From the NCBI RefSeq assembly GCF_018873765.1, contig NC_057925.1:11853568-11917567 (forward strand): a DNA stretch of 64,000 bases, written 5' to 3'. This DNA comes from Telopea speciosissima. Lineage: Eukaryota; Streptophyta; Magnoliopsida; Proteales; Proteaceae. This document shows, piece after piece, positions 1 through 64,000 of this stretch; positions within the stretch are counted from its first letter, which is position 1; each line of letters starts with the position of its first letter. The notes below the pieces were generated by a model, which did not search any database, was not told where the DNA came from, and saw only the letters and a program-made list of their open reading frames with translations. The position numbers and the translations under genes are program-made.

Positions 1-926
1 GGAAACACTGTTCTCCACCTCCCAGGTTTGCCCCCAATTTTAACTTCTCATATGCCGCGGTCTTTACTCGATCGGAACAATGGGGCCTACAATGAGCTCA
101 TGGAAATGGCAACCAATCTTCCCAAATCAAAGGGAATTATAGCAAACACCTTTGAAGCATTAGAGCCAAGAGCTATCCAGGCGATTGCGAATGGGGATTG
201 CATACCCAACGTTGGACCGCCAGTAGTTTCTACATTGGGCCATTGATTGCAGAACCCAAAGATCGATCCAGTGGATCAGATTGCCTATCGTGGCTTGATG
301 GGCAGCCGAGTCGGAGTGTTGTGTTCTTGTGCTTCGGCAGCTGTGGTGACTTCTCGGCGAAGCAGATTGCAGAGATTGCTTTGGGGCTTGAGAGGAGCGA
401 ACAGAGGTTCTTGTGGGTAGTAAGGAGACCTGACGACGGCAACCGGGTTCCGTCGTTGGCCATGGACGATTTCGATCTTGAAGCTGTGATGCCGGAGGGG
501 TTTCTCGATCGGACCAGAGACAGGGGACTAGTGGTGAAATCATGGGCGCCCCAGGTTGAGGTGCTGAGTAGGCAATCGGTGGGTGGATTCGTGACTCATT
601 GCGGGTGGAACTCGGTGTTGGAAGCAGTGAGTGCTGGGGTGCCCATGGTGGCTTGGCCGCTCTCTGCGGAGCAGCATATGAATAAGGTGGTTTTGGTGGA
701 GGAGATGAAGGTGGCGAAGCCGATGGTGGCGGTGGAGGGGGATAGGTTTGTAGTTGCTGGCGAGGTTGAGAAGAGAGTCAAAGCGTTGATGGAGTCGAAG
801 GGCGGGAGAGAGATCAGGGAACAGTGTTGGGAGATGAGGGAGAAGGCATTGGCTGCGTGGGCTGATGGTGGGTCGTCTTGGACTGCCTTTACCGAGTTGG
901 CCGAGTCATGGGATATGTCGTCTTGA
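1..926 (+). pseudogene. UGT88-like UDP-glycosyltransferase, 5' end outside window, frameshifted
   Basis: This is the C-terminal two thirds of a family-1 plant glycosyltransferase, which would move glucose from UDP-glucose onto a small phenolic or other acceptor in the cytosol. Frame 1 is open from position 1 (no start codon; the gene begins outside the window) to about 215 and matches the linker region of the three intact UGTs here. The match then moves to frame 3, starting with [12 protein letters not shown], and runs to the stop at 924-926. The net shift is -1 or +2 at about 195-225. The PSPG box is complete at 543-674, with [14 protein letters not shown] and a final AEQ, so Trp-22 and Gln-44 are those of UDP-glucose users. 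It is the most divergent family member in the window and the only one on the plus strand. A L1 tail starts about 20 bp after the stop. The shift may be a real lesion, a sequencing error, or a small unrecognised intron; the first seems likeliest. Confidence 0.85.
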
Positions 927-946
927 TTCAATGTCAGTAAATTGAT

Positions 947-1386
947 ATTTTTTTTTTGGGAAACTTTGGAGCTTATATTAATAAAAGAATAGGTATCACC
1001 TCCAATTCGCGGGCACGTCCAATTCCTCTAATTCCTCAAATAGGGGGAGTGGATCCTACCTTGGGCAGTGTTTTCGGGCGGGGGTTGGGTGGTCATTTTT
1101 GTCCCTATGTAAGGAATTGGAAGGGATAACAATTCATTAATAAAATTGGAAATAAAGTATTTACATTCTGTAATATTTCTTGCTGTTGGTGTCATCCCTC
1201 AATAGTGAGGATAAACCCTTCGGCAAGCCGTCTATGCTTAAAATGAATCTCATGGCAAGAGTGAGCAAATCCTGCTAGGAAATCGGCACAATAGTTGGTT
1301 TCTCGTACATGGTGCATAAAAACACAGCTCCTGAACTTCCCCCGTAGCATATGGATATCCCCAAGTAGTCCAAACATGAACCAAGG
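947..1386 (-). mobile_element. L1-type LINE 3' fragment (RNase H end)
   Basis: Read on the minus strand, 1192-1377 encodes a peptide with HHVRETNYCADFLAGFAH, the signature of the C-terminal RNase H-like domain of plant L1 LINEs. Its tail faces left and ends in a T-run at about 949-958 on the plus strand, that is, a poly(A) on the element's own strand. The sequence just inside the tail resembles the tail of the LINE at 60981. It is 5'-truncated and interrupted by the foldback MITE at 987-1135. It sits directly in the 3' flank of the UGT at 1-926. Confidence 0.65.
987..1135. mobile_element. Foldback MITE (GAAT/TATCACCTCCAATTC family), nested in LINE
   Basis: The 149 bp element begins GAATAGGTATCACC and ends in the near-inverse GGATAACAATTC. 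It is flanked by a perfect 10 bp direct repeat, attaataaaa, at 977-986 and 1136-1145. Its centre holds GGTGGTCATTTTTGTCCC, a core seen again in many foldbacks here. The 9-10 bp duplication points to Mutator-type transposition. It is the same family as 41569-41755 and probably 36425-36603. Confidence 0.8.
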
Positions 1387-1389
1387 TGG

Positions 1390-1615
1390 GTAATTTGGTC
1401 ATTTTATTCTTTAATTTTGATGACTTTATATCAGAAGGGCATTTTGGTCATTAGATTCCCTAAACCTAACGTCTAACGTCCCAAATTAACGGATTAGACC
1501 AAAGTGCTACACTATTTTGATAATAAGGGAGAGTTTACAATTAGAAAAGTTGTAGGAGACATTTGGACAAATGGGCATTTTTAGGGGGGCATTTGTTAAA
1601 AACCCTAAAATTACT
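1390..1615. mobile_element. Orphan MULE-like terminal repeat
   Basis: On the minus strand from about 1611 the sequence starts gggtttttaacaaatgcccc and continues with spaced 'cccatttg' and 'aatgacc' words. This style matches the terminal inverted repeats of the MULEs at 12678, 34704 and 59552. No partner end lies to its left in the window, so this is a truncated element or one whose other end is outside. Confidence 0.35.
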
Positions 1616-2600
1616 AAATTACTTAAGGGAGGGTGATAGGCATACCGCCCGCCCGCGTGTAGTAAGGTAGTAGGCGGCACCAATAGAGGCACCAAATGGG
1701 GCATCATACAAGAGGGGCATGCGAGTCATTTCAAAGGAGGGAAGAGAGAGATAGACAAAGCGGGCCCTAGCTTGTGGAATACGTGTGGTGTCCCAACTTT
1801 TTCCCATTACTTAATCCAGAATTAGTGTTATTTGCATTTTTGTTTTTGTAAATTTTTTTGCATATAAACTCAATGGACCAATTTTTCCTTCACCCATGGT
1901 GAAAGAAGAATTCCCTCACCATGGCCATATAAACCCTTTCATTGAACTTAGAAGGGTATTTCTAAGCATGAACAATAGCATGTGGAAGTTAATGATAAAT
2001 CTAAAATCAAATTATAAGGTTGCATCACTAGTGGTAAAGTTAACGGATATTCAAAAATCCATATTTGATCCACGTTCGTATTCATTTGGGAGAATCCAAA
2101 TCTGTCTGAAAACTAATCGGATACGAATATGATAAATCCCATATTCGACCATTATTATTCGATTCGTTTAGCAATCCGACAGTAATAAAATTGATGAAAT
2201 ATATCTTTTTGTTCGTCTATCTGATTAAATTACCTTATTAGATTTTATTTTCTTATTTTTATAATTTTATAAGTTAAAATAATGTGATTGTTTTTCTAGA
2301 TTTTTTATTCATTTATATATATATATATATATATATATCTTATAATAGTACGTACTCTACATTGTTTGTCCAATTTTTTAAAATGACAAAAAATACCCTC
2401 TCCCCTCTCTCTTTCTCGTACAGAAGAATCCTTCCAAACTCGAAAAGACATGTCCATTGATCTCCTGCCTCTCAGTCTCTCTCGTTCATGGGAAACCCAC
2501 CTCCCAAAATCCAAAAGACATGTCCATCCATCCCCCTCCTTTGCTGGGGCTCCCTTCCTCACTCCCTCGCTCGCTCGCTCTGTCTCCCTCAAAAAACCCC
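1616..2600. other. Gene-free AT-rich stretch with short repeats
   Basis: No gene is seen. The interval holds a decayed hAT-like stretch at about 2033-2175, with repeated 'ggatacgaatatg' words like those in the MITEs at 22696 and 61946. An (AT)n microsatellite lies at about 2314-2338, and a purine/pyrimidine-biased region (CTCTCTCC) at 2396-2590. Confidence 0.5.
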
Positions 2601-3631
2601 CAAAAAAAATGTAATTAATTACAGCAATTAGGCATACGAAGAGGAAAGCAAACCGAGAGTGGAGGATTTCTCTCTACTCCCTCCCCTCTCAATCACTTTT
2701 TATTATGTTGAGCAGGTGTCGATAACACTAGCATAACATCGGAAAATAAGAATCAATTCCAAGGAGGTTTTTGTGATGCCACCTGCGTGAAGGATTTTCC
2801 AAAAGACCGCTCCAAGAATCCCTTTTGTTCCCTCTGCGATCTCCCCAAAGGCAAGTTCTTTGAACTTTGCCACTGATTTTAAGTTACTTCTGTTTCATTT
2901 TTGTTTGTTGTTTCGGTTTATTTTTTTAATCTTTCCTGTTGCATCCTATTCGGTCGCTCTTAACTGTTTAATGGGTTGGTCCAGATTTAAAATTCTGAAG
3001 AGTTTCATCATGATTACGGTATAGATTTTTTTAACCTTATCCAAAACGAGCTTGAATGCAGTTGGAGATCTGTATTGGGTTCCCTCCCCTCTTAAGTCGT
3101 TTCTTTCTCTTTCACCCTTTTGGTTGTGCTTGGTTGTTTTTTAATCATTACTTCCACGATTTGCTTGATCGGAATTAAAATTGGAACAAAATTTTCAACT
3201 CTGTAAAAAAAAATTGGACGAGAAAAGGAAAATAAAAAGGAATGGAGTTATAGTTCATACTGAATGTTACTGATTATTGTATTATTTTCCTTCTTGGGTG
3301 AAAAATCGAGAGAGAATCAAAGCCGGAGTCGTTGAGTTATTTCAACCTCTCTTACTAATTCCCATGGTGTGTATAGGTGGCTTTGTTCTTGTGCCATGAC
3401 AGAATTATGAATTTTTTTTCCTGACAATCTTCTTAACAGATTATCAACAGCAGATTTGGCATTATTGAGTGTCCTGTCCACTCCATTACAGATGTGCTTA
3501 TAATCTATCTTCTGTTATTTGTTTTCCTTTTGCATTGTCATCTATCTCTTCCTATAATTTGTTTTGTTGTATGAGGAGCAACTTCTTGTAATTTAATATC
3601 TTTTCTGACCTATATCTACCTCCCTGATTCA
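2601..3631. other. Unassigned, exon/intron-like sequence upstream of GAPDH debris
   Basis: The stretch has plant intron-like T-rich composition. One GC-richer patch at about 2700-2850 is open as a short plus-strand peptide with several cysteines (around GGFCDATCVKDF). I do not recognise it. It may be another fragment of the same duplicated segment as the GAPDH and ALDH pieces. Confidence 0.25.
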
Positions 3632-4140
3632 GCCACTCAGAAGATTGTTGATGGGCCATCAAAACTGGAGAGGTGGAAGAGTTGCTTCCTTCAACATCAT
3701 CCCTATTAGCATTGGAGCTGCCAAGGTAATTAATTCCAATATAATGACATTTAGATTTGGAGCAAGACGTTATTGCAAATAGATCTGTGCACTCTTGGCT
3801 ATTGGCCAGTTCTTTGTCTTGTATATTTCATTTGTATTCTTTTTTATTTGAATGGCTTTTCAAAATTCAGATGAATGATCTCTCTATTATTTTAGTCTAT
3901 GGCTGTGAATCTTGAATCTTATTCGAGGGAGCCTCTTTAGTCTTTTATGTTAGTAAGTGGCTTTCAATCCTGAATCTTAGTCTGTGGGTGAATTAATTTA
4001 CATTTGAATGTTCTCGATTATGTAGGTTGTTGGGAAGGTTCTGCCATCGAGAAATTGATTGGAATGGCCTTCTGTATTCCCTCCGTTGATGTTTCAGTGT
4101 TTTGGATCAAAGCTGCCATCAAGTATGTGGTGAATGCAAC
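3632..4140 (+). pseudogene. Cytosolic GAPDH (GapC-like) fragment, two intron-separated exons
   Basis: Exon-like block 3632-3725 carries the glycolytic GAPDH region ATQKIVDGPS, then after a frame change GGRVASFNIIP and GAAK. It ends at an AAG|GTAATT donor. The next block starts after an AG at 4024-4025 and reads VVGKVLPS, then (frame changed) LIGMAF, IPSVDVSV and IKAAIK, to about 4140. These are consecutive segments of NAD-dependent glyceraldehyde-3-phosphate dehydrogenase. Because the intron is kept, this came from genomic DNA and not from a processed transcript. Frameshifts and missing exons make it non-functional. The decayed ALDH exons lie 1.7 kb downstream in the same orientation. Confidence 0.75.
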
Positions 4141-5837
4141 AATGATTACAGCAGATTTTTTATATTGATCTTCTTTTGCTCATGAGGCCTCAAAGGTTAA
4201 TTCTCTGTTACCTTTTTACTCTCCTTTAATCTCCACTCTCACTCACTTTGTCTTCCTTTTTGTGTATATTTGTCCCTCTTTTTACCTTTCGGTCGCTGCT
4301 TAAATTTGCTTGCATTCATTATTCTTTCCTTCTTTATTGTCCCATTAGGCCTGTTGCAATGAGCAGTTACAGCGAAGGAGTTGCATGGAAAAAGGCAGAA
4401 ATTAGTCTCCTTTCTGAGAAGTTGATGCTTCTTGCCGGATACTTTTTCCAGGTTTGTTGCCTTCCTTTTAATTCACTTCTTATGGTTAGATGCTAGACTT
4501 TCTATTTACCTGTTTTGACTCCTTATTATTTCTGTCTATTTCTGTGTTTGGAATGGATTCTGTAGAGAAACAGCAAGAGCGAGAATGACATGGAAACCCT
4601 AAGTGCTTCTCGGATGATCGTTATTTCTTTCTCTCCCTTATCAATCTTCCCTCCAAAGTGGAATTTATCCAGAAGACCTCTTCATTTCGCAATCCCCTGC
4701 AAATGTATCATATTTTTTCTTGTTCGAGTTCCATTGTTTCTCAAATGGATGTCCTTTTCTTGTTTTTCATCTTTAAACTTTTCTGTCTTCTACAACAATG
4801 CACCCTTCCGTATATTTCTGAGCAACCAACAAAGAGAAATTAGATCTATCTCCTCATCAAGCTCTAGGTTCCTATCTTGTCATGCAACACTTCCATGAGC
4901 TAATCTCTTTTATTAACTAACCTTTGAATATAATTTAAGTGTTTAAATGTCTGAAGCTTGGATTGACCTCCATATTGAGTATGCACCTGAAAATTTTATG
5001 CTTCTTTTGCTACCTATGGGTTAATTTATGACAAGGATGGTTATAAAGCTAATAATTTTAAGCTTAAAACTATGGATCTGATAAGTTAGAAATAGGCCAA
5101 ATGTGAAACGAACACTTTCAATCTAGCATAGGTCTTTCTATTTCCTTTTTAGCTTTGTTTAGATTTTTCCTTTGTTTTCCTCAGCCTCTCTCTATTCTCT
5201 TATCTCTCTCCCCTTCCACTCCCTCTCTCTCATGCCTCCCTCCCTCCTTCCCTCTCTCTATCTCTCCCTCCCTCACGTTTCTCCCCTTCCCCATACCTCT
5301 CACATGTCCCTCCTCCTCTACGCCCCTGCCCCATTCCTCTATTTCTCTCATGTCCCTCCCCCTCTCAAGTATTTGACTAGCAGAATGGGTTAGAGATTGG
5401 ACAAGTTAGCAATGTTGTCTGTTAGACTGCAAGCATCCTCAATATGTCAATGGATGGTAGTGAGACTTCTCTTGTCCTTGGCAGTTTGGTGAGAAAAGGA
5501 TAGGGAATTACTCTCTAGGACCAGGAAAATTATAAATCATTGTGATAAGAACGTATCACCTACAGTTTTACAATTTAATTATGTGAATATAATCCTGATT
5601 GTATTCACATATTTTTGACAATCATTAAGTGGATCAATATTTAACACTTCTATCAATGTCTACCAATCTAATTTAGATATTTTTATTCATCCAAAAAAAA
5701 ATAAAATTAGATATTTTTTTTTTGGATAATCAACTGAATGGATTACAGCTTTAGTTATAGCCTTCATTAAGTTGCTCTGTTTCTTCCACTCTTTTTCATT
5801 TTATTAAATATTTATAACTTTTGCATATCACTTTAAT
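4141..5837. other. Gene-free stretch between GAPDH and ALDH fragments
   Basis: Intron-like, T-rich plant sequence. A possible exon at about 4358-4451 reads SYSEGVAWKKAEISLLSEK and ends at an AG|GT step, but I cannot assign it. A CT-rich low-complexity tract (TCCCTCTCTC) fills 5165-5365; long open frames there come from base composition. Confidence 0.3.
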
Positions 5838-6555
5838 GGAATCAACTGAAACTGGCAAGATCTAAAGTGAATTGGCTGCAAAAAGGAATCAAACCTGTGA
5901 CATTAGAGCTTGGAGGGAAGTCGACGTTGACCAGGCTGTTGAGCTTGCACACTTTGCTCTATTCTTTAATCAGGTTTGTTCGATTGAGAGTTTTTGCAGA
6001 AAAAACTTAGATTCTTATGATGATGGGATCGTAAATTGAGGTTGTGCTGTCTTCAGGGTCAATATGTTTGTGCTTGGTTTCTTAAATTTGTACATGAATT
6101 TGTATATGATTAGTTCGTAGATAAAGCAAAGTCACGTGCTATGAAATTTATTGTTGGTGATACCTTTAAAATAAGTGTTGAGCAAGGTCCTCAGGAGACT
6201 ACTCTCTCTACTCACACTCCATCTGACTCTTGCTGATCTGCATTCTGCATCTTTTCTTATTGCATATAATTGTTAGCCCGTATATCTTTTAGTATTGTTG
6301 CTTTGATCAACATTTTCAGATGGATTCAGAGCACACACACTCCATCTGACTCTTGCTGATCTACATTCTGCATCTTTTCTTACTGCATATAATTGTTAAG
6401 CCTGTATATCTTTAAGTATTGCTGCTTTGATCAACATTTTTAGATGGATTCAGAGCACTTTGAGAAGATATACATAAGATCTGGCATTGAAAGTGGGGCA
6501 AACCCTTGAAGATGAAGGTCAAAGACTGAGAACCAAAGGCTACTTTATAACCTTT
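5838..6555 (+). pseudogene. Mitochondrial-type aldehyde dehydrogenase (ALDH2-like) fragment with introns
   Basis: Three consecutive exon-like blocks match plant ALDH2. Block 5838-5973 has STETGKI, LAAK, PVTLELGGKS and, after a frame change, DVDQAVELAHFALFFNQ, ending at CAG|GT. Block 6131-6193 has VGDTFK and VEQGPQ. Block 6442-6555 has MDSEHFEKI, YIRSGIESG and KGY. The intact enzyme oxidises aldehydes with NAD; the motifs seen belong to the NAD/catalytic-domain stretch just before the active cysteine. The usual FIVCED segment between GGKS and DVD is deleted, and frames are broken. Retained introns show a genomic duplication. Confidence 0.8.
6217..6460 (+). repeat. Tandem duplication inside the ALDH pseudogene (about 120 bp x 2)
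   Basis: A unit beginning cacactccatctgactcttg and ending agatggattcagagcac occurs twice in a row (about 6217-6335 and 6336-6460), with over 90% identity by eye. It covers the end of an intron and the start of an ALDH exon, so the exon start is present twice. Confidence 0.85.
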
Positions 6556-7810
6556 TAGAAGTATTCTCTCTATTGATGATTCTTTTTATATATATTTTTA
6601 AGTTGTAGACTGGGGAGACCAGTTGGAACTATGGGTTGGTAAGACTACTTATACGCAAGGAAACACATTTCGTTTCAAAATGCAAGATCTCCAGTTCGAG
6701 AACAATGTGGGGTGGAGAAATTTCAAGTTCACATATGTTACGAATCCAAATATTTATTTTCAATGTATCAGTAGACAAACACTTCGCTCTATACATTTGT
6801 TGATGTATTCCATTGAATTGGGCATGGAGCTTTCTAAATGTCTGGCATTTGTTTCATTTTATTTGTTATACTCCATTGAATTTTGCATGGAGCTTTCTAA
6901 ATTCTTGGCATTTGTTTCATTTAATTTGTTCTAAACATTAAGTGTTAGAAGTGTGTTCAAATAATTCAATATGGATGAACCTAGAAAAGGGTGTTGAGGG
7001 TTGGAACATACCTATGGCAAGAACTCCAGGAATTCTGACATTTTCCCTTGATTTTGAGTAACTAATTTCCCATATATTTCAATAAACATTCACTTATCTG
7101 TGAACTTTTTTTATTAAGACATGCCATTTGACATTTTCACATAACTTCTACGACAGGATATTTAATACTTTACATTGTTTTTGTTTTTAATTTATTTTTG
7201 AGGGCAATGACAAGTGAGTTTACTAGTACTTATATGAGTCTCTCTACTTTTAACAGGATACCTATGCTTTACATTGTTGATGGGCCTATATATTTTCGTG
7301 CATAATCCATGTGTTTGCATAAAGGTTCACAGTTTAAACTTAAAAACTTAAAATTGTTGGATGGGCTAATGGACCTCCACAATCCATGTACGTATCCAAT
7401 AAAAAAAACTAGGATTTTTCTCAATAACGACTCTTTGGAGAGTTTAGACAATCCAACCGCAGATCCCATGAGAAGCATTAATTAGAAGCCTATTATTCCA
7501 CCAAGATAGCGAGTTCCAAACTGCAAATCTAATGAGAATCATCAATGTAATGAAATCCAAGAAGCGCCACCTTGTGTCAAAGCTTTTGCTTCAGGAGGCA
7601 AGAAACCAAATATGCCCTTCCCTTCATGGTGTGTCCACCCGAGGTTTGGAAAATTTCCTGCAAACCGGGCAGCACAGGCGACGAAATGAAATAATCCCCT
7701 TCCCTTATGGGTTTGCAAACACCCTTTTAATCGGAATGGAATTCCATTGGATGCCTATGATTTGTAAGAAGATTTTGTCCACTTACCGTTGGCATAAAAA
7801 TATATATACC
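6556..7810. other. Gene-free stretch
   Basis: AT-rich sequence without a recognisable gene. One plus-strand open patch at 6623-6760 (peptide around NTFRFKMQDLQFENNVGW) looks coding-like but is unassigned. A short internal repeat (ttccattgaattgggcatgg / ctccattgaattttgcatgg) lies at about 6805-6920. Confidence 0.3.
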
Positions 7811-8306
7811 TAGGGGTGCAAGTTTAGCCCTATCGACCCGAACCCGCCCAGGCCTGCCCTGAGCCCAAACAGGGATTGGGCTGACATACCCGGCCCAGCC
7901 CGACCATGTTTTAAGTTATACTATAAAATATATATTTATGTACTATATATATGTTATAAACTTTAAATATCACACATATTTTATTATATTATATTATATA
8001 TGAAGATTAAGTGATAATATATTTCATTATAGTGATTATATATGAAGATTAAGTGATAATATATTTTATTATAGTGTTATTTTACCCCTGACCTAGCCCA
8101 ACTCAGTCCAGTCCAAACATCTCTCCCTTCTCCCACTCCATGATCAGGTTCAATCAGGGTCAGCCCGGCCCAACCTTGAGGGCGGGTCAGGGTTGGATTT
8201 TCCAGGCACTGAGTCAGGGTTGGGCCAGTCCTAGGCCTAGCCAAGGGGACTCAGGGTTGGGCTGGGTTTTAAAAAGCTCAGCCCAACCCGACCTCTTGCA
8301 ACCCTA
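7811..8306. mobile_element. hAT-type MITE, 496 bp
   Basis: The ends are TAGGGGTGCAAG and CTTGCAACCCTA (one mismatch), with 'cccaacccgac'-rich subterminal repeats and an AT-rich middle. It is flanked by 8 bp tatatacc (7803-7810) and tatatgcc (8307-8314), 7 of 8 matching. Ac-like ends with an 8 bp duplication identify the hAT superfamily. There is no coding capacity. Confidence 0.85.
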
Positions 8307-8323
8307 TATATGCCACGTGTGGC

Positions 8324-8889
8324 TAAGGCTATCAAATGGGCGGTTCCTTACCTGTTCTAGTCCGAACTGTCCCAAAACTAGGATCTGGTCCCACTTAATA
8401 AGTGGACGGTCCGGTTCCGGTTCCTCAATGGTTCTAAGCAGTCAAAGTTTCAAACAGTCAAATATGTAAAAATTCTGAAATATACGTATAAAATTTCCAA
8501 ACATACAAATAATTGAATAGATATTTTAAGCATAAAATAATCAAACATCAATTCATAAAGCATACAAACACTAAACCAAAAGCCCAACATTTACACTTCC
8601 AAATCACCAACCCCAAATCAAATTCAAATTGTTATAACTATTAAATATTAACTAACCCTAAATAAATAATTTAGACATGTGAAATGGGTCATAGAGGTTC
8701 TGGTTCTAATCGGTTTCTCACTAGACTTTCAGTTTTAGACCCATTGAGAAACCTGTTCCAGAACCGTCCCGCCCCTTTAATAATCGATCCCAAAACCAAC
8801 TCCCAGAATTATCCCATTTAGAAATGGGACGGTTCAGTTCCAGGTTTTAGCGAGACGGTTCCATTTCCAGATCCAAATTGACACCCTTA
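8324..8889. mobile_element. hAT-type MITE, 566 bp
   Basis: The ends are TAAGGCTATCAA and TTGACACCCTTA, with 'aatgggcggttcc / ggaaccgtc' subterminal words. It is flanked by cgtgtggc (8316-8323) and tgtgtggc (8890-8897), which differ by one C-to-T. It starts only 17 bp after the neighbouring hAT MITE ends, so two related elements landed almost side by side. Confidence 0.85.
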
Positions 8890-9126
8890 TGTGTGGCTGA
8901 GGTCTGTCTTACTCTTGTACAATGGCTCCATTTCTGTTACTGTTATGTAGGTGGAGCCCTTAGTGGCCTTCACCCAAGGACTAAACTAAACCTGGGCAAG
9001 AGTGCAGGACAACGCTCTACGAATGGGGCCATCAGGTTCTAAAGATAATAAGCACCAAAACTGGATCGAATTTCCCTCTATCGATGGTTAAAGAGATGAA
9101 TTAAAATGTATTTAGATGACCCGCGC

Positions 9127-9356
9127 TGGGGGTTAGCTCGGCTGGTAAAGGACACAGTGCAATGCCATGAGGTCCTTAGATCGAGCCTCTGCGATCTCCT
9201 GTTACATGAGTCTATGGGAGGTGGGTTCTTACCCCTGGCCTGAATCGTGCTACAATAAAATGAGCCCAGATCCTCTCCAATGACATTTAACCGGGTGTGC
9301 AAAAGTGGTCCAGATGCCACAAATCTATGAAATTTTTTGCTTCTTCTTCCCAATTG
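9127..9356 (+). mobile_element. tRNA-derived SINE
   Basis: A polymerase III-type head is visible: an A box TAGCTCGGCTGG at about 9134-9145 and, about 33 bp on, a B box-like stretch (gatcgagcc) near 9179-9187. These are followed by a tRNA-unrelated body with ggtgggttcttacccctgg, typical of plant Au-like SINEs. The head does not fold as a full tRNA, so it is not a tRNA gene. The 3' limit and target duplication are uncertain. Confidence 0.6.
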
Positions 9357-9395
9357 TAATTCTAGGATTCTGGTGGATTCTTATATGATTAGAAT

Positions 9396-9572
9396 TCAAC
9401 CTTGAAGCATAAAACTACCTTAGAAGCAAAATGTCCACAAGACTAGTTAATGGTTGGATATATAGATATATGAAGCTCCATAACACTTCCAAATTCAATG
9501 CATGAATGGGCAGGAAAGGAAGAAGAATAAGGATTACAATGTATATATAGTATATATGTTTGTCTATGACGA
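9396..9572 (-). other. Probable 3' UTR of the ZIP gene
   Basis: This lies directly after the ZIP stop codon on the minus strand. It is marked as UTR-like because about 150 bp of it (9396-9541) recurs at 16749-16925 without any coding sequence. Confidence 0.5.
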
Positions 9573-11231
9573 CTAGTCCCAAATCATCACAACTGCTATA
9601 ACTCCCACCCCAAGAAGGACACAAAGAAATTTGAAGAAAGGGTTGTCAAAGTAGCTGTGTTCTTGTGGTTTGAACCCTTTGGCGATAAGGTGGTGGATGG
9701 CAACATAGATGAAAACACCAGTGGCAATACCCATAGTGATAGCATAGATCCAATCTGCCACTGCTCCTTGTGTAGTGGCATCAATGGCAATGCCAATTCC
9801 AACTCCGACAGGGCTTGAAATAGCAAAGGCGAAAGAATAAGCAGCAGTGGCTAGAAATGGCCTCTTTGGCAACATACGCAACAATGCAATTCCCATGGCA
9901 ATGGCTGCAAATATTTTGTGCAAGGATATTGTCCACAAGTTTCTCCATGCATCTGCATTGGTGCCTGCAACAAATATTAATGTTCCCAACAAGTAGTCCC
10001 ATGAGAACTTCCACAATTAGACCAGGTGCTAACTACTGTTTATGTTCAATTTGAAAAATAATTTAGGATGAGTTTGGCAGCATTGATCTTGGAATTAAAT
10101 CATATTGATAGCAAGAATCTTACGTAGGTTCACCTGAGATGAGCTACATCCACGGCCAAGCAATAACTAGCTAGACCTTCTACTATTCAGATGAAGAAAT
10201 TATAAAACCCTCACACACACCCCCTCCTTATGAGATCAACCCTACATATAGTGTTTTGACGGGTTACAATATAGAGAAATCCTAATCCCCGAAAGTATAA
10301 AATTACCCCTACCTAGTATAGGGGCTTTTTGTTCCCTTAAAACCCCCCACAACCCACTCACGGCAAGCAGGACCATTGTTATTGGGGAAGAATCAACAGT
10401 ATGTTTGACTGACTCCCTAACAATGAGGGCATTGTTGGTGACATGTACGGCAGTTTGGCCTATTTACTATCCGTGATTACAGGAAATGTTTTATGCTCCT
10501 TCCATGAGCTCTTCATGTTGATATCAAATAAAACTTTCTTCTAACAAAAAATTAAAAGTCCTAAAAAGAATAGAAAAAGAAAGGAATTCAAAAGCTTTAC
10601 CTGCAACTCCAACAGCAATGCCTTCAAACACAGAGTGAAAGCAAAGGGCGAGGATGAGCAACAAGGTATCCCCAAATGAAGATGTCTTGATGAAAACAGG
10701 GTTGACGTCCACGACGGCCATCTCTTTTCCTGCTGCTCTTCCATGTCCTTCCTCCACTTCTACGACCTCCACTTTATCCATTCTTGCTGTTCCGTTGACC
10801 ACGAAGCTTATGACGCAGTCGCCAAACATGGTGAGGAGATAACCAGCGGACGCCAGCATGAAGGCAAAAGGGTAGGTGTTGGTGGTGAGACCTCCGAAAG
10901 TCTGGCTGGAATCGCTCAAGAAATGCATAAGCGACGTCCCAAGGAAAACACCACCAGCGAACTGAGTGCCCATCAGAAGGAAGCTTTCATTCCATCGAAA
11001 GAAGTAAGGGGAGACTCCACCTGCAAAAGTGCTCACCAATAGGATTATGAGACACCATACTTTGGTTAGAATCAGAGCTCTGGAGTGCAGATCGATGCTT
11101 GTGTTGTTGCTATCACCATTGTTAGTGCCTCCTTGGGCCTTGATTAGGGAGAAATGCAGAGATAAGAGGTGAAGTAGGATTAGCGCAATCGTTGTTGACT
11201 TGAGAGATTTCATGGAGGAAGCCATGCCCAT
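9573..11231 (-). CDS. ZIP-family zinc/divalent metal transporter (ZIP2/ZIP11-like), two exons
   Basis: The CDS joins 11231-10601 and 9964-9573 on the minus strand (631 + 392 bp, 340 codons plus stop). The intron 9965-10600 has GCAG|GTAAAG and TTGCAG|GC borders, and splicing restores [14 protein letters not shown]. The protein has a likely signal peptide (1-33), TM1-3 (about 51-76, 84-106, 121-145), a variable cytosolic loop (146-183) and TM4-8. The ZIP metal site is present: H199 and E203 in TM4 (HSVFEG) and H226 in TM5 (LHKIFA). The C-terminus ends AVVMIWD, as in Arabidopsis ZIP2/ZIP11. The loop has a single His (EEGHGR), unlike the His-rich loops of IRT/ZIP1 types. The family moves Zn (also Mn, Fe, Cu) into the cytosol across the plasma membrane or tonoplast. 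The start is the first ATG; Met3 or Met7 are alternatives. Confidence 0.93.
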
Positions 11232-11326
11232 TGCCCAGGTAGAGCTTTCCTCTTCTCTAGTTTGAAATACGTAGAAGTCCTAAAAATCTCAAAATCAGCT
11301 CGATGATTATATGCCCAATCTAATGA

Positions 11327-11336
11327 TATATTTATA
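11327..11336 (-). promoter_or_regulatory. TATA box of the ZIP gene
   Basis: The minus strand reads TATAAATATA about 95 bp upstream of the ZIP start codon, a normal plant spacing. A foldback MITE begins at the next base (11337), so all sequence further upstream is transposon-derived. Confidence 0.6.
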
Positions 11337-11501
11337 GGGAAAAAGAACTCGGTACTTGGTACGAGAGCATGGTCTATGCCAACGTTCCCATGTCTATCTC
11401 TCCTCTCCACATGAAAAGACATCTCTATCCTTTTTTTTAGGGAGGAGAGACTAGAAAGATAGACTCATAGAGTGGTGAAATAGGGCAAAGAACCATTTCC
11501 C
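11337..11501. mobile_element. Foldback MITE (GGGAAAAAG / CTATCTCTC family)
   Basis: The ends are gggaaaaagaactc and its rough inverse caaagaaccatttccc. The arms carry the shared words catggtctatgcc, cccatgtctatctctcc and ggaggagag...gatagactcat. It is the same family as 25446-25617 and 58091-58256. It lies in the proximal promoter of the ZIP gene. Confidence 0.7.
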
Positions 11502-12677
11502 TATATGTAAATAGGGCAAGGGATCATTGTCAAGCTACGTGGCCCTTACACCAATTGCATGACCCTTGCACCAGTGTGGGGTCAATGGAAGCACACACAA
11601 GGGCATCCACCAGGGGATATTTCATTTTATAGGGGCCAAGCGTTCCTTTCAAGGGGATTGTGTCTGGATTAATACTGCATGCGACTAGCATCATTCTTTT
11701 TCCCATATAAATCTGTTGATGAAGAATTGTACTACACACTCATACTATTTGATTAGTACAGTTTTATTAATAACTAGTGGATACATGGTTATAAATATCG
11801 GTATCGACCATGCCTGATTTCAATACCTGCATGATCCTATTGGTAGAACAGTTTTTACTAGAGGCAAATCTGTCTAAAAATAATTTATTTATTTATTAAA
11901 ATTAAGGGTAAAACCATCCAAAATGACTAATATGTATCAGTGTCGATATGATCTAAGACTGATATGGATCCCAATACCGATATTTTTAACCATGAGTGGA
12001 TTAGGAAACCATTAAAGATTTACTTGCCATTTGTTTCTCATTTTGTAGTACAATCTTGACTTTGGGAGGATTGTACTACACAACATAACTTACTTTTTTT
12101 TTAATTCATCAGACACAACATAGCTTACATTTTTTTTTTTTAATGACACACAAGAGAGCTTACTTGACGATAAGAGTTTCCTCTTATTTATTTATGAGAA
12201 AAAGATTCCCATGATGCTAGAGTAGGGATTCTTTCTTATGCCTTCTCACATAATATGTCAGGGATATACACTGATACTCTCTCTCCTTAGACAAAATGTA
12301 GGTTCTCTACTGAACAAACTTTTCATTGGTGTGGTCTCCGACTTTGGCATCGTGAGAAAAACTTGCCCTTTATTTATATTTGCATTGGAGATATTTAAAC
12401 TTAGGTTTTTTTTTTAACATATATATTAAGGTCTTGTATTTGTGCGCAATAATGTATGTAAACAGCCAGTGCTTCAGCCCTTTCTCCATAGAAGGGCATA
12501 AATGGTATTACATACCCTCCCTCTCTCCCTCCATTTGACTGTTGAAGTGACAATCCTATATAAATGTAACCAATCGTGCACGAAACCTTTTGCCTATATT
12601 TAAGGGGTATTTTTATTGAAGGAAGTGTATGAATGACACCTCAATAGGTGTATTTAGAACTTGACAATTTCTTTTAA
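11502..12677. other. Gene-free AT-rich stretch containing a 212 bp MITE
   Basis: No gene is seen. The MITE at 11783-11994 is listed separately. The rest is low-complexity AT-rich DNA with short T-runs at 12091-12142. Confidence 0.5.
11783..11994. mobile_element. MITE with ATGGTTAWAAATATCGGTAT ends
   Basis: The 212 bp begins acatggttataaatatcggt and ends with the inverse of catggttaaaaatatcggta. It is flanked by the direct repeat agtggat at 11776-11782 and 11995-12001. An element of similar design is at 39107-39297. Confidence 0.7.
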
Positions 12678-14243
12678 GGGTTTTTTACAATTACCACCCC
12701 AAAAACTTTGATATCTACTATTACCCCCTAAAAACTTTCAAACAACTGCTACCCTCCCCTGTTGCATACTAATAACTAACTGCCCCCCACCGTTACATAC
12801 CCGTAACGGAGGGGGTTAGTCGTGAGAGTGTGCCGTTGTCATTGATTTTTTAAGACCAAAATACCCTTATGTCAAAACAAAATAAAACAAATCTTCAAAT
12901 GGGACCCTTCCCCTCTTCACTTCCTCTTCACTTCACTTGCACTTCATCCTCTTCACTTCCTCTTCACTTCACCTGTTGCAGCAAATCAGAGGAAGAACTT
13001 CGTCGGCGGCGTTACAACACTCATCCTCGAACTTCGTCAGCGTGTACAGAGGAAGCAAAACGAGAATACGAACAGAAAAAAGAAGATACCCCCAAAAGAA
13101 AAATTTGATAAGAACCCAATAAACAAATCAAATCAATCAAATGGGAAGAACCCTAGGAATGGTTTACAAGTTGTTCTGTTTGTCCTTGATTTCGATCACT
13201 CTATTGTATTTAGGGAATTTGGCCGTCGTTCATGGCCGGATTCCAACGACCCTTGATGGGCCATTTGAACCTGTCACTGTTCCTTTTGATGAAAACCTAC
13301 GTGGGCATGCTGTGGAAAGGTTTAGGAGACCCATTTCGTTTTTTGCAATTTTGTTCCCATTTTAGGATCCAATTTGTTCAGAAACACAGAATTGGGTGTA
13401 ATCGAGGAGGGTTTGCTTTGAAACGATTGTGGATAGAAGGGGAGAAGATTGGTTTTGACCCATTCGTTTGCGAGGGTTTGATTTGATGACATATTGGTGA
13501 TTTGGAACCATGACAGCTACTTCAAAATTGGTCTTGGTAAGGGATTTGAGGATTTCAGGTTCTGGTTCATAGAGGAGAAAGAAGAAGGCGGGAGGTGTTT
13601 CTTCTTCTTCTTCCCTTGCACATGAACTCCCATTCGTCTCCCATCATACCGCATCTGGTTTCCCACTGGCATCAATTGCATAGAAGAAACCATCTTCTCC
13701 AAACGCTGCAGAGATCAGAGGTCGAATTCTATTTTATTCCTCTGTTAACCTCTAATTTTAATTCAGGGTTTTGAGCTTTCCTGAATCTATATCCACCTTA
13801 ACGTTTGATTTTTTTTTCAAACCTTAACTTCTTGAATCTAAATCCATGGAAATGGATTTTGGTGGTTCTGTGTTTTCTTTGGCATGTTTATCTCATTTGG
13901 CTTGATTTGAATCAATGAGAATGGTTAATTTATCATTGGAGAGGTCATTTTTCAAACCCTAACTTCCTTCGCCAGAGAAGGAAGCTGACGATGTTCTTGT
14001 TCCTCCGGTTTGCTGCAAGTGATGAAGTGAAGAGGAAGGGTTTGGACGAAGGGTATTTTGGTAATGTATAATTCGTTACAACAACACAATATCACTACTA
14101 ACCCCCTCCGTTACGGGTCTGTAATGGTGGGGGTCATTTTGTCATTAGTATGCAACAGGGGAGGGTAACAATTGTTTGAAAGTTTTTTTGGGGGGGATAA
14201 TAATAGATATGAAAGATTTGGGGATGGTAATTGTAAAAAACCC
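12678..14243. mobile_element. Pack-MULE 1 (Mutator-like, long TIRs, carries a PAP exon)
   Basis: Both ends read gggttttttacaattacca, and the inverted repeats continue for some 250-320 bp (about 12678-13005 and 13985-14243). They share ctttcaaacaa, taccctcccctgttgcat, cccgtaacggagggggttag, accaaaatacccttc, and a CTTC-rich inner part. The flanks ttcttttaa and ttattttta match at 7 of 9, as expected for an old 9 bp MULE duplication. The interior holds a purple acid phosphatase exon and no transposase, so the element is non-autonomous. Confidence 0.88.
13141..13331 (+). pseudogene. Captured first exon of a purple acid phosphatase (PAP15/PAP13 type)
   Basis: From an ATG, the peptide has a hydrophobic signal sequence (about residues 8-31), then GRIPTTLDGPFEPVTVPFD and LRGHAV. 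This is the mature N-terminus of plant PAP15/PAP13-like phosphatases (phytase-type metallo-phosphoesterases). Homology stops just before the expected DLPDTDPRV segment, at an AAAG|GTTTAG step that looks like the donor of intron 1. What follows seems to be retained intron. The metal-binding core is absent. It lies wholly inside the MULE terminal repeats, so it is a captured fragment, not a gene. Confidence 0.85.
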
Positions 14244-15563
14244 TTATTTTTATTTTCAAAATATTTTTAAGACGGGTATAAAGCAGTTTTTAAAAATAAA
14301 TTGGAAATTACACATCATATTATCAAATGGTGTTATTGTCATGCAAATTTTTCCGAATATGCATGAGAGATGTTACCATTCTTTCATTGGAAAAAAAAAT
14401 AAAAATTTATGCTAGATCAAAATGGCCCCACAAAAAAAAAAAATAAAAAAAAAAATTGGTTATAAATGATTCGACATCTTAATGGGTAACAATTATTAGG
14501 ACATTATTACGAACCCATCCTTTTGAGTTCCTACAGCTTTCTTGTTCTTCTCGTTCTCCAACTTTCTTCTTCGATTTGAATTGAAGCTTCTCAATCCTGT
14601 TGAATTACAGAGTTGAAACAACTAGTAAGTAAATTTGATGCCCTAATTTTTTTCTTGAATTGATTATCTCCACCCCTTGTTTTTTATGAGCTCTGTTGAA
14701 CTTAGTTTATTCAAATTAGTTTATCTTGGTCTGATCATCTGTAAAATACTGAATTTCATTTGGTTATCTTTACAAACTTTATATTTTGCGATGGATTATG
14801 CGTGTGTGGTCGTCGATTACAAGAGAGTTACCACCCGAAGTTGCCAATTTCTCTACCGGATAATGGCGTATGTAGTGATTTCTTTACCCAATTCATTCCC
14901 TGATACTCATAATTTCTCCTCCTTCTAACCTCTGTTTGGTTTGCAGGAATCCAAACATCTGGGAATTGCATTGAATCAATCAGGTAGAGATATTTGGGAA
15001 TCATTGCAATCGCAGCAGCTTTGTTCTCTGTGCTTACATTGGGAATAATCGACTTCTATTCCTTAAATTCTGGAGTTATATTAGCCAAGTGCCATCTGTT
15101 TGATCTTCACAGTATTAGCTTGTGGGCTGGTTCAGTATTTGAAATTGTTATAATTTCCTTGAATCACGATTCTAGACTTTGGATCTGCTATCCATTAATG
15201 TATTGGATCTGTTTGTCTTAATAGATTCGATAGAGCTATTTTTCATTTCTTAGAGACTGTTGGCTTTGCAAAGACAGAGAGGTCCTTATGAGGTTGGTGT
15301 CTCTTTTTTTTTTATTGTTTTTTTGGTAGAAGAAAAGGTTGGTGTCTTAGTAGTTGATGTTGGTTGCTCGGAACAGAGTTATATAGGATGCTGGCCGGCC
15401 GCTGTGGGATTCATGGGCATTTTAGTAAAGTGGCATCATCTATTAGCAACCAACAACTCCATTTGATCATGGGACCTGGTGTGTAAAATTATCCTTATTT
15501 TTGGGGGATGGGTAAAAATTTGAAGCAGGCATAACAGCGAGTTGATTGTTACTAGCTGGTATT
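14244..15563. other. Unassigned stretch with transcript-like look
   Basis: No gene is recognised. At 14520-14640 the sequence resembles a 5' leader. An AG-bounded, exon-like block lies near 14946-14985, and moderately open plus-strand patches follow (14994-15221, 15260-15466). None matches a family I know. Confidence 0.25.
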
Positions 15564-15703
15564 AAAATCCTCTGCAGTACCGTCGGGGCGGCGGTGCATA
15601 TTTGGTGGTACATCAGAGGCCATGTGTGCCATGTATGCCACCTGGCCTCTGCTGTGTCATCAGATGTGCACCGTCACCCCGCCGGTACTGCAGAGGATCT
15701 TTT
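15564..15703. mobile_element. Foldback MITE, near-palindrome
   Basis: The arms aaaatcctctgcagtaccg and its inverse cggtactgcagaggatctttt flank ggcggtgca/tgcaccgtc and a short loop. About 140 bp form a single hairpin. It is non-coding, with no clear target duplication. Confidence 0.75.
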
Positions 15704-16358
15704 GCAAGACAGATTCACAACTTGAAGGTAATGGCCCCAAAATTTACTAAGGTTCATAAGAGTGAAAACTGAGCTGGGTTTAAAAAGAGGACAGAAAAAA
15801 GAATTTAATCCAAATTATTTTTACGTGGTGCTGATACGCCAATTCCAATTAGTTGTAGAATTGTTCAAAACTGAAGGTCTCCAAGATTACTGCAGTTTAA
15901 GTGCTTGAATAGTAAGACACTAGGACATGGTTACTTGTTGATATACAAGCTTGTGTGTAGAAACACTTCAGCTGTACACCAAAATTAAATTATTTTTTTT
16001 CCTAATCTGTTGTAATCCTCTCTCTCTCTTCTTGAACAGCCATCTTTAAATTACTCACTTATGTAGGAATTTGGTGTGTATGTGGAAAGTCTCATTAGCC
16101 CACCATATTGATCCAATTAAGGGGTCTACTTGCTTGGTTTTGGCGATTCACTTGGAAATCTTGTGATTTGTGAATGATGAGCCAAATTCAAATGTATCAA
16201 ATGTGGAACAATTGGACAGTGATGGTTCGTGTTCACACCACTTGTAAATTGTAATAGATAATGGTTGGCCCATTCATTAAACAGACAGCTTCGTAAGTGG
16301 GTTAGACGAATCAAATGGAGTCTTAAGTTTATCAAGAGTTGGTTGCTTACTTCCTTGG

Positions 16359-16530
16359 ATCCAGATCTTCTACAGCGTGGGCTGCACCAACGGACGTGAG
16401 GCAATGCAAAATGACCACCTTACCCCTGCCCAAGCTTCTTGCCCAGGTGGGGATAAGGCGGTCATTGCGCACTGCTTTGTGTCTGCGCAGCACTACCATT
16501 GGAGCATCCTGTGCCATAGAAGATCTGGAT
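16359..16530. mobile_element. Foldback MITE (ATCCAGATCTTCTA family)
   Basis: Arms atccagatcttctacagcg and ccatagaagatctggat are inverted. The middle carries aaaatgaccaccttacccc and the near-inverse gcggtcattgc. The same family is at 36018-36192. Confidence 0.7.
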
Positions 16531-16748
16531 TGTGCTTGGATCCATCGTGCATCTTCAACCTAAGTTTATCAAGAGCGTGGGATCCTTTCCATCGAGCACC
16601 TTCAACATATTAAATAGTTCTGGCGTTGTGGATTATTTGAGATTCATGTTCCCATGATACAAGAGTGGATTAGCAATTAGGAAATTGGTTTCATCGTTGC
16701 CCTGCTTAGAAGAATCCTAACTTAAATTGTTCGCAGGGGAAGAAGGGG

Positions 16749-16925
16749 GTCAACCTTGAAGCATGAAGCTACCTTAAAAGAAAGAAAAATGTCCATGAGA
16801 CTAGTTAATGACTGGATATTGATGTATGCAAGTCCGGATCACGTCATAACAATGATGAAGCTCTAAAACACTTTCAAATTAAATGCAAGGAATGGGCAGG
16901 AAAGGAAGAATAAGGATTACAATCG
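16749..16925 (-). repeat. Stray copy of the ZIP 3' UTR
   Basis: It shares tcaaccttgaagcat, ctacctta, aatgtcca, agactagttaatg, gaagctc and atgggcaggaaaggaag with 9396-9541 in the same order and orientation. The copy has no ZIP coding sequence beside it. It is either a remnant of a tandem ZIP duplication or a transduced fragment. Confidence 0.8.
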
Positions 16926-19173
16926 TAAACTATGTTGTCTATACATTGCTAAATCATGGTAAACACTTCCCAAAAAAAGACAAATCATCAAACAAAAAAA
17001 AACCACAATGAATGGAAGTGCATGTAATAGTTGAAGACCACTCACTAGTATATATATATATATATATATATCTATATATGAACTCATATTTCATTGCTAT
17101 TTTTTCACTTGATCGATCTATCTTTCTTTTACTTTATCTTTTCTATTATATATTTTTTCTATATTTTTAATTTTTTCAAAATATTGATACTCTTTTTATT
17201 TTTTTTAATATTCAATTACTCATTTAAAAATTAATTTCCTTATTCCTCTCATCTCTCATGTTCTCTTCTCATATCCTACCTTCCTAATACGGCCGAGCAT
17301 CCCAATTTATATCTTTCTAAGTTTCCTTGTTTATCTAAACCAACCCTCTCTTGCATTATTATTATTTTTTTTTCTATTCTTTCCAAAATTATTGTTAAAC
17401 TTACTAATTTTGTTAGATTTATTTTTTATTTTTCAAAGACTTTTATCCCCCAACGGAATCGTGCATTCTCACACCCTCGATCTTCTACCCTCGACTTCCT
17501 TTGCAGAGAGCGAGTTCTCCATCCCTGTAAACTCTTCAAGCACTCTCTTCTCTCTCTCTCTCTCTCATCCTCTCCATAACTTCCCCCTTTGTTATGTGTT
17601 CTCTCTCCCTGTTCGGTCCTTGTTAAACGTAGGTGATTTCCCTTGTTTCGTCTTTTATGACCATAAAAACTAGAGATGTAAACGGCTAGAATTCGGCTCG
17701 AATATGACAATTACGCTTCCGAATCCGCTTAACAAATGCAATATCCGCCTCCGATCCGTTTAACTGGCGGATATGTAAATCTTTGATCAACTTCGAATTC
17801 GATAACGTGTCGAACATTCAAGATATCCGGATATCCGAGCCGTTTGTTGATAATCACCGGAGCGAGCATCTGGTTTCAACACTAAGTTTCAGATCTGTAG
17901 CAGAGGCGTTGATCATCATCACATCATCTAATTTCACCTCTTAATCTTCCAGAACTGTTGCAGACGTGTTGATCAACATCGCATCATCTGATTTCACCTC
18001 TAAATCTTTAGTTCTTTAGTAGAGGCGTTTATCAAAACCTTCGGTTACTACTGGAGTTGGAACTGAGGCGATCTGATCGTTTGAGGATCTGAAGTTTCAT
18101 CTCCACATAATCAAAGCTTACACCACGAGAGAGAGTGGGGCATAGAAGGTTGCCATTACCAGAGAAGGATTGACCTTTCGTGGCGTCCATGATTCTGTTG
18201 AATGAAAAAAACAGAGTATAACCCAGTATATATATGAAAAGGGACGAGAACAGAGCGGCGGCCGAAAACCCTGTAGCTACAAAACCCCGGCAAACCCCTT
18301 TTATTTCCCAGTTGCAATCTCTGTGGTAGAGCAGCGTCGGTGGCTTTCAAAATCTCCGGCGAAACCCACCGACGAAGACCTTATTTACCAGAGTCATGAT
18401 CTCTCTGGAACCCCACCCCTCCCTAACATTGGAACATGAGACTCCAGCTCGCAATCAGACTCCAAATTTGGAGTTCGGAAAGATAAGTTCCTGGAGGTTC
18501 CCTAGATTGTTTGGGGACTTCAAAATCAGAAAATTGTTGTTGCAAGGGCTTGTCTGACTGCAAGGATGCTGAACAGAACACTGTTGATGCCTAACTTAAG
18601 TGCTTCATTGTTTTACAATGAATTCGAACTATCACAATTTATTTCCTTTGATAAGATCTTTACTTTTGGAAGGTTTAATTCCTTCTGTAAAAGGGTTTGT
18701 GCATCTGGGTTGTTTCTCAGGTATTTCTATTCGAGCTAGAGCATTTGAGCTTCAAAAAGGAAGTGAACTGTAGAGAGTGGTTTGAATCAATTGAGACAAA
18801 TTAAAGAAGGTTCAACTGATTATGTTGAGGTAATTCGAATCATTGGTAAGAATCCATTTTTGTGGCATGACCGTTGGCCGGATTATGCCAAGTTCTTGGA
18901 ATGTTTAGTTTTTGTAGATAATATAGATGAGGAAGCCAAAAAAGTTGTGTCTAAGATTAAAGAAATGGGAAGTAGCTTGAGAGTTGATGACTTTGTTGGG
19001 AATAACTTTTCTACATCCCTTTTCTAATCTTATAGTACTTGAGAGGACACAGAAATTCACCAGAATAGTTGTGCCAAGATCATGTGGCATGGATGAAAGA
19101 TTGTTCTATTATGCCAATTATATTTTTTGGGAAAATCTGAGGGCTCCTCAGAGTTGGATTATAGATATGTCTG
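16926..19173. other. Gene-free stretch with low-complexity and tandem repeats
   Basis: An (AT)n tract lies at 17048-17079 and T-rich DNA at 17100-17450. A hAT-like left end, tagagatgtaaacgg, is at 17673. At 17880-18045 a unit of about 68 bp (ttgatcatcatcacatcatc ... cacctcttaatctt) repeats two and a half times. A 52-codon minus-strand open frame begins at about 18192 (peptide starts MDATKGQSFSGNGN) but is unassigned. Confidence 0.4.
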
Positions 19174-19181
19174 GTTGTAAG

Positions 19182-21405
19182 TAGGGGTGTCAATGGGTCG
19201 GGTTGGGCCGGGCCTGCCTAAACCCTGATCCTGACCCTGACCCTAGAGGCCTTAACCTAAACCCTGACCCTGTCCCAACCCTGGCAGGGCCAAGAAACCC
19301 TCAACCCTGACCCGACCCTGCCAGGGTTTTCCCTAACCCGGTCTGGCCCGGTCCGACCCGACCCTTCTAGGGTCGGGCAGGGTTGGGTTGGCCCTGATTG
19401 ACCCTGTCTTGACCCTGTTTTGACCCTATCTTGACCCTGATTGATATATATCAAAGAATATATCTAAAAAAAACCTGAAAAATTCTTTAAAGAAGAAGAA
19501 TAAGAGGGGAAGGAAAGTAACAGAATTTCATAGTTGTAAAGGGAAAACAATAGATAATATAATAACACTAGCACTGCCATTTTACAACCATCAATTCGCA
19601 TAAACAAACATGACAAGAGAGTGTTATGAATGGCCAAGAATTCTACAAACTAACTCCCCCAGCGGCACCAAAAAAAAATCTTTCTCTTTACTAACTGCAT
19701 CTCAATCAATTTTAACAAGCATTTGCATCTGAATTTGTTGATGACTAGCTTCTTTCAAGCATATATAGGGCAAAAAAATGAAAGGAGAAAATTTTTTCAA
19801 AGTGTAGTCCTGGAAACATAATCAAGTCTAAAACAGCAATGAACAGCTCATCCAATTTCGCATGTCCTCAATCACCCCCAACTTCCTCTTGCTACCTACC
19901 CAATCTCTTTTTTATTAGAAATGCATGTAATTGTTTCTGTATCATCAAGCAGGTGATAATTTCTCTAAAGATATCACAACAATATAAGTTTTGCAGGTAA
20001 GGCTATGCAGAGCAGTCCTAATATAGCTAGGAAAATACAGTCAAGTCACAAGTGTACTACCTGTTTTTTTTTTTGATAAAAAAAAGGTACTACCTGTTAC
20101 AATCAAAGGACAAGAAATGGACTTGACAAAGATCCTAACCATTCATGCCTCCATTGACTTCTCAAATAATGGATTCCAAGGGGAAATTCCATAAGTGATA
20201 GGAAATCTCACTTCTCTCTACGTTCTTAACTTGTCACAGAATGCTCTAAGCCTCTCACTGGTGGAATACCATCATCCTTGGGGAACCTGAAACAGCTAGT
20301 CATTAGACTTCTCAAGCAAAAAGTCAGGAGGAGAGATCCCTCAGCAGCTGACAATCCTAACATTCCTTTCGGTCCTGCACCTCTCTTGGAACAACCTTAC
20401 GGGAATGATACCAAAGGGATCTCAATTTCCTTTAACGCCTCCAAACCCTTTACTTCCCCTTCGCTCTACAACTCTATAAATCTAGTTATGATCGCTGCAA
20501 TCGACGGGGACCCTGAGAGCCTAAGCTCTTCTCCAGCTCTCGGCTTCCCCGACATCAGATTCTTCCGTTACCGCAGATTGAGGTGATCGATTTTCAAACT
20601 CATTACATAGAGGAAAAAAAAAATTGCCGAACCCTTCGAAGAGTGGGAACCGAAGAGGGATAGAAGACAATGGAAAAGGAGCGAGGAAATTAAAGAACAA
20701 AGCAAAGTCTTTTCACGGGAGAACCCATATGACTGGGGTGGGAATTCGCCGGCCAAATACAGACCCGGATCTGCTTTCTGCCAAAAAATTGCAGGAGATT
20801 CCGCCAGAAGGAACACAGAGCAAAAATCGCCAATTGTTTGGGTATGATTGGCAAATCGTACTGAGCGGATACTTTGTGGGGTTTGGTGGGGCAGCGGGAA
20901 TTGTTGTGGCATTCTTTGTCTTTTCAGATCGAGGAAGGAAAAGGATGTTTCTTGGTCATGAACATACCTGTGTCAAGAGACCGTCGTAGCAGGTCGACTG
21001 GAGGAGAAACAAGATGCTATACCTTGATCGTAGTAGGAAAGGAGGAAGTGATGAACCAAGGATGAGAAGTAGGGTCTCGAGCGGCGCTTTCCTCAAGAGT
21101 TGGATGAAGAGTGAAAACGAAACTGGGTATTAGGGTTCACTAGTTTACCCTCAAGAGATGGGCGTTTTTGTCTTTTCCATGATAAATTGATACATTATTA
21201 CAACTATACATTGCCTATAACTAATACAGGGTCGGGTCAGGGCCGGGCCGGGCTAAGCCCGGGGTCTTATCCCGAACCCAACCCGACCCTGCCAGGGTCA
21301 GCCAAAATCTCAACCCTGACCCGCCCTTCGGGCTGGCAGATCAGGGTCAGGTCCGGGCCGGACTCAGGGCGGGTTTGGGCCAGCCGGGTATTATTGACAC
21401 CCCTA
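19182..21405. mobile_element. Non-autonomous hAT element, 2224 bp, carrying an LRR-RLP fragment
   Basis: It begins TAGGGGTGTCAAT and ends ATTGACACCCCTA. A perfect 8 bp target duplication, gttgtaag, sits at 19174-19181 and 21406-21413. About 250 bp of GC-rich subterminal sequence on the left and 190 bp on the right is built from 'gaccctg / gggtcggg' words. No transposase is seen. The middle carries a receptor-like protein fragment. A sister element with the same ends is at 55919-57720. Confidence 0.95.
20104..20990 (+). pseudogene. Captured 3' end of an LRR receptor-like protein
   Basis: In shifting plus-strand frames, 20104-20420 encodes the typical last repeats of a plant LRR receptor-like protein: [20 protein letters not shown], then GFQGEIP, VIGNLTSLYVLNLSQN, IPSSLGNLKQL, LTILTFLSVLHLSWNNLTG and MIPKGSQF. 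At 20839-20935, YDWQIVLSGYFVGFG and VVAFFVFSDRGRK match the C-terminal membrane anchor and basic tail. Between them the juxtamembrane part is scrambled. Several frameshifts and a stop make it non-functional. Intact proteins of this type sense pathogen or developmental signals at the cell surface. It lies inside the hAT element. Confidence 0.82.
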
Positions 21406-21413
21406 GTTGTAAG

Positions 21414-22695
21414 TCTCCAAGCCAGTAGCTATGGTACTGAAAACATCTCTTGTTGAAAGTGCTGCAATTCTTTTGAACTCTAAAGATCCGTTGGCCCCTC
21501 TTATTTTCAGTAATAGAATTGGACACTCTGGCTTTATGGGTTGTTATGTCTTCAAGGATATATTCTTTGTATAGAAGAGTAATAAAAAGTCACAAAATTG
21601 TTCTCATTTCTGTAAGTTGTAAAAAATTTTATTTCTTTTTTGTATGATTAACGGGTTTTACTTGTATTCGTATTCTCATAGAGAAGATTTGTCTTTTTTC
21701 CTTTATCTTGGCCAATGAAAGAGACTTAAATTTTTTTTTCTTTCAACATTTTGATTGATGTAGTAATGGAGAAAATATGAGTGCACATGGAATGATCTGC
21801 TCACTTTTTTCTCAAACCAAACAAAAGTAATCTTTAATATTTAGGGATTGTTCTTTACTCTTGACACCAAATGATCCAATTAACGTGTCACAGGCCAGAA
21901 TCAAAACAATCGAAACTCCAGTACCTACATCTTCCCATTTCCCTCTGTAATAGCATTGAGCTCTAACTTGATACAATCTCTTTAAAGTTGTTTGTGACTG
22001 AAATCTGAAACCAGTCCCCTTTTATGTAGAGCTGCTGCTTCCTGTTTCCAGCTTTTTCTTGTAGATCAGATTTGGCTACCATGTCCTGCCCTCTCAATCT
22101 TTTGGGTTAATCTTTCACTCTTCCCAATAAAACCGTTTGAACCCGTGAATTCCATTGGAACAAGCTTTACCAATAACAACACAACAGCCTATATTCAGTG
22201 TTAATTGAAGATAAAAGGAACCAATAACTAAACCATGGACCACTTCAGTCTGGCTAATGGAATGGGGTATTGAAAAGAAATTGTTTTCCTTGACATTGTA
22301 TAATACTTCAGTGAATTTAAGCTTTGTCGAGTTCTTGAAATCGAATTTGAAATTGAAGAAATCTTTTGTATGTGGGTGAAAATTTTTTCATAATGGTTAA
22401 AAAAATTGTATTTTTGTTGAGGCCATCTCTCATTTCCCTCCATTCCTCTGTCTTACACCCCTTCCATTCTCTCTCTCTCTCACTGTCACACACACATTCT
22501 TGTCCACGTGCATTTGCAAGTGCAATTTTACTAGTATATATATATATATATATAGTTCTATACACTGTGATTCATGGAATCACAAGATAAAATAAAAAAT
22601 AAAAAACATAAAAAAATCAAAGACTAAAGAAGAGTAGAAAAAAGGGTAGTTGTTGAAATCTCAAGTCTAAACCCTAACCCTCATCAACAAAACGG
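21414..22695. other. Gene-free stretch
   Basis: This continues the host DNA split by the hAT insertion. It has weak coding-like texture at 21414-21540 and no identifiable product. An (AT)n microsatellite lies at 22534-22553 and a CT-rich stretch at 22466-22482. Confidence 0.4.
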
Positions 22696-22901
22696 TAAAG
22701 ATGTCAACGGATGGTCGAAAATTTGTATTCGATCCGCATTCATATCCATATAGGAGAATTCGTATTAAAAAAATCACCATCCAGAAACTATACAAATCCG
22801 TCCGAAAACTAATATGATATTATCCGAATTCGCCCAAATATAATCAGATACAAATATGATAATACCACTATCAGATCGAATTCGATCCATGTTCACCCTT
22901 A
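22696..22901. mobile_element. Decayed hAT-like MITE
   Basis: The left end taaagatgtcaacgg and right end gttcaccctta are degenerate Ac-like termini. The inner sequence has inverted 'gatccgcattcatatcc / gataataccactatc' style words, as in the MITE at 61946. No matching target duplication was found. Confidence 0.4.
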
Positions 22902-22984
22902 AGTTAAAGCCAAATGGTTTCTTGGTTTGGCGGGTCTTAAAAAAATCGTGCCATTCAAAAAGGTTGTATGACAATTGGTCCGAA

Positions 22985-23560
22985 TTGGCTTTATGTCAAA
23001 GTTTTAACTTAAATTCAGTTACATACTTTTGCATGCCCTCACATATATTTCTATGCACTTCTTTTGAATTCTTGGATTTTCAATGTTTTTGTTTTGCCAT
23101 GTGGCTCACCTAGGTTAGGTTAAAACTTGACATTGAACAAGGAACCTTGGAATCTATGGATGCTTTTGGTATGCATTCTTGATCAGTACTGAATTCCAAT
23201 AAATCATATCAAGCACAACCTTAATTTCAAAACGTCTACTAAGTGATACCATCCTCTTTCAAAGTATAATTGTATAGTTCATTCTCTTTAACCACAATTT
23301 AGAATTGAGATCTTTATGAGGGCGGGGTGCTCGGGACTCCAAAAATGTTAAGAATAAAAAGTTGAGATGATGAATATACGTTAGATAATGGGTCCGGATG
23401 TTTAAGATCATGGGTGAAAAGCTAAGGCTATGTTTTGTATGATTTATTGGACTGCATGGCAAGAATGCAATCCAAACATTGATTAGAGATCTTTTCCTGC
23501 ATCTACCAAACCAGGAATCGTACTCCCACGATTAGATATTATAAACTTTTTTTAAGTGAC
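22985..23560 (-). repeat. UGT downstream flank block A, with MITE at 23161-23480
   Basis: The words gaattcttggattttcaatg, aacttgacattgaacaag, accttggaatctat and tcttttcctgcatctaccaa recur in order at 38815-39060 and inverted at 62585-62840. In this copy the block is split at 23160 by a 320 bp MITE. Its ends, tgcttttggtatgcattcttg and the inverse of aatgtttggattgcattcttg, are inverted over about 50 bp. Confidence 0.75.
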
Positions 23561-23601
23561 TACAAACTTTAGATATTATAGATTTAAAATGAGTTTGGTT
23601 C

Positions 23602-23759
23602 CTTTGCACGTACGTGCAGGTGCACGTACATGTGAGAGGCAACCACTGAACTGCGTGTCTTATTTTTACCATTTACAAAGGGAGGAGGGATATTTATGAA
23701 AACAAATAAACATGTAATTGACTATGAGATGTAGGTTCACTTGCACGTATGTGCAGATG
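23602..23759. mobile_element. Foldback MITE just 3' of a UGT
   Basis: Arms tttgcacgtacgtgcaggtg and cacttgcacgtatgtgcagat are inverted, separated by an AT-rich loop. It ends about 35 bp from the UGT stop codon and probably lies in its 3' UTR. Confidence 0.6.
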
Positions 23760-23792
23760 ATCAATTCTGCACAGCCACGACAATTGGATCTG

Positions 23793-25211
23793 TCATCCCC
23801 GATTCCATGACTCGGCAAGCTCTGTAAAAGCAACCCGAGAGGACCCACCCTCCGCCCACGCAGCCAAAGCCTTCTCCTTCATCTCTTGACAGCTTTTGCT
23901 AATCTCTCTCATCTCCTCCGAGTCCAGCAGCATTCTGACTCGCTTCTCAACCTCGGCAGCAATCACAAACCCATCCTCCTCCTCCGCCTCCATTGGCAAC
24001 GCTACCCTCATCTCCTCCACCAAAACCTCCTTATTCATATGCTGCTCTGCATAGAGCGGCCACGCCACCATTGGCACCGCAGCGCAGACTGCTTCCAACA
24101 CCGAGTTCCACCCGCAATGAGTCACGAATCCACCTACCGCTTCTCTATTCAACACCTCCACCTGCGGCGCCCATGATTTCACCACCAAACCCCTGTCGCT
24201 GGTCCGCTCCAGAAACCCCTCCGGCATCACAGCTTCAAGATCGAAATCCATGGCAGACAGCTGCATTTTACCACCGCCGATTGGTGGAGGGTTCTTCACC
24301 ACCCACAAGAACCTTTGTCCACTCCTCTCAAGCCCAACGGCGATCTCTGCAATCTGCTTCACCGAAAACACGCCTAGGCTGCCAAAACACAAGAAAATTA
24401 CGCTCCGACTCGGTTGCTTATCAAGCCAGGACAAACAATCGGCGGCACTATATTGATCTTTGGGTTCTGCAAGCAATGGTCCAACACAGAAAATGGCCGG
24501 CGCTTGATTCCTGACCGCATTGATTGCTTTTGGCTCTAGTGCCTCAATGGTATTTGTTATAATTCCCTTTGATTTGAGGAGATTCTTACCCAGATCCAGC
24601 ATCTTATCGTAAACCTGGTTAGTCCGATCGAGTAAAGATGACCCCATTTGTGAAGCTCGAAGTGGGGGCAATCCTGGGATTTGGATAACAGTAGTGTTGC
24701 CAAGCTCACTGAAGCTCTTGTTCGTCTGGTTATGGAGGTTTGGGAGGTGAAGCATCATTGCAACAGTAGAGGCGCCATTGGGAAAGTAGTAGTAAAGAGG
24801 GATGTTCAGCTCAGTGGCAACAGGGGAGGCTGGGTGACAGAAGAAATCAATCACAAGGGCAGCAACAGAGGAGGTTTCAGAGATGGTTTGAAGGGTTTGG
24901 AGAAGGTTTGCGTTATTGAGGCGAATTGATTCGAGGGGTATTGCGACCGGGTGGATAGTTGGTGATGGTGGAAGAGAAGGAGGGTTGGGAAGAGCAGGGA
25001 AGCGATGGAAGGTTATTGATGGGTCTGTGAGTGAGACATGATCAATGTAAAGATTGATGGCGGCGCTGTTAAAAGAGTTGCCTGAAATGAGGACTGTGAG
25101 GGATAAACGATGGTTGTAGTGGCAGATGATACGCTTGCCCAGCTCAACCATAGAGACTAGATGGCCGATTGCAGGGAATGGATAGAGAACTATAGTGTCC
25201 TTCATTTCCAT
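23793..25211 (-). CDS. UGT88-like UDP-glucose:acceptor glycosyltransferase (472 aa, intronless)
   Basis: A full-length family-1 (GT-B fold) glycosyltransferase, presumably cytosolic. The N-terminal acceptor domain has the catalytic His17 (PAIGHL) and its partner Asp122 (VIDFF). The C-terminal domain has the FLCFGS motif (273-278) and a 44-residue PSPG box at 347-390 (WAPQ ... HCGWNS ... AEQ). Trp at PSPG position 22 and Gln at 44 favour UDP-glucose; UGT88D glucuronosyltransferases have Arg at 22. Its relatives glucosylate flavonoids, chalcones, anthocyanidins or simple phenols; the acceptor cannot be told here. Oddity: the normally fixed Gly of the GVPM motif in the PSPG box is Ala378 (CAAVPM). 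It is about nine-tenths identical to the gene at 39685. The start is the first Met; Met3 is possible. Confidence 0.95.
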   Translation of the reverse strand: MEMKDTIVLYPFPAIGHLVSMVELGKRIICHYNHRLSLTVLISGNSFNSAAINLYIDHVSLTDPSITFHRFPALPNPPSLPPSPTIHPVAIPLESIRLNNANLLQTLQTISETSSVAALVIDFFCHPASPVATELNIPLYYYFPNGASTVAMMLHLPNLHNQTNKSFSELGNTTVIQIPGLPPLRASQMGSSLLDRTNQVYDKMLDLGKNLLKSKGIITNTIEALEPKAINAVRNQAPAIFCVGPLLAEPKDQYSAADCLSWLDKQPSRSVIFLCFGSLGVFSVKQIAEIAVGLERSGQRFLWVVKNPPPIGGGKMQLSAMDFDLEAVMPEGFLERTSDRGLVVKSWAPQVEVLNREAVGGFVTHCGWNSVLEAVCAAVPMVAWPLYAEQHMNKEVLVEEMRVALPMEAEEEDGFVIAAEVEKRVRMLLDSEEMREISKSCQEMKEKALAAWAEGGSSRVAFTELAESWNRG

Positions 25212-25324
25212 CTCCGATATCCCGATCGTCTCAGAATCAAGGAGCGCAAGACAATGGACTGAGAAGAACTAGAAATGTCAAATAGGAATGATTTTGCTGT
25301 AGGAAATTTGATTCATGATACAAG

Positions 25325-25334
25325 TAATTTATAG
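25325..25334 (-). promoter_or_regulatory. TATA box of the UGT at 23793-25211
   Basis: The minus strand reads CTATAAATTA about 115 bp upstream of the ATG. The same word in the same context is found twice upstream of the UGT at 39685-41109, and once in a gene-less copy at about 26748. Confidence 0.6.
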
Positions 25335-25445
25335 GAAACGGAGAGGGTATTGTACTATTGTGAGTCCTTGACTTGCAATGAAAAAGAAAGTCTTTCATTG
25401 TGGATCATACTTTTCTCTCTCTGGTAGGAATGTTTTTATTATTAA

Positions 25446-25617
25446 GGGAAAAAGTACTCTCTCCGGGAGTGTGGCCTATGCTGCAAGTAGTCCCATGAGT
25501 CTATCTCTCTCTTTCCCATGTGAAAAGACACCTCTGCCTCTTTATTTTAATGAAGAGAGAGATAGACACATGGGAGTGCTGACGTAGACCATACTCCCAT
25601 ACAGAAAATTGCTTCCC
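25446..25617. mobile_element. Foldback MITE (GGGAAAAAG / CTATCTCTC family)
   Basis: The arms are gggaaaaagtactctctccg and its inverse, with cccatgagtctatctctctc facing gagagagatagacacatggg. It is flanked by tattattaa and cattattaa (8 of 9). It lies about 235 bp upstream of the UGT start. Confidence 0.8.
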
Positions 25618-25671
25618 CATTATTAATTATTACATTTGTTACCTTTGTCATCAAAAAAAAAAAAAAAAAAA

Positions 25672-25852
25672 GAATGCTACCTGGTCGCGTAGGTGCGCAG
25701 CCCCTGTGCCCAGACAAAGGATCGTGCGACATGACTGTTGCACCATCAGGGATTTCTGTTTTTTTTTTTCATGAGAGCGCAATAATCATTTTGTGTGGCC
25801 CTGTGTCTAGGCACAGGGGCCGTGCGCCGAACGTGATCAGATAGGGATGAGG
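25672..25852. mobile_element. Foldback MITE (GTGCGCAGCCCCTGTGCC family)
   Basis: Arms gtgcgcagcccctgtgcccag and ctaggcacaggggccgtgcgc are inverted around a loop with poly-T. Related arms occur at 57793-57950 and 29743-29900. Exact ends are uncertain. Confidence 0.65.
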
Positions 25853-26109
25853 GACTATGTAATGTACACGATCATGCCCATCCAACGGTTGAAAGCCCGA
25901 TCATGTACCATGCACGGCTGTGTGCGAAACTCTCCTATTCTCCTAATATAATATTTATTTTTTTCTTTTATTCATCTCTCATTCTTATTTTTTACTTTAC
26001 CTTTAAATCTACATCAAAGTATGTATTGAAATGATCTAACTCCATATTGCATAACAATGATATATCGTACAATTAATGTTTATATTTAATTTTAGAAAAA
26101 AAATTTTAG

Positions 26110-27200
26110 GTGGGGCAAGGTGGACCTTGGGCAAGCAGGGCCAATGGGAGTGTGCACAAAGTATTTACAAGGTTGGTGTTTCTGTCTTTTATGGAGCAGG
26201 GCAGTCATTTCGTCCCCCCTTTGTGTTTGGGCGCAAGGGCCATGCTCCCCCTCATAAACCATATTCCCTTAATTTTAATGTCCACACTGATACTGTAAAT
26301 CATATATGGTACATAATCTTTAAAATGCATCACTGAATTATTGAACTAATTAAAACATCAACTTATTTAAGTACATACCTAGTTTAAATTAATACATAAA
26401 CCGAAATGCTATGTAAAATTGGTCAATCTATATCACATACATCAAATACCATACCTTGTTGGATTTTTATTTTTTGGGGGTTAATACTTTGTCGGACTTT
26501 TTGAAGATGGTCATGTGGATGTTAGAATGGAATATAAACATTAAAAGAATATTATGGTATTAACAACTATGTAATATATAGTTAGATCATCTTAATATGT
26601 AATAATTAAATGGTAGATTTAAAAGTGAAATGTAAAAATAATGAAAATGTGTCATTCAGGGGTGATCATAGCATTTTAAAAAACCATGGAAAAAGAAGTG
26701 TTGTTAGAAAATAGGGTACCAAATCAAAATTTGATACATAATAAAACTAATTTATAGGAAATGGAGAGGGATATGCGAGTCTATGACTTGCAAACTATTA
26801 TATGTAATCGTTACTTACATTTTAAGAAAGTGTCCGGCCCTCTTGTGTTCCCATTCTAGCCCATCCGTGGGTCCTTTCCTAAGCCCTCTACGGGTCCCCT
26901 CCATGGCTCTGGTGGACACTTTACACATTAAAAAAAAAATAAAATAAAATAAAATAAAATAAAATAAAAATTATAATTATAATAAAGGAAAAAACGAAAA
27001 AAAGAAAGTCTGTGACTTGTAACGTATGCCTAAATAACAAAATGGGAAAATTTTGTCACACTAAATTTAACCTATATTTGCTTAAATTCTCCTAATATAA
27101 TTAATTTTTCCTTCATTCATATCTAATTCGCTATTGCATTTTAAAATATTTAAATTATTCATCAATGTCATGTTTTTGGCAAAAGTCTCATATTAGATCC
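26110..27200. repeat. Duplicated UGT upstream flank, including a gene-less promoter copy
   Basis: 26202-26390 (gcagtcatttcg, ctttgtgtttgggcgcaagg, ttaatgtccaca, gaattattgaactaatt) pairs with 57895-58085 upstream of the UGT at 54303. 26740-27130 (actaatttataggaaatgga, gagtctatgacttgcaa, actaaatttaacctatattt) pairs with the proximal promoters at 25323 and 41286 and with 42063-42150. No UGT lies next to this promoter copy. A short AATAA repeat is at 26931-26970. Confidence 0.65.
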
Positions 27201-28059
27201 TGATCCGATCCGATACCAAAATTACGAACCATGATTACGTGGGAAGTAATTGGAGAAAACGTGCGAAGAAAAAAACTCCCCAAAATATAAAAATCCCTTC
27301 TAAGTTATGAAAAAACAATAGATGTGATTTCATCAGTTTTTTTTTGGTAAAGGAGAATTTATTGATCTTGGGGGCATGAAAAGCACATGGCTTTGTCGAC
27401 AGCATGTAAGACAACTAGATAAGTTGGCCATACTCTATTCCTTGGCTTCATGAACTTGTTGTAAATTTACATGTCACCTCATATACATCTCTCTCTGTCT
27501 CTCTCATGAGTAATGCACTCTTGCTTCAATTCATTGACCTTTACCATGACATCTAAGACGACAGGATGAAGATAGAGCCTCGAGGGTTCGTAGTTTCTTG
27601 GCCTTCCTCCCTTCCCAATATATGTGGTTCCTATTCAATGAATCAGTGTGACTACAAACAATTCAGAATTATTACAATAATCATGAAATGCAAAGAACCG
27701 TAAATTGTTTTAGATCTTGTATATATATGTAATTGGGATTTGGATCCTCTGCTACCGCCTGCCTGTGCGGCCGGTGTGCGGCCTTACACAGGTATGGACA
27801 AAATGACCGTTCTACCCACTGTCCGAGCACCCTGCCTAGATGGGTCTATGTCCACACCTTGTCTGTGTGAGACTGCACGCCGGCCACACGTGCAAACGGT
27901 AACAGTGGATCCCGATTGATGTAACTAAGAATTCTATTAGGAGAGATGTATATAATTGATGCGTGCAAGAAGTCTAACGGATGTAGTGTAAATGGAGGAG
28001 TTTTGGGGGATATCTAATTGTTAGAGAATCAATGTTCTAATGGTAATGAAAGGTAGGAA
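27201..28059. other. Gene-free stretch with possible LINE tail and a foldback MITE
   Basis: At 27337-27620 a T-run is followed by aggagaatttattgatcttg and related text, similar in layout to the LINE tails at 947 and 60981 (weak). The foldback MITE at 27735-27913 is listed separately. Confidence 0.35.
27735..27913. mobile_element. Foldback MITE with CCGGTGTGCGGCC arms
   Basis: Left arm gggatttggatcctctgcta and right arm cggtaacagtggatcccgat are inverted. Inside are tgtgcggccggtgtgcgg and its inverse. The core aaatgaccgttctacccac recalls those of other foldbacks here. Confidence 0.75.
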
Positions 28060-29345
28060 TGTGATAAGAATAATTTAAAAATAAAACTAGAAGAAAAAAA
28101 CATGAACAATAGGGAGAGAAAGAGAGAAAATAGGTAAAAATATAATAAAGAGGGAGATAGGAAATATGGGAGAGAAAATAATGAATTTGGCTTTATTGAC
28201 GAAGCATTGCATCTAGGTTTGGGAGAGGAAGCCTTACCTCATGTGTTGGAGAGATAATTTAGCAATTTCAAGTTAATCTTCGTTGTTGTCTTTTGCTATT
28301 TAAATAGCTTATTAATAACTAACGCTCCACCATCTACACGACTCCACTTGCCCATCCACTTGCCCATTAATTACAGAAACTTCTACCAAGTAAAACTTAT
28401 AACTACTACTCATCTAAACATACAATAATAACTACTAATTAATTATTAAATATTAAATAACTACTAAATAAGATAAGCGTGGAGTACATAACAATCCTTC
28501 TTCCCAAAATTGGTTTTATCCTTAAGATCATTAAATTGTTGTAGAATTTAAATACTCCATGTTGTTTCAACCGATGATGCCAGGATTTCATATCGTAATA
28601 GGAAAAATCCAAATTAATGAATCAGGAATGGTATTCTTACAGTACGTCGATCTCATTGCAGGAAATGTTATCACCTTGAAGGAAGTGGTGCTTGAGTTGT
28701 ATTACTTCAGATTCTTCTTCTTCTTCTCTTTTCATCATTTTCTTCTTCTTTTTGGGTGCTGCTCTGTTTGCTCTTTTATGAAGGTTTCAATTGTCAACAA
28801 GGAGTTGAATTTGTCGGACAATACTAGCGTCTTTTTCATGATTTCACGCCAAATTTCTCACTTGAGGATCTTGAATTTTGTTGCAATTTTACTTCATAGT
28901 GTGTGCAATTCCCTGATTTTGATGCCAAATGATACGTGCACGGATAATCTAAAAATAAAATAAAAAAAAAAAAGAAAAGTAATAGGGAGAGAAAAAGAGA
29001 AAATAGATAAAAAGATATAATAAAGAGAAAGAGAGAAAATATTACAGAGACAATAGAGAGTTTGACTTTATTGACGAAGCCTTGTGTCTTGGCTTGGGAG
29101 AAGAAGCCTTACCTCATCTCTTTGAGAGATAATTTACCAATTTCAAGTTAATCTTCATTTCTGCCTTTTACTATTTAAATTGCTACATTTAAATAATAAC
29201 TAACACTCCACCATCTACACGATTCCACTTCTCCATTAATTACAATAACTCCTATCACATAAGCTAATAACTACTGCTCATCTCAACATACAATAATAAC
29301 TACTAAATAATTAGATAAACGTAGAATATGTAAAAGAATGGTTAT
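28060..29345 (-). mobile_element. TRIM-like LTR element fossil
   Basis: Two direct repeats of roughly 400-430 bp (about 28060-28500 and 28945-29345) share gctttattgacgaagc, gaagccttacctcat, agataattta, tttcaagttaatctt, ctccaccatctacacga and catacaataataactacta. They flank about 440 bp with no coding domain. Next to the right repeat a minus-strand stretch resembles the initiator-tRNA-Met primer site; beside the left one is a purine tract. This suggests a minus-strand terminal-repeat retrotransposon in miniature. The repeats look only about three quarters identical by eye, so the element is old. Confidence 0.65.
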
Positions 29346-29742
29346 AAGGTTTTAAAGCCTTGAGTTAACAGTAGGATTGGCCACCATGAATTTTGATCGA
29401 GCTGAAAATTGGATTGAATTGATCGAAATTGACGAAAAATGCCCAAGAAAGGATCATGAGAGGAGAAAAGAATTTTCCTTAGATACCAATTTTGTAGAGT
29501 TTTTTTTTGTTTTTAACTTTTTCTCAAAATCTTGCAAGACTAGTACTTACAAGAGGTAAGTTCATTTTCAAGGCTTTTGGGTACCAAAGGAAAGAGTTCA
29601 AAGAGATAAGAGTATTGCTCACTAGGTCACTCAAACCGATCATATGAGGGGAAATTGCGACAGTAAATGGAATGGAGATGCATTATTTAAAGAAAGTCCT
29701 TAGAAGTAGATACTCTTTTCTAATGATAAAAGAAAGGAGAAA
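29346..29742. other. Gene-free stretch
   Basis: No gene or clear repeat recognised. A small plus-strand frame at 29377-29559 has no recognisable features. Confidence 0.4.
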
Positions 29743-29900
29743 GTTTTCTATGGAGTGTACCCCCTGCGCCTAGACACATGGGGGTGAAATGATGGCACCA
29801 CCCCCCCATGAAATGCAAAATGATCCCTTGTTGATGCTTCTGTGAGCACTCCTATTAGCCCCCACACAGGTGTAGGAGCTGCACTCCCGGACAGAGAAAA
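29743..29900. mobile_element. Foldback MITE
   Basis: Arms gttttctatggagtgtaccc and tgcactcccggacagagaaaa are inverted. Inner words gcgcctagacacatggggg and cccccacacaggtgtagg pair with each other. Confidence 0.65.
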
Positions 29901-30068
29901 TAAATAATATTCTTAGAGACCACTAGCCTCAACCTCTCACTCCTAGCCCTCCTAGAGAAATAGTGAACTAAACTCACAATGGATTCCCAATTGTGTCTTA
30001 ATTACAAATACATCACATTCCTTGATAAAATACTATCAAATAACAAGATGCCAAAATTCGAAAAAAAG

Positions 30069-30189
30069 ATTCTCTCCAACCACTCATCCAATGGCAGCAA
30101 GGACTTGGACACACATCTCCAAGTGTTTGCAGGTGTTGGGATGCATGTTCGAGTCCTTCCAGCCGTTGGATGGGTGGTTGGAGAGGACT
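30069..30189. mobile_element. Foldback MITE, high-identity hairpin
   Basis: Arms ttctctccaaccactcatcc and ggatgggtggttggagagga are inverted over about 50 bp with few mismatches (ccaatggcagcaaggacttg against the inverse of gagtccttccagccgttgg). Confidence 0.75.
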
Positions 30190-30309
30190 TGAACACCCAA
30201 GTAGTTGGCAATGATTCGGATCCCCAAAAGTCCCGTGGCCATACCACTTTCATAGTCTTCAGCAATAGACCAGTGAAGTGATCGGATCCAGACCATTCTT
30301 CTATGGACG

Positions 30310-30530
30310 TACAATCCAACAACGCTACTCCTTTGATCCCTTGAGAAGTCCACTAGCTTCAGCCTCTATAGTCTCACTTCCTGTCATACCAAAACCAAAG
30401 CCAGTAAATATAAACTGATTTCTAGAAACACAACTCGCCCAACTGGCCTCCTTAGTTACTGGATCATAGGTACCTTCAAAGTGTAATCTATGGTATAGTC
30501 AAGTCTGTAATACTAGGACTCCACAAGGAA
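30310..30530 (-). mobile_element. L1-type LINE RNase H fragment
   Basis: On the minus strand a short frame reads SGFGFGMTGSETIEAEASGL, with the GSETIEAEA signature of the RNase H-like domain at the C-terminus of plant L1 elements. It is 5'- and 3'-truncated. Confidence 0.45.
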
Positions 30531-30619
30531 GAGATAGGAAAGAACAAGAAATAGGAAAATTATTAGTAGGGGATAATTTAATAATATCTCTTAGGCCTAG
30601 TTTTTCTTATGTTAGATTT

Positions 30620-31962
30620 TTGTAGGTCCCTCGTCGGTTAAACAAGGAAGCTCAATTGTTGTCGATTACAGTGAGACATATAGTCCCGTTATTAAGCCGA
30701 CCAATATTAGGGTTGTACTAACCCTTGCCATTTCTAAAAGATGGTCTATTCGCTAGCTCGATGTCCACAATACATTCTTCCATGGGATGCTCACTGAGGA
30801 AGTCTATATGACACAACCACAAGGTTTCATTGACCCCTCTTGTTCTAGCCATGTATGTTGTCCCTCGTGACTTGGGTTAGCTTCATTTTTTCTAGGTCTT
30901 GAAGCCTCTCCCACCTCTGCAGGACTCTTCCTTTCCCAGCACATGTATATTCAGGATCTATTGGTTCACACCAAAATGGATGGTGCCAAGGGCCTCTCCA
31001 CGCCTACCGCCACTAGTACTAAACTTTCTAAGTTCAATGGGGCTCCGCTTACGGATATCACTCAGTATCGTACGAAGTGCTGTCGGCGCTCTTCAATATG
31101 CCACCATCACCCGTCCTGACATTGCGTATTCGGTTAACAAGGTTTCCCAGTTTATGCATTCCCCTACTGCTGAGCATTGGACTATGGTCAAATGGATCCT
31201 GCATTATCTCAAGCATACCATTCACTATGGTCTTCAGATCCGTCATCCTTGGATCTTACATTGACAACCTATTCCAATATCGATTGGGCTAGGTGCCCTG
31301 ACTAGCGCTCCACTATTGGATTTTGTGTCTTTCTTGGTTCGAATTTAATTTCTTGGAGTTCAAAGAAACAAAGCACCATCACTCGGTCCAACACTGAGTC
31401 CGAATATGGGGGCCTCTCCTCTGTTGCAGCCGAATTCACTTGGCTTTGTCACGTACTTCAAGACCTTCACTTGCCTCTCACTCGACCAGTGATACTCTGG
31501 TGTGACAATCTTGGTGCAACTTATCTCACTGTCAATCCGAAGTTCCATACCCGCACCAAACATATTGAGATCGACTTTTACTTTGTTTGAGAAAGATCAC
31601 CAACAAAGACTTGGAGGTTCGTTGTATTTCCACTGTGGATCAACTGGCCGATATACTAACCAAACCGCTTGGTACCCCAAGCTTGCTACTTTCCGTTCCC
31701 AGCTCACTGTGACTCCTTCACCGCTTCGCTTGCGGGGGCGTGATATGATAGACGAAGGCTAACCGTTACACTTGGTTAGTTCTAATTCTTCAGCTAGTGT
31801 ATTCATATTCAAACTCTTAAGTGTTTTTCACATGTAACCCTATTATCACATGTAATCCTTATCTCCTATATTTTCTCCTTATATAGCTCACTTGAGAGCA
31901 CATTACAGACAATACAAATACCAGGACTGATCACAAAGAGAAGTGACAGGATCGTGTTCATC
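30620..31962 (+). mobile_element. Ty1/copia retrotransposon fossil (reverse transcriptase/RNase H end and 3' LTR-like end)
   Basis: Plus-strand segments match the late part of a copia polyprotein: reverse transcriptase words near 30660-30840, the D-A-Y-S-V-N-type link near 31120, and RNase H words near 31330-31580. A purine-rich tract (gcgggggcgtg) at 31731-31741 precedes a TG start of what may be the 3' LTR, to about 31962. The element is truncated at its 5' side and heavily broken (roughly ten or more lesions), so it is old. No 5' LTR is seen. Confidence 0.8.
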
Positions 31963-34379
31963 AATTGTTCTTAGCTTTTGGTGGCTTCCTCCACCTCCCT
32001 GTCTTGTATCTCCTGTGTTGTCTCGCAAACATTTTCGTTCTAATTTTAATAATAGCTTTGAGTGAGTATTAACGTTTAAAACTAAACGGCAGTTAGTTTG
32101 ATGGACTAATTTACTTACTTTCAATAGATTACGGGGTGTGTTTAAAAGATTTTAAAGATGAGGGGGTGTACATGAAAACAGATCATAGATGAGGGGGTGC
32201 CCCCCTTTTTTTATTTATTTAAATTCCATCTTCAAGAGAAGAGGAAGGTATATGTCAATTGTCAAACGCAAGTCTGTGATTTGGTTTGGAACAGTTAAAT
32301 TCAAAGAGGGGATTTTAAAGTAGAAAAGCCAGCTTCACCGGAAAAGCTTAATGATTGAAAGATGAGAGAACAAAACTAAAGATGGAGCAGTTGGGTCTCT
32401 CGCAAACATAGATGGAAATAGAATGGGATTTGGAGCACTTGATGAAAGAAATTTTTTTGGGTTCTTCTCATCTATTGTGTAAATCTGTGAGGACTTTGTT
32501 TTCAGTCAGCACTGGATGTTTTAGTTGCAGGTTTCGCTGTTTCGGAGCTCTCGTACATGATTTCAAACAAAAATAAAAGTAAGATTGATGTGAGCCGCTC
32601 AATTTCTTGTAGAACGATAATTCTTGTCTCAAGGGGAGGGGAGGGTTTATCTCTGTAGGGGTGTCAATCGGTCGGTCTGGGTCAGTTTCTGTCAGGCCTA
32701 ATCAGTTCGCAATACTTTAAGGATCGTGCACCGTGATTGACCCGTTTAAGTAATTGGTCTTCATAGGCTAGGCATGGTCCTATTCGTAAACAGTCATTTA
32801 GGTACCAGTCTACAATCGGTCTCGTACTACACAGGCTAAATGTGTCTATAAATGGACTAATACTAACTGGACAACAATAGGGCTATGCAAGTTTTGTCCA
32901 TATAGTTCCTAATGAGCTTTAATTATATGGCATGAAATAAGAACTTAGTTTCAGAAAATGTTTCTCACTGGGCTAATGACTAAATAAGTAAATCTCATAC
33001 ATTTGGAGTTTTATGGGCCTCAATCTCAATGGACATACCTATAGTGCCATTTCAAACAATATAAATGGCTTTGATTATATGTTCCATTTATTTTTTGCTC
33101 ATCGACTTCATAATGCATTAATATTTAATTTTTAATTCTATGTTTTTACATGACTCATGTCTTTTATATATAGCTTACATAATACGAAAAGATAAATTAA
33201 TCAAAGAGATTAAGAAATGGTATATTTGGAAGAAAATATGGAATTTAAGGGATAATTGGGCTAGAACAATAAATGGGCTTAAACACGTCAATCCTTAAAC
33301 ATGCCGGGCTCAGTCGGACGCCCATCGATCCATCCCCTTGCACCATGAACGACACATTTAACTAACACATCGAGCCAGTTTCGGGCTTTCACCAATCGGG
33401 AGAGGTTGGTCCTATCAGTGTGAGCTTAAAGAGAAGAAGGTTGCGGGTGGTAGGTGCAGATGGAACGGATTACATATTTACCATCAAGCATGGAGATCCC
33501 AAAAATGCATAGTTTCTCCTCCAAAAATGACATCTCTGGTCAAGGAACGGATTACATATTTACCTAAACAAGTAGGTCCATGAACGGATCCTACGTTAGC
33601 CCAAAGACGTTGGTCTCTAAGTAGAAAAATGGGATGGTGGTTAAATACTGTGTTATACCTTATAACATGTGGGTATGCCCTCATTTATAACTATGGTGGG
33701 ACCTTTGAGAAGGAAACCCACTAATTTGCCTCAATCTCACTTTCTCGAGATGGTATACCTCCTTGCATCCCGGAGTTCCATTGTAGGATGATTAGGATGC
33801 AAGACTGCAAGGCTGACAGACTTGTCCAACTCGACTTGTCCGGGCAAGGTATCAAGACTGGATCGGAAAGCCCAATAAAATCAATTGCATAAATATGGTC
33901 TTCTGTTTTGGTGATATGATTTGATTCGTCAGCATCCTTGACCGCGTCAAGTACCGGATCGGGTCATGAGGTATACAGTTGAAGTAGTGCAATCATGTGA
34001 TGGGGCATGCAACTAAATTGATAGGATTGAATAATATCCCCCAGGGATGGCCGTTATCCACATCATTGTTTACTTTATTGAAGCAACAATTATCCATTTT
34101 TCTTCTCTTTTTTGAGTTAAAAAGCTCTAGTAAATGAGCATGTAGTTTAGTTCATTTCGTTCCTCCCGGCGGAAGCCTATAAAATCAGTGCATGAACCTT
34201 TGTAAGGGGCATGGAATGCAAGAAGAGAGTAACGAGTTCCCAGGAGACGTATCAAAGGAATAGACATGACAGAACATTCCCTGCTCCATACCTTAAGAAA
34301 AGAAAACTTGAATCAGAACTACAGAGTGGCCTACGATCACCTAGTAGACTACCAGTTTTTATCTATTTACTTTTGCACC
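31963..34379. other. Gene-free stretch with possible hAT remnant
   Basis: No gene recognised. A hAT-like left end, taggggtgtcaatcggtcgg, is at 32656, and a weak inverse-like end lies near 33335. The target duplication is not matched. The rest is AT-rich, with no open frame of interest. Confidence 0.35.
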
Positions 34380-34703
34380 TGAGCGACTTTTGAACAAAGG
34401 CTTCGTAGCCCAGTTTCTTTCCTTGATGTGACAATATAAAATGACAATAAGGGGTACTGCCATTATATATATTTTCTCTCGCAAAAATAAAACTTGACAC
34501 ATCACTGTCAAATGCTTTATCCAACGAATTGGGACTTATCACTCCTTCGGCCGTGACGAGAACTGGAGGATCCAATCCAACAAAAATAGGAGCATTTGGA
34601 TCATTTCACAGGCGGGCTACGAGCTTCCTCCACGGCTGGAGGAGAGCCGAATACATGAATTGGTTGGAAAGTCAATACATAGCCAATTCATTTCATAAAA
34701 AAA
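34380..34703 (-). repeat. UGT downstream flank copy B, carrying a foldback MITE (34537-34657)
   Basis: The words attatatatattttctctcgc, aaaacttgacacatcac, aacgaattg and ggagagccgaatac match 39306-39640 downstream of the UGT at 39685, in the same order. The foldback within it (ggccgtgacgagaactggagg ... ctccacggctggaggagag) is at the same place in both copies, so it predates the duplication. The sequence is cut at 34703 by a MULE and resumes at 36372. Confidence 0.8.
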
Positions 34704-36371
34704 GATAAATCACGATGATCCCCTAAGGTTTATCCTAAATACAGTGCGACCCCCTGTGTTATCAAAATATATATTTCGACCCCTTGAGTTTAGGGTATTT
34801 GTTACACTCAGCCCCACTCCATTAGTTGCTGATGTATTTGTCATTGATGTCTTAACATGATAAATATACCCTTAATGGGGGTGTGAGGTTACAATTTTGC
34901 CCATAAGGCAGCCCAAACTTCACACCGCTTCCCTGCTACTCCAATCAGGATTTAGGGTTCTGGTGACCTGCCTTAGGTCATCTTCAAGTCCATCACCGAT
35001 GACCTGTCTCAAGTTCTTGCTTTGACGATTTGTTGAAACCATCACCGATGACCTATGACGACGAGGGAGGTAATTTTTTTCAATGGATTTGGTTGTCAAA
35101 GATCTGAAAATTACCTCCCATTCCTTTCTCAGTTAAAATCATGGTGGACTCTCTTCTGCTCCATCTTCTCTCAGGACCCATTTTACGAAGTTTCAATGAA
35201 GGTTCTCACCGGGGTTTTTTTCTTCTGTTTCTTCAAACAAATCGGAAACTAGCAAAACCCCAAAACCCGGCCTCTTTTTCCAAATGCTTTTCTGATCCAA
35301 AGCTTTGCTTTCCTTCTTCCCTGTGGATTCAATGGAGGATGTGCGAATCAATATTGATCCACTCCCTGATTCAGTGCCACCGTACATTGAATTATGTGAC
35401 GTTAGGAAAAAATTTTCTGAGTGAATCAAATATTTCTTAGAACTGATATTTTCTCTAATTCAGATTTTTGCATCTGGATTGAAGGAGTTTGTTATTCAAA
35501 TAGCTCAGTCTACAAATAACCGTCATGAATATTTGCTGAGAATTTTGAGATATCAAACCCCTAACCTTCTTGTGTGTTTTTTTTTGTTTGGGAAAACCCC
35601 TAACCTATTCACAAAGATAACAAAGAGAGTACGCCATGGCTGATGGCCTCCTTCTTTGGTCTCAATGGTCATCCCAATCCCACCCCCCACTCTGTGACCT
35701 GCACAACCTACAGCCCCACATCACTCCTCTCTGCCTTTTAGCTTGTATATATCTCTACTTTCCACATTCTCACAGCCCAACCCTCGTGAACAGGGTGCCC
35801 TAGACTCACTAAGACAGAACTGAAGCTAAAATAAAGGGGTTAAACGTGCAAGAGGGTGGTTTTCTCCAGGGAGAAATCCAGGAATTTCCCATTCATATGG
35901 GGTTATTGGAGGAGGGCAGAGGATGGCAGTCACAATAGTGGGGTGGTCGGAGGTTGCAGCGGTGGTTGAAGAAGAAAAAAGAAGAGGAAGAAATAGTGGT
36001 GGGTCCTACTTTATTGGATCTAGATCTTCTACGTCGTGGGCTGCCCGTCCTACTGTGCTGCGCAGACACAAGGTGGAGCGCATTGACCACTTTAACGCTG
36101 CCCGAGCCTTGCCCGAATGGGGGTAAGGCGGTCATTGCACGTGGCCCTGTACAACACAAGCAGGACAAGACAGCACACCATAGAAGATCTGTGTTATACT
36201 TTTTTATGTTAGAAAAATAAGAAATTAGAATAAGATAAATTTAAGGGCAAAATTGTAATTTAAATTTTATATTAACAGCGTTCTCTTAAAGGTGTCGGAT
36301 GTATATTTTGAAAACACAGGAATCACATTGTATTTAAGGCAAACCTCAGGGGGTTGCCATGTAATTTTTCC
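34704..36371. mobile_element. MULE 3 (non-autonomous, about 1.67 kb)
   Basis: The ends gataaatcacgatgatcccct and the inverse of ggaaaaattacatggcaacc continue as inverted repeats for about 100-150 bp (ctaaggttt/ctgaggttt, aaatacagtg/aaatacaatg, ctgtgtt, acaattttgccc). It is flanked by a perfect ataaaaaaa at 34695-34703 and 36372-36380 (10 bp if the preceding c is counted). The interior has coding-like patches, for example 35330-35425 (MEDVRINIDPLPDSVPPY) and 35465-35550 (SGLKEFVIQIAQSTN). These may be captured exons, but I cannot name the gene. A foldback MITE sits at 36018-36192. Confidence 0.85.
36018..36192. mobile_element. Foldback MITE nested in MULE 3
   Basis: Arms atctagatcttctacgtcg and accatagaagatctg are inverted. 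Inner gcgcattgaccactttaacg faces gtaaggcggtcattgcacg. It is the same family as 16359-16530. Confidence 0.7.
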
Positions 36372-36424
36372 ATAAAAAAAACACATACAAAAAACTAAAA
36401 ACCACACCATGAGTCGGATCTGGC

Positions 36425-36603
36425 GGATCTTTATCACCTCTAGTTGGTTGCCCGGTCTAGTTCCCCAGTTCCTCTAACAAAGGGGGACTGAAATGACCTC
36501 TCTACCCATGCCCAAACACTCTGCTTGGGTGGGGTCCACCATCCCCCTATTAGAGGAACTGGGGAACTGGATCGGTCAGCAAACTGGAGGTGATAATTTT
36601 CCC
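36425..36603. mobile_element. Foldback MITE inside the left TIR of Pack-MULE 4
   Basis: Arms ttatcacctctagttggttg and ctggaggtgataa are inverted, and gttccccagttcctctaa faces ttagaggaactggggaac. The core is gaaatgacctctctacccat. It resembles the family of 987 and 41569. It splits the MULE end from the rest of its terminal repeat, so it came later. Confidence 0.8.
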
Positions 36604-37364
36604 TCCACCTGTCCAGCTGTGGCGGGAGCTGAACGGTCCAGTACCACTTTTAGATGGTGACATGTGGACTGAGCCGAATCCAAGGGTCTGAAAGCAAAAG
36701 GGTATTTTAAAAGGTATTAACCCATTGTAAATGCGGGTCTCTTCCTTACCCGAATTAACCCACGGATCAGTGTTCAATGTTCCTCGTCTCCTTCAAGGCG
36801 AGAAGACCAGCGTCCTCAGTGTTCCTGTTCCTCATCTTCTGCAAGGGATCCGGCGACAGAGATGACTCTTGCGACACAGGTGTACGACTGAGTGAGTCTA
36901 ACTCGATTGAGTGAGTTTCTCTCATTTTCTCTCTCTTTCATTTTCGTTTTGAAACCCTAATTCGATTTTCAATCTTGGTACAGGGGAAGTGGAACAAACT
37001 CCATCTTTGCACTCAAAGATCTTGTTCTGACTCGAACATCTTGCACAGGGATGCCCTAGTTGGCAGAAACTTGTTCTTAATGCTGCCACGGAGAGTGGGT
37101 TGTCGAGTGTTGCAGCAAATTTCACCATTTTACCATCCTGGTAGAACCCTTTCAATAACTTTGAGAGATATTATAGGATGTATCATTTATTGCTACATGG
37201 TGGATGGATGGCAGCTTTGTCATTTTGTGGAAATTTAAAAACTTTTAAGCTTCAGTCGTGCAATGGGATCGATCCGACACCAGGGCTGTTGAACATATTT
37301 GAGGTATTTGCCGCCTCTTGAACGTTTGCAGTTAAAGAGGTGCCAACCGCGAGATCAGCCAGCA

Positions 37365-37860
37365 GAGTATGAAGTCATTGATGTTAGATGTGCTTCGTCG
37401 TAATGGAGGTATTGTGGATTGGGATGTCAATTCTTTTCCTCTTAATGAGGCAATAGAGGTTGCCACTCCATTTGGGGTGCTTTTACTTAGAGCCCCCCAG
37501 CCTATTGCGAATTGGTTTTTCAGGAAAAGGTATTTGGTGGAATCCTCAGGGGATCTATTGCAAGTTCTTCTTTGATTCCGAGAGAAGTGGGGAAGGCGTA
37601 ATGCTTTTGATTCAGCTTCATATAGTGTTTGCAGGCTTGATCAGAGTAGCAGGACTTGGGTTGAAATTGACAGTTTACCTGACCGTGTGTTGTTTTTGGG
37701 CCATAATTGTGCCATTTCCTTATCGGCTCGGGATTTTCCTTAGTTTAGAGAGAACTCTGTCTATTTTGGTGAATACTTCTGGGAGGGATGGTTGGAAGGT
37801 GAACCTATTGTGGGTCATCAGAATCTGGGTGTTTTTAACCTTGAAGAAAGGAGATTTGTA
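37365..37860 (+). pseudogene. Captured F-box/DUF295 (KIB1-like) protein fragment
   Basis: Frame 1 at 37495-37572 gives RKRYLVESSGDLLQVL. The match then shifts frame and continues with SYSVCRLDQSSRTWVEIDS, LPDRVLFLGHNCAISLSARD and DFP, and further GWLEGEPIVGH, LGVFNLEERRF. These are the signature steps of the plant DUF295 domain found C-terminal to F-boxes (ubiquitin-ligase substrate adaptors). The F-box itself is absent, a frameshift lies near 37573 and a stop follows DFP. It lies between the inverted repeats of Pack-MULE 4, so it is a captured copy. Confidence 0.8.
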
Positions 37861-38493
37861 AGGTACTCCTCTTGTGCTTTGTAAAGGATCAAACCACCAC
37901 AAGTATGGGTAGTACCTAATTTTCGGTGATGTTATTTGTTTAATAATTTGGTTGCTAATAAACAAGTTCGATTGCTTATTTTTTCTTGAAGAGGATAGGA
38001 TCTTTTTGGTGACTTTTTTTTTCTTGTAATTACAAGACTTTGAAGCTTTCTTCTCATTTTGCTGAGAGAATTCAACTGCATCTTGATAACCACATGCTTG
38101 AGAGTTTTGTCTTTTGAGTGCAAAGATGGATTTTGTTCCACTTCCCCTGTACCAAGATTGAAAATCGAGTAAGGGCTTCAGAACGAAAATGAAAGAGAGA
38201 GAGTCACCACACTGAGGATGCTGGTCTTCTCGCCTTGAAGGAGATGAGGAACATGAACACTGCTCCGTGGGTTAGTTCGGGTAAGGAAGAGACCCGCATT
38301 TACAATGGGTTAATACCCTTTAAAATACCCTTTTGCTTTCAGATCCTTAGATCCGGCTCAGTCCACATGTCACCATCTAAAAGGGGTGCTGGACCGTCCA
38401 GCTCCCGCCACGGCTGGACAGGAGCCAGATCCCCATGAGTCCATCACAACTGACAACTGACAACAATGACAAGGATCTGAGTTTCCCGAGTTG

Positions 38494-38755
38494 TCATCCC
38501 CGATTCCATGACTCGGCAAGCTCGGTAAAAGGAGTCCGAGAGGACCCACCCTCTGCCCACGCAGCCTTCTCCTTCATATCTCGACAGCGTTTGCTAATTT
38601 CTCTCCCCTCCTCCGAGTCCATCAGCATTCTTACTCGCTTCTCAACCTCGGCAGCAATCACAAACCCATCCTCCTCCGCCGCCTCTATTGGCAATGCCAC
38701 CCTCATCTCTTTCACTAAAACCTCGTTATTCATATGCTCCTATGTATTGAGAGAT
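38494..38755 (-). pseudogene. UGT88-like C-terminal stub
   Basis: The last 79 residues of a UGT survive in frame (NNEVLVKEMRVALPIEAAEE ... [11 protein letters not shown]), followed by a stop at the same place as the intact genes. Similarity continues a little upstream to about 38755 (Y-A-E-Q region) and then ends. The PSPG box and N-terminal domain are gone. Two residues are missing at KAAWAEGG (KALAAWAEGG elsewhere). Its downstream flank is the one split by MULE 4 and MULE 3. Confidence 0.9.
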
Positions 38756-38814
38756 TGACACAGGGAGGTATCAGCGTACACTACACAACCTAACAACATT
38801 TTTTCCCTATAATT

Positions 38815-39060
38815 ATATTCCTTCTCATATTCTGTCGTGCACTCCCATGTATTTTGGTGCACCATCTTTTCAATTCTTGAATTTTAAAATTTTTTTGTTC
38901 TGCCCTTAGGTTTAAACTTGACATTGACATTGAACAAGAGACCTTGGAATCTACATGTTCACAAAATTTATTCCCATCCCACTAACCATATGGTGTTAAT
39001 CTAGAGGTCTTTTCCTGCATCTACCAAACTAGGAATGCTCCCAAGATTAGATACTATGAA
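38815..39060 (-). repeat. UGT downstream flank block A, second copy
   Basis: The words tcttgaattttaaaat, aaacttgacattgac, accttggaatctacatg, ccatatggtgttaatc and tcttttcctgcatctaccaa match 22985-23560 and, inverted, 62585-62840. This copy lacks the MITE found in the first. Confidence 0.75.
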
Positions 39061-39106
39061 CTTATAAAAATGTAGCCTGCATTTAAAACTCGATAATGCA
39101 TGTGAC

Positions 39107-39297
39107 TATGGTTTCAAAAATCGATGAATCGATCAGGATCGATTCCAATTTTTGCCGTTCTGAATCAGAATATTCATCCTGAGATTCCTCGATTTCTGTC
39201 TTTTTAGGCTGACTCTAGGATTAATTGGACCACAGATTCTGATCCGATCTAAATTGGTAGAGACCGATTCGTCACCGATTCCGGGTTTTAAAACCAT
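39107..39297. mobile_element. MITE with ATGGTTTCAAAAATCG ends
   Basis: It begins atggtttcaaaaatcgatga and ends cgggttttaaaaccat. It is flanked by gcatgtgac and gcatgtgat (8 of 9). Design is similar to 11783-11994. Confidence 0.65.
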
Positions 39298-39411
39298 GCA
39301 TGTGATTGGGAAAAATGACAATTAAGGTTACTGACATTATATATATTCTTTCTCACAGAAACAAAACTTGACACATCACCATCACATACTCTATCGAACG
39401 AATTGAGGACC

Positions 39412-39552
39412 TGACTCTCCTCTAGCCGTGGCAAGAGCTAGAGGATGTAGCCCAGCAAAAACAGAAGGCCCTCACCTGTGAAATAACTCAAACATCCTTG
39501 TTTTTGTTGGGCTGGATCCTCTAGCTCCTTCCATGGTTGTAGGAGAGCCGAA
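39412..39552. mobile_element. Foldback MITE in UGT downstream flank
   Basis: Arms ctctcctctagccgtggcaa and ccatggttgtaggagag are inverted, and gtagcccagcaaaaacag faces ctgtttttg-type sequence (gtttttgttgggctg). The orthologous insertion is at 34537-34657. Confidence 0.75.
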
Positions 39553-39684
39553 TACTCGAATGTGGGAAAATCAACGCATAGTCATTTCATTTCTTAAAAA
39601 ACAAAAAAACCATACACTATGACAGGGATTTTCTTTTTTATTTTTTGGTAATAACCATGACAAGGATCTGAGCATCCCGAAATG

Positions 39685-41109
39685 TCATCCCCGATTCCAT
39701 GACTCGGCAAGCTCGGCAAAAGCAGTCCGAGAGGACCCACCCTCGGCCCACGCAGCCAAAGCCTTCTCCTTCATTTCTCGACAGCGTTTGCTAATCTCTC
39801 TCCCCTCCTCCGAGTCAATCAGCATTCTGACTCGCTTTTCAACCTCGGCAGCAATCACAAACCCATCCTCTTCCGCCGCCTCCATTGGCAAAGCCACCCT
39901 CATCTCTTCCACCAAAACTTTCTTATTGAGAGGCTGCTCTGCATAGAGCGGCCATGCCACCATTGGCATCCCAGCACATACAGCTTCCAAAACCGAGTTC
40001 CACCCGCAATGAGTCACGAATCCACCCACCGATTCTCGGCTCAATACCTCCACCTGCGGCGCCCATGATTTCACCACCAAACCCCTGTCGCTGGTCCGCT
40101 CCAGAAACCCCTCCGGCATCAGAGCTTCAAGATCGAAATCCATGGCAGACAGCTGCATTCTACCACCGCCGATTGGTGGAGGGTTCTTCACCACCCACAA
40201 GAACCTTTGTCCACTCCTCTCAAGCCCAACGGCGATCTCTGCAATCTGTTTCACCGAAAACGCGCCTAGGCTGCCAAAACACAAGAAAATTACGCTCCGA
40301 CTCGGTTGCTTATCAAGCCAGGACAAACAATCCGCGGCACCAGATTGATCTTTGGGTTCTGCAAGCAATGGTCCAACACAGAAAATGGCCGGCGCTTGAT
40401 TTCTGATCGCATTGATTGCTTTTGGCTCTAGTGCCTCAATGGTATTTGTTATAATTCCCTTTGATTTGAGGAGATTCGTACCCAGATCCAGCATCTTATC
40501 GTAAACCTGGTTAGTCCGATCGAGAACAGATGATCCCATTTCTGTAGCTCGAATTGGGGGCAATCCTGGGATTTGGAGAACAGTAGTGTTGCCAAGCTCT
40601 CTGAAGCTCTTGTTTGTCTGGTTATGGAGGTTTGGGAGGTGAAGCATCATTGCAACAGAAGAGGCGCCAGAGGGAAAATAGTAGTAAAGAGGGATGTTCA
40701 GCTCGGTGGCAACAGGGGAGGCTGGGTGACAGAAGAAATCAATCACAAGGGCAGCAACAGAGGAGGTTTCAGAGATGGTTTGGAGGGTTTGGAGAAGGTT
40801 TGGGTTGTTGAGGCGAATTGATTCGAGGAGTATTGCGACCGGGTGGAAAGTTGGTGATGGTGGAAGGGAAGGAGGGTTGGGAAGAGCAGGTAAACGATGG
40901 AAGGTTATTAAAGGGTCTGTGTGAGAGACATGATCGATGTAAGGATTGATGGCGGCGCTTTTAAAAGAGTCGCCTGAAATGAGGACTGTTAGGGAGAAAC
41001 GTTGGTTGTAGTGGCGGAGGATAAGCTTGCCCAGCTCAACCAAAGAGACTAGATGGCCCATGGCAGGGACTGTATAGAGAACTATAGTGTCCTTCATTTC
41101 CTTCTCCAA
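39685..41109 (-). CDS. UGT88-like UDP-glucose:acceptor glycosyltransferase (474 aa, intronless)
   Basis: A complete family-1 glycosyltransferase. The catalytic pair is His19 (PAMGHL) and Asp124 (VIDFF). The PSPG box at 349-392 has WAPQ, HCGWNS and AEQ, with Trp-22 and Gln-44 for UDP-glucose. Right after the box it has PLNKKV where its relatives have HMNKEV, a change near the sugar-donor pocket that could affect rate or acceptor. GVPM is GMPM. It is the closest relative of the gene at 23793; both share the ghost flanks around them. Likely acceptors are phenolics, as in other UGT88 enzymes, but this is family inference. The chosen start is the upstream Met (MEKEMKDT); Met5 aligns with Met3 of the neighbour. 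Confidence 0.95.
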   Translation of the reverse strand: MEKEMKDTIVLYTVPAMGHLVSLVELGKLILRHYNQRFSLTVLISGDSFKSAAINPYIDHVSHTDPLITFHRLPALPNPPSLPPSPTFHPVAILLESIRLNNPNLLQTLQTISETSSVAALVIDFFCHPASPVATELNIPLYYYFPSGASSVAMMLHLPNLHNQTNKSFRELGNTTVLQIPGLPPIRATEMGSSVLDRTNQVYDKMLDLGTNLLKSKGIITNTIEALEPKAINAIRNQAPAIFCVGPLLAEPKDQSGAADCLSWLDKQPSRSVIFLCFGSLGAFSVKQIAEIAVGLERSGQRFLWVVKNPPPIGGGRMQLSAMDFDLEALMPEGFLERTSDRGLVVKSWAPQVEVLSRESVGGFVTHCGWNSVLEAVCAGMPMVAWPLYAEQPLNKKVLVEEMRVALPMEAAEEDGFVIAAEVEKRVRMLIDSEEGREISKRCREMKEKALAAWAEGGSSRTAFAELAESWNRG

Positions 41110-41285
41110 CTTCTCTTTCTCTTCCTTTTCGTCTATACTCTAAATATCCCGATCGTTTCAGAATTAAGGAGCGCAAGACAAAGGAGCGAGAGGGAGAAAT
41201 GTTAAATAGAAATGATTTTGCTGAGAGAAATTTGATTCATGATACACATTTTTTTATTTTTGGGGTGTAAGATTCATGGTACAAC

Positions 41286-41318
41286 TAATTTATAGGGAAA
41301 AAATAAACTAATTTATAG
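41286..41318 (-). promoter_or_regulatory. Duplicated TATA element upstream of the UGT at 39685
   Basis: The minus strand has CTATAAATTA twice, 23 bp apart (41286-41295 and 41309-41318), about 180 and 200 bp upstream of the ATG. The paralog at 23793 has one copy in the same context. Confidence 0.55.
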
Positions 41319-41568
41319 GAAATTATGTATTATACCATTGTGAGTCTGACTTGCAAAGGCCGTGCCCAGTGCATAAAGGCTCCCACGAAAGAGGCTGTTT
41401 TCATGACCTGTGATCAAGCGTTCAGCAAGTGAGCACTTGACCAACACGCCAAGCATGATCTTCATGAAAAAGAAAAGTCTTTCATTGGAGGTTGGCTCAG
41501 GTTCAAGTTCTCTTATAGGCCTGAGCTGCAAAGATGGAATCCAAGAGTGGGACCCATCTCTCTTGGAT

Positions 41569-41755
41569 GAATTTTTATCACCTCCAATTCGCTGCCCTCT
41601 CCAATTCCCTCCAATCCCTCACATAGGAGTAGAAATGACCACCCTACCCCACCTTGGACAGTGTGTTCGGGCAGTGGATAAGGTGATCATTTCCGCTCCT
41701 ATGTGAGGGATTGGAGAGAATTAGAGCGGGCAAGAATTGGAGGTGATAACGATTC
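41569..41755. mobile_element. Foldback MITE (GAAT/TATCACCTCCAATTC family)
   Basis: It begins gaatttttatcacctccaat and ends attggaggtgataacgattc. Inner ctccaatccctcacatagga and its inverse pair with each other. The core is gaaatgaccaccctacccc. It is the same family as 987-1135. It lies about 460 bp upstream of the UGT start. Confidence 0.8.
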
Positions 41756-41799
41756 TTCCATTTATGCGTTATAGGTCATATGAGAATGGTTTTCGTACG

Positions 41800-43670
41800 A
41801 GAACATGAGCTGCACTCCTTTTTCATTGTACATTTATTGAGTTAAAAAAAAAAATTCTGTAACTTACAATGAAAATAAATAAATAAATAAAAGTCTTTCA
41901 TTGTACAACCCACCTTTCTTTTTCTTTATTTTCTTGATAAAGAACCTACCCTTCTCTCAGGTAGGAATGCTTTCCTCTCGTTTTTTAAAGAATAGATTTG
42001 TTGTGTTTGTCACTACCAAAAAAAAAAAAAACATATTTGTTGTGTTTGTCCCGGAGAAAATAAAAAAGTCAATGACTTGCAGCCCACGCTTAAAGACCAA
42101 ATGGATAAATTTCTGTGACCCTAAATTTAAGCTACATTTACCTAATTACTATAATATTTCCTTATATAACTATTAATAAATAATAATATTTTACCATTGA
42201 ACTCAGAATTTTTGTCTAATCATAATCATATATTTCTATCAAGATATTTATCATATTCAGGAAGTGGATTCTTTGTTGAGCATCTCTTCCATTCATAGAT
42301 AAACATTATAAATCCAATATACTAATATATAACCAATGATGCATCAACTATTAATACACTAAAACACATAATATTTGACTACAACGATAACGACCTCTAC
42401 GGTTTGAGACCAAAACAAACTATTATAGAGAATCATGTTTTTCAAACATTTGGTGGTAATCCATACAAGAGTCTCAAATGATCCTATTCGATACACACAT
42501 AATATGATTATTCACATTACTATATAATACAATGTGATAACCATATGAATAGAATGCCAAGTTCTATCCCTAGTGTGAATAATTTAAGGTCCAACCTTAG
42601 TACCATCAATCTCTCATAAGTCAATGCAAATTAATATTTTTAAATTAGGTTTGATAGACATATAAATCCAGTAGGTTAAGGTTTGCTTTATTGGAAGAAT
42701 AAAAAGAAGTAAGAAGTGTTCTAAAAGGGACTTTAGGTAAATAAATATATATATATATATGTTAAGTTTAGGGTTGACATAAATTCCCTTGGCCAATATT
42801 GGACCTTATATAGTAATTTATGCTCCAAGTTCTTTGTAATAACAATATTTCTTCCATATGTATTTGTAGAGGAAAATGAACAGAAATTAAAATTTGATCC
42901 ATAATCAATCTAGACCAATTCTTAGATATCTAATATTTTGAATCAACATCACATTTTTACTTTCATATGACACAAGTAAGTGTGTGGTCTAACGATATCC
43001 CCTCTAGCAAAGAACAAAAAAACTTTTTCTTTCTATAATGTTTCACTTTGAGTTTTGAACAGTTTAGAACACCACCAATTTGCCAACAATATTTTTTTTG
43101 GCTTTTAAGTGTTGAACAGTTGTAAATGGACTCCTTTATTAAAAGGTGTTGCTGTCGGAATCTGATCTGATGACATGGACGACTTGCAAAAGGTGATGGG
43201 CACAAGAGAGACCTGGAACACACTTCGAGGGAGGACTCTGTGATGCTTAAGTCAAACCCGTGCAACAGTAAGAGGAGGGAGTACGGAGAGAGTAGCAATT
43301 GTTGATTTAATGTACCTTGGGCCCTCCTTTACTATATAAAGGAGAGGCAGTTGCAGAGTCCTAATTGCAAGCTAGAAGAGTCCTTTCCCTTAGGGAATTT
43401 GGTTGACCCCCACATGCGTAATAGAGTGGAGCTCGTGTCTCCCTTGATTTGGGGAACATGCTCTATCTTCTCGTGGCTGATAGAGAGTCAAAATCCCAAC
43501 ACAACTCAGCTCATGGGGTATCAGTTCCTCGTGCAGAGTTTGAATCCTATTAGGGCTCTAATGCCGATGGATCTGTTTTCGAACGGTTCCTTCCAGCTCT
43601 GCTCAAATTGAATTTATTGAACTCAATTTTAGTGGTCACATTGTCCGTAAATAAAAAGCTCAATTGATGT
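41800..43670. other. Gene-free AT-rich stretch
   Basis: 42060-42180 repeats a UGT upstream segment also seen at 27000-27130. From 42180 to 43140 the DNA is very AT-rich with nothing recognised except (AT)n at 42745-42760. At 43140-43650 a TATA-bearing stretch (actatataaaggag at 43331) looks like a piece of a retroelement end, but no partner was found. Confidence 0.35.
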
Positions 43671-45174
43671 TGGTGTAAGTACTGTGGTCCTCGGGACGAG
43701 GGTTCCTCAACCTTATGGTATATGGCGACATAGGGTTTTGGGAGATGTATGGTGTGTGTGTACATGGATATGGATAATATTGTCAATGTATAATATTGAT
43801 AAATAGGGGATTAGGATCATGCATTAAAATATGATAATGTAATGTGAAGTCACCACTTAGGGTTAGGGCCTAGGACCCATTAAGTGTAGCCCTATCCGTT
43901 GTGAGCGGAATCGGGCTACGTGACTCCATATGATCCGACCAAAGGTTCGGGTAAGGGGTCAGGTTACGAGTGTGGGAAGGTGTTAGACACCCACCTCGCC
44001 CGGCCGAAGCCGGTCTCTCTGTGTTAGATGCTACATAAGGATAAATGTTCTCTCTCTTTTATTACGGGGATGGGGGATATTATGAACTACATTTAGATGC
44101 TATGAATTGAACTAAAGCATAATAAACTACATTACATATATGATAAATGTGGACTAAAATGATGAAATATGAAAGGACTACATTGAATCAACAAAAATGC
44201 AGTAATTATACCTGTATGGTTGTATTCCCCTGGCTCAGGGGAGATAGACGAATGAACTGACGCCGATTCTTTCTTGGCAGAGTAACGGCTCTTTCAAATG
44301 ATTTGGAGAGAGGCAAACAGACAGAATAACGCCTGTAATAAAGGAGTTTTGATGGTTATCCGTGTATAGACGGGATAACAACGCCAAGGAGCAAAAGCGC
44401 TCTATACTCAGAGGGACAATCGAAGGATCTGTTCGTCACAAGAAAACTTTAAGCACTCACACTCTCATGAGAGAAGGAGGAGAAATGAGGGTGAAAAGGG
44501 AGGAAAAGAGGCTAGGAATCACTTGGGGAGGGTCTCTCCACCCAAAATTCCTTATGAAATGTGGGGGGGGGGGACCCTCCTATTTATAGGGAGGGACCCC
44601 TTCTCTCTCCTGGCCGGATAAGTCCTCCATGGCGCCGTTGGTGACGTCAGCAGGCTGATGTCACACCCCCTCATGGCGCCGTAGAAATCCGGTACACATC
44701 CTCACGGTGCCGTGGGAAGGCGTCCACGGCACCGTGGGAAGAGTCCACGGCGCTGTGGGAGCGCAGTGCCATTTTTCCTTATTTTTGGGCTTAAAATGGG
44801 CCATTTTGTGTTCAGCATGGTTCTTGGTCTTATGGGTCAGGTATCTTGGGTCTAAAAAGAGGGAGAGTGCGTCGTCCATCGTCCATGTCCCGTTGTCATC
44901 ATCGCCAATTAGGGGGTGACAAAAAATCAGTGTCTATAGTTTGCCCCTCTTTAGCCGAGGCCTGTGCCAACAGCCGAAGGGTAAAGACAAAAGACCAACT
45001 AATTTTATCACCAAGAGCATGTACTGCTGACATTTTGCTCAAAGGCGGCAGAGTTGCTAAAAACAGGCGGTTAATCGCGATGAAATCTTTCGATAATCCT
45101 CAAAAGAAAAACTCGGAAGAATCAAATCTTTATCTTGTGAGCATTGCTCAAACAATTTTTGAGGGTGATAGGGC

Positions 45175-45690
45175 ACCGCTCGACCAAAGACCTAGATAAG
45201 GCACCACTCAGCCCACAAGATCGAATATAAGGGACTCCACTGGGATAGAATTTTAAGGGTGATCAGGCACCACTCAACTGAAGATCTAAATAAGGTACCA
45301 CTCTGCCCGGAGATCAAATTTGGGGGTGATAAGAGACCTCTCAATCGAAAGTCAAACTTGGAAGGTTATAAGGTGCCACTCGACCGAAACCATCAAGTTT
45401 GGAGGGTGATAAGGCACCACTCGGCCCGAAGATCAAATTTGAGGGTGATAAGGCACCACTCGACCAAAAGTCAAACTCGGATGGTTATAAGGTGCCACTC
45501 GACCGAAACCATCAAGTTTGGAGGGTGATAAGGCACCACTTGATCGAAGATCTAGATAAGGCACCACTCGGCCCGAAGATCAAATTTGAGGGTGATAAGG
45601 CACCACTTGATCCGAGGATCTAGATAAGGCACCACTCGGCCCAAAGATCAAATTTGAGGGTGATAAGGCACCACTCGACCAGAGTTGCCA
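45175..45690. repeat. Degenerate tandem array in the Tat/Ogre fossil
   Basis: The words gatcaaatttgagggtgata, aggcaccactcg, aaggtgccactcgaccgaaa and ccatcaagtttggagggtga recur many times in variable order. It forms a complex, partly higher-order array. Confidence 0.85.
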
Positions 45691-45732
45691 AACAGGCGGT
45701 TAACTGCGATGACATCTTTTGATAAACTGATT

Positions 45733-46210
45733 GATCTTGATTGGGAGCAAGAGGTCTCGATTGATCTTGATTGGGAGCAAGAGAACTCGATTGATCTTGA
45801 TTGGGAGCAAGAGGACCCGATTGATCTTGATTGGGAACAAGAGGACTCGATTGATTGATCTTGATTTGGAGCAAGAGGACCCGATTGATCTTGGTTGGGA
45901 GCAAGAGGACTCGATTGATCTTGATTGGGAGCAAGAGAACTCGATTGATCTTGATTGGGAGCAAGAGGATCCGATTGATCTTTGTTGGGAGCAAGAGGAC
46001 CACATTGATCTTGATTGGGAGCAAGAGGACTCAATTGATCTTGATTGGGAGCAAGAGGACTCGATTGATCTTGGTTGGGAGCAAGAGGACCCGATTGATC
46101 TTGATTGGGAGCAAGAGGACTCAATTGATCTTGGTTGGGAGCAAGAGGACCCGATTGATCTTGATTGGGAGCAAGAGAACTCGATTGATCTTGGTTGGAA
46201 GCAAGAGGAC
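45733..46210. repeat. 30 bp tandem array, about 16 copies
   Basis: The unit ttgatcttgattgggagcaa plus gaggactcga repeats head-to-tail with no spacers. Because 30 is a multiple of three, several frames stay open on both strands (peptides of repeating DLDWEQED or QDQSSPLAPN type). These are a by-product of the period, not genes. Confidence 0.95.
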
Positions 46211-46689
46211 TCGACTGAGCCTGGTGCTAACATCTTGAACAAGAGTTAGTATGATTCATGATAGATGATTGGAGTTTATGCATGAGGATTTTTCCTCAAC
46301 ATTTAGGATTTTTTTTTTTTTTTTTTTTTTAACAGGGTAAGACCCTTGTTATGCCGAAGAAGTATTGTGGCACAGAGAAGGTGCTCGCATGGTATAGACA
46401 TCATTCTGTCGAGATGGCATGTGGAAAGCCACTCTTCGATCAATCTAAGACAATGGTATGACGTACTTATAGCCGATCTGGCTGACCTATGGAACGACAC
46501 ACTCCAGTCATTCTAAGGGAAAGATATGGTTTTAGTGAGGGACAGGTCTCATCTGAAAGGTTATTCACGAGTTTTGACAATGGTTGGATGACAAAATTAC
46601 CAGCAAGTGTAGAAGTGGCCCAGAGATCACGACGATCAGACCATACATGATTCCGGTAGTGGCCAGATAAAATAATGATTTGGATGATA

Positions 46690-47480
46690 AATTGTCCATG
46701 AGTTTAGACTAAAAAGGATCGAATTGTACATGAGTACAATGGAGCCCGAAAGATTCATGGGATGATCAAACTACACGCGAGTATAGAGAGGATCAAAAAG
46801 TTCAATGATTAATTTGTACATGAGTACAAGGAGGATCAGATGATGGATCAATTTGTACATGAGTACAATGGAGACTGAAGATTCACGGGATGATCGATCT
46901 ACACACGAGTATAGTGAAAATCAAAAAATGTTAATGATTAACTTATACACGGGTACAAGGAAAATCAGATAATGAATCAATCTTGTACACGAGTACCATG
47001 GAGACTGAAGATTCACGGGATGATCGATCTACACACGAGTATAGTGAAGATCAAGGAAAATCAGATAATGGATCAATCTTGTACACGAGTACAAAGAGGA
47101 TCAGGATGATGGGTCAATCTGTACATGAGTACAATGGAGACAAAAGATTCACTGGATGATCGAACTACACACAAGTATAGTGAAGATAAAAAATGTTAAT
47201 GATTAACTTGTACACGAGTACAAGAAAAATCAGATAATGGATCAATCTTGTACACGAGTACAATGGAGACTGAAGATTCACGGGATGATCAATCTACACA
47301 TGAGTATAGTGAAGATAAAAAAATGTTAATGATTAACTTATACACGAGTACAAGGAAAATCAGATAATGGATCAATCTTGTACACGATACAAAGAGGATC
47401 ACGATGATGGGTCAATCTGTACATGAGTACAATGGAGCCCAGAGATTCACTGGATGATCGAACTACACACAAGTATAGCA
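46690..47480. repeat. About 130 bp tandem array, five to six copies
   Basis: The marker words cttgtacacgagtacaa, gactgaagattcacgggatg, atctacacacgagtatagtg and aatgttaatgattaact come round every 130 bp or so (for example at 46892, 47022, 47153 and 47286). Confidence 0.85.
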
Positions 47481-50400
47481 GGGATCAAAAGGATCAAATT
47501 GCACGAGAGTGCAGAACCATACGTGAATCTGGTATAATCGAAAGATCAAACTAACAGTGATCCAAAAAACCAAATGCACATGAGTGCAGAAGTGGTTAAG
47601 GACTTGGTCTAACTATTCATGGGGCCAAATCATTGGAGATCAAGTTGTACATGAATTCAACAGTGATCAGATAATCCAATTGCACGTGAGTGTAGGAAGT
47701 ACGAGGGTCTGATGGAACTAAATGATCAGAGCCCAAACTGTATACGAATTCTGTAATAATTGGTTGAGTAGGTTGCACGCGAGTGCAACGGAAATTAGAA
47801 TTCAGATGGTATATGATCAAGGCATTGGTCAGGAAAATGCAATCCTATGCATGTGCAGTATTTATGATGAAAATGAAAAAGCAATCCAAAATGTATACCA
47901 TTAGATGCCAAGTAGTGCATGGGCATTATGATAATTAAAATAGGATAGCACATGAGTGCTGTCTTGATCGGATTACTGGAATGCTTAAAGGAAAATGCAA
48001 TCTTATGCACACGGATCCATGATGACAATGGCAAAGAAGTCTATCATTAAAACTCAGGTAGTTGGCATTATGATCCAAAATGCAACCAAAAAAAAAAACA
48101 ATCTTATGCAAGTAATCTTTTTTTATTTATTTTTTTTAATTTTTTGCATGCAAGGAATTCTTAATGCAAATTATTCATGCAAAGAAAACACAAATGCAAG
48201 TAATCAATACAAGCAAGTGAAAAGTAATCACATACAAACATAGACACTTTTCTCCATTATTCACAAATTTTAGAATTATACGTTACAAACACTTTCCATC
48301 AAAGACATTTTTTTTTTTAATTTTTAATTTTAATTTTTTTTATTATTATTATTATTTTAAGAAACAACTTCATTTGTGAGAGAAATTTATTTTGAAAATT
48401 TATGGTTATTCACATTCTGACTTAGTAATGCATAATTTCACAGGCATATTATTCACATCCCCGTTACACGCGTAGGCTCGACGAGCATCGATTGGCCAAC
48501 ATCGAACGGGTGTTGAATGAACTTTTGACAAAGTAACTCAAAGGGTAAATTGAGGGAAACGTGCACAAACAAGATGGGTGGATAAGTCACTCTTCTCTTC
48601 CTTCATGGAGAGTCATGGCATTTTATCCCAGGCAGTATCATCCTTCTCTGCTTGTACGGTCATTTCATCTTTTAGGATGAGACTCTTCATGATTGGGAGT
48701 CGATCCTCATGGACAACATGTCATTTTAATTTCACATGCTCTTGCCTGGTGGATTGCCCCAAGGAAACAAATCATTTTTCCTTATGCTCCTTTTTCTTAT
48801 CTTGGATAGAGATTGCTTCAGTGACAAGTTAATTCTTCTAGTCGTCTTATTGGTTGAGAGGGTGAATACAATGCTACTGGCATTTAATCTCCTAATCATC
48901 TCTTCAGAAATCTTCATGATCTTAGTAGACGTGCTTCTTTTTCTTCACATCATCGGATCGCATCAAAGAGAGAGGGATACTAGTAGGAAAGGGGAAAAAG
49001 TAAAAATATGTTAGATATGATGCAAGTGAGCAAAAATGAAAAGTTGTACATGGACGAATGGAAAACTGTACCTGTGGGAGGACCGAACTTGATTATTACT
49101 TCATCAAGTTGCCTACGTACCCCAAATAGGGATCAGGTTGAACGTAGTTCAGGACAAAGATGCCTTAATGTCAAAGCCTTGATGATTAAGTTCCATCATA
49201 GCCGGGTGAGCTCGAAGCTGTGGACGAGAGTCTCATCACCATTTGGCCTGGGAGGGCTTTACTAGGTTGTAATGGGGCTTAGGACTGGATTCCAAAGGAT
49301 GGTAAAGGCTCGAATGTGCCCCTAGGGTCTAACCATGACTCGACACTTCTGCTCCCAAAACTTTACCAAGATTTTGGTAACTGAACTTAATTGTTGGGAA
49401 ATTTTTTTTATATTTTATTTTAATAATGTAATCAAGAAGTTTGGCAATCCCTCTCGTGTCTCAATTGAAGACTTTGGTAATTTTAACCCTGATAATTTTG
49501 ACAATATTGTCTCCGAAGGAAAAGTGGTTATTTTTGCCCCATGGTCTAAGTGCTCTCAATTATTTGCAATGCCTTGAGCCAATGCATCCTCTCTTTTTTT
49601 TTTTTGAACTCTCATATTTTTTTTCACTCTTTGTCTTTTGACTGTCATTTTTTTTTTGAACATTTTTCTCTCTTCTTATTATTCTTCTTCTTCTTATTTT
49701 TGTTTTGTTTTTGAACTCTCATTTTTTTTTGCTTTTTGCTATTATTTTTTTTTTTTGAACTCTTTTTTTTTTTTTTCTTTTTGAGGTTGGCCCAATTTTT
49801 ATTGTGGAGACGGAGCTACTCTTTTTTTTTTTTTTTTTTAAATCCTTCGGAAACGTATTGCCCTTGTGACATTTTACTTCAGCGAGAGACCTCTTCCAGT
49901 TAGACCCTAGAAGCTAATGGGACATTTTGATGGGCAAGAGGATATATGGATAATGTGGTGTAGGTGGGCCAAAGTGAGTCTTTTTTTTTTAAAGGGAAAG
50001 GCTAAGGCACAACTGGGGGACTAGCAGATTTTATTGTCTCAGGGTTTATTTGAGATGACTAGCGGCCAAAGGGGGCCTCCCTTAACAGGCTTTAAGAGAT
50101 GAAATCTTCATCCAGGCTTCCGACTCGTTGGAAGGGGATTAGATGTATGGAAAGCTCTAGATCTTTGACCATCAAGACTTTGCCATTGGAAAGAAGGGCA
50201 GTAAATTTTTTTTTTTTTTTTTTTAAACTAGCAGTCATGAGATCATCATAAACTATTATTTGGATGAAAGAAAAAAGAAAGAGAACGAGTAGATGGACGA
50301 GAGAACATATTCATTGACGGCTAATGGAAAATACACGGTGGATGAGTTTACAGAAGGAAATTTGACTGAATGAAAAGACCTAAAGAACTAAGGGATGCAG

Positions 50401-50600
50401 ACCCGATGATGTCTTCAGTGCGATCCTGTCTACATAAGAGTGAAGTACTGTTACTGCTTTGTCACGGGACTATGCAGTTTGTACCATGAAAAATGCCCTT
50501 CTAACTAGAGCTGAGTGTTGGACCCATTTTAAGTCGGCCAGCAAAACTGCTACTCATCAAGTTAATGATCGTAGTTTAACGCCTTCGGGCGATAGTGATG
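47481..50600 (-). other. Non-coding interior of the Tat/Ogre fossil
   Basis: No host gene. It includes a family-typical conserved stretch at about 49070-49320 (gttgcctacgtaccccaaat, tgaacgtagttcagg). Long T-runs interleaved with ttgaactctcat lie at about 49590-49830. Confidence 0.6.
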
Positions 50601-52901
50601 TCCTCAATCAGTGTCTGCCCTTATTCCATCGGAGGAATACAGAAAACTTTCTTCGGAGATTCTACCACTTTGCAGGCTGGCAATGTAAAAGAAGTATTCT
50701 CTTTTAAAATTGGTGGTAGCATCAAAAGGATTTTCCCATAAACTTGGAGGAATCTGCTCCTTAGGGACTCCGTTAACCTCACACAAATGATTCCTTATCT
50801 TCTCCCAATCATCATTTCTGTATCCTCTATTAAAGAAATCCACCAAATTGAATGCTGTATCAAAATGAAAGGTGCAGTGAGGTTGACGCATGATCAGATT
50901 CGCATTTGGTTCTTCTCGCGACTCCTGTATCCAATAAGGCTTATGGAGGGTATAGAGGACATTTTATTTTGCACAACTGAATAATTGCTCGAGCCATTGA
51001 GTCTGTGTCTGAAACCGAAGAAGAAATTTCATTGTGTTTGACCGAGGAGGAACAACTTCTGGATGCAATTCGTCCTGGCTCATATAGGTCAACAATTCTG
51101 GAACACGAAAGTTGAATGCTACCACGTACCTTTCGCAAAGGTACAAAAGGAAACAAAGGGCTTCAGTAGACAATTGGTAGAGGTCTCTTATCCCGAAGAT
51201 ATTGAAGAAAGGATAATCTGGATGGACAGGAAGTCCTCGGAGGTCGTCATTCCCACGGTAGAGGAGAGTAATTTCATGAAACAAATCCAGGCAATCTTCA
51301 CTCCTTGATTGTAAGACCTGATGCATGATCTGTTCTTGGAGATGGAAAGGTAAAAGGTCAATCCAATACTGCAATCCTGCCAAAACCTCTTTTTCCTTGG
51401 TCTCTTCATGGCCTTCAAACCGATTCAGCTTGGTCATATCAGTTGTTGAAGGAAGAGAGGATTCATGAACATCCTGGGCGAACATCATTGATGGAGACTT
51501 TTGACCTGTCACTACCTCTTCTAAAGGAACCGGCAAAGCTTGGATCAAGGAGGTGGGATCAAACCCTTCTAAATCTTCTTCGAGGGCTTTGATTGTTTGA
51601 TTAACAGACTGTTGTTTTGCCCCTGGCTTGAATTTTCCTGCTACCAGCAGGTCTTGGATAGCATGCCCAAGTGCAATGCATTCATTAGTGGGGTGCCCCT
51701 CTTGGGTGTGATAGTCACAGTATTGATTTGGATTTTACCAAAATGGTGGAGGATCCCTTACCAATCGCGGAGGAACCGTGCCCAGAAGTCCTAGTTTCTT
51801 CAATTCAGCATATGCAAGAGACCTAACCACACCCAAATCGGTGAACTCACGTTGTCTTGAATTTGCCATATTCGCCTCCAAATTTTGGCTCTGATATTGC
51901 ATTGTGTGGCTATACTGGCCATATGCCTTTCTGAGCAATTTGTCTTCAATACGCTTCCCTACGGCCATTAGCTCTTCAAAAGTCTGGAGGTGTTGGTAGT
52001 AAAGGCAATCGTGATATTCTCCGTACAGATTCTCCAGGATCATCTCCACTTGTTCTGCTTCTGTCGGGCGATTCCACATCTTTACGGCCTTCTCTCTAAA
52101 CCTCATAATGAAATTGTAGAACCCTTCAGTAGGGCCTTGCCTTAGTGTCTCCAACTCTCTCCATGTGACATCCACTTCAGTGTTGTATGAGTACTGCTTT
52201 GTAAAGGCTCTCACCACTGTTGATCAAGTCTGAGTCTGTGCCTGATCTAACTGTGTCAACTATCGCAAAGCAGGTCCAGCAAGCGAGTAGAGAAAAGTCT
52301 ACCCCATTTGATTTTCCGTGAGGCCCCAAGATTTAGCCACTGTAGCAAAGATTTTGAGGTGAGCTTTAGGATCACCTGAACCATCAAATTTATCCAATTT
52401 CCATTTGAAGTCTTCGGGTATTTTTCCTTCAGGGAAGAACACCAAGTTATCTTCAGGCTCCTCGTGAACCGTGTCCTTGATAGCAATTTCAAGCTTTTCA
52501 ACTTTATCCCTCATCATACGCTCCCTTTCAGTCTCGGGATACTCCTGAGTTACGTTGATCACGACATCTTCTTCCTCCATCATAATCCTGGTGGGTAACC
52601 TAGACACTATCGGGACTACCCTGGGGGTCATTGGTTGAACACACTCCGGCTCCCTGAAAGTAGGTATTGTGCCTCCTTGGGACATGTCTTGTACTGTTTG
52701 CAAGATTTGCACCATAAGTTGCTTCATCTCTGCCACCTCAGCCTGTAATTGGTCCATTTGTCGACCTAACCATACTTCGGGTGGGATACTGCCTACCGAA
52801 TCCATGGTGATTTTGTCTGGGAAAAGCCTGACCGAACTTTGCCTCACGATGTTGGGTGGAGAAGGGGAAGTCCTGAACACCTCTGAATTGGATCGGACCA
52901 A
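50600..52901 (-). mobile_element. gag region of the Tat/Ogre fossil
   Basis: The minus-strand frames show an N-terminal coiled-coil-like part (EVWLGRQMDQLQAEVAEMKQ), a WKLDKFDGSGDPKAHLKIF motif typical of the start of the gypsy capsid domain, and the later capsid part with LENLYGEYHD. The reading frame is broken in a few places. No zinc knuckle was made out. Confidence 0.8.
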
Positions 52902-53254
52902 TTTGGGTTAGCCTATTGTCATAACGGACTCACGCGGGTAACAGGAAGTCTTTTGATGTGAATTGTGCTTTACATAAGTCAAAGAGAATTATTTCTAGTC
53001 ACAAGGAATTTACTTGAGTATGTAAAATAGTTTTTTTATTTTAAACATTTTTTTGTATCTTATTTTTATCATTTTTTTGGTATTTTATTTTTATCATTTT
53101 GTTTTGTATTTTATTTTTATCATTTTTTTTTTGTATTTTATTTGGCTCAAGTAATCGAAGTCGTCATTGGAGCTTCTGATATTGTAGAAGTTCTCTCAGA
53201 CCATACTTCAAATGCCATTGTCGTCCAAACATTTCTTAAAAAGGAGAGGATTGA

Positions 53255-53920
53255 CGACTATTTATTCTCATATCAGCCGTCTCCCCAACAACCTATAAAT
53301 AGAAGTAGGGGACGACCAAAGCGGCTGCCCTTTCTCACACACATAACCCTAGCGGTTCTATGGACCCGTGTCATCCCTTTGTTGGGCGCATGGATTAGGC
53401 GATCTTGTTAATTAAATCTCCCACTCGCCCCCACAAGACTCATCAACACAATCGTTCATGTAAGCTTCTCTCTCTCGTACGTGTATCTCTTCATATGATA
53501 AATGGGATGTGTGACCTAACGAGATAAAACAAGGTAGGAGTGCTATATCAAGCTTCCATCTAACCAACATAGGACATCACTGATAAACAATTTTGAAATA
53601 CCTCTAACGATCCAACTATACCATATTTAGCATTCTCAATCCCTCATGATGAATAATGCTAATCCCAAATATGTAATGTACGCATAACTATATAAAAAAT
53701 AAATGGAAAATACAAGAAATCGTGGAGCAATAAGTCAAAAAACAAAAGTGTATCATCGAATGGTCTTCCTTGAGCCCCTTCATATCAAAATGAGATCGTG
53801 GCTGGAATAAGCTTAAAATCATCAGATAAGTATTCATCGCTTCAATCCGATGTAAAGCATTTGGTACATTTACTCAATTGGTTCTTGATCTCGACATTTG
53901 GAACTCTTTGGGATCTATAA
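53255..53920. repeat. Dispersed 650 bp repeat, copy 1
   Basis: It is highly similar, in direct orientation, to 63400-64000 (ccccaacaacctataaatag, gactcatcaac, caatcgttcatgtaagc, aaaacaaggtaggagt, cctctaacgatccaa, tttggtacatttactcaatt). On the minus strand it has a purine tract (gtgggggcgagtgggagat) like a copia 3' end next to an LTR. It may be the 3' part of a copia-type fossil; no coding domain was found. Confidence 0.7.
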
Positions 53921-54108
53921 TTTCATCTCTCCAATTCTTTCATTTCTTTTTTTTTTATAGTCAGGTCCAAAAAAAACCCCTAGAACATGTGGGGTCCATA
54001 ACTTTATCTTTTTCCACCCTTTTTGTCCGTCAAACAAACATGCCTGATTGGAAAAATTGAGAAAGGGTTACCACCATTATATGTATAATATATAGTGATA
54101 AGAAATGC

Positions 54109-54231
54109 TATCCGGTGCTACAGCGCGGTGTGTACCCATGCTCATGTACGGTTGCACATAAAGTGATCAATGCATCTCTGGTCCTTTCCGTGCGACTGTA
54201 CTTAGGCGAAGGTACACGCGGTGTTGCAACA
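54109..54231. mobile_element. Foldback MITE 3' of a UGT
   Basis: Arms ctacagcgcggtgtgtaccc and ggtacacgcggtgttgcaac are inverted, with gtacggttgcac facing gtgcgactgtac. It lies about 70 bp from the UGT stop. Confidence 0.65.
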
Positions 54232-54302
54232 TCAATTCATTTCCCAAAAAAAAAAAAAAAAAAACCCCACAACTAAGACAAGGATCTGACTATCCCGAGT
54301 TG

Positions 54303-55733
54303 TCATCCCCGACTCCATGACTCGGCAAGCTCGGTAAAAGCAGTCTGAGAGGACCCACCCTCCGCCCACGCAGCCAAAGCCTTCTCCGTTATCTCTCGAC
54401 AGCGTTTGCTAATCTCTCTTCCGTCCTCCGACTCAATCAGCATTCTGACTCGCTTCTCAACCTCGGCAGCAACCGCAAACTCATCCTCTTCCGCTGCCTC
54501 CATTGGCAATGCCACCCTCATCTCCTCCACCAAAACCTCCTTATTCATATGCTGCTCTGCATAGAGCGGCCATGCCACCATTGGCACCCCAGCACACACA
54601 GCTTCCAAAACAGAGTTCCACCCGCAATGAGTCACGAATCCACCCACCGATTCTCGGTTCAATACCTCCACCTGCGGCGCCCATGACTTCACCACCAAAC
54701 CCCTGTCTCTGGTCCGCTCCAGAAATCCCTTAGGCATCACAGCTTCAAGATCGAAATCCATGGTGGATATCGAAGACAGCCTCCTTGATTTATCGTCGAT
54801 TGGTGGAGGGTTCTTCACCACCCACAAGAACCTCTGTCCACTCCTCTCAAGTCCAACAGCGATCTCTTCAATCTGCTTCACTGAAAACACGCCACGGCTG
54901 CCAAAACACAAGAACATAACGCTCCGACTCGGTTGCTTGTCAAGCCACGACAAACAGTCGGCCGCACCAGATTGATCTCTGGGTTCTGCAACCACTGGTC
55001 CAATACAGAAAATGGCCGGCGCTTGATTCCTGACCGCCTTGATTGCCTTTGGTTCTAGTGCCTCAATGGTATTTGTTATAATTCCCCTTGATTTGAGGAG
55101 AAGCATACCCAGATCCAACATCATATCGTAAAACTTGTTATTCCGATCGAGTAAATTTGGCCCCATTTGTGAAGCTCGAATTGGGGGCAATCCTGGGATT
55201 TGGAGAACAGTAGTGTTGCCAAGCTCTCTGAAGCTCTTGTTCGTCTGGTTATGGAGGTTTGGGAGGTGAAGGATCATGGCAACAAAAGAGGCGCCAGTGG
55301 GAAAATAGTAGTAAAGAGGGATGTTCAGCTCAGTGGCGACAGGGAAGGCTGGGTTGCATAAGAAATCGATCACAAGGGCTGCAATGGAGGAGGTTTCAGA
55401 GATGGTTTGGAGGGTGTGGAGAAGATTTGGGTTGTTGAGGTGAATTGATTCGAAGAATAAGACCGGTCGGTGGGGAGTGGGTGATGATGGATGGGAAGGA
55501 GGGTTGGGAAGAGCAGGTAAGCGATGGAAGGTTATTGAAGGGTCTGTGTTAGAGACATGATCGATATAAGGATCAATGGCGGCGGCCCTGTTAAAGTAGC
55601 CTGAAATGAGGACTGTGAGGGAGAAACGTTGGTTGTAGTGGCGAAGGATAAGCTTGCCCAGCTCAACCATAGAGACTAGATGGCCGATGGATGGGACTGG
55701 ATAGAAAACTACAGTGTCTTTCATTTTCTTCAC
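54303..55733 (-). CDS. UGT88-like UDP-glucose:acceptor glycosyltransferase (476 aa, intronless)
   Basis: A complete family-1 glycosyltransferase. Catalytic pair: His18 (PSIGHL) and Asp123 (VIDFL). FLCFGS lies at 274-279. PSPG box at 351-394: [26 protein letters not shown] and AEQ, with no change at the usually fixed positions, so the donor is probably UDP-glucose. The linker after KNPPP is longer than in the other two copies (PPIDDKSRRLSSIS), which accounts for most of its extra length. It is more diverged from the 23793/39685 pair than they are from each other. A 1.8 kb hAT element sits 186 bp upstream of the start codon, and no clear TATA box is seen between them, so its promoter is probably altered or supplied by the transposon. 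Confidence 0.95.
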   Translation of the reverse strand: MKKMKDTVVFYPVPSIGHLVSMVELGKLILRHYNQRFSLTVLISGYFNRAAAIDPYIDHVSNTDPSITFHRLPALPNPPSHPSSPTPHRPVLFFESIHLNNPNLLHTLQTISETSSIAALVIDFLCNPAFPVATELNIPLYYYFPTGASFVAMILHLPNLHNQTNKSFRELGNTTVLQIPGLPPIRASQMGPNLLDRNNKFYDMMLDLGMLLLKSRGIITNTIEALEPKAIKAVRNQAPAIFCIGPVVAEPRDQSGAADCLSWLDKQPSRSVMFLCFGSRGVFSVKQIEEIAVGLERSGQRFLWVVKNPPPIDDKSRRLSSISTMDFDLEAVMPKGFLERTRDRGLVVKSWAPQVEVLNRESVGGFVTHCGWNSVLEAVCAGVPMVAWPLYAEQHMNKEVLVEEMRVALPMEAAEEDEFAVAAEVEKRVRMLIESEDGREISKRCREITEKALAAWAEGGSSQTAFTELAESWSRG

Positions 55734-55918
55734 CTTCCCTTTCTCTTTCTCTTCGTGTATAATCAGAGTTTATCCTCAGATATCGGACTCGAAGGAAGAA
55801 AGACAATGCAATGAAAAGGGAAGGTGAAATGTGAGATGTCAAGTGGGACTGATAAAGATCCTGTGCAGCTCTTTGCCCGGGCTGCACAAAGTGTTGCATC
55901 AAATCCGACTTCGGGATG

Positions 55919-56687
55919 TAGGGGTGTCAATGGGTCGGGTTGGGCCGGGCCTGCCTAAACCCTGACCCTGACCCTGACCCTAGAGGCCTTAACCTAAACC
56001 CCGACCCTGATCTAATCCTGACAGGGCCAAGCAACCCTCAACCCCGACCCGATCCTGTCAGGGTTTTCCCTAACCCGGTTCGGCCCGACCCGACCCTGAT
56101 AGGGTCGAGCAGGATCGGGTTGGCCTGATTGACCCCCACCTTGACTTTAAATTTTTTCAAAAAATAAAACATTGAAGGGTTTTACTTTGCCCATCAGTTT
56201 AGAACTCAAAGAAAAACTCCTCTACAATGGAATTATATTGAGCCTTAGTTCTTGGTAGACAATCACAGAGATGAATCCTCAACATAAACCCAAAATTTAA
56301 GAGCTTAGCAAGCTCAAATCAATCCTCCAGAACTGAGAACAAAGATCCAATAATGCAGGAATAGAGAAGAATCAGCCATAGCCAGCGAAAATAGAGTGAA
56401 CCTCTCTCAAATTTCAGATAGAAGAACTCCCACTCATCTCTCTGAAAATTTCACTTCGAAACCCCAGAAAAAATAACCCCAAATCGAAATTGTCAAACTC
56501 TATAAGAACCAGGATTTTTCTCTCCACCTCTATTCTTCTCACATCCCAGATGTTCCAACCCGTAGGGGTTCTTCTTGCCTTCGATTTATAGCCTGTTACC
56601 GTGTGCTGTGCGCCGGTCTCGATCTTTGAATCTTTGATGGTGATTATCAACAGTTTTTGCACTGAAATCACCACAAAAAACAAAAAC

Positions 56688-56727
<40 letters not shown>

Positions 56728-57720
56728 AGAAAGAAAGAAACAAAACAAAACACTGTTTCTAGGCCAAATCTTCTTGTAGTAAAAAAAGACAAGCCCCAAA
56801 AAACCTAGAAATTCCCAAAAATCTCAACAGGACCGAAAAAGTGCTAATAGCTATGACCCATGGAAATTGGTCAACTTACAAACAAATATTAACAGAAGAT
56901 GACCCTAGGTACGAGATGCAACCCTTTTTCTCGTCTCTAATTCACTTGGCAACTATATCCCTTCAGCCACATATAATGTAAAATCAGAGGTCACTAATCC
57001 AGCCAGTTCAACAAAGATTTGGAAGTGAAGCTGACTCATGAAATGAACTAGATCTTCATTCTTACTTGTCATAAGCCTAACAGTGTGTCAAGTAGCACTT
57101 GCAGAGAACTCAAAACCTCATAAGAACAGGAAGATGAACACATCTTGTTCACCACCACCACCATCATCATCAACCACACCCATGTGTGTGTGCGTACACA
57201 TCCTGTTCACCACCATCATTATCATCTTCGAAGGAATATAAGTGTGTACCTGGAGGCCGTAGTGATTGATCGTCAAGGGAATCGATTCATCGAAGCAGCT
57301 AAAAGAAAGTGAAGGAAACTCATTACTCAAGGAAGGAGACTGAGGGAACTCAGGGAAAGTGAAAATGAAAAGGAAGCTTGATAGCAGAGAAGGAGGAAGA
57401 TGGAGGCATGAGCGTCGAGCGGCGGCTTTTCGGATCTGGATAAGTGAAAATGAAAAGGGATTTAGATTTTAGGGTTTACTATTGGCTTTTTGTCTTTTTC
57501 TTTATAATATATACATTAATATATAATATTATATACCTATAACTAATATAGGGCCGGGCCGGGCTAAGCCCAAGGTCTTATCCCGGACCGGACCCGACCC
57601 GACCCTGCCAGGGTCAGCCAAAAACCCAACCCTAACCCGCCCTTTGGACTGGTAGATCAGGGTCGGGTCCGACCGGGCTCAGGGCGGGTTTGGGCCAGCC
57701 GGGCATTATTGACACCCCTA
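55919..57720. mobile_element. Non-autonomous hAT element, 1802 bp, upstream of a UGT
   Basis: It has the same ends as the element at 19182: TAGGGGTGTCAAT and ATTGACACCCCTA, with 'gaccctg' rich left and 'gggccgggc' rich right subterminal parts. Target duplication tcgggatg (55911-55918) against ccgggacg (57721-57728); both differences are C-to-T. A (GA)n tract lies at 56695-56723. No transposase and no recognised captured gene. Confidence 0.92.
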
Positions 57721-57792
57721 CCGGGACGTCCCTGGTTTGTTTAATGAAATTTGGTACGTGATAATGTGATACAACTTGTAATGATGAAAGTG

Positions 57793-57950
57793 CGCTATTT
57801 GGGTGCGGTGCTGTTGCCCCTGTGCCAAGACATAGGGGCGGGTGAAATGACCGTCGCACCTTTGGAAAATTATGTCTCTCCATTGGGGCACGGCAGTCAT
57901 TTCGCCAACCCTTGTGTCTGGGTACAAGGGCAACATACCGCACACGCCCT
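57793..57950. mobile_element. Foldback MITE (GTTGCCCCTGTGCC family)
   Basis: Arms ggtgctgttgcccctgtgcc and gggtacaagggcaacatacc are inverted. The core is ggtgaaatgaccgtcgcacc. The right half matches 26202-26255 upstream of another UGT, so the insertion predates that duplication. Confidence 0.7.
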
Positions 57951-58090
57951 GGCGTTCTCTTTCCCATTTTTTAATTAATGTCTACATTTAATATCGATAT
58001 GATACTTTGAATCATATAGTACATATTTTTTAAAATAGTTCAAAGAATTATTAGACTAATTGAAACATTAAATTATTCAAATAAGTTTTT

Positions 58091-58256
58091 GGGAAAAAAA
58101 ACTTTGTACAGGATTGTGGCCTACACCAGCACTCCATGAGTCTATCTCTCTCCTCCCCATATGAAAAGGCAGCTCTGCCCCCATGTTCTAAGGAGGAGAG
58201 ATAGACACATGAGAGTGCTGGTGTAGACCACACTCCTGGACAGAAAACTCATTCCC
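58091..58256. mobile_element. Foldback MITE (GGGAAAAAG / CTATCTCTC family)
   Basis: It begins gggaaaaaaaactttgtaca and ends ctcattccc. The arms share caccagcactccatgagtct and its inverse. The target duplication taagttttt at 58082-58090 and 58257-58265 is perfect, which fixes this family as 9 bp (Mutator-type). Confidence 0.9.
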
Positions 58257-59551
58257 TAAGTTTTTAGTCTAAATTTGTTGGAGTGGGTATTTCTTGTATT
58301 CTGCAGGTCCACATAATTATTATTGGGTTTATAATGGTCATTGAGTTGGGTTTTAGATCTATTAAATATACGGAATTGAAACTAAAATTGTGTGGGGATT
58401 AGGATTTGAGTTCTCAATATATTGTCCCTGTCTGGAAAAGCCTTAGGCACAAGTAAAGGGAGATTACTTATGAGGTAGAGATTGGGAGATCACTTTATGA
58501 GGTAGAGAATGACATAGAGAGCTTTCCAATTCTAGTAGAAAATCTCTGGTTCTCTTAGGCGGATGTAGACTTCAATGTTGAATTGCGTTAAATTCCTTAC
58601 GGTGTGTGTGATTGTTTGGTTGGTTTCTTCCTCGTGGTTGCATATTCATCCTCAACAAAAGATATTAAAACTAAGGTTGTGGCAGGGCTAGGGCGTGGCA
58701 ACTCAGTGTGCCTCCGAGCATGAAGTCGGATAAGATCTCTGTTATCTCGCATGGAGGGATAGATGAGAAAGATCTTGATTGCTTCTGTGTAGAGGAAGAG
58801 ATGTAAAGATCTCGGTTGCTCCCGCGTGGAGGGGGAAATTGTTGGGGTTCCACATAGAAGGTGAAAGTAATATTCACTCATTGGGTATGAGTAGCCTGAT
58901 GTGGAGATTTATAGGTACTTGAGTAACCACTCCTTATTGAAGGAATTATATATGGTTATTCTATCAATGGCTGGTTAAATGGAGATTTTGATCATTGAAT
59001 AGAAAGGTAAACATATGCATTTAGATTGATCGCATATCAAATTTTTTACTCAAATTCAATAAAAACTATCTCATGTTTATCCATGCATCCATTTATTTTC
59101 AATAGTCCATGTATTAGCATGTAACCTTGTATAATCCTCCACTAAACATGGATTTGATAGTTCTATTTTGTCATATCATAAATTTCAATTTAACTTGAAT
59201 GAAGCTTTGCTTTCTCACCAATTAACACGGCATTTAGGTCTAGGTTTTAGTTTTTTATTTTGGTTAATTAAATTAAAATACATAAATATGTATTAATACA
59301 GCAATTAATACAATAATTAATACATGGACTAATACGGGTGCTTTTAAAAGTCATGTATGGAATTAAGCAACCCTATAGAATACGGTAAGAGTCGAGAATT
59401 TGAATTATACGATCGGGCACAGCAATTTATACGACAATTAATACATGAAATTACTAACTATGCTCCCAGCACCTTGGTGGAATTTTTTGAATTAATAAAT
59501 CATGGTAGTGTTGTGTTCAAAAAAAATTTTCTATTACCATTTTTAAGTTTA
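58257..59551. other. Gene-free stretch
   Basis: No gene recognised. The DNA is AT-rich from 58970 on, with short repeats such as aattaatacaataattaata near 59300. Confidence 0.4.
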
Positions 59552-60492
59552 GGGAAAATTACATGCCCCTCCCTTGTACTATGGTCTAATTACACCTTCT
59601 TCCCTTGCATTTTTTCAATTACATTCTAACCCCCTCTAATTTGAAAAGAAAATTACCATTACACCCTTGCCGTTAGCATCTGTTTGTTAAGCGGTGGTGT
59701 GGCTTAGTAATATTTTTTCATAATTCCCAAACTAACCTTGGATCCTTGTGAGATGACCCTTTTACCCTTCTTCTGCAACTCCGCCCCCACCCTGCTTATG
59801 CAACCTTTGATAAAAAACGATGAGAATGGCACCTTTCCTTTTCTTCATCCTCTCAAATTTTGATTGCCTACCATGTTCTTCCCTTTCTTACCGCTACAAT
59901 CATCTTTAGTGAAGTTTCTTGTGCAGCCTCCGTTGGTTTTATTTGGGTCCACAAAATCGAAACCAAGAAGGCATATGCATCGAGCTTATTTTGTAGTTTC
60001 GGTCAGTGAGGGTTAAATGGAGACTATGATTAAAAGGGAATCAAGGGATTTTAGAGAGATAAGGTTAACCGAGAAACGGGAAACTTACTCGCTATAACTC
60101 AAATGAGAAACAATCTAGAGAGGGCTTTAGTCATGCTTGTTCCTGCTTTCGTTTTTCCAAAGTTTATTTCCCCCCGTCCCCCTAATTTGTGATTGAAACC
60201 CTCTCTTCAAAAGTAGTTCTGTAGTGTTAGTGTACCTTACTGAACTGAGCACCCATTTCCTTTTCTTGTTTGTAGAACTCAGCTAGAAGTTAAAGTGCAT
60301 CTGTTTTTTTCCCCCCTTTTTCCCTTTAGTTATTTTTTTTATTTCCTTGTAATTCTTGTGGGGATTTGGAAGCATATTGTGTTATGGATTGAGTAATTTC
60401 ATATGGTTTTATTTGTAATATTTTGATCATTCATCCAAGCTTTTGATTTGAAGCTAATGGAAATTTTACCCATGCTTTTGGGGCTGTTGAAG

Positions 60493-60664
60493 GTGAATTC
60501 TGTAAAAGAATTGAGTGGACATATTTGTTAGCTTTGTGGGAATGAAATTGAAATTACAATAGATGGAGAGCCCTTTGTTGCCTGTAATGAATGTGTTTTC
60601 CCAGTCTGCAACCCTTGTTATAAGTATGAGAGAAGAGGGAGCAATCAAGCTTGCCCTCAATGCT
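60493..60664 (+). pseudogene. Captured cellulose synthase (CesA) RING-type zinc-finger exon
   Basis: The frame reads VNSVKELSGHIC, then after an in-frame [12 protein letters not shown] and [19 protein letters not shown], then YKYERR and NQACPQC. This is the N-terminal cysteine-rich finger by which plant CesA subunits pair in the cellulose synthase complex at the plasma membrane. The eight-cysteine pattern is kept. The TAG stands where functional proteins have Gln. The catalytic glycosyltransferase domain is absent. It lies inside Pack-MULE 2. Confidence 0.88.
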
Positions 60665-60980
60665 AAGTAAGATCAGGGAAGGTAGAGATGGCGGTTTAGT
60701 GAGGGATTTAGGGCATGGTGAGTGAGGGTTTCGGTTGGTGGCAGGAAGAAGATGATGATGGAGAAGAAAAGAAAAAGAAGATCAACAGAGGTGGAGAAGG
60801 TTTAGTTGGGTTACCTACAGTTAAGGTGTAGTGAAGTGGAGAGGAAGAGATGGGGAGGTACTCCATTTTTATTCTCCTGGCTCAAAGAAGATGTCGGCCA
60901 TTGTATTTTTTCAAAACTTTCGTTTCTGTCGAAGCTTACAGGAGAAACCTTGGAGCTCGCTGGAGATGAAGGCCAGACCC

Positions 60981-61930
60981 TATTTTTTTTTTTTTAATGG
61001 AAATAAAAATTAATATTACTGAGAGAAAGGGCTTACAGAGTTATGGACAGGCCATATATTCATATAATTGCAACATTTGAAAATTATACTAGTGAAGTTA
61101 TTCATTGCATCAGCTAGATCAAAGTAATATTTGATTAAATTCCAGGGGATGCGAGTTGAGGGGGTAGGATGAAATAAGTCAAAGAGCTCCATGCTTGAAC
61201 AGATGATTTCTTTAGTTTTTGGGTTTCGTTGCTTCGCGAATCTCCATCCTTGGACAATCCCAAAAAGCTCTGCTTTCTTTGCATCTGATGTAGACTATCT
61301 ACCTGCATCTATTATTACACCCTGGCCAGCTATCAAGATTGAAACAGTCCAACTGGTTATTTTAAGATCTGGTCATATAAGCTTGCGTTGTATATCCAGA
61401 TTAGTAATCATTGGAGGAATATTTTGGGCGTGTGCTAGGTTGTGAAGATGAGTTAGATGATAATTAAAGTGAGGGGAGGGTGAATATTCATATTTTTAAT
61501 CCATTTGAAAATATCATTGAGAACCAACATCGGGTCGGCTTTGGAAGTCCCTAAAATAACCTTGTTTCTAACATTCCAAATAAAATAACTAGTAATCATT
61601 AAAACAGAGAAAACCCAGGTCAAGGATTGTTTATCAAAAACTTGAGAAGAAAAGATTGAAACACAGAGATGTGTGAGAGAAGGGCCGGAGAGGTGCTCGG
61701 TTCTTAATCCGATGGGGTCAGATGCCCAGATACGCTTAGTCCAATCACATGACAAGAAAAGGTGCCAGATTGATTCATCTTTAGATCCACATAATGCACA
61801 TGTAGGTTCGACGGGCATCCATTTTGAGATAGTCGCTTTGACAGGTAGTCCTGCATTCAAGACACGCCAAAAGAAGAGTTTAAATCTCGGGTGAATATTA
61901 ATTTTCCAGAAAAGTGCCACCATTTGGAAA
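60981..61930 (-). mobile_element. L1-type LINE, 5'-truncated, inside Pack-MULE 2
   Basis: On the minus strand, 61923-61453 encodes the zinc-binding reverse transcriptase end (zf-RVT): FWRVLNAGLPVKATISKW, CALCGSKDESIWHLFLSCDW. Beyond it (about 61440-61150) is an RNase H-like part with DAKKAELFGIVQGW. The tail is a T-run at 60981-60993 on the plus strand. The reverse transcriptase core is missing. The short match atgaag on both sides is too weak to call a target duplication. Confidence 0.85.
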
Positions 61931-61945
61931 ACATGAAGATAAGGG

Positions 61946-62215
61946 TAGGGATGTAAACGGATCGGATTTGGCTTGGATAGTGCTATATCCGCATCTGCAT
62001 CCGATTAGCTTTCGGATGGATTCGGATAGTGCTAAACGGATACGGACATGGATACAGATCCGATATTTTATCCGTGTACATGTTAATATAACTTTTCAGA
62101 TAGCTATAGCCTATCCGTATCCGTATCCGTTTAGCTTTCGGACGGATTCGGATAGTGCTAAACGAATACGGACACGAATACGAAAACGGATTTCGGCTAT
62201 TCATTTACATCCCTA
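61946..62215. mobile_element. hAT-type MITE, 270 bp, inside Pack-MULE 2
   Basis: It begins TAGGGATGTAAACGG and ends ATTTACATCCCTA. It is flanked by a perfect 8 bp gataaggg at 61938-61945 and 62216-62223. The interior is built of repeated 'ggattcggatagtgctaaac' units. Confidence 0.95.
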
Positions 62216-62439
62216 GATAAGGGTAGCAGTGTAATTTTATTTCTGATGTTTTAATATAAGGGTAAAATAGTTTTTTCCAAACTAAAACTAACAATAGACT
62301 AACACCGTCAACAAGAGGGGGTCTAGGTGTAATTGGGAAAAAAACAAGGGTGGAAGGTGTAATTAGGCCATAGTATATGGGAGGGGCATATAATTCTCCC
62401 TTGATTTTATAATATCTAATCTAGGGAGTAGGATGGAAA

Positions 62440-62575
62440 TTTATCCGCCCAAGTGCACCACACTTAGAAATCCAACCGTCCACCCAACACTTGAGAGGAT
62501 AAAAAGATGTCACTGCCCATGTTTTTACAGTTGGATTCCCAAATGTGGTGCACTACGCACTTGAGAGGATGAAAA
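62440..62575. mobile_element. Foldback MITE
   Basis: Arms caagtgcaccacacttagaa and atgtggtgcactacgcacttg are inverted, with aaatccaac facing gttggattc. Ends are approximate. Confidence 0.6.
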
Positions 62576-62584
62576 TCTGAGCAG

Positions 62585-62840
62585 GATTCCTGATTTGGTA
62601 GATGCAGGAAAAAATCTCATTAACACCATATGGATAATAGGATGGGGTTAAATTTTATGGACATGTAGATTACATGGTCCCTTGTTCAATTCCAATGTCA
62701 AGTTTAAACCTAACCTAAGTAAGCCACATGGTAAAATTACGAAAAAAAAACCAAAAGAAGTAAAACCCAAAGATTGAAAAGAAGGTGCACGGAAATACAT
62801 GGGAGGGCATGACAATACATGAGAAGGCATATTGTTTGCG
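62585..62840 (+). repeat. UGT downstream flank block A, inverted third copy
   Basis: This is the reverse complement of the block at 38815-39060 (tttggtagatgcaggaaaa, aacaccatatgg, tgtcaagtttaaacctaacc, acatgggagggcatg). No UGT is found next to it. Confidence 0.75.
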
Positions 62841-63399
62841 CTCCTAAAAATATTGAGATGTCTAGACCTTAAGGACTCCTTTACTTGAGGCTTGCCTGGT
62901 CAAGTTGGGATGGAGATTGTTAGATAATACTCTAAGTCCTTGGTCGTCTATTCTTAAGGCCATATATTTTTCTCATCTCTCTTTACAAGACAACTCCGTA
63001 CTTCAATTCAAAAAGGGGTCTTAGACTTGAAATAATATCATTAGTATTTTACCTGAGTTAAGGAAAACGGTTTATATTTGTGTAGGGGACGGATCTTACA
63101 CAAGAAAATGGGATGATCATTCGATTCCTAGTCTTAATAATTTGAGGTTGCCCTCAACTGTGAATATAGCTAATGGAAAAACACATAAGAATGGTAAGGA
63201 TTTTTACCTCTCAGGAAGAAACTCATAAAACGGAATTGAATGCAATTTGCTCATAGTTACAAACCCCGCGAACCACGCAAGTCTGATCTACGTACGTACA
63301 TGTTAGGTTTCTCCAATGGAGAGATCACACTACAAATCCTAGGGAGATGATGGATTTCCTAGAGAAACACAACACTAGCAGAGAGAGAGAGAGAGAGAG
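62841..63399. other. Gene-free stretch
   Basis: No gene recognised. A (GA)n microsatellite lies at 63380-63402, just before the dispersed repeat. Confidence 0.4.
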
Positions 63400-64000
63400 A
63401 GACGACTATTCATGATCTCATATCAGCCTTCTCCCCAACAACCTATAAATAGAAGTAGGGGATGACCAAAGTGGCTGCCCATGTCATCCCCCTGTTGGGC
63501 GATCTTGTTACATCTCCTACTCGCCCCCACAGGACTCATCAACTCAATCGTTCATGTAAGCCTCTCTCTCGTACATGTATCTTTTCATATGATAAATGGG
63601 ATATGTGACCTAATGAGATAAAACAAGGTAGGAGTATTGCTATATCAAGCTTCCATCTAATCAACATAGGTCATCACTTATAAACAATCTTGAAATACCT
63701 CTAACGATCCAATTATATAAGATGTAGCAGTCTCAATCCCTTATGATGAGTAGTGCTAACTCCAAATATGTAATGCACACATGACTATATCAAAAACGAA
63801 TACAAGAAGTCGCCGAGCAATAAGTCACAAAACAAAACTATATCATCGAATGGTTTTCCTTGAGCCCCTTCATGTCAAACTGAGATCATGGCTAAAATAG
63901 GCTTAAAATCATCAGATAAGTATTCATCACCTCGATCCGATGTAAAGCATTTGGTACATTTACTCAATTGGTTCTCAACCTCGACATTTGGAAGTTGGAA
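63400..64000. repeat. Dispersed 650 bp repeat, copy 2 (cut by window end)
   Basis: It matches 53255-53920 in the same orientation, including ctataaatagaagtagggga and catttggtacatttactcaa. It lacks about 50 bp present in copy 1 around 53328-53380. Confidence 0.75.

What the first reader, a model, noticed from the sequence alone, without database searches (positions are those of the whole stretch)
12678..62400. Four independent captures of unrelated host genes by DNA transposons in one 64 kb window
Two Pack-MULEs (PAP exon; CesA finger exon), a third long-TIR MULE (F-box/DUF295) and a hAT element (LRR-RLP end) each carry a piece of a different host gene, all with visible element ends and three with good or perfect target duplications. 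Capture by hAT elements is much less often reported than by MULEs. The density suggests a lineage with unusually active gene-fragment capture, or a locus that tolerates it.
Basis: partly seen in the sequence, partly recalled or inferred. Interest (0 to 1): 0.8.

Follow-up and report, generated by a model that had tools for sequence, protein, structure and literature searches.

The report
Plant transposons carrying host gene scraps
Four mobile DNA elements in this stretch of a plant genome really do carry broken pieces of ordinary plant genes, but this kind of gene theft, including by this second type of element, is already documented.

Summary
Four non-autonomous TIR elements each carry part of a host gene: E1, a MULE at 12678-14243 (purple acid phosphatase first exon, the weakest identification); A, a hAT at 19182-21405 (LRR receptor-like-protein end); E2, a MULE at 36416-38432 (KIB1-4/DUF295 propeller end); E3, a MULE at 59552-62400 (CesA zinc-finger exon). 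TSDs are 7/9, 8/8, 9/9 and 7/9. Inverted pairs this strong: 7 in the window, none in 20 shuffles.

A tandem UGT paralogue in the window lacks E2 and E4. A sits in an O-fucosyltransferase pseudogene.

hAT capture is in print: grapevine Hatvine-6 (2008), maize Ds (2011), Pack-hAT (2022). Three Pack-MULEs in 64 kb is about 6 times the rice average (P about 0.015, uncorrected for choosing this window). Parent genes, copy numbers and expression could not be tested, because no genome is held. New members of a known kind.

The parts
12678..14243 (.). E1: MULE with about 207-column TIRs (83%), TSD TTCTTTTAA/TTATTTTTA 7/9 (alternative frame 12676-14245, also 7/9)
13141..13317 (+). Captured first exon of a PAP15/PAPhy-like purple acid phosphatase (ATG, signal-peptide-like stretch, ...GRIPTTLDGPFEPVTVPFDENLRGHAV)
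   Evidence: only two PDB sequences returned, both purple acid phosphatase, N-terminus, E 0.32 / 0.091; no Pfam hit; signal peptide and PAP15/PAPhy resemblance recalled
19182..21405 (.). A: non-autonomous hAT element, 13-bp TIR TAGGGGTGTCAAT, TSD GTTGTAAG 8/8 (19174-19181 / 21406-21413)
20153..20989 (+). Captured, broken end of an LRR receptor-like protein: last LRRs (about 20153-20450) and membrane-spanning tail (about 20836-20989)
   Evidence: for the LRRs; no Pfam hit for the tail ORF, whose assignment rests on recall of RLP C-termini
55919..57720 (.). B: second copy of the same hAT family; ends 89% (224 columns) and 81% (247 columns) identical to A, interior without similarity; TSD TCGGGATG/CCGGGACG 6/8, both differences C/T
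36416..38432 (.). E2: MULE, TIR 94% over 225 columns plus an inner 90-bp pair at 94%, TSD CCATGAGTC 9/9 (36407-36415 / 38433-38441)
36431..36596 (.). MITE-like inverted-repeat element nested in the left TIR of E2 (similar stretches at about 977-1127 and 41571-41765)
37498..37839 (+). Captured C-terminal part of a KIB1-4/DUF295 beta-propeller gene, with two in-frame stops inside the match and more beyond it
   Evidence: E 1.7e-9; E 1.3e-20, profile 152-242 of 242
37037..37345 (+). Possible second cargo in E2: cysteine-containing LRR motifs resembling a plant F-box/LRR protein; no database support (approximate coordinates)
   Evidence: read from the translation; no Pfam hit at E <= 10, no relevant PDB hit; resemblance recalled
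59552..62400 (.). E3: MULE with 89-column TIR (84%), TSD TTAAGTTTA/TTGATTTTA 7/9
60493..60663 (+). Captured CesA zinc-finger exon (...[53 protein letters not shown]), one in-frame TAG
   Evidence: zf-UDP 3.6e-19; 6 of 6 PDB sequences returned at E <= 1 are cellulose synthase, best 3e-19
61456..62004 (-). ORF with a zf-RVT match (retrotransposon, LINE by recall) nested in E3; the ORF runs into the hAT MITE
   Evidence: PF13966 9.4e-15
61946..62215 (.). 270-bp hAT MITE nested in E3, TSD GATAAGGG 8/8
34704..36371 (.). E4: further MULE-like element not in the finding; TIR 75% over 85 columns, TSD ATAAAAAAA 9/9 (A-rich; right boundary chosen after seeing 7/9 and 8/9 at neighbouring offsets), cargo not identified
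   Evidence: 9 of 9 ORFs of >= 60 aa inside it without a Pfam hit; no convincing PDB match
39312..39948 (.). Tandem UGT paralogue (3' flank and gene end) that lacks E4 and E2: pre-insertion reference; 491 of 595 aligned bases identical to the joined flanks, but the bases right at the junctions align poorly
   Evidence: UDPGT 1.2e-20 for 39688-41139
18506..19181 (+). O-fucosyltransferase pseudogene fragment into which hAT A inserted; its apparent C-terminal end resumes at 21406-21456
   Evidence: PF10250 3.6e-7 for 18506-18736, 30.5 bits against a cut-off of 31.5; C-terminal parts by eye and recall; the C-terminal piece tested gave no Pfam hit

Best explanation
These are ordinary Pack-TYPE elements. 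Non-autonomous MULE and hAT transposons copied short pieces of unrelated host genes between their inverted termini, most likely as filler during repair of a break or gap in the element, were then moved in trans by transposases coded elsewhere, and have since decayed as pseudogene fragments. Shown here: element ends, target duplications, partial host-gene homology between them, no transposase among the ORFs scanned, a paralogous site without E2 and E4, and two copies of one hAT family with unlike interiors. Inferred: capture from genomic DNA rather than cDNA, trans-mobilisation, lack of function.
For: Ends and TSDs; 0 of 20 shuffles with such inverted pairs. Cargo families. Ends of E1, E2, E3 and E4 score at most 23 against each other, 59-126 within an element; A and B score 170 and 133. 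A and B share ends only, as described for maize Ds2 (terminal 200 bp plus filler) and grapevine Hatvine-6. Joined flanks of E4 and E2 align with the tandem UGT paralogue at 491 of 595 aligned positions. No MULE or hAT transposase family at E <= 0.01 among 246 ORFs of >= 60 aa.
Against: No parent gene was found, because no genome is held. The PAP identification is not significant on its own (E 0.32 and 0.091). The TSDs of E1 and E3 are 7/9 in AT-rich sequence, and the strict automatic scan found none. The LRR match is below Pfam's cut-off unless stops are read through. Roughly 60 bp around the E2 junction align poorly to the paralogue, so the empty site is not base-exact. Short decayed transposase pieces could be missed: ORFs under 60 aa were not scanned in bulk, and 18 of the 264 longer ORFs outside four excluded stretches were not.
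Confidence: 0.9

Rival explanations
1. The fragments are ordinary decayed genes, and unrelated repeats happen to lie on either side.
For: The pieces are truncated and three of the four carry stops; the window holds many other repeats; a strict TSD scan found none.
Against: Long inverted pairs with target duplications at both outer edges; the paralogue lacks E2 and E4 as units; the fragments with profile matches cover only part of their family model.
Confidence: 0.05
2. The lineage, or this locus, has exceptionally active gene capture across superfamilies, beyond what is usual in plants.
For: Three Pack-MULEs against an expected 0.51 per 64 kb at the rice density, and far lower expectations from maize. 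Two further filler-type elements, E4 and B.
Against: The window was picked because it looked rich, and the number of windows read is unknown. [quoted passage not shown] No host gene was recognised inside E4 or B.
Confidence: 0.2
3. One or more cargoes are functional (expressed chimeric exon or source of small RNAs regulating the parent).
For: The PAP exon keeps an ATG and an open frame of 74 codons; expression is known for a minority of such elements in sacred lotus (at least 10 of 1,447, PMC4053705, passage seen).
Against: In-frame stops in the CesA, KIB1-4 and RLP pieces; no Rfam match at gathering thresholds, which says little about siRNAs; no expression data here.
Confidence: 0.07

Closest known systems
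Pack-MULEs (rice, maize, sacred lotus; Jiang et al. 2004 recalled, counts from passages of PMC3903597 and PMC4053705)
   Same: MULE-type termini, about 9-bp TSD, partial host genes inside, no transposase found
   Different: Nothing that sets them apart was found; E3's TIR (89 columns) is at the short end, and parent genes are untested
[quoted passage not shown]
   Same: A MULE carrying part of a cellulose-synthase-type gene
   Different: Not compared by sequence; whether the same exon was taken is unknown
Grapevine Hatvine-6 hAT family (PMC2528002, passage)
   Same: hAT elements sharing ends, with variable interiors that include genic sequence
   Different: Hatvine-6 elements share a transposase region; none was found in A or B
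Maize Ds2 / Ds-l4 elements with gene fragments (PMC3260210, passages)
   Same: 8-bp TSD, about 200 bp of conserved ends in Ds2, unrelated filler, occasional gene fragment
   Different: Different TIR (TAGGGGTGTCAAT here); autonomous partner unknown. That paper says no hAT capture had been reported before, which the 2008 grapevine paper contradicts
Pack-hAT of Gisby and Catoni 2022 (PMC8903248; abstract, passages and section 8)
   Same: hAT superfamily elements with captured coding DNA, 8-nt TSD
   Different: Other species and TIR; no sign here of tandem fusion: no further exact TAGGGGTGTCAAT inside A or B, one three-mismatch site at 20414 in A

Membership tests
Pack-MULE (E1, E2, E3) | Long terminal inverted repeats of a MULE | tested here: met
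   207, 225 (+90 inner) and 89 aligned columns at 83, 94 and 84%
Pack-MULE (E1, E2, E3) | About 9-bp target site duplication | tested here: met
   7/9, 9/9, 7/9; the two 7/9 are AT-rich and only moderately strong, and a stricter scan missed all three
Pack-MULE (E1, E2, E3) | Fragment of a non-transposon host gene inside | tested here: met
   KIB1-4 and zf-UDP clearly; PAP by weak but specific matches
Pack-MULE (E1, E2, E3) | Homologous parent gene elsewhere in the genome | not testable with these tools
   no genome held
Pack-MULE (E1, E2, E3) | Termini related to an autonomous MULE with MURA-type transposase | not testable with these tools
   no genome held; no transposase family among the 246 ORFs scanned
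Non-autonomous hAT / Pack-hAT (A) | Short TIR and 8-bp TSD | tested here: met
   13-bp TIR, GTTGTAAG 8/8
Non-autonomous hAT / Pack-hAT (A) | More than one copy sharing the ends | tested here: met
   B at 55919-57720
Non-autonomous hAT / Pack-hAT (A) | Captured host-gene fragment | tested here: met
   LRR_1 4.6e-8 read across stops, 0.0061 without; RLP rather than RLK judged from the tail, recalled
Non-autonomous hAT / Pack-hAT (A) | Parent gene and hAT transposase with matching ends | not testable with these tools
   no genome held
Pack-MULE (E4) | Host-gene fragment inside | tested here: inconclusive
   no Pfam hit in 9 of 9 ORFs of >= 60 aa; PDB hits not convincing

The most novel reading that the evidence does not exclude
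The plant lineage captures host DNA at rates at or above rice, across MULE and hAT superfamilies at once. In 64 kb there are six filler-type elements (E1-E4, A, B). E2 may be a two-gene chimera (F-box/LRR plus KIB1-4), and one hAT family keeps only its roughly 220-240-bp ends while its interior is swapped freely.
Probability: 0.17. Interest if true: 0.45.

Novelty: new member of a known kind. Interest (0 to 1): 0.2.

Why it matters
The window is a clean worked example of Pack-TYPE elements from two superfamilies side by side, with an in-window unoccupied paralogue and a pair of hAT copies that share only their ends. Such elements inflate gene annotation and can feed small RNAs or new exons. 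It does not change what is known of the process. A genome-wide count in this species could.

Tried and rejected
Whole-genome search for parent genes and copy number: not possible, no genome held.

TSDs: a strict scan around the raw BLAST boundaries returned nothing for seven structures; boundaries were then set by eye, and E2 was first tried one base off (mended). E4's 9/9 came from choosing the right boundary after other offsets gave up to 8/9.

E4 interior: 9 of 9 ORFs of at least 60 aa without a Pfam hit (three at E <= 5, six at E <= 0.01), two unconvincing PDB hits, so it is not claimed as a capture. B interior: seven ORFs tried (three, four). The one match, Jiraiya E 0.0053 and below Pfam's cut-off, lies over an AG repeat, and I dismiss it.

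A larger hAT element enclosing the O-fucosyltransferase fragment was considered because of a hAT-like end at 17671-17685. The only opposite end within three mismatches belongs to the MITE in E3, so it was rejected. The F-box/LRR reading of part of E2 gave no supporting hit and is kept only as a lead. Rfam at gathering thresholds: no match. A Pfam PSII hit (E 2.7e-4) among the 122 ORFs was not located in the ORFs sent singly. One literature search (hAT transposon, captured, gene fragments, receptor-like protein) returned no paper; it covers only the held library.
Full report
The window is plant DNA by its content: a tandem UGT cluster (UDPGT 1.2e-20 for one copy), a ZIP transporter match, retrotransposon pieces and several DNA transposons. 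No genome is held for it, so everything below rests on the window, protein-family and structure libraries, and the held literature.

Element ends. A self-comparison of the window gave seven inverted pairs under 12 kb apart at E <= 1e-3. Twenty dinucleotide shuffles gave none in any. The last, at 25989-26638, was not followed up beyond the scan. TIR identities are 172/207 (E1), 211/225 (E2, after skipping 36425-36607 with its nested MITE), 75/89 (E3) and 64/85 (E4). TSDs are 7/9 for E1 and E3 and 9/9 for E2 and E4. Of 2601 boundary pairs tried around each, 19 (E1), 12 (E3), 1 (E2) and 2 (E4) do as well, the chosen pair included. An earlier, stricter scan found no TSD for any of them. The boundaries were then set by eye, and E4's was chosen for its fit, in A-rich sequence.

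The hAT element. A runs from 19182 to 21405 with a 13-bp TIR (TAGGGGTGTCAAT) and a perfect 8-bp TSD, GTTGTAAG. A second copy, B, at 55919-57720 matches A over the first 224 columns (89%) and last 247 columns (81%); between them only short chance-level matches appear. Its TSD is 6/8, with both differences C/T. This 'same ends, other filler' pattern is what passages of PMC3260210 describe for maize Ds2 and of PMC2528002 for grapevine Hatvine-6.

Cargo. E3 holds the CesA zinc-finger exon: zf-UDP 3.6e-19; 6 of 6 PDB sequences returned at E <= 1 are cellulose synthase; one in-frame TAG. E2 holds the C-terminal part of a KIB1-4/DUF295 propeller: 1.7e-9 for one open piece, 1.3e-20 for the stretch with X at stops, profile 152-242 of 242. 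Just upstream in E2 a stretch reads like cysteine-containing LRRs of an F-box protein. Neither Pfam nor PDB supported it, so a two-gene chimera is only a lead. A holds the last LRRs and what looks like the membrane-spanning tail of a receptor-like protein: LRR_1 0.0061, below the cut-off, for the unbroken ORF and 4.6e-8 with X at stops. That ORF returned 88 PDB sequences at E <= 1; the 60 shown are mostly plant LRR receptors, best 2.2e-35 summed over repeats but only 0.015 for the best single stretch of that chain. The tail assignment is recalled. E1 holds an exon beginning with ATG and a signal-peptide-like stretch, then RIPTTLDGPFEPVTVPFDENLRGHAV. The only two PDB sequences returned at E <= 10 are purple acid phosphatases aligned near residue 4 of the chain, at E 0.32 and 0.091 for the shorter query.

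Empty sites. The UGT fragment right of E2 and the sequence left of E4 are both paralogous to one continuous stretch, 39312-39948. The flanks of E4 and E2, with one TSD copy each removed, were joined in a script and align to it at 491 of 595 aligned positions. The match is good on both outer sides; close to the junctions there are gaps, and roughly 60 bp around the E2 site align poorly, so the exact empty site is not shown. Still, E4 and E2 appear as insertions, 44 bp apart, in the 3' flank of a tandem UGT copy. A sits in an O-fucosyltransferase pseudogene (PF10250 3.6e-7, just under the cut-off). Its apparent C-terminal end resumes after the element (read by eye; the C-terminal piece tested gave no Pfam hit).

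Independence and autonomy. Terminal 90-bp comparisons score 59-126 between the two ends of one MULE and at most 23 between MULEs. The best cross pair, E3 left and E4 right, share a similar first dozen or so bases, so those two may be distant kin. No MULE or hAT transposase family was found at E <= 0.01 in 246 ORFs of at least 60 aa. These are 246 of the 264 such ORFs left after dropping ORFs that overlap three UGT copies and the tandem array; 18 were not sent in those two calls, two of them being covered.

Mechanism. The best account is the standard one: host DNA copied into the element during repair or replication of a break, then transposition in trans. Passages of PMC8277862 argue for gap filling and template switching in animals, and of PMC8903248 for mobilisation of neighbouring insertions in plants. 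The window cannot decide between them. Inside A and B no further exact hAT end was found, and one site with three mismatches at 20414, which gives no sign of tandem fusion.

Is it unusual? A passage of PMC3903597 gives 2,924 Pack-MULEs in rice (370 Mb) and 276 in maize (2,066 Mb). Expected per 64 kb: 0.51 and 0.009; P of three or more: 0.015 and 1e-7. These are uncorrected for the choice of this window, and published counts are likely lower bounds, so the density is suggestive at most. hAT capture has been in print since 2008, and grapevine already has a Mutator family carrying cellulose synthase sequence. Verdict: a correct and careful reading by the first stage of an ordinary, known phenomenon.

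Noticed in passing
18506-19181 and 21406-21456: O-fucosyltransferase pseudogene, by eye without introns and with an internal deletion, split by hAT A; possibly a processed copy.
   Followed up: partly
61946-62215: 270-bp hAT MITE with a perfect 8-bp TSD (GATAAGGG) nested in E3, next to a zf-RVT retrotransposon fragment.
   Followed up: yes
156-923, 23793-25268, 39685-41139, 54303-55769, 38460-38751: Tandem UGT cluster: three long open copies, one partial copy at the window edge and one 3' fragment beside E2. One copy was confirmed as UDPGT, the others by similarity to it.
   Followed up: partly
32656-32668: Exact TAGGGGTGTCAAT hAT end; no opposite end with fewer than three mismatches in the next 20 kb.
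   Followed up: no
28070-28445 and 28944-29313: Direct repeat of about 376 bp, 81% identical, about 500 bp apart; nature unknown.
   Followed up: no
25989-26053 and 26568-26638: Inverted pair of about 71 columns (76%), a possible 650-bp MITE-like element; no TSD found by the scan.
   Followed up: no
45150-46226 and 46724-47392: Minisatellite-like arrays, including a 30-bp unit of about 16 copies open in several frames, and a 129-bp unit.
   Followed up: no
51738-52223: Weak gag matches on the minus strand (Gag_p24_C 0.0015, Retrotrans_gag 0.0016, both below cut-off) between two other long open frames without a Pfam hit.
   Followed up: partly
30871-63225, not located: One of 122 ORFs in this part matched Pfam PSII (E 2.7e-4), perhaps a plastid DNA insert; not among the ORFs sent singly.
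   Followed up: partly
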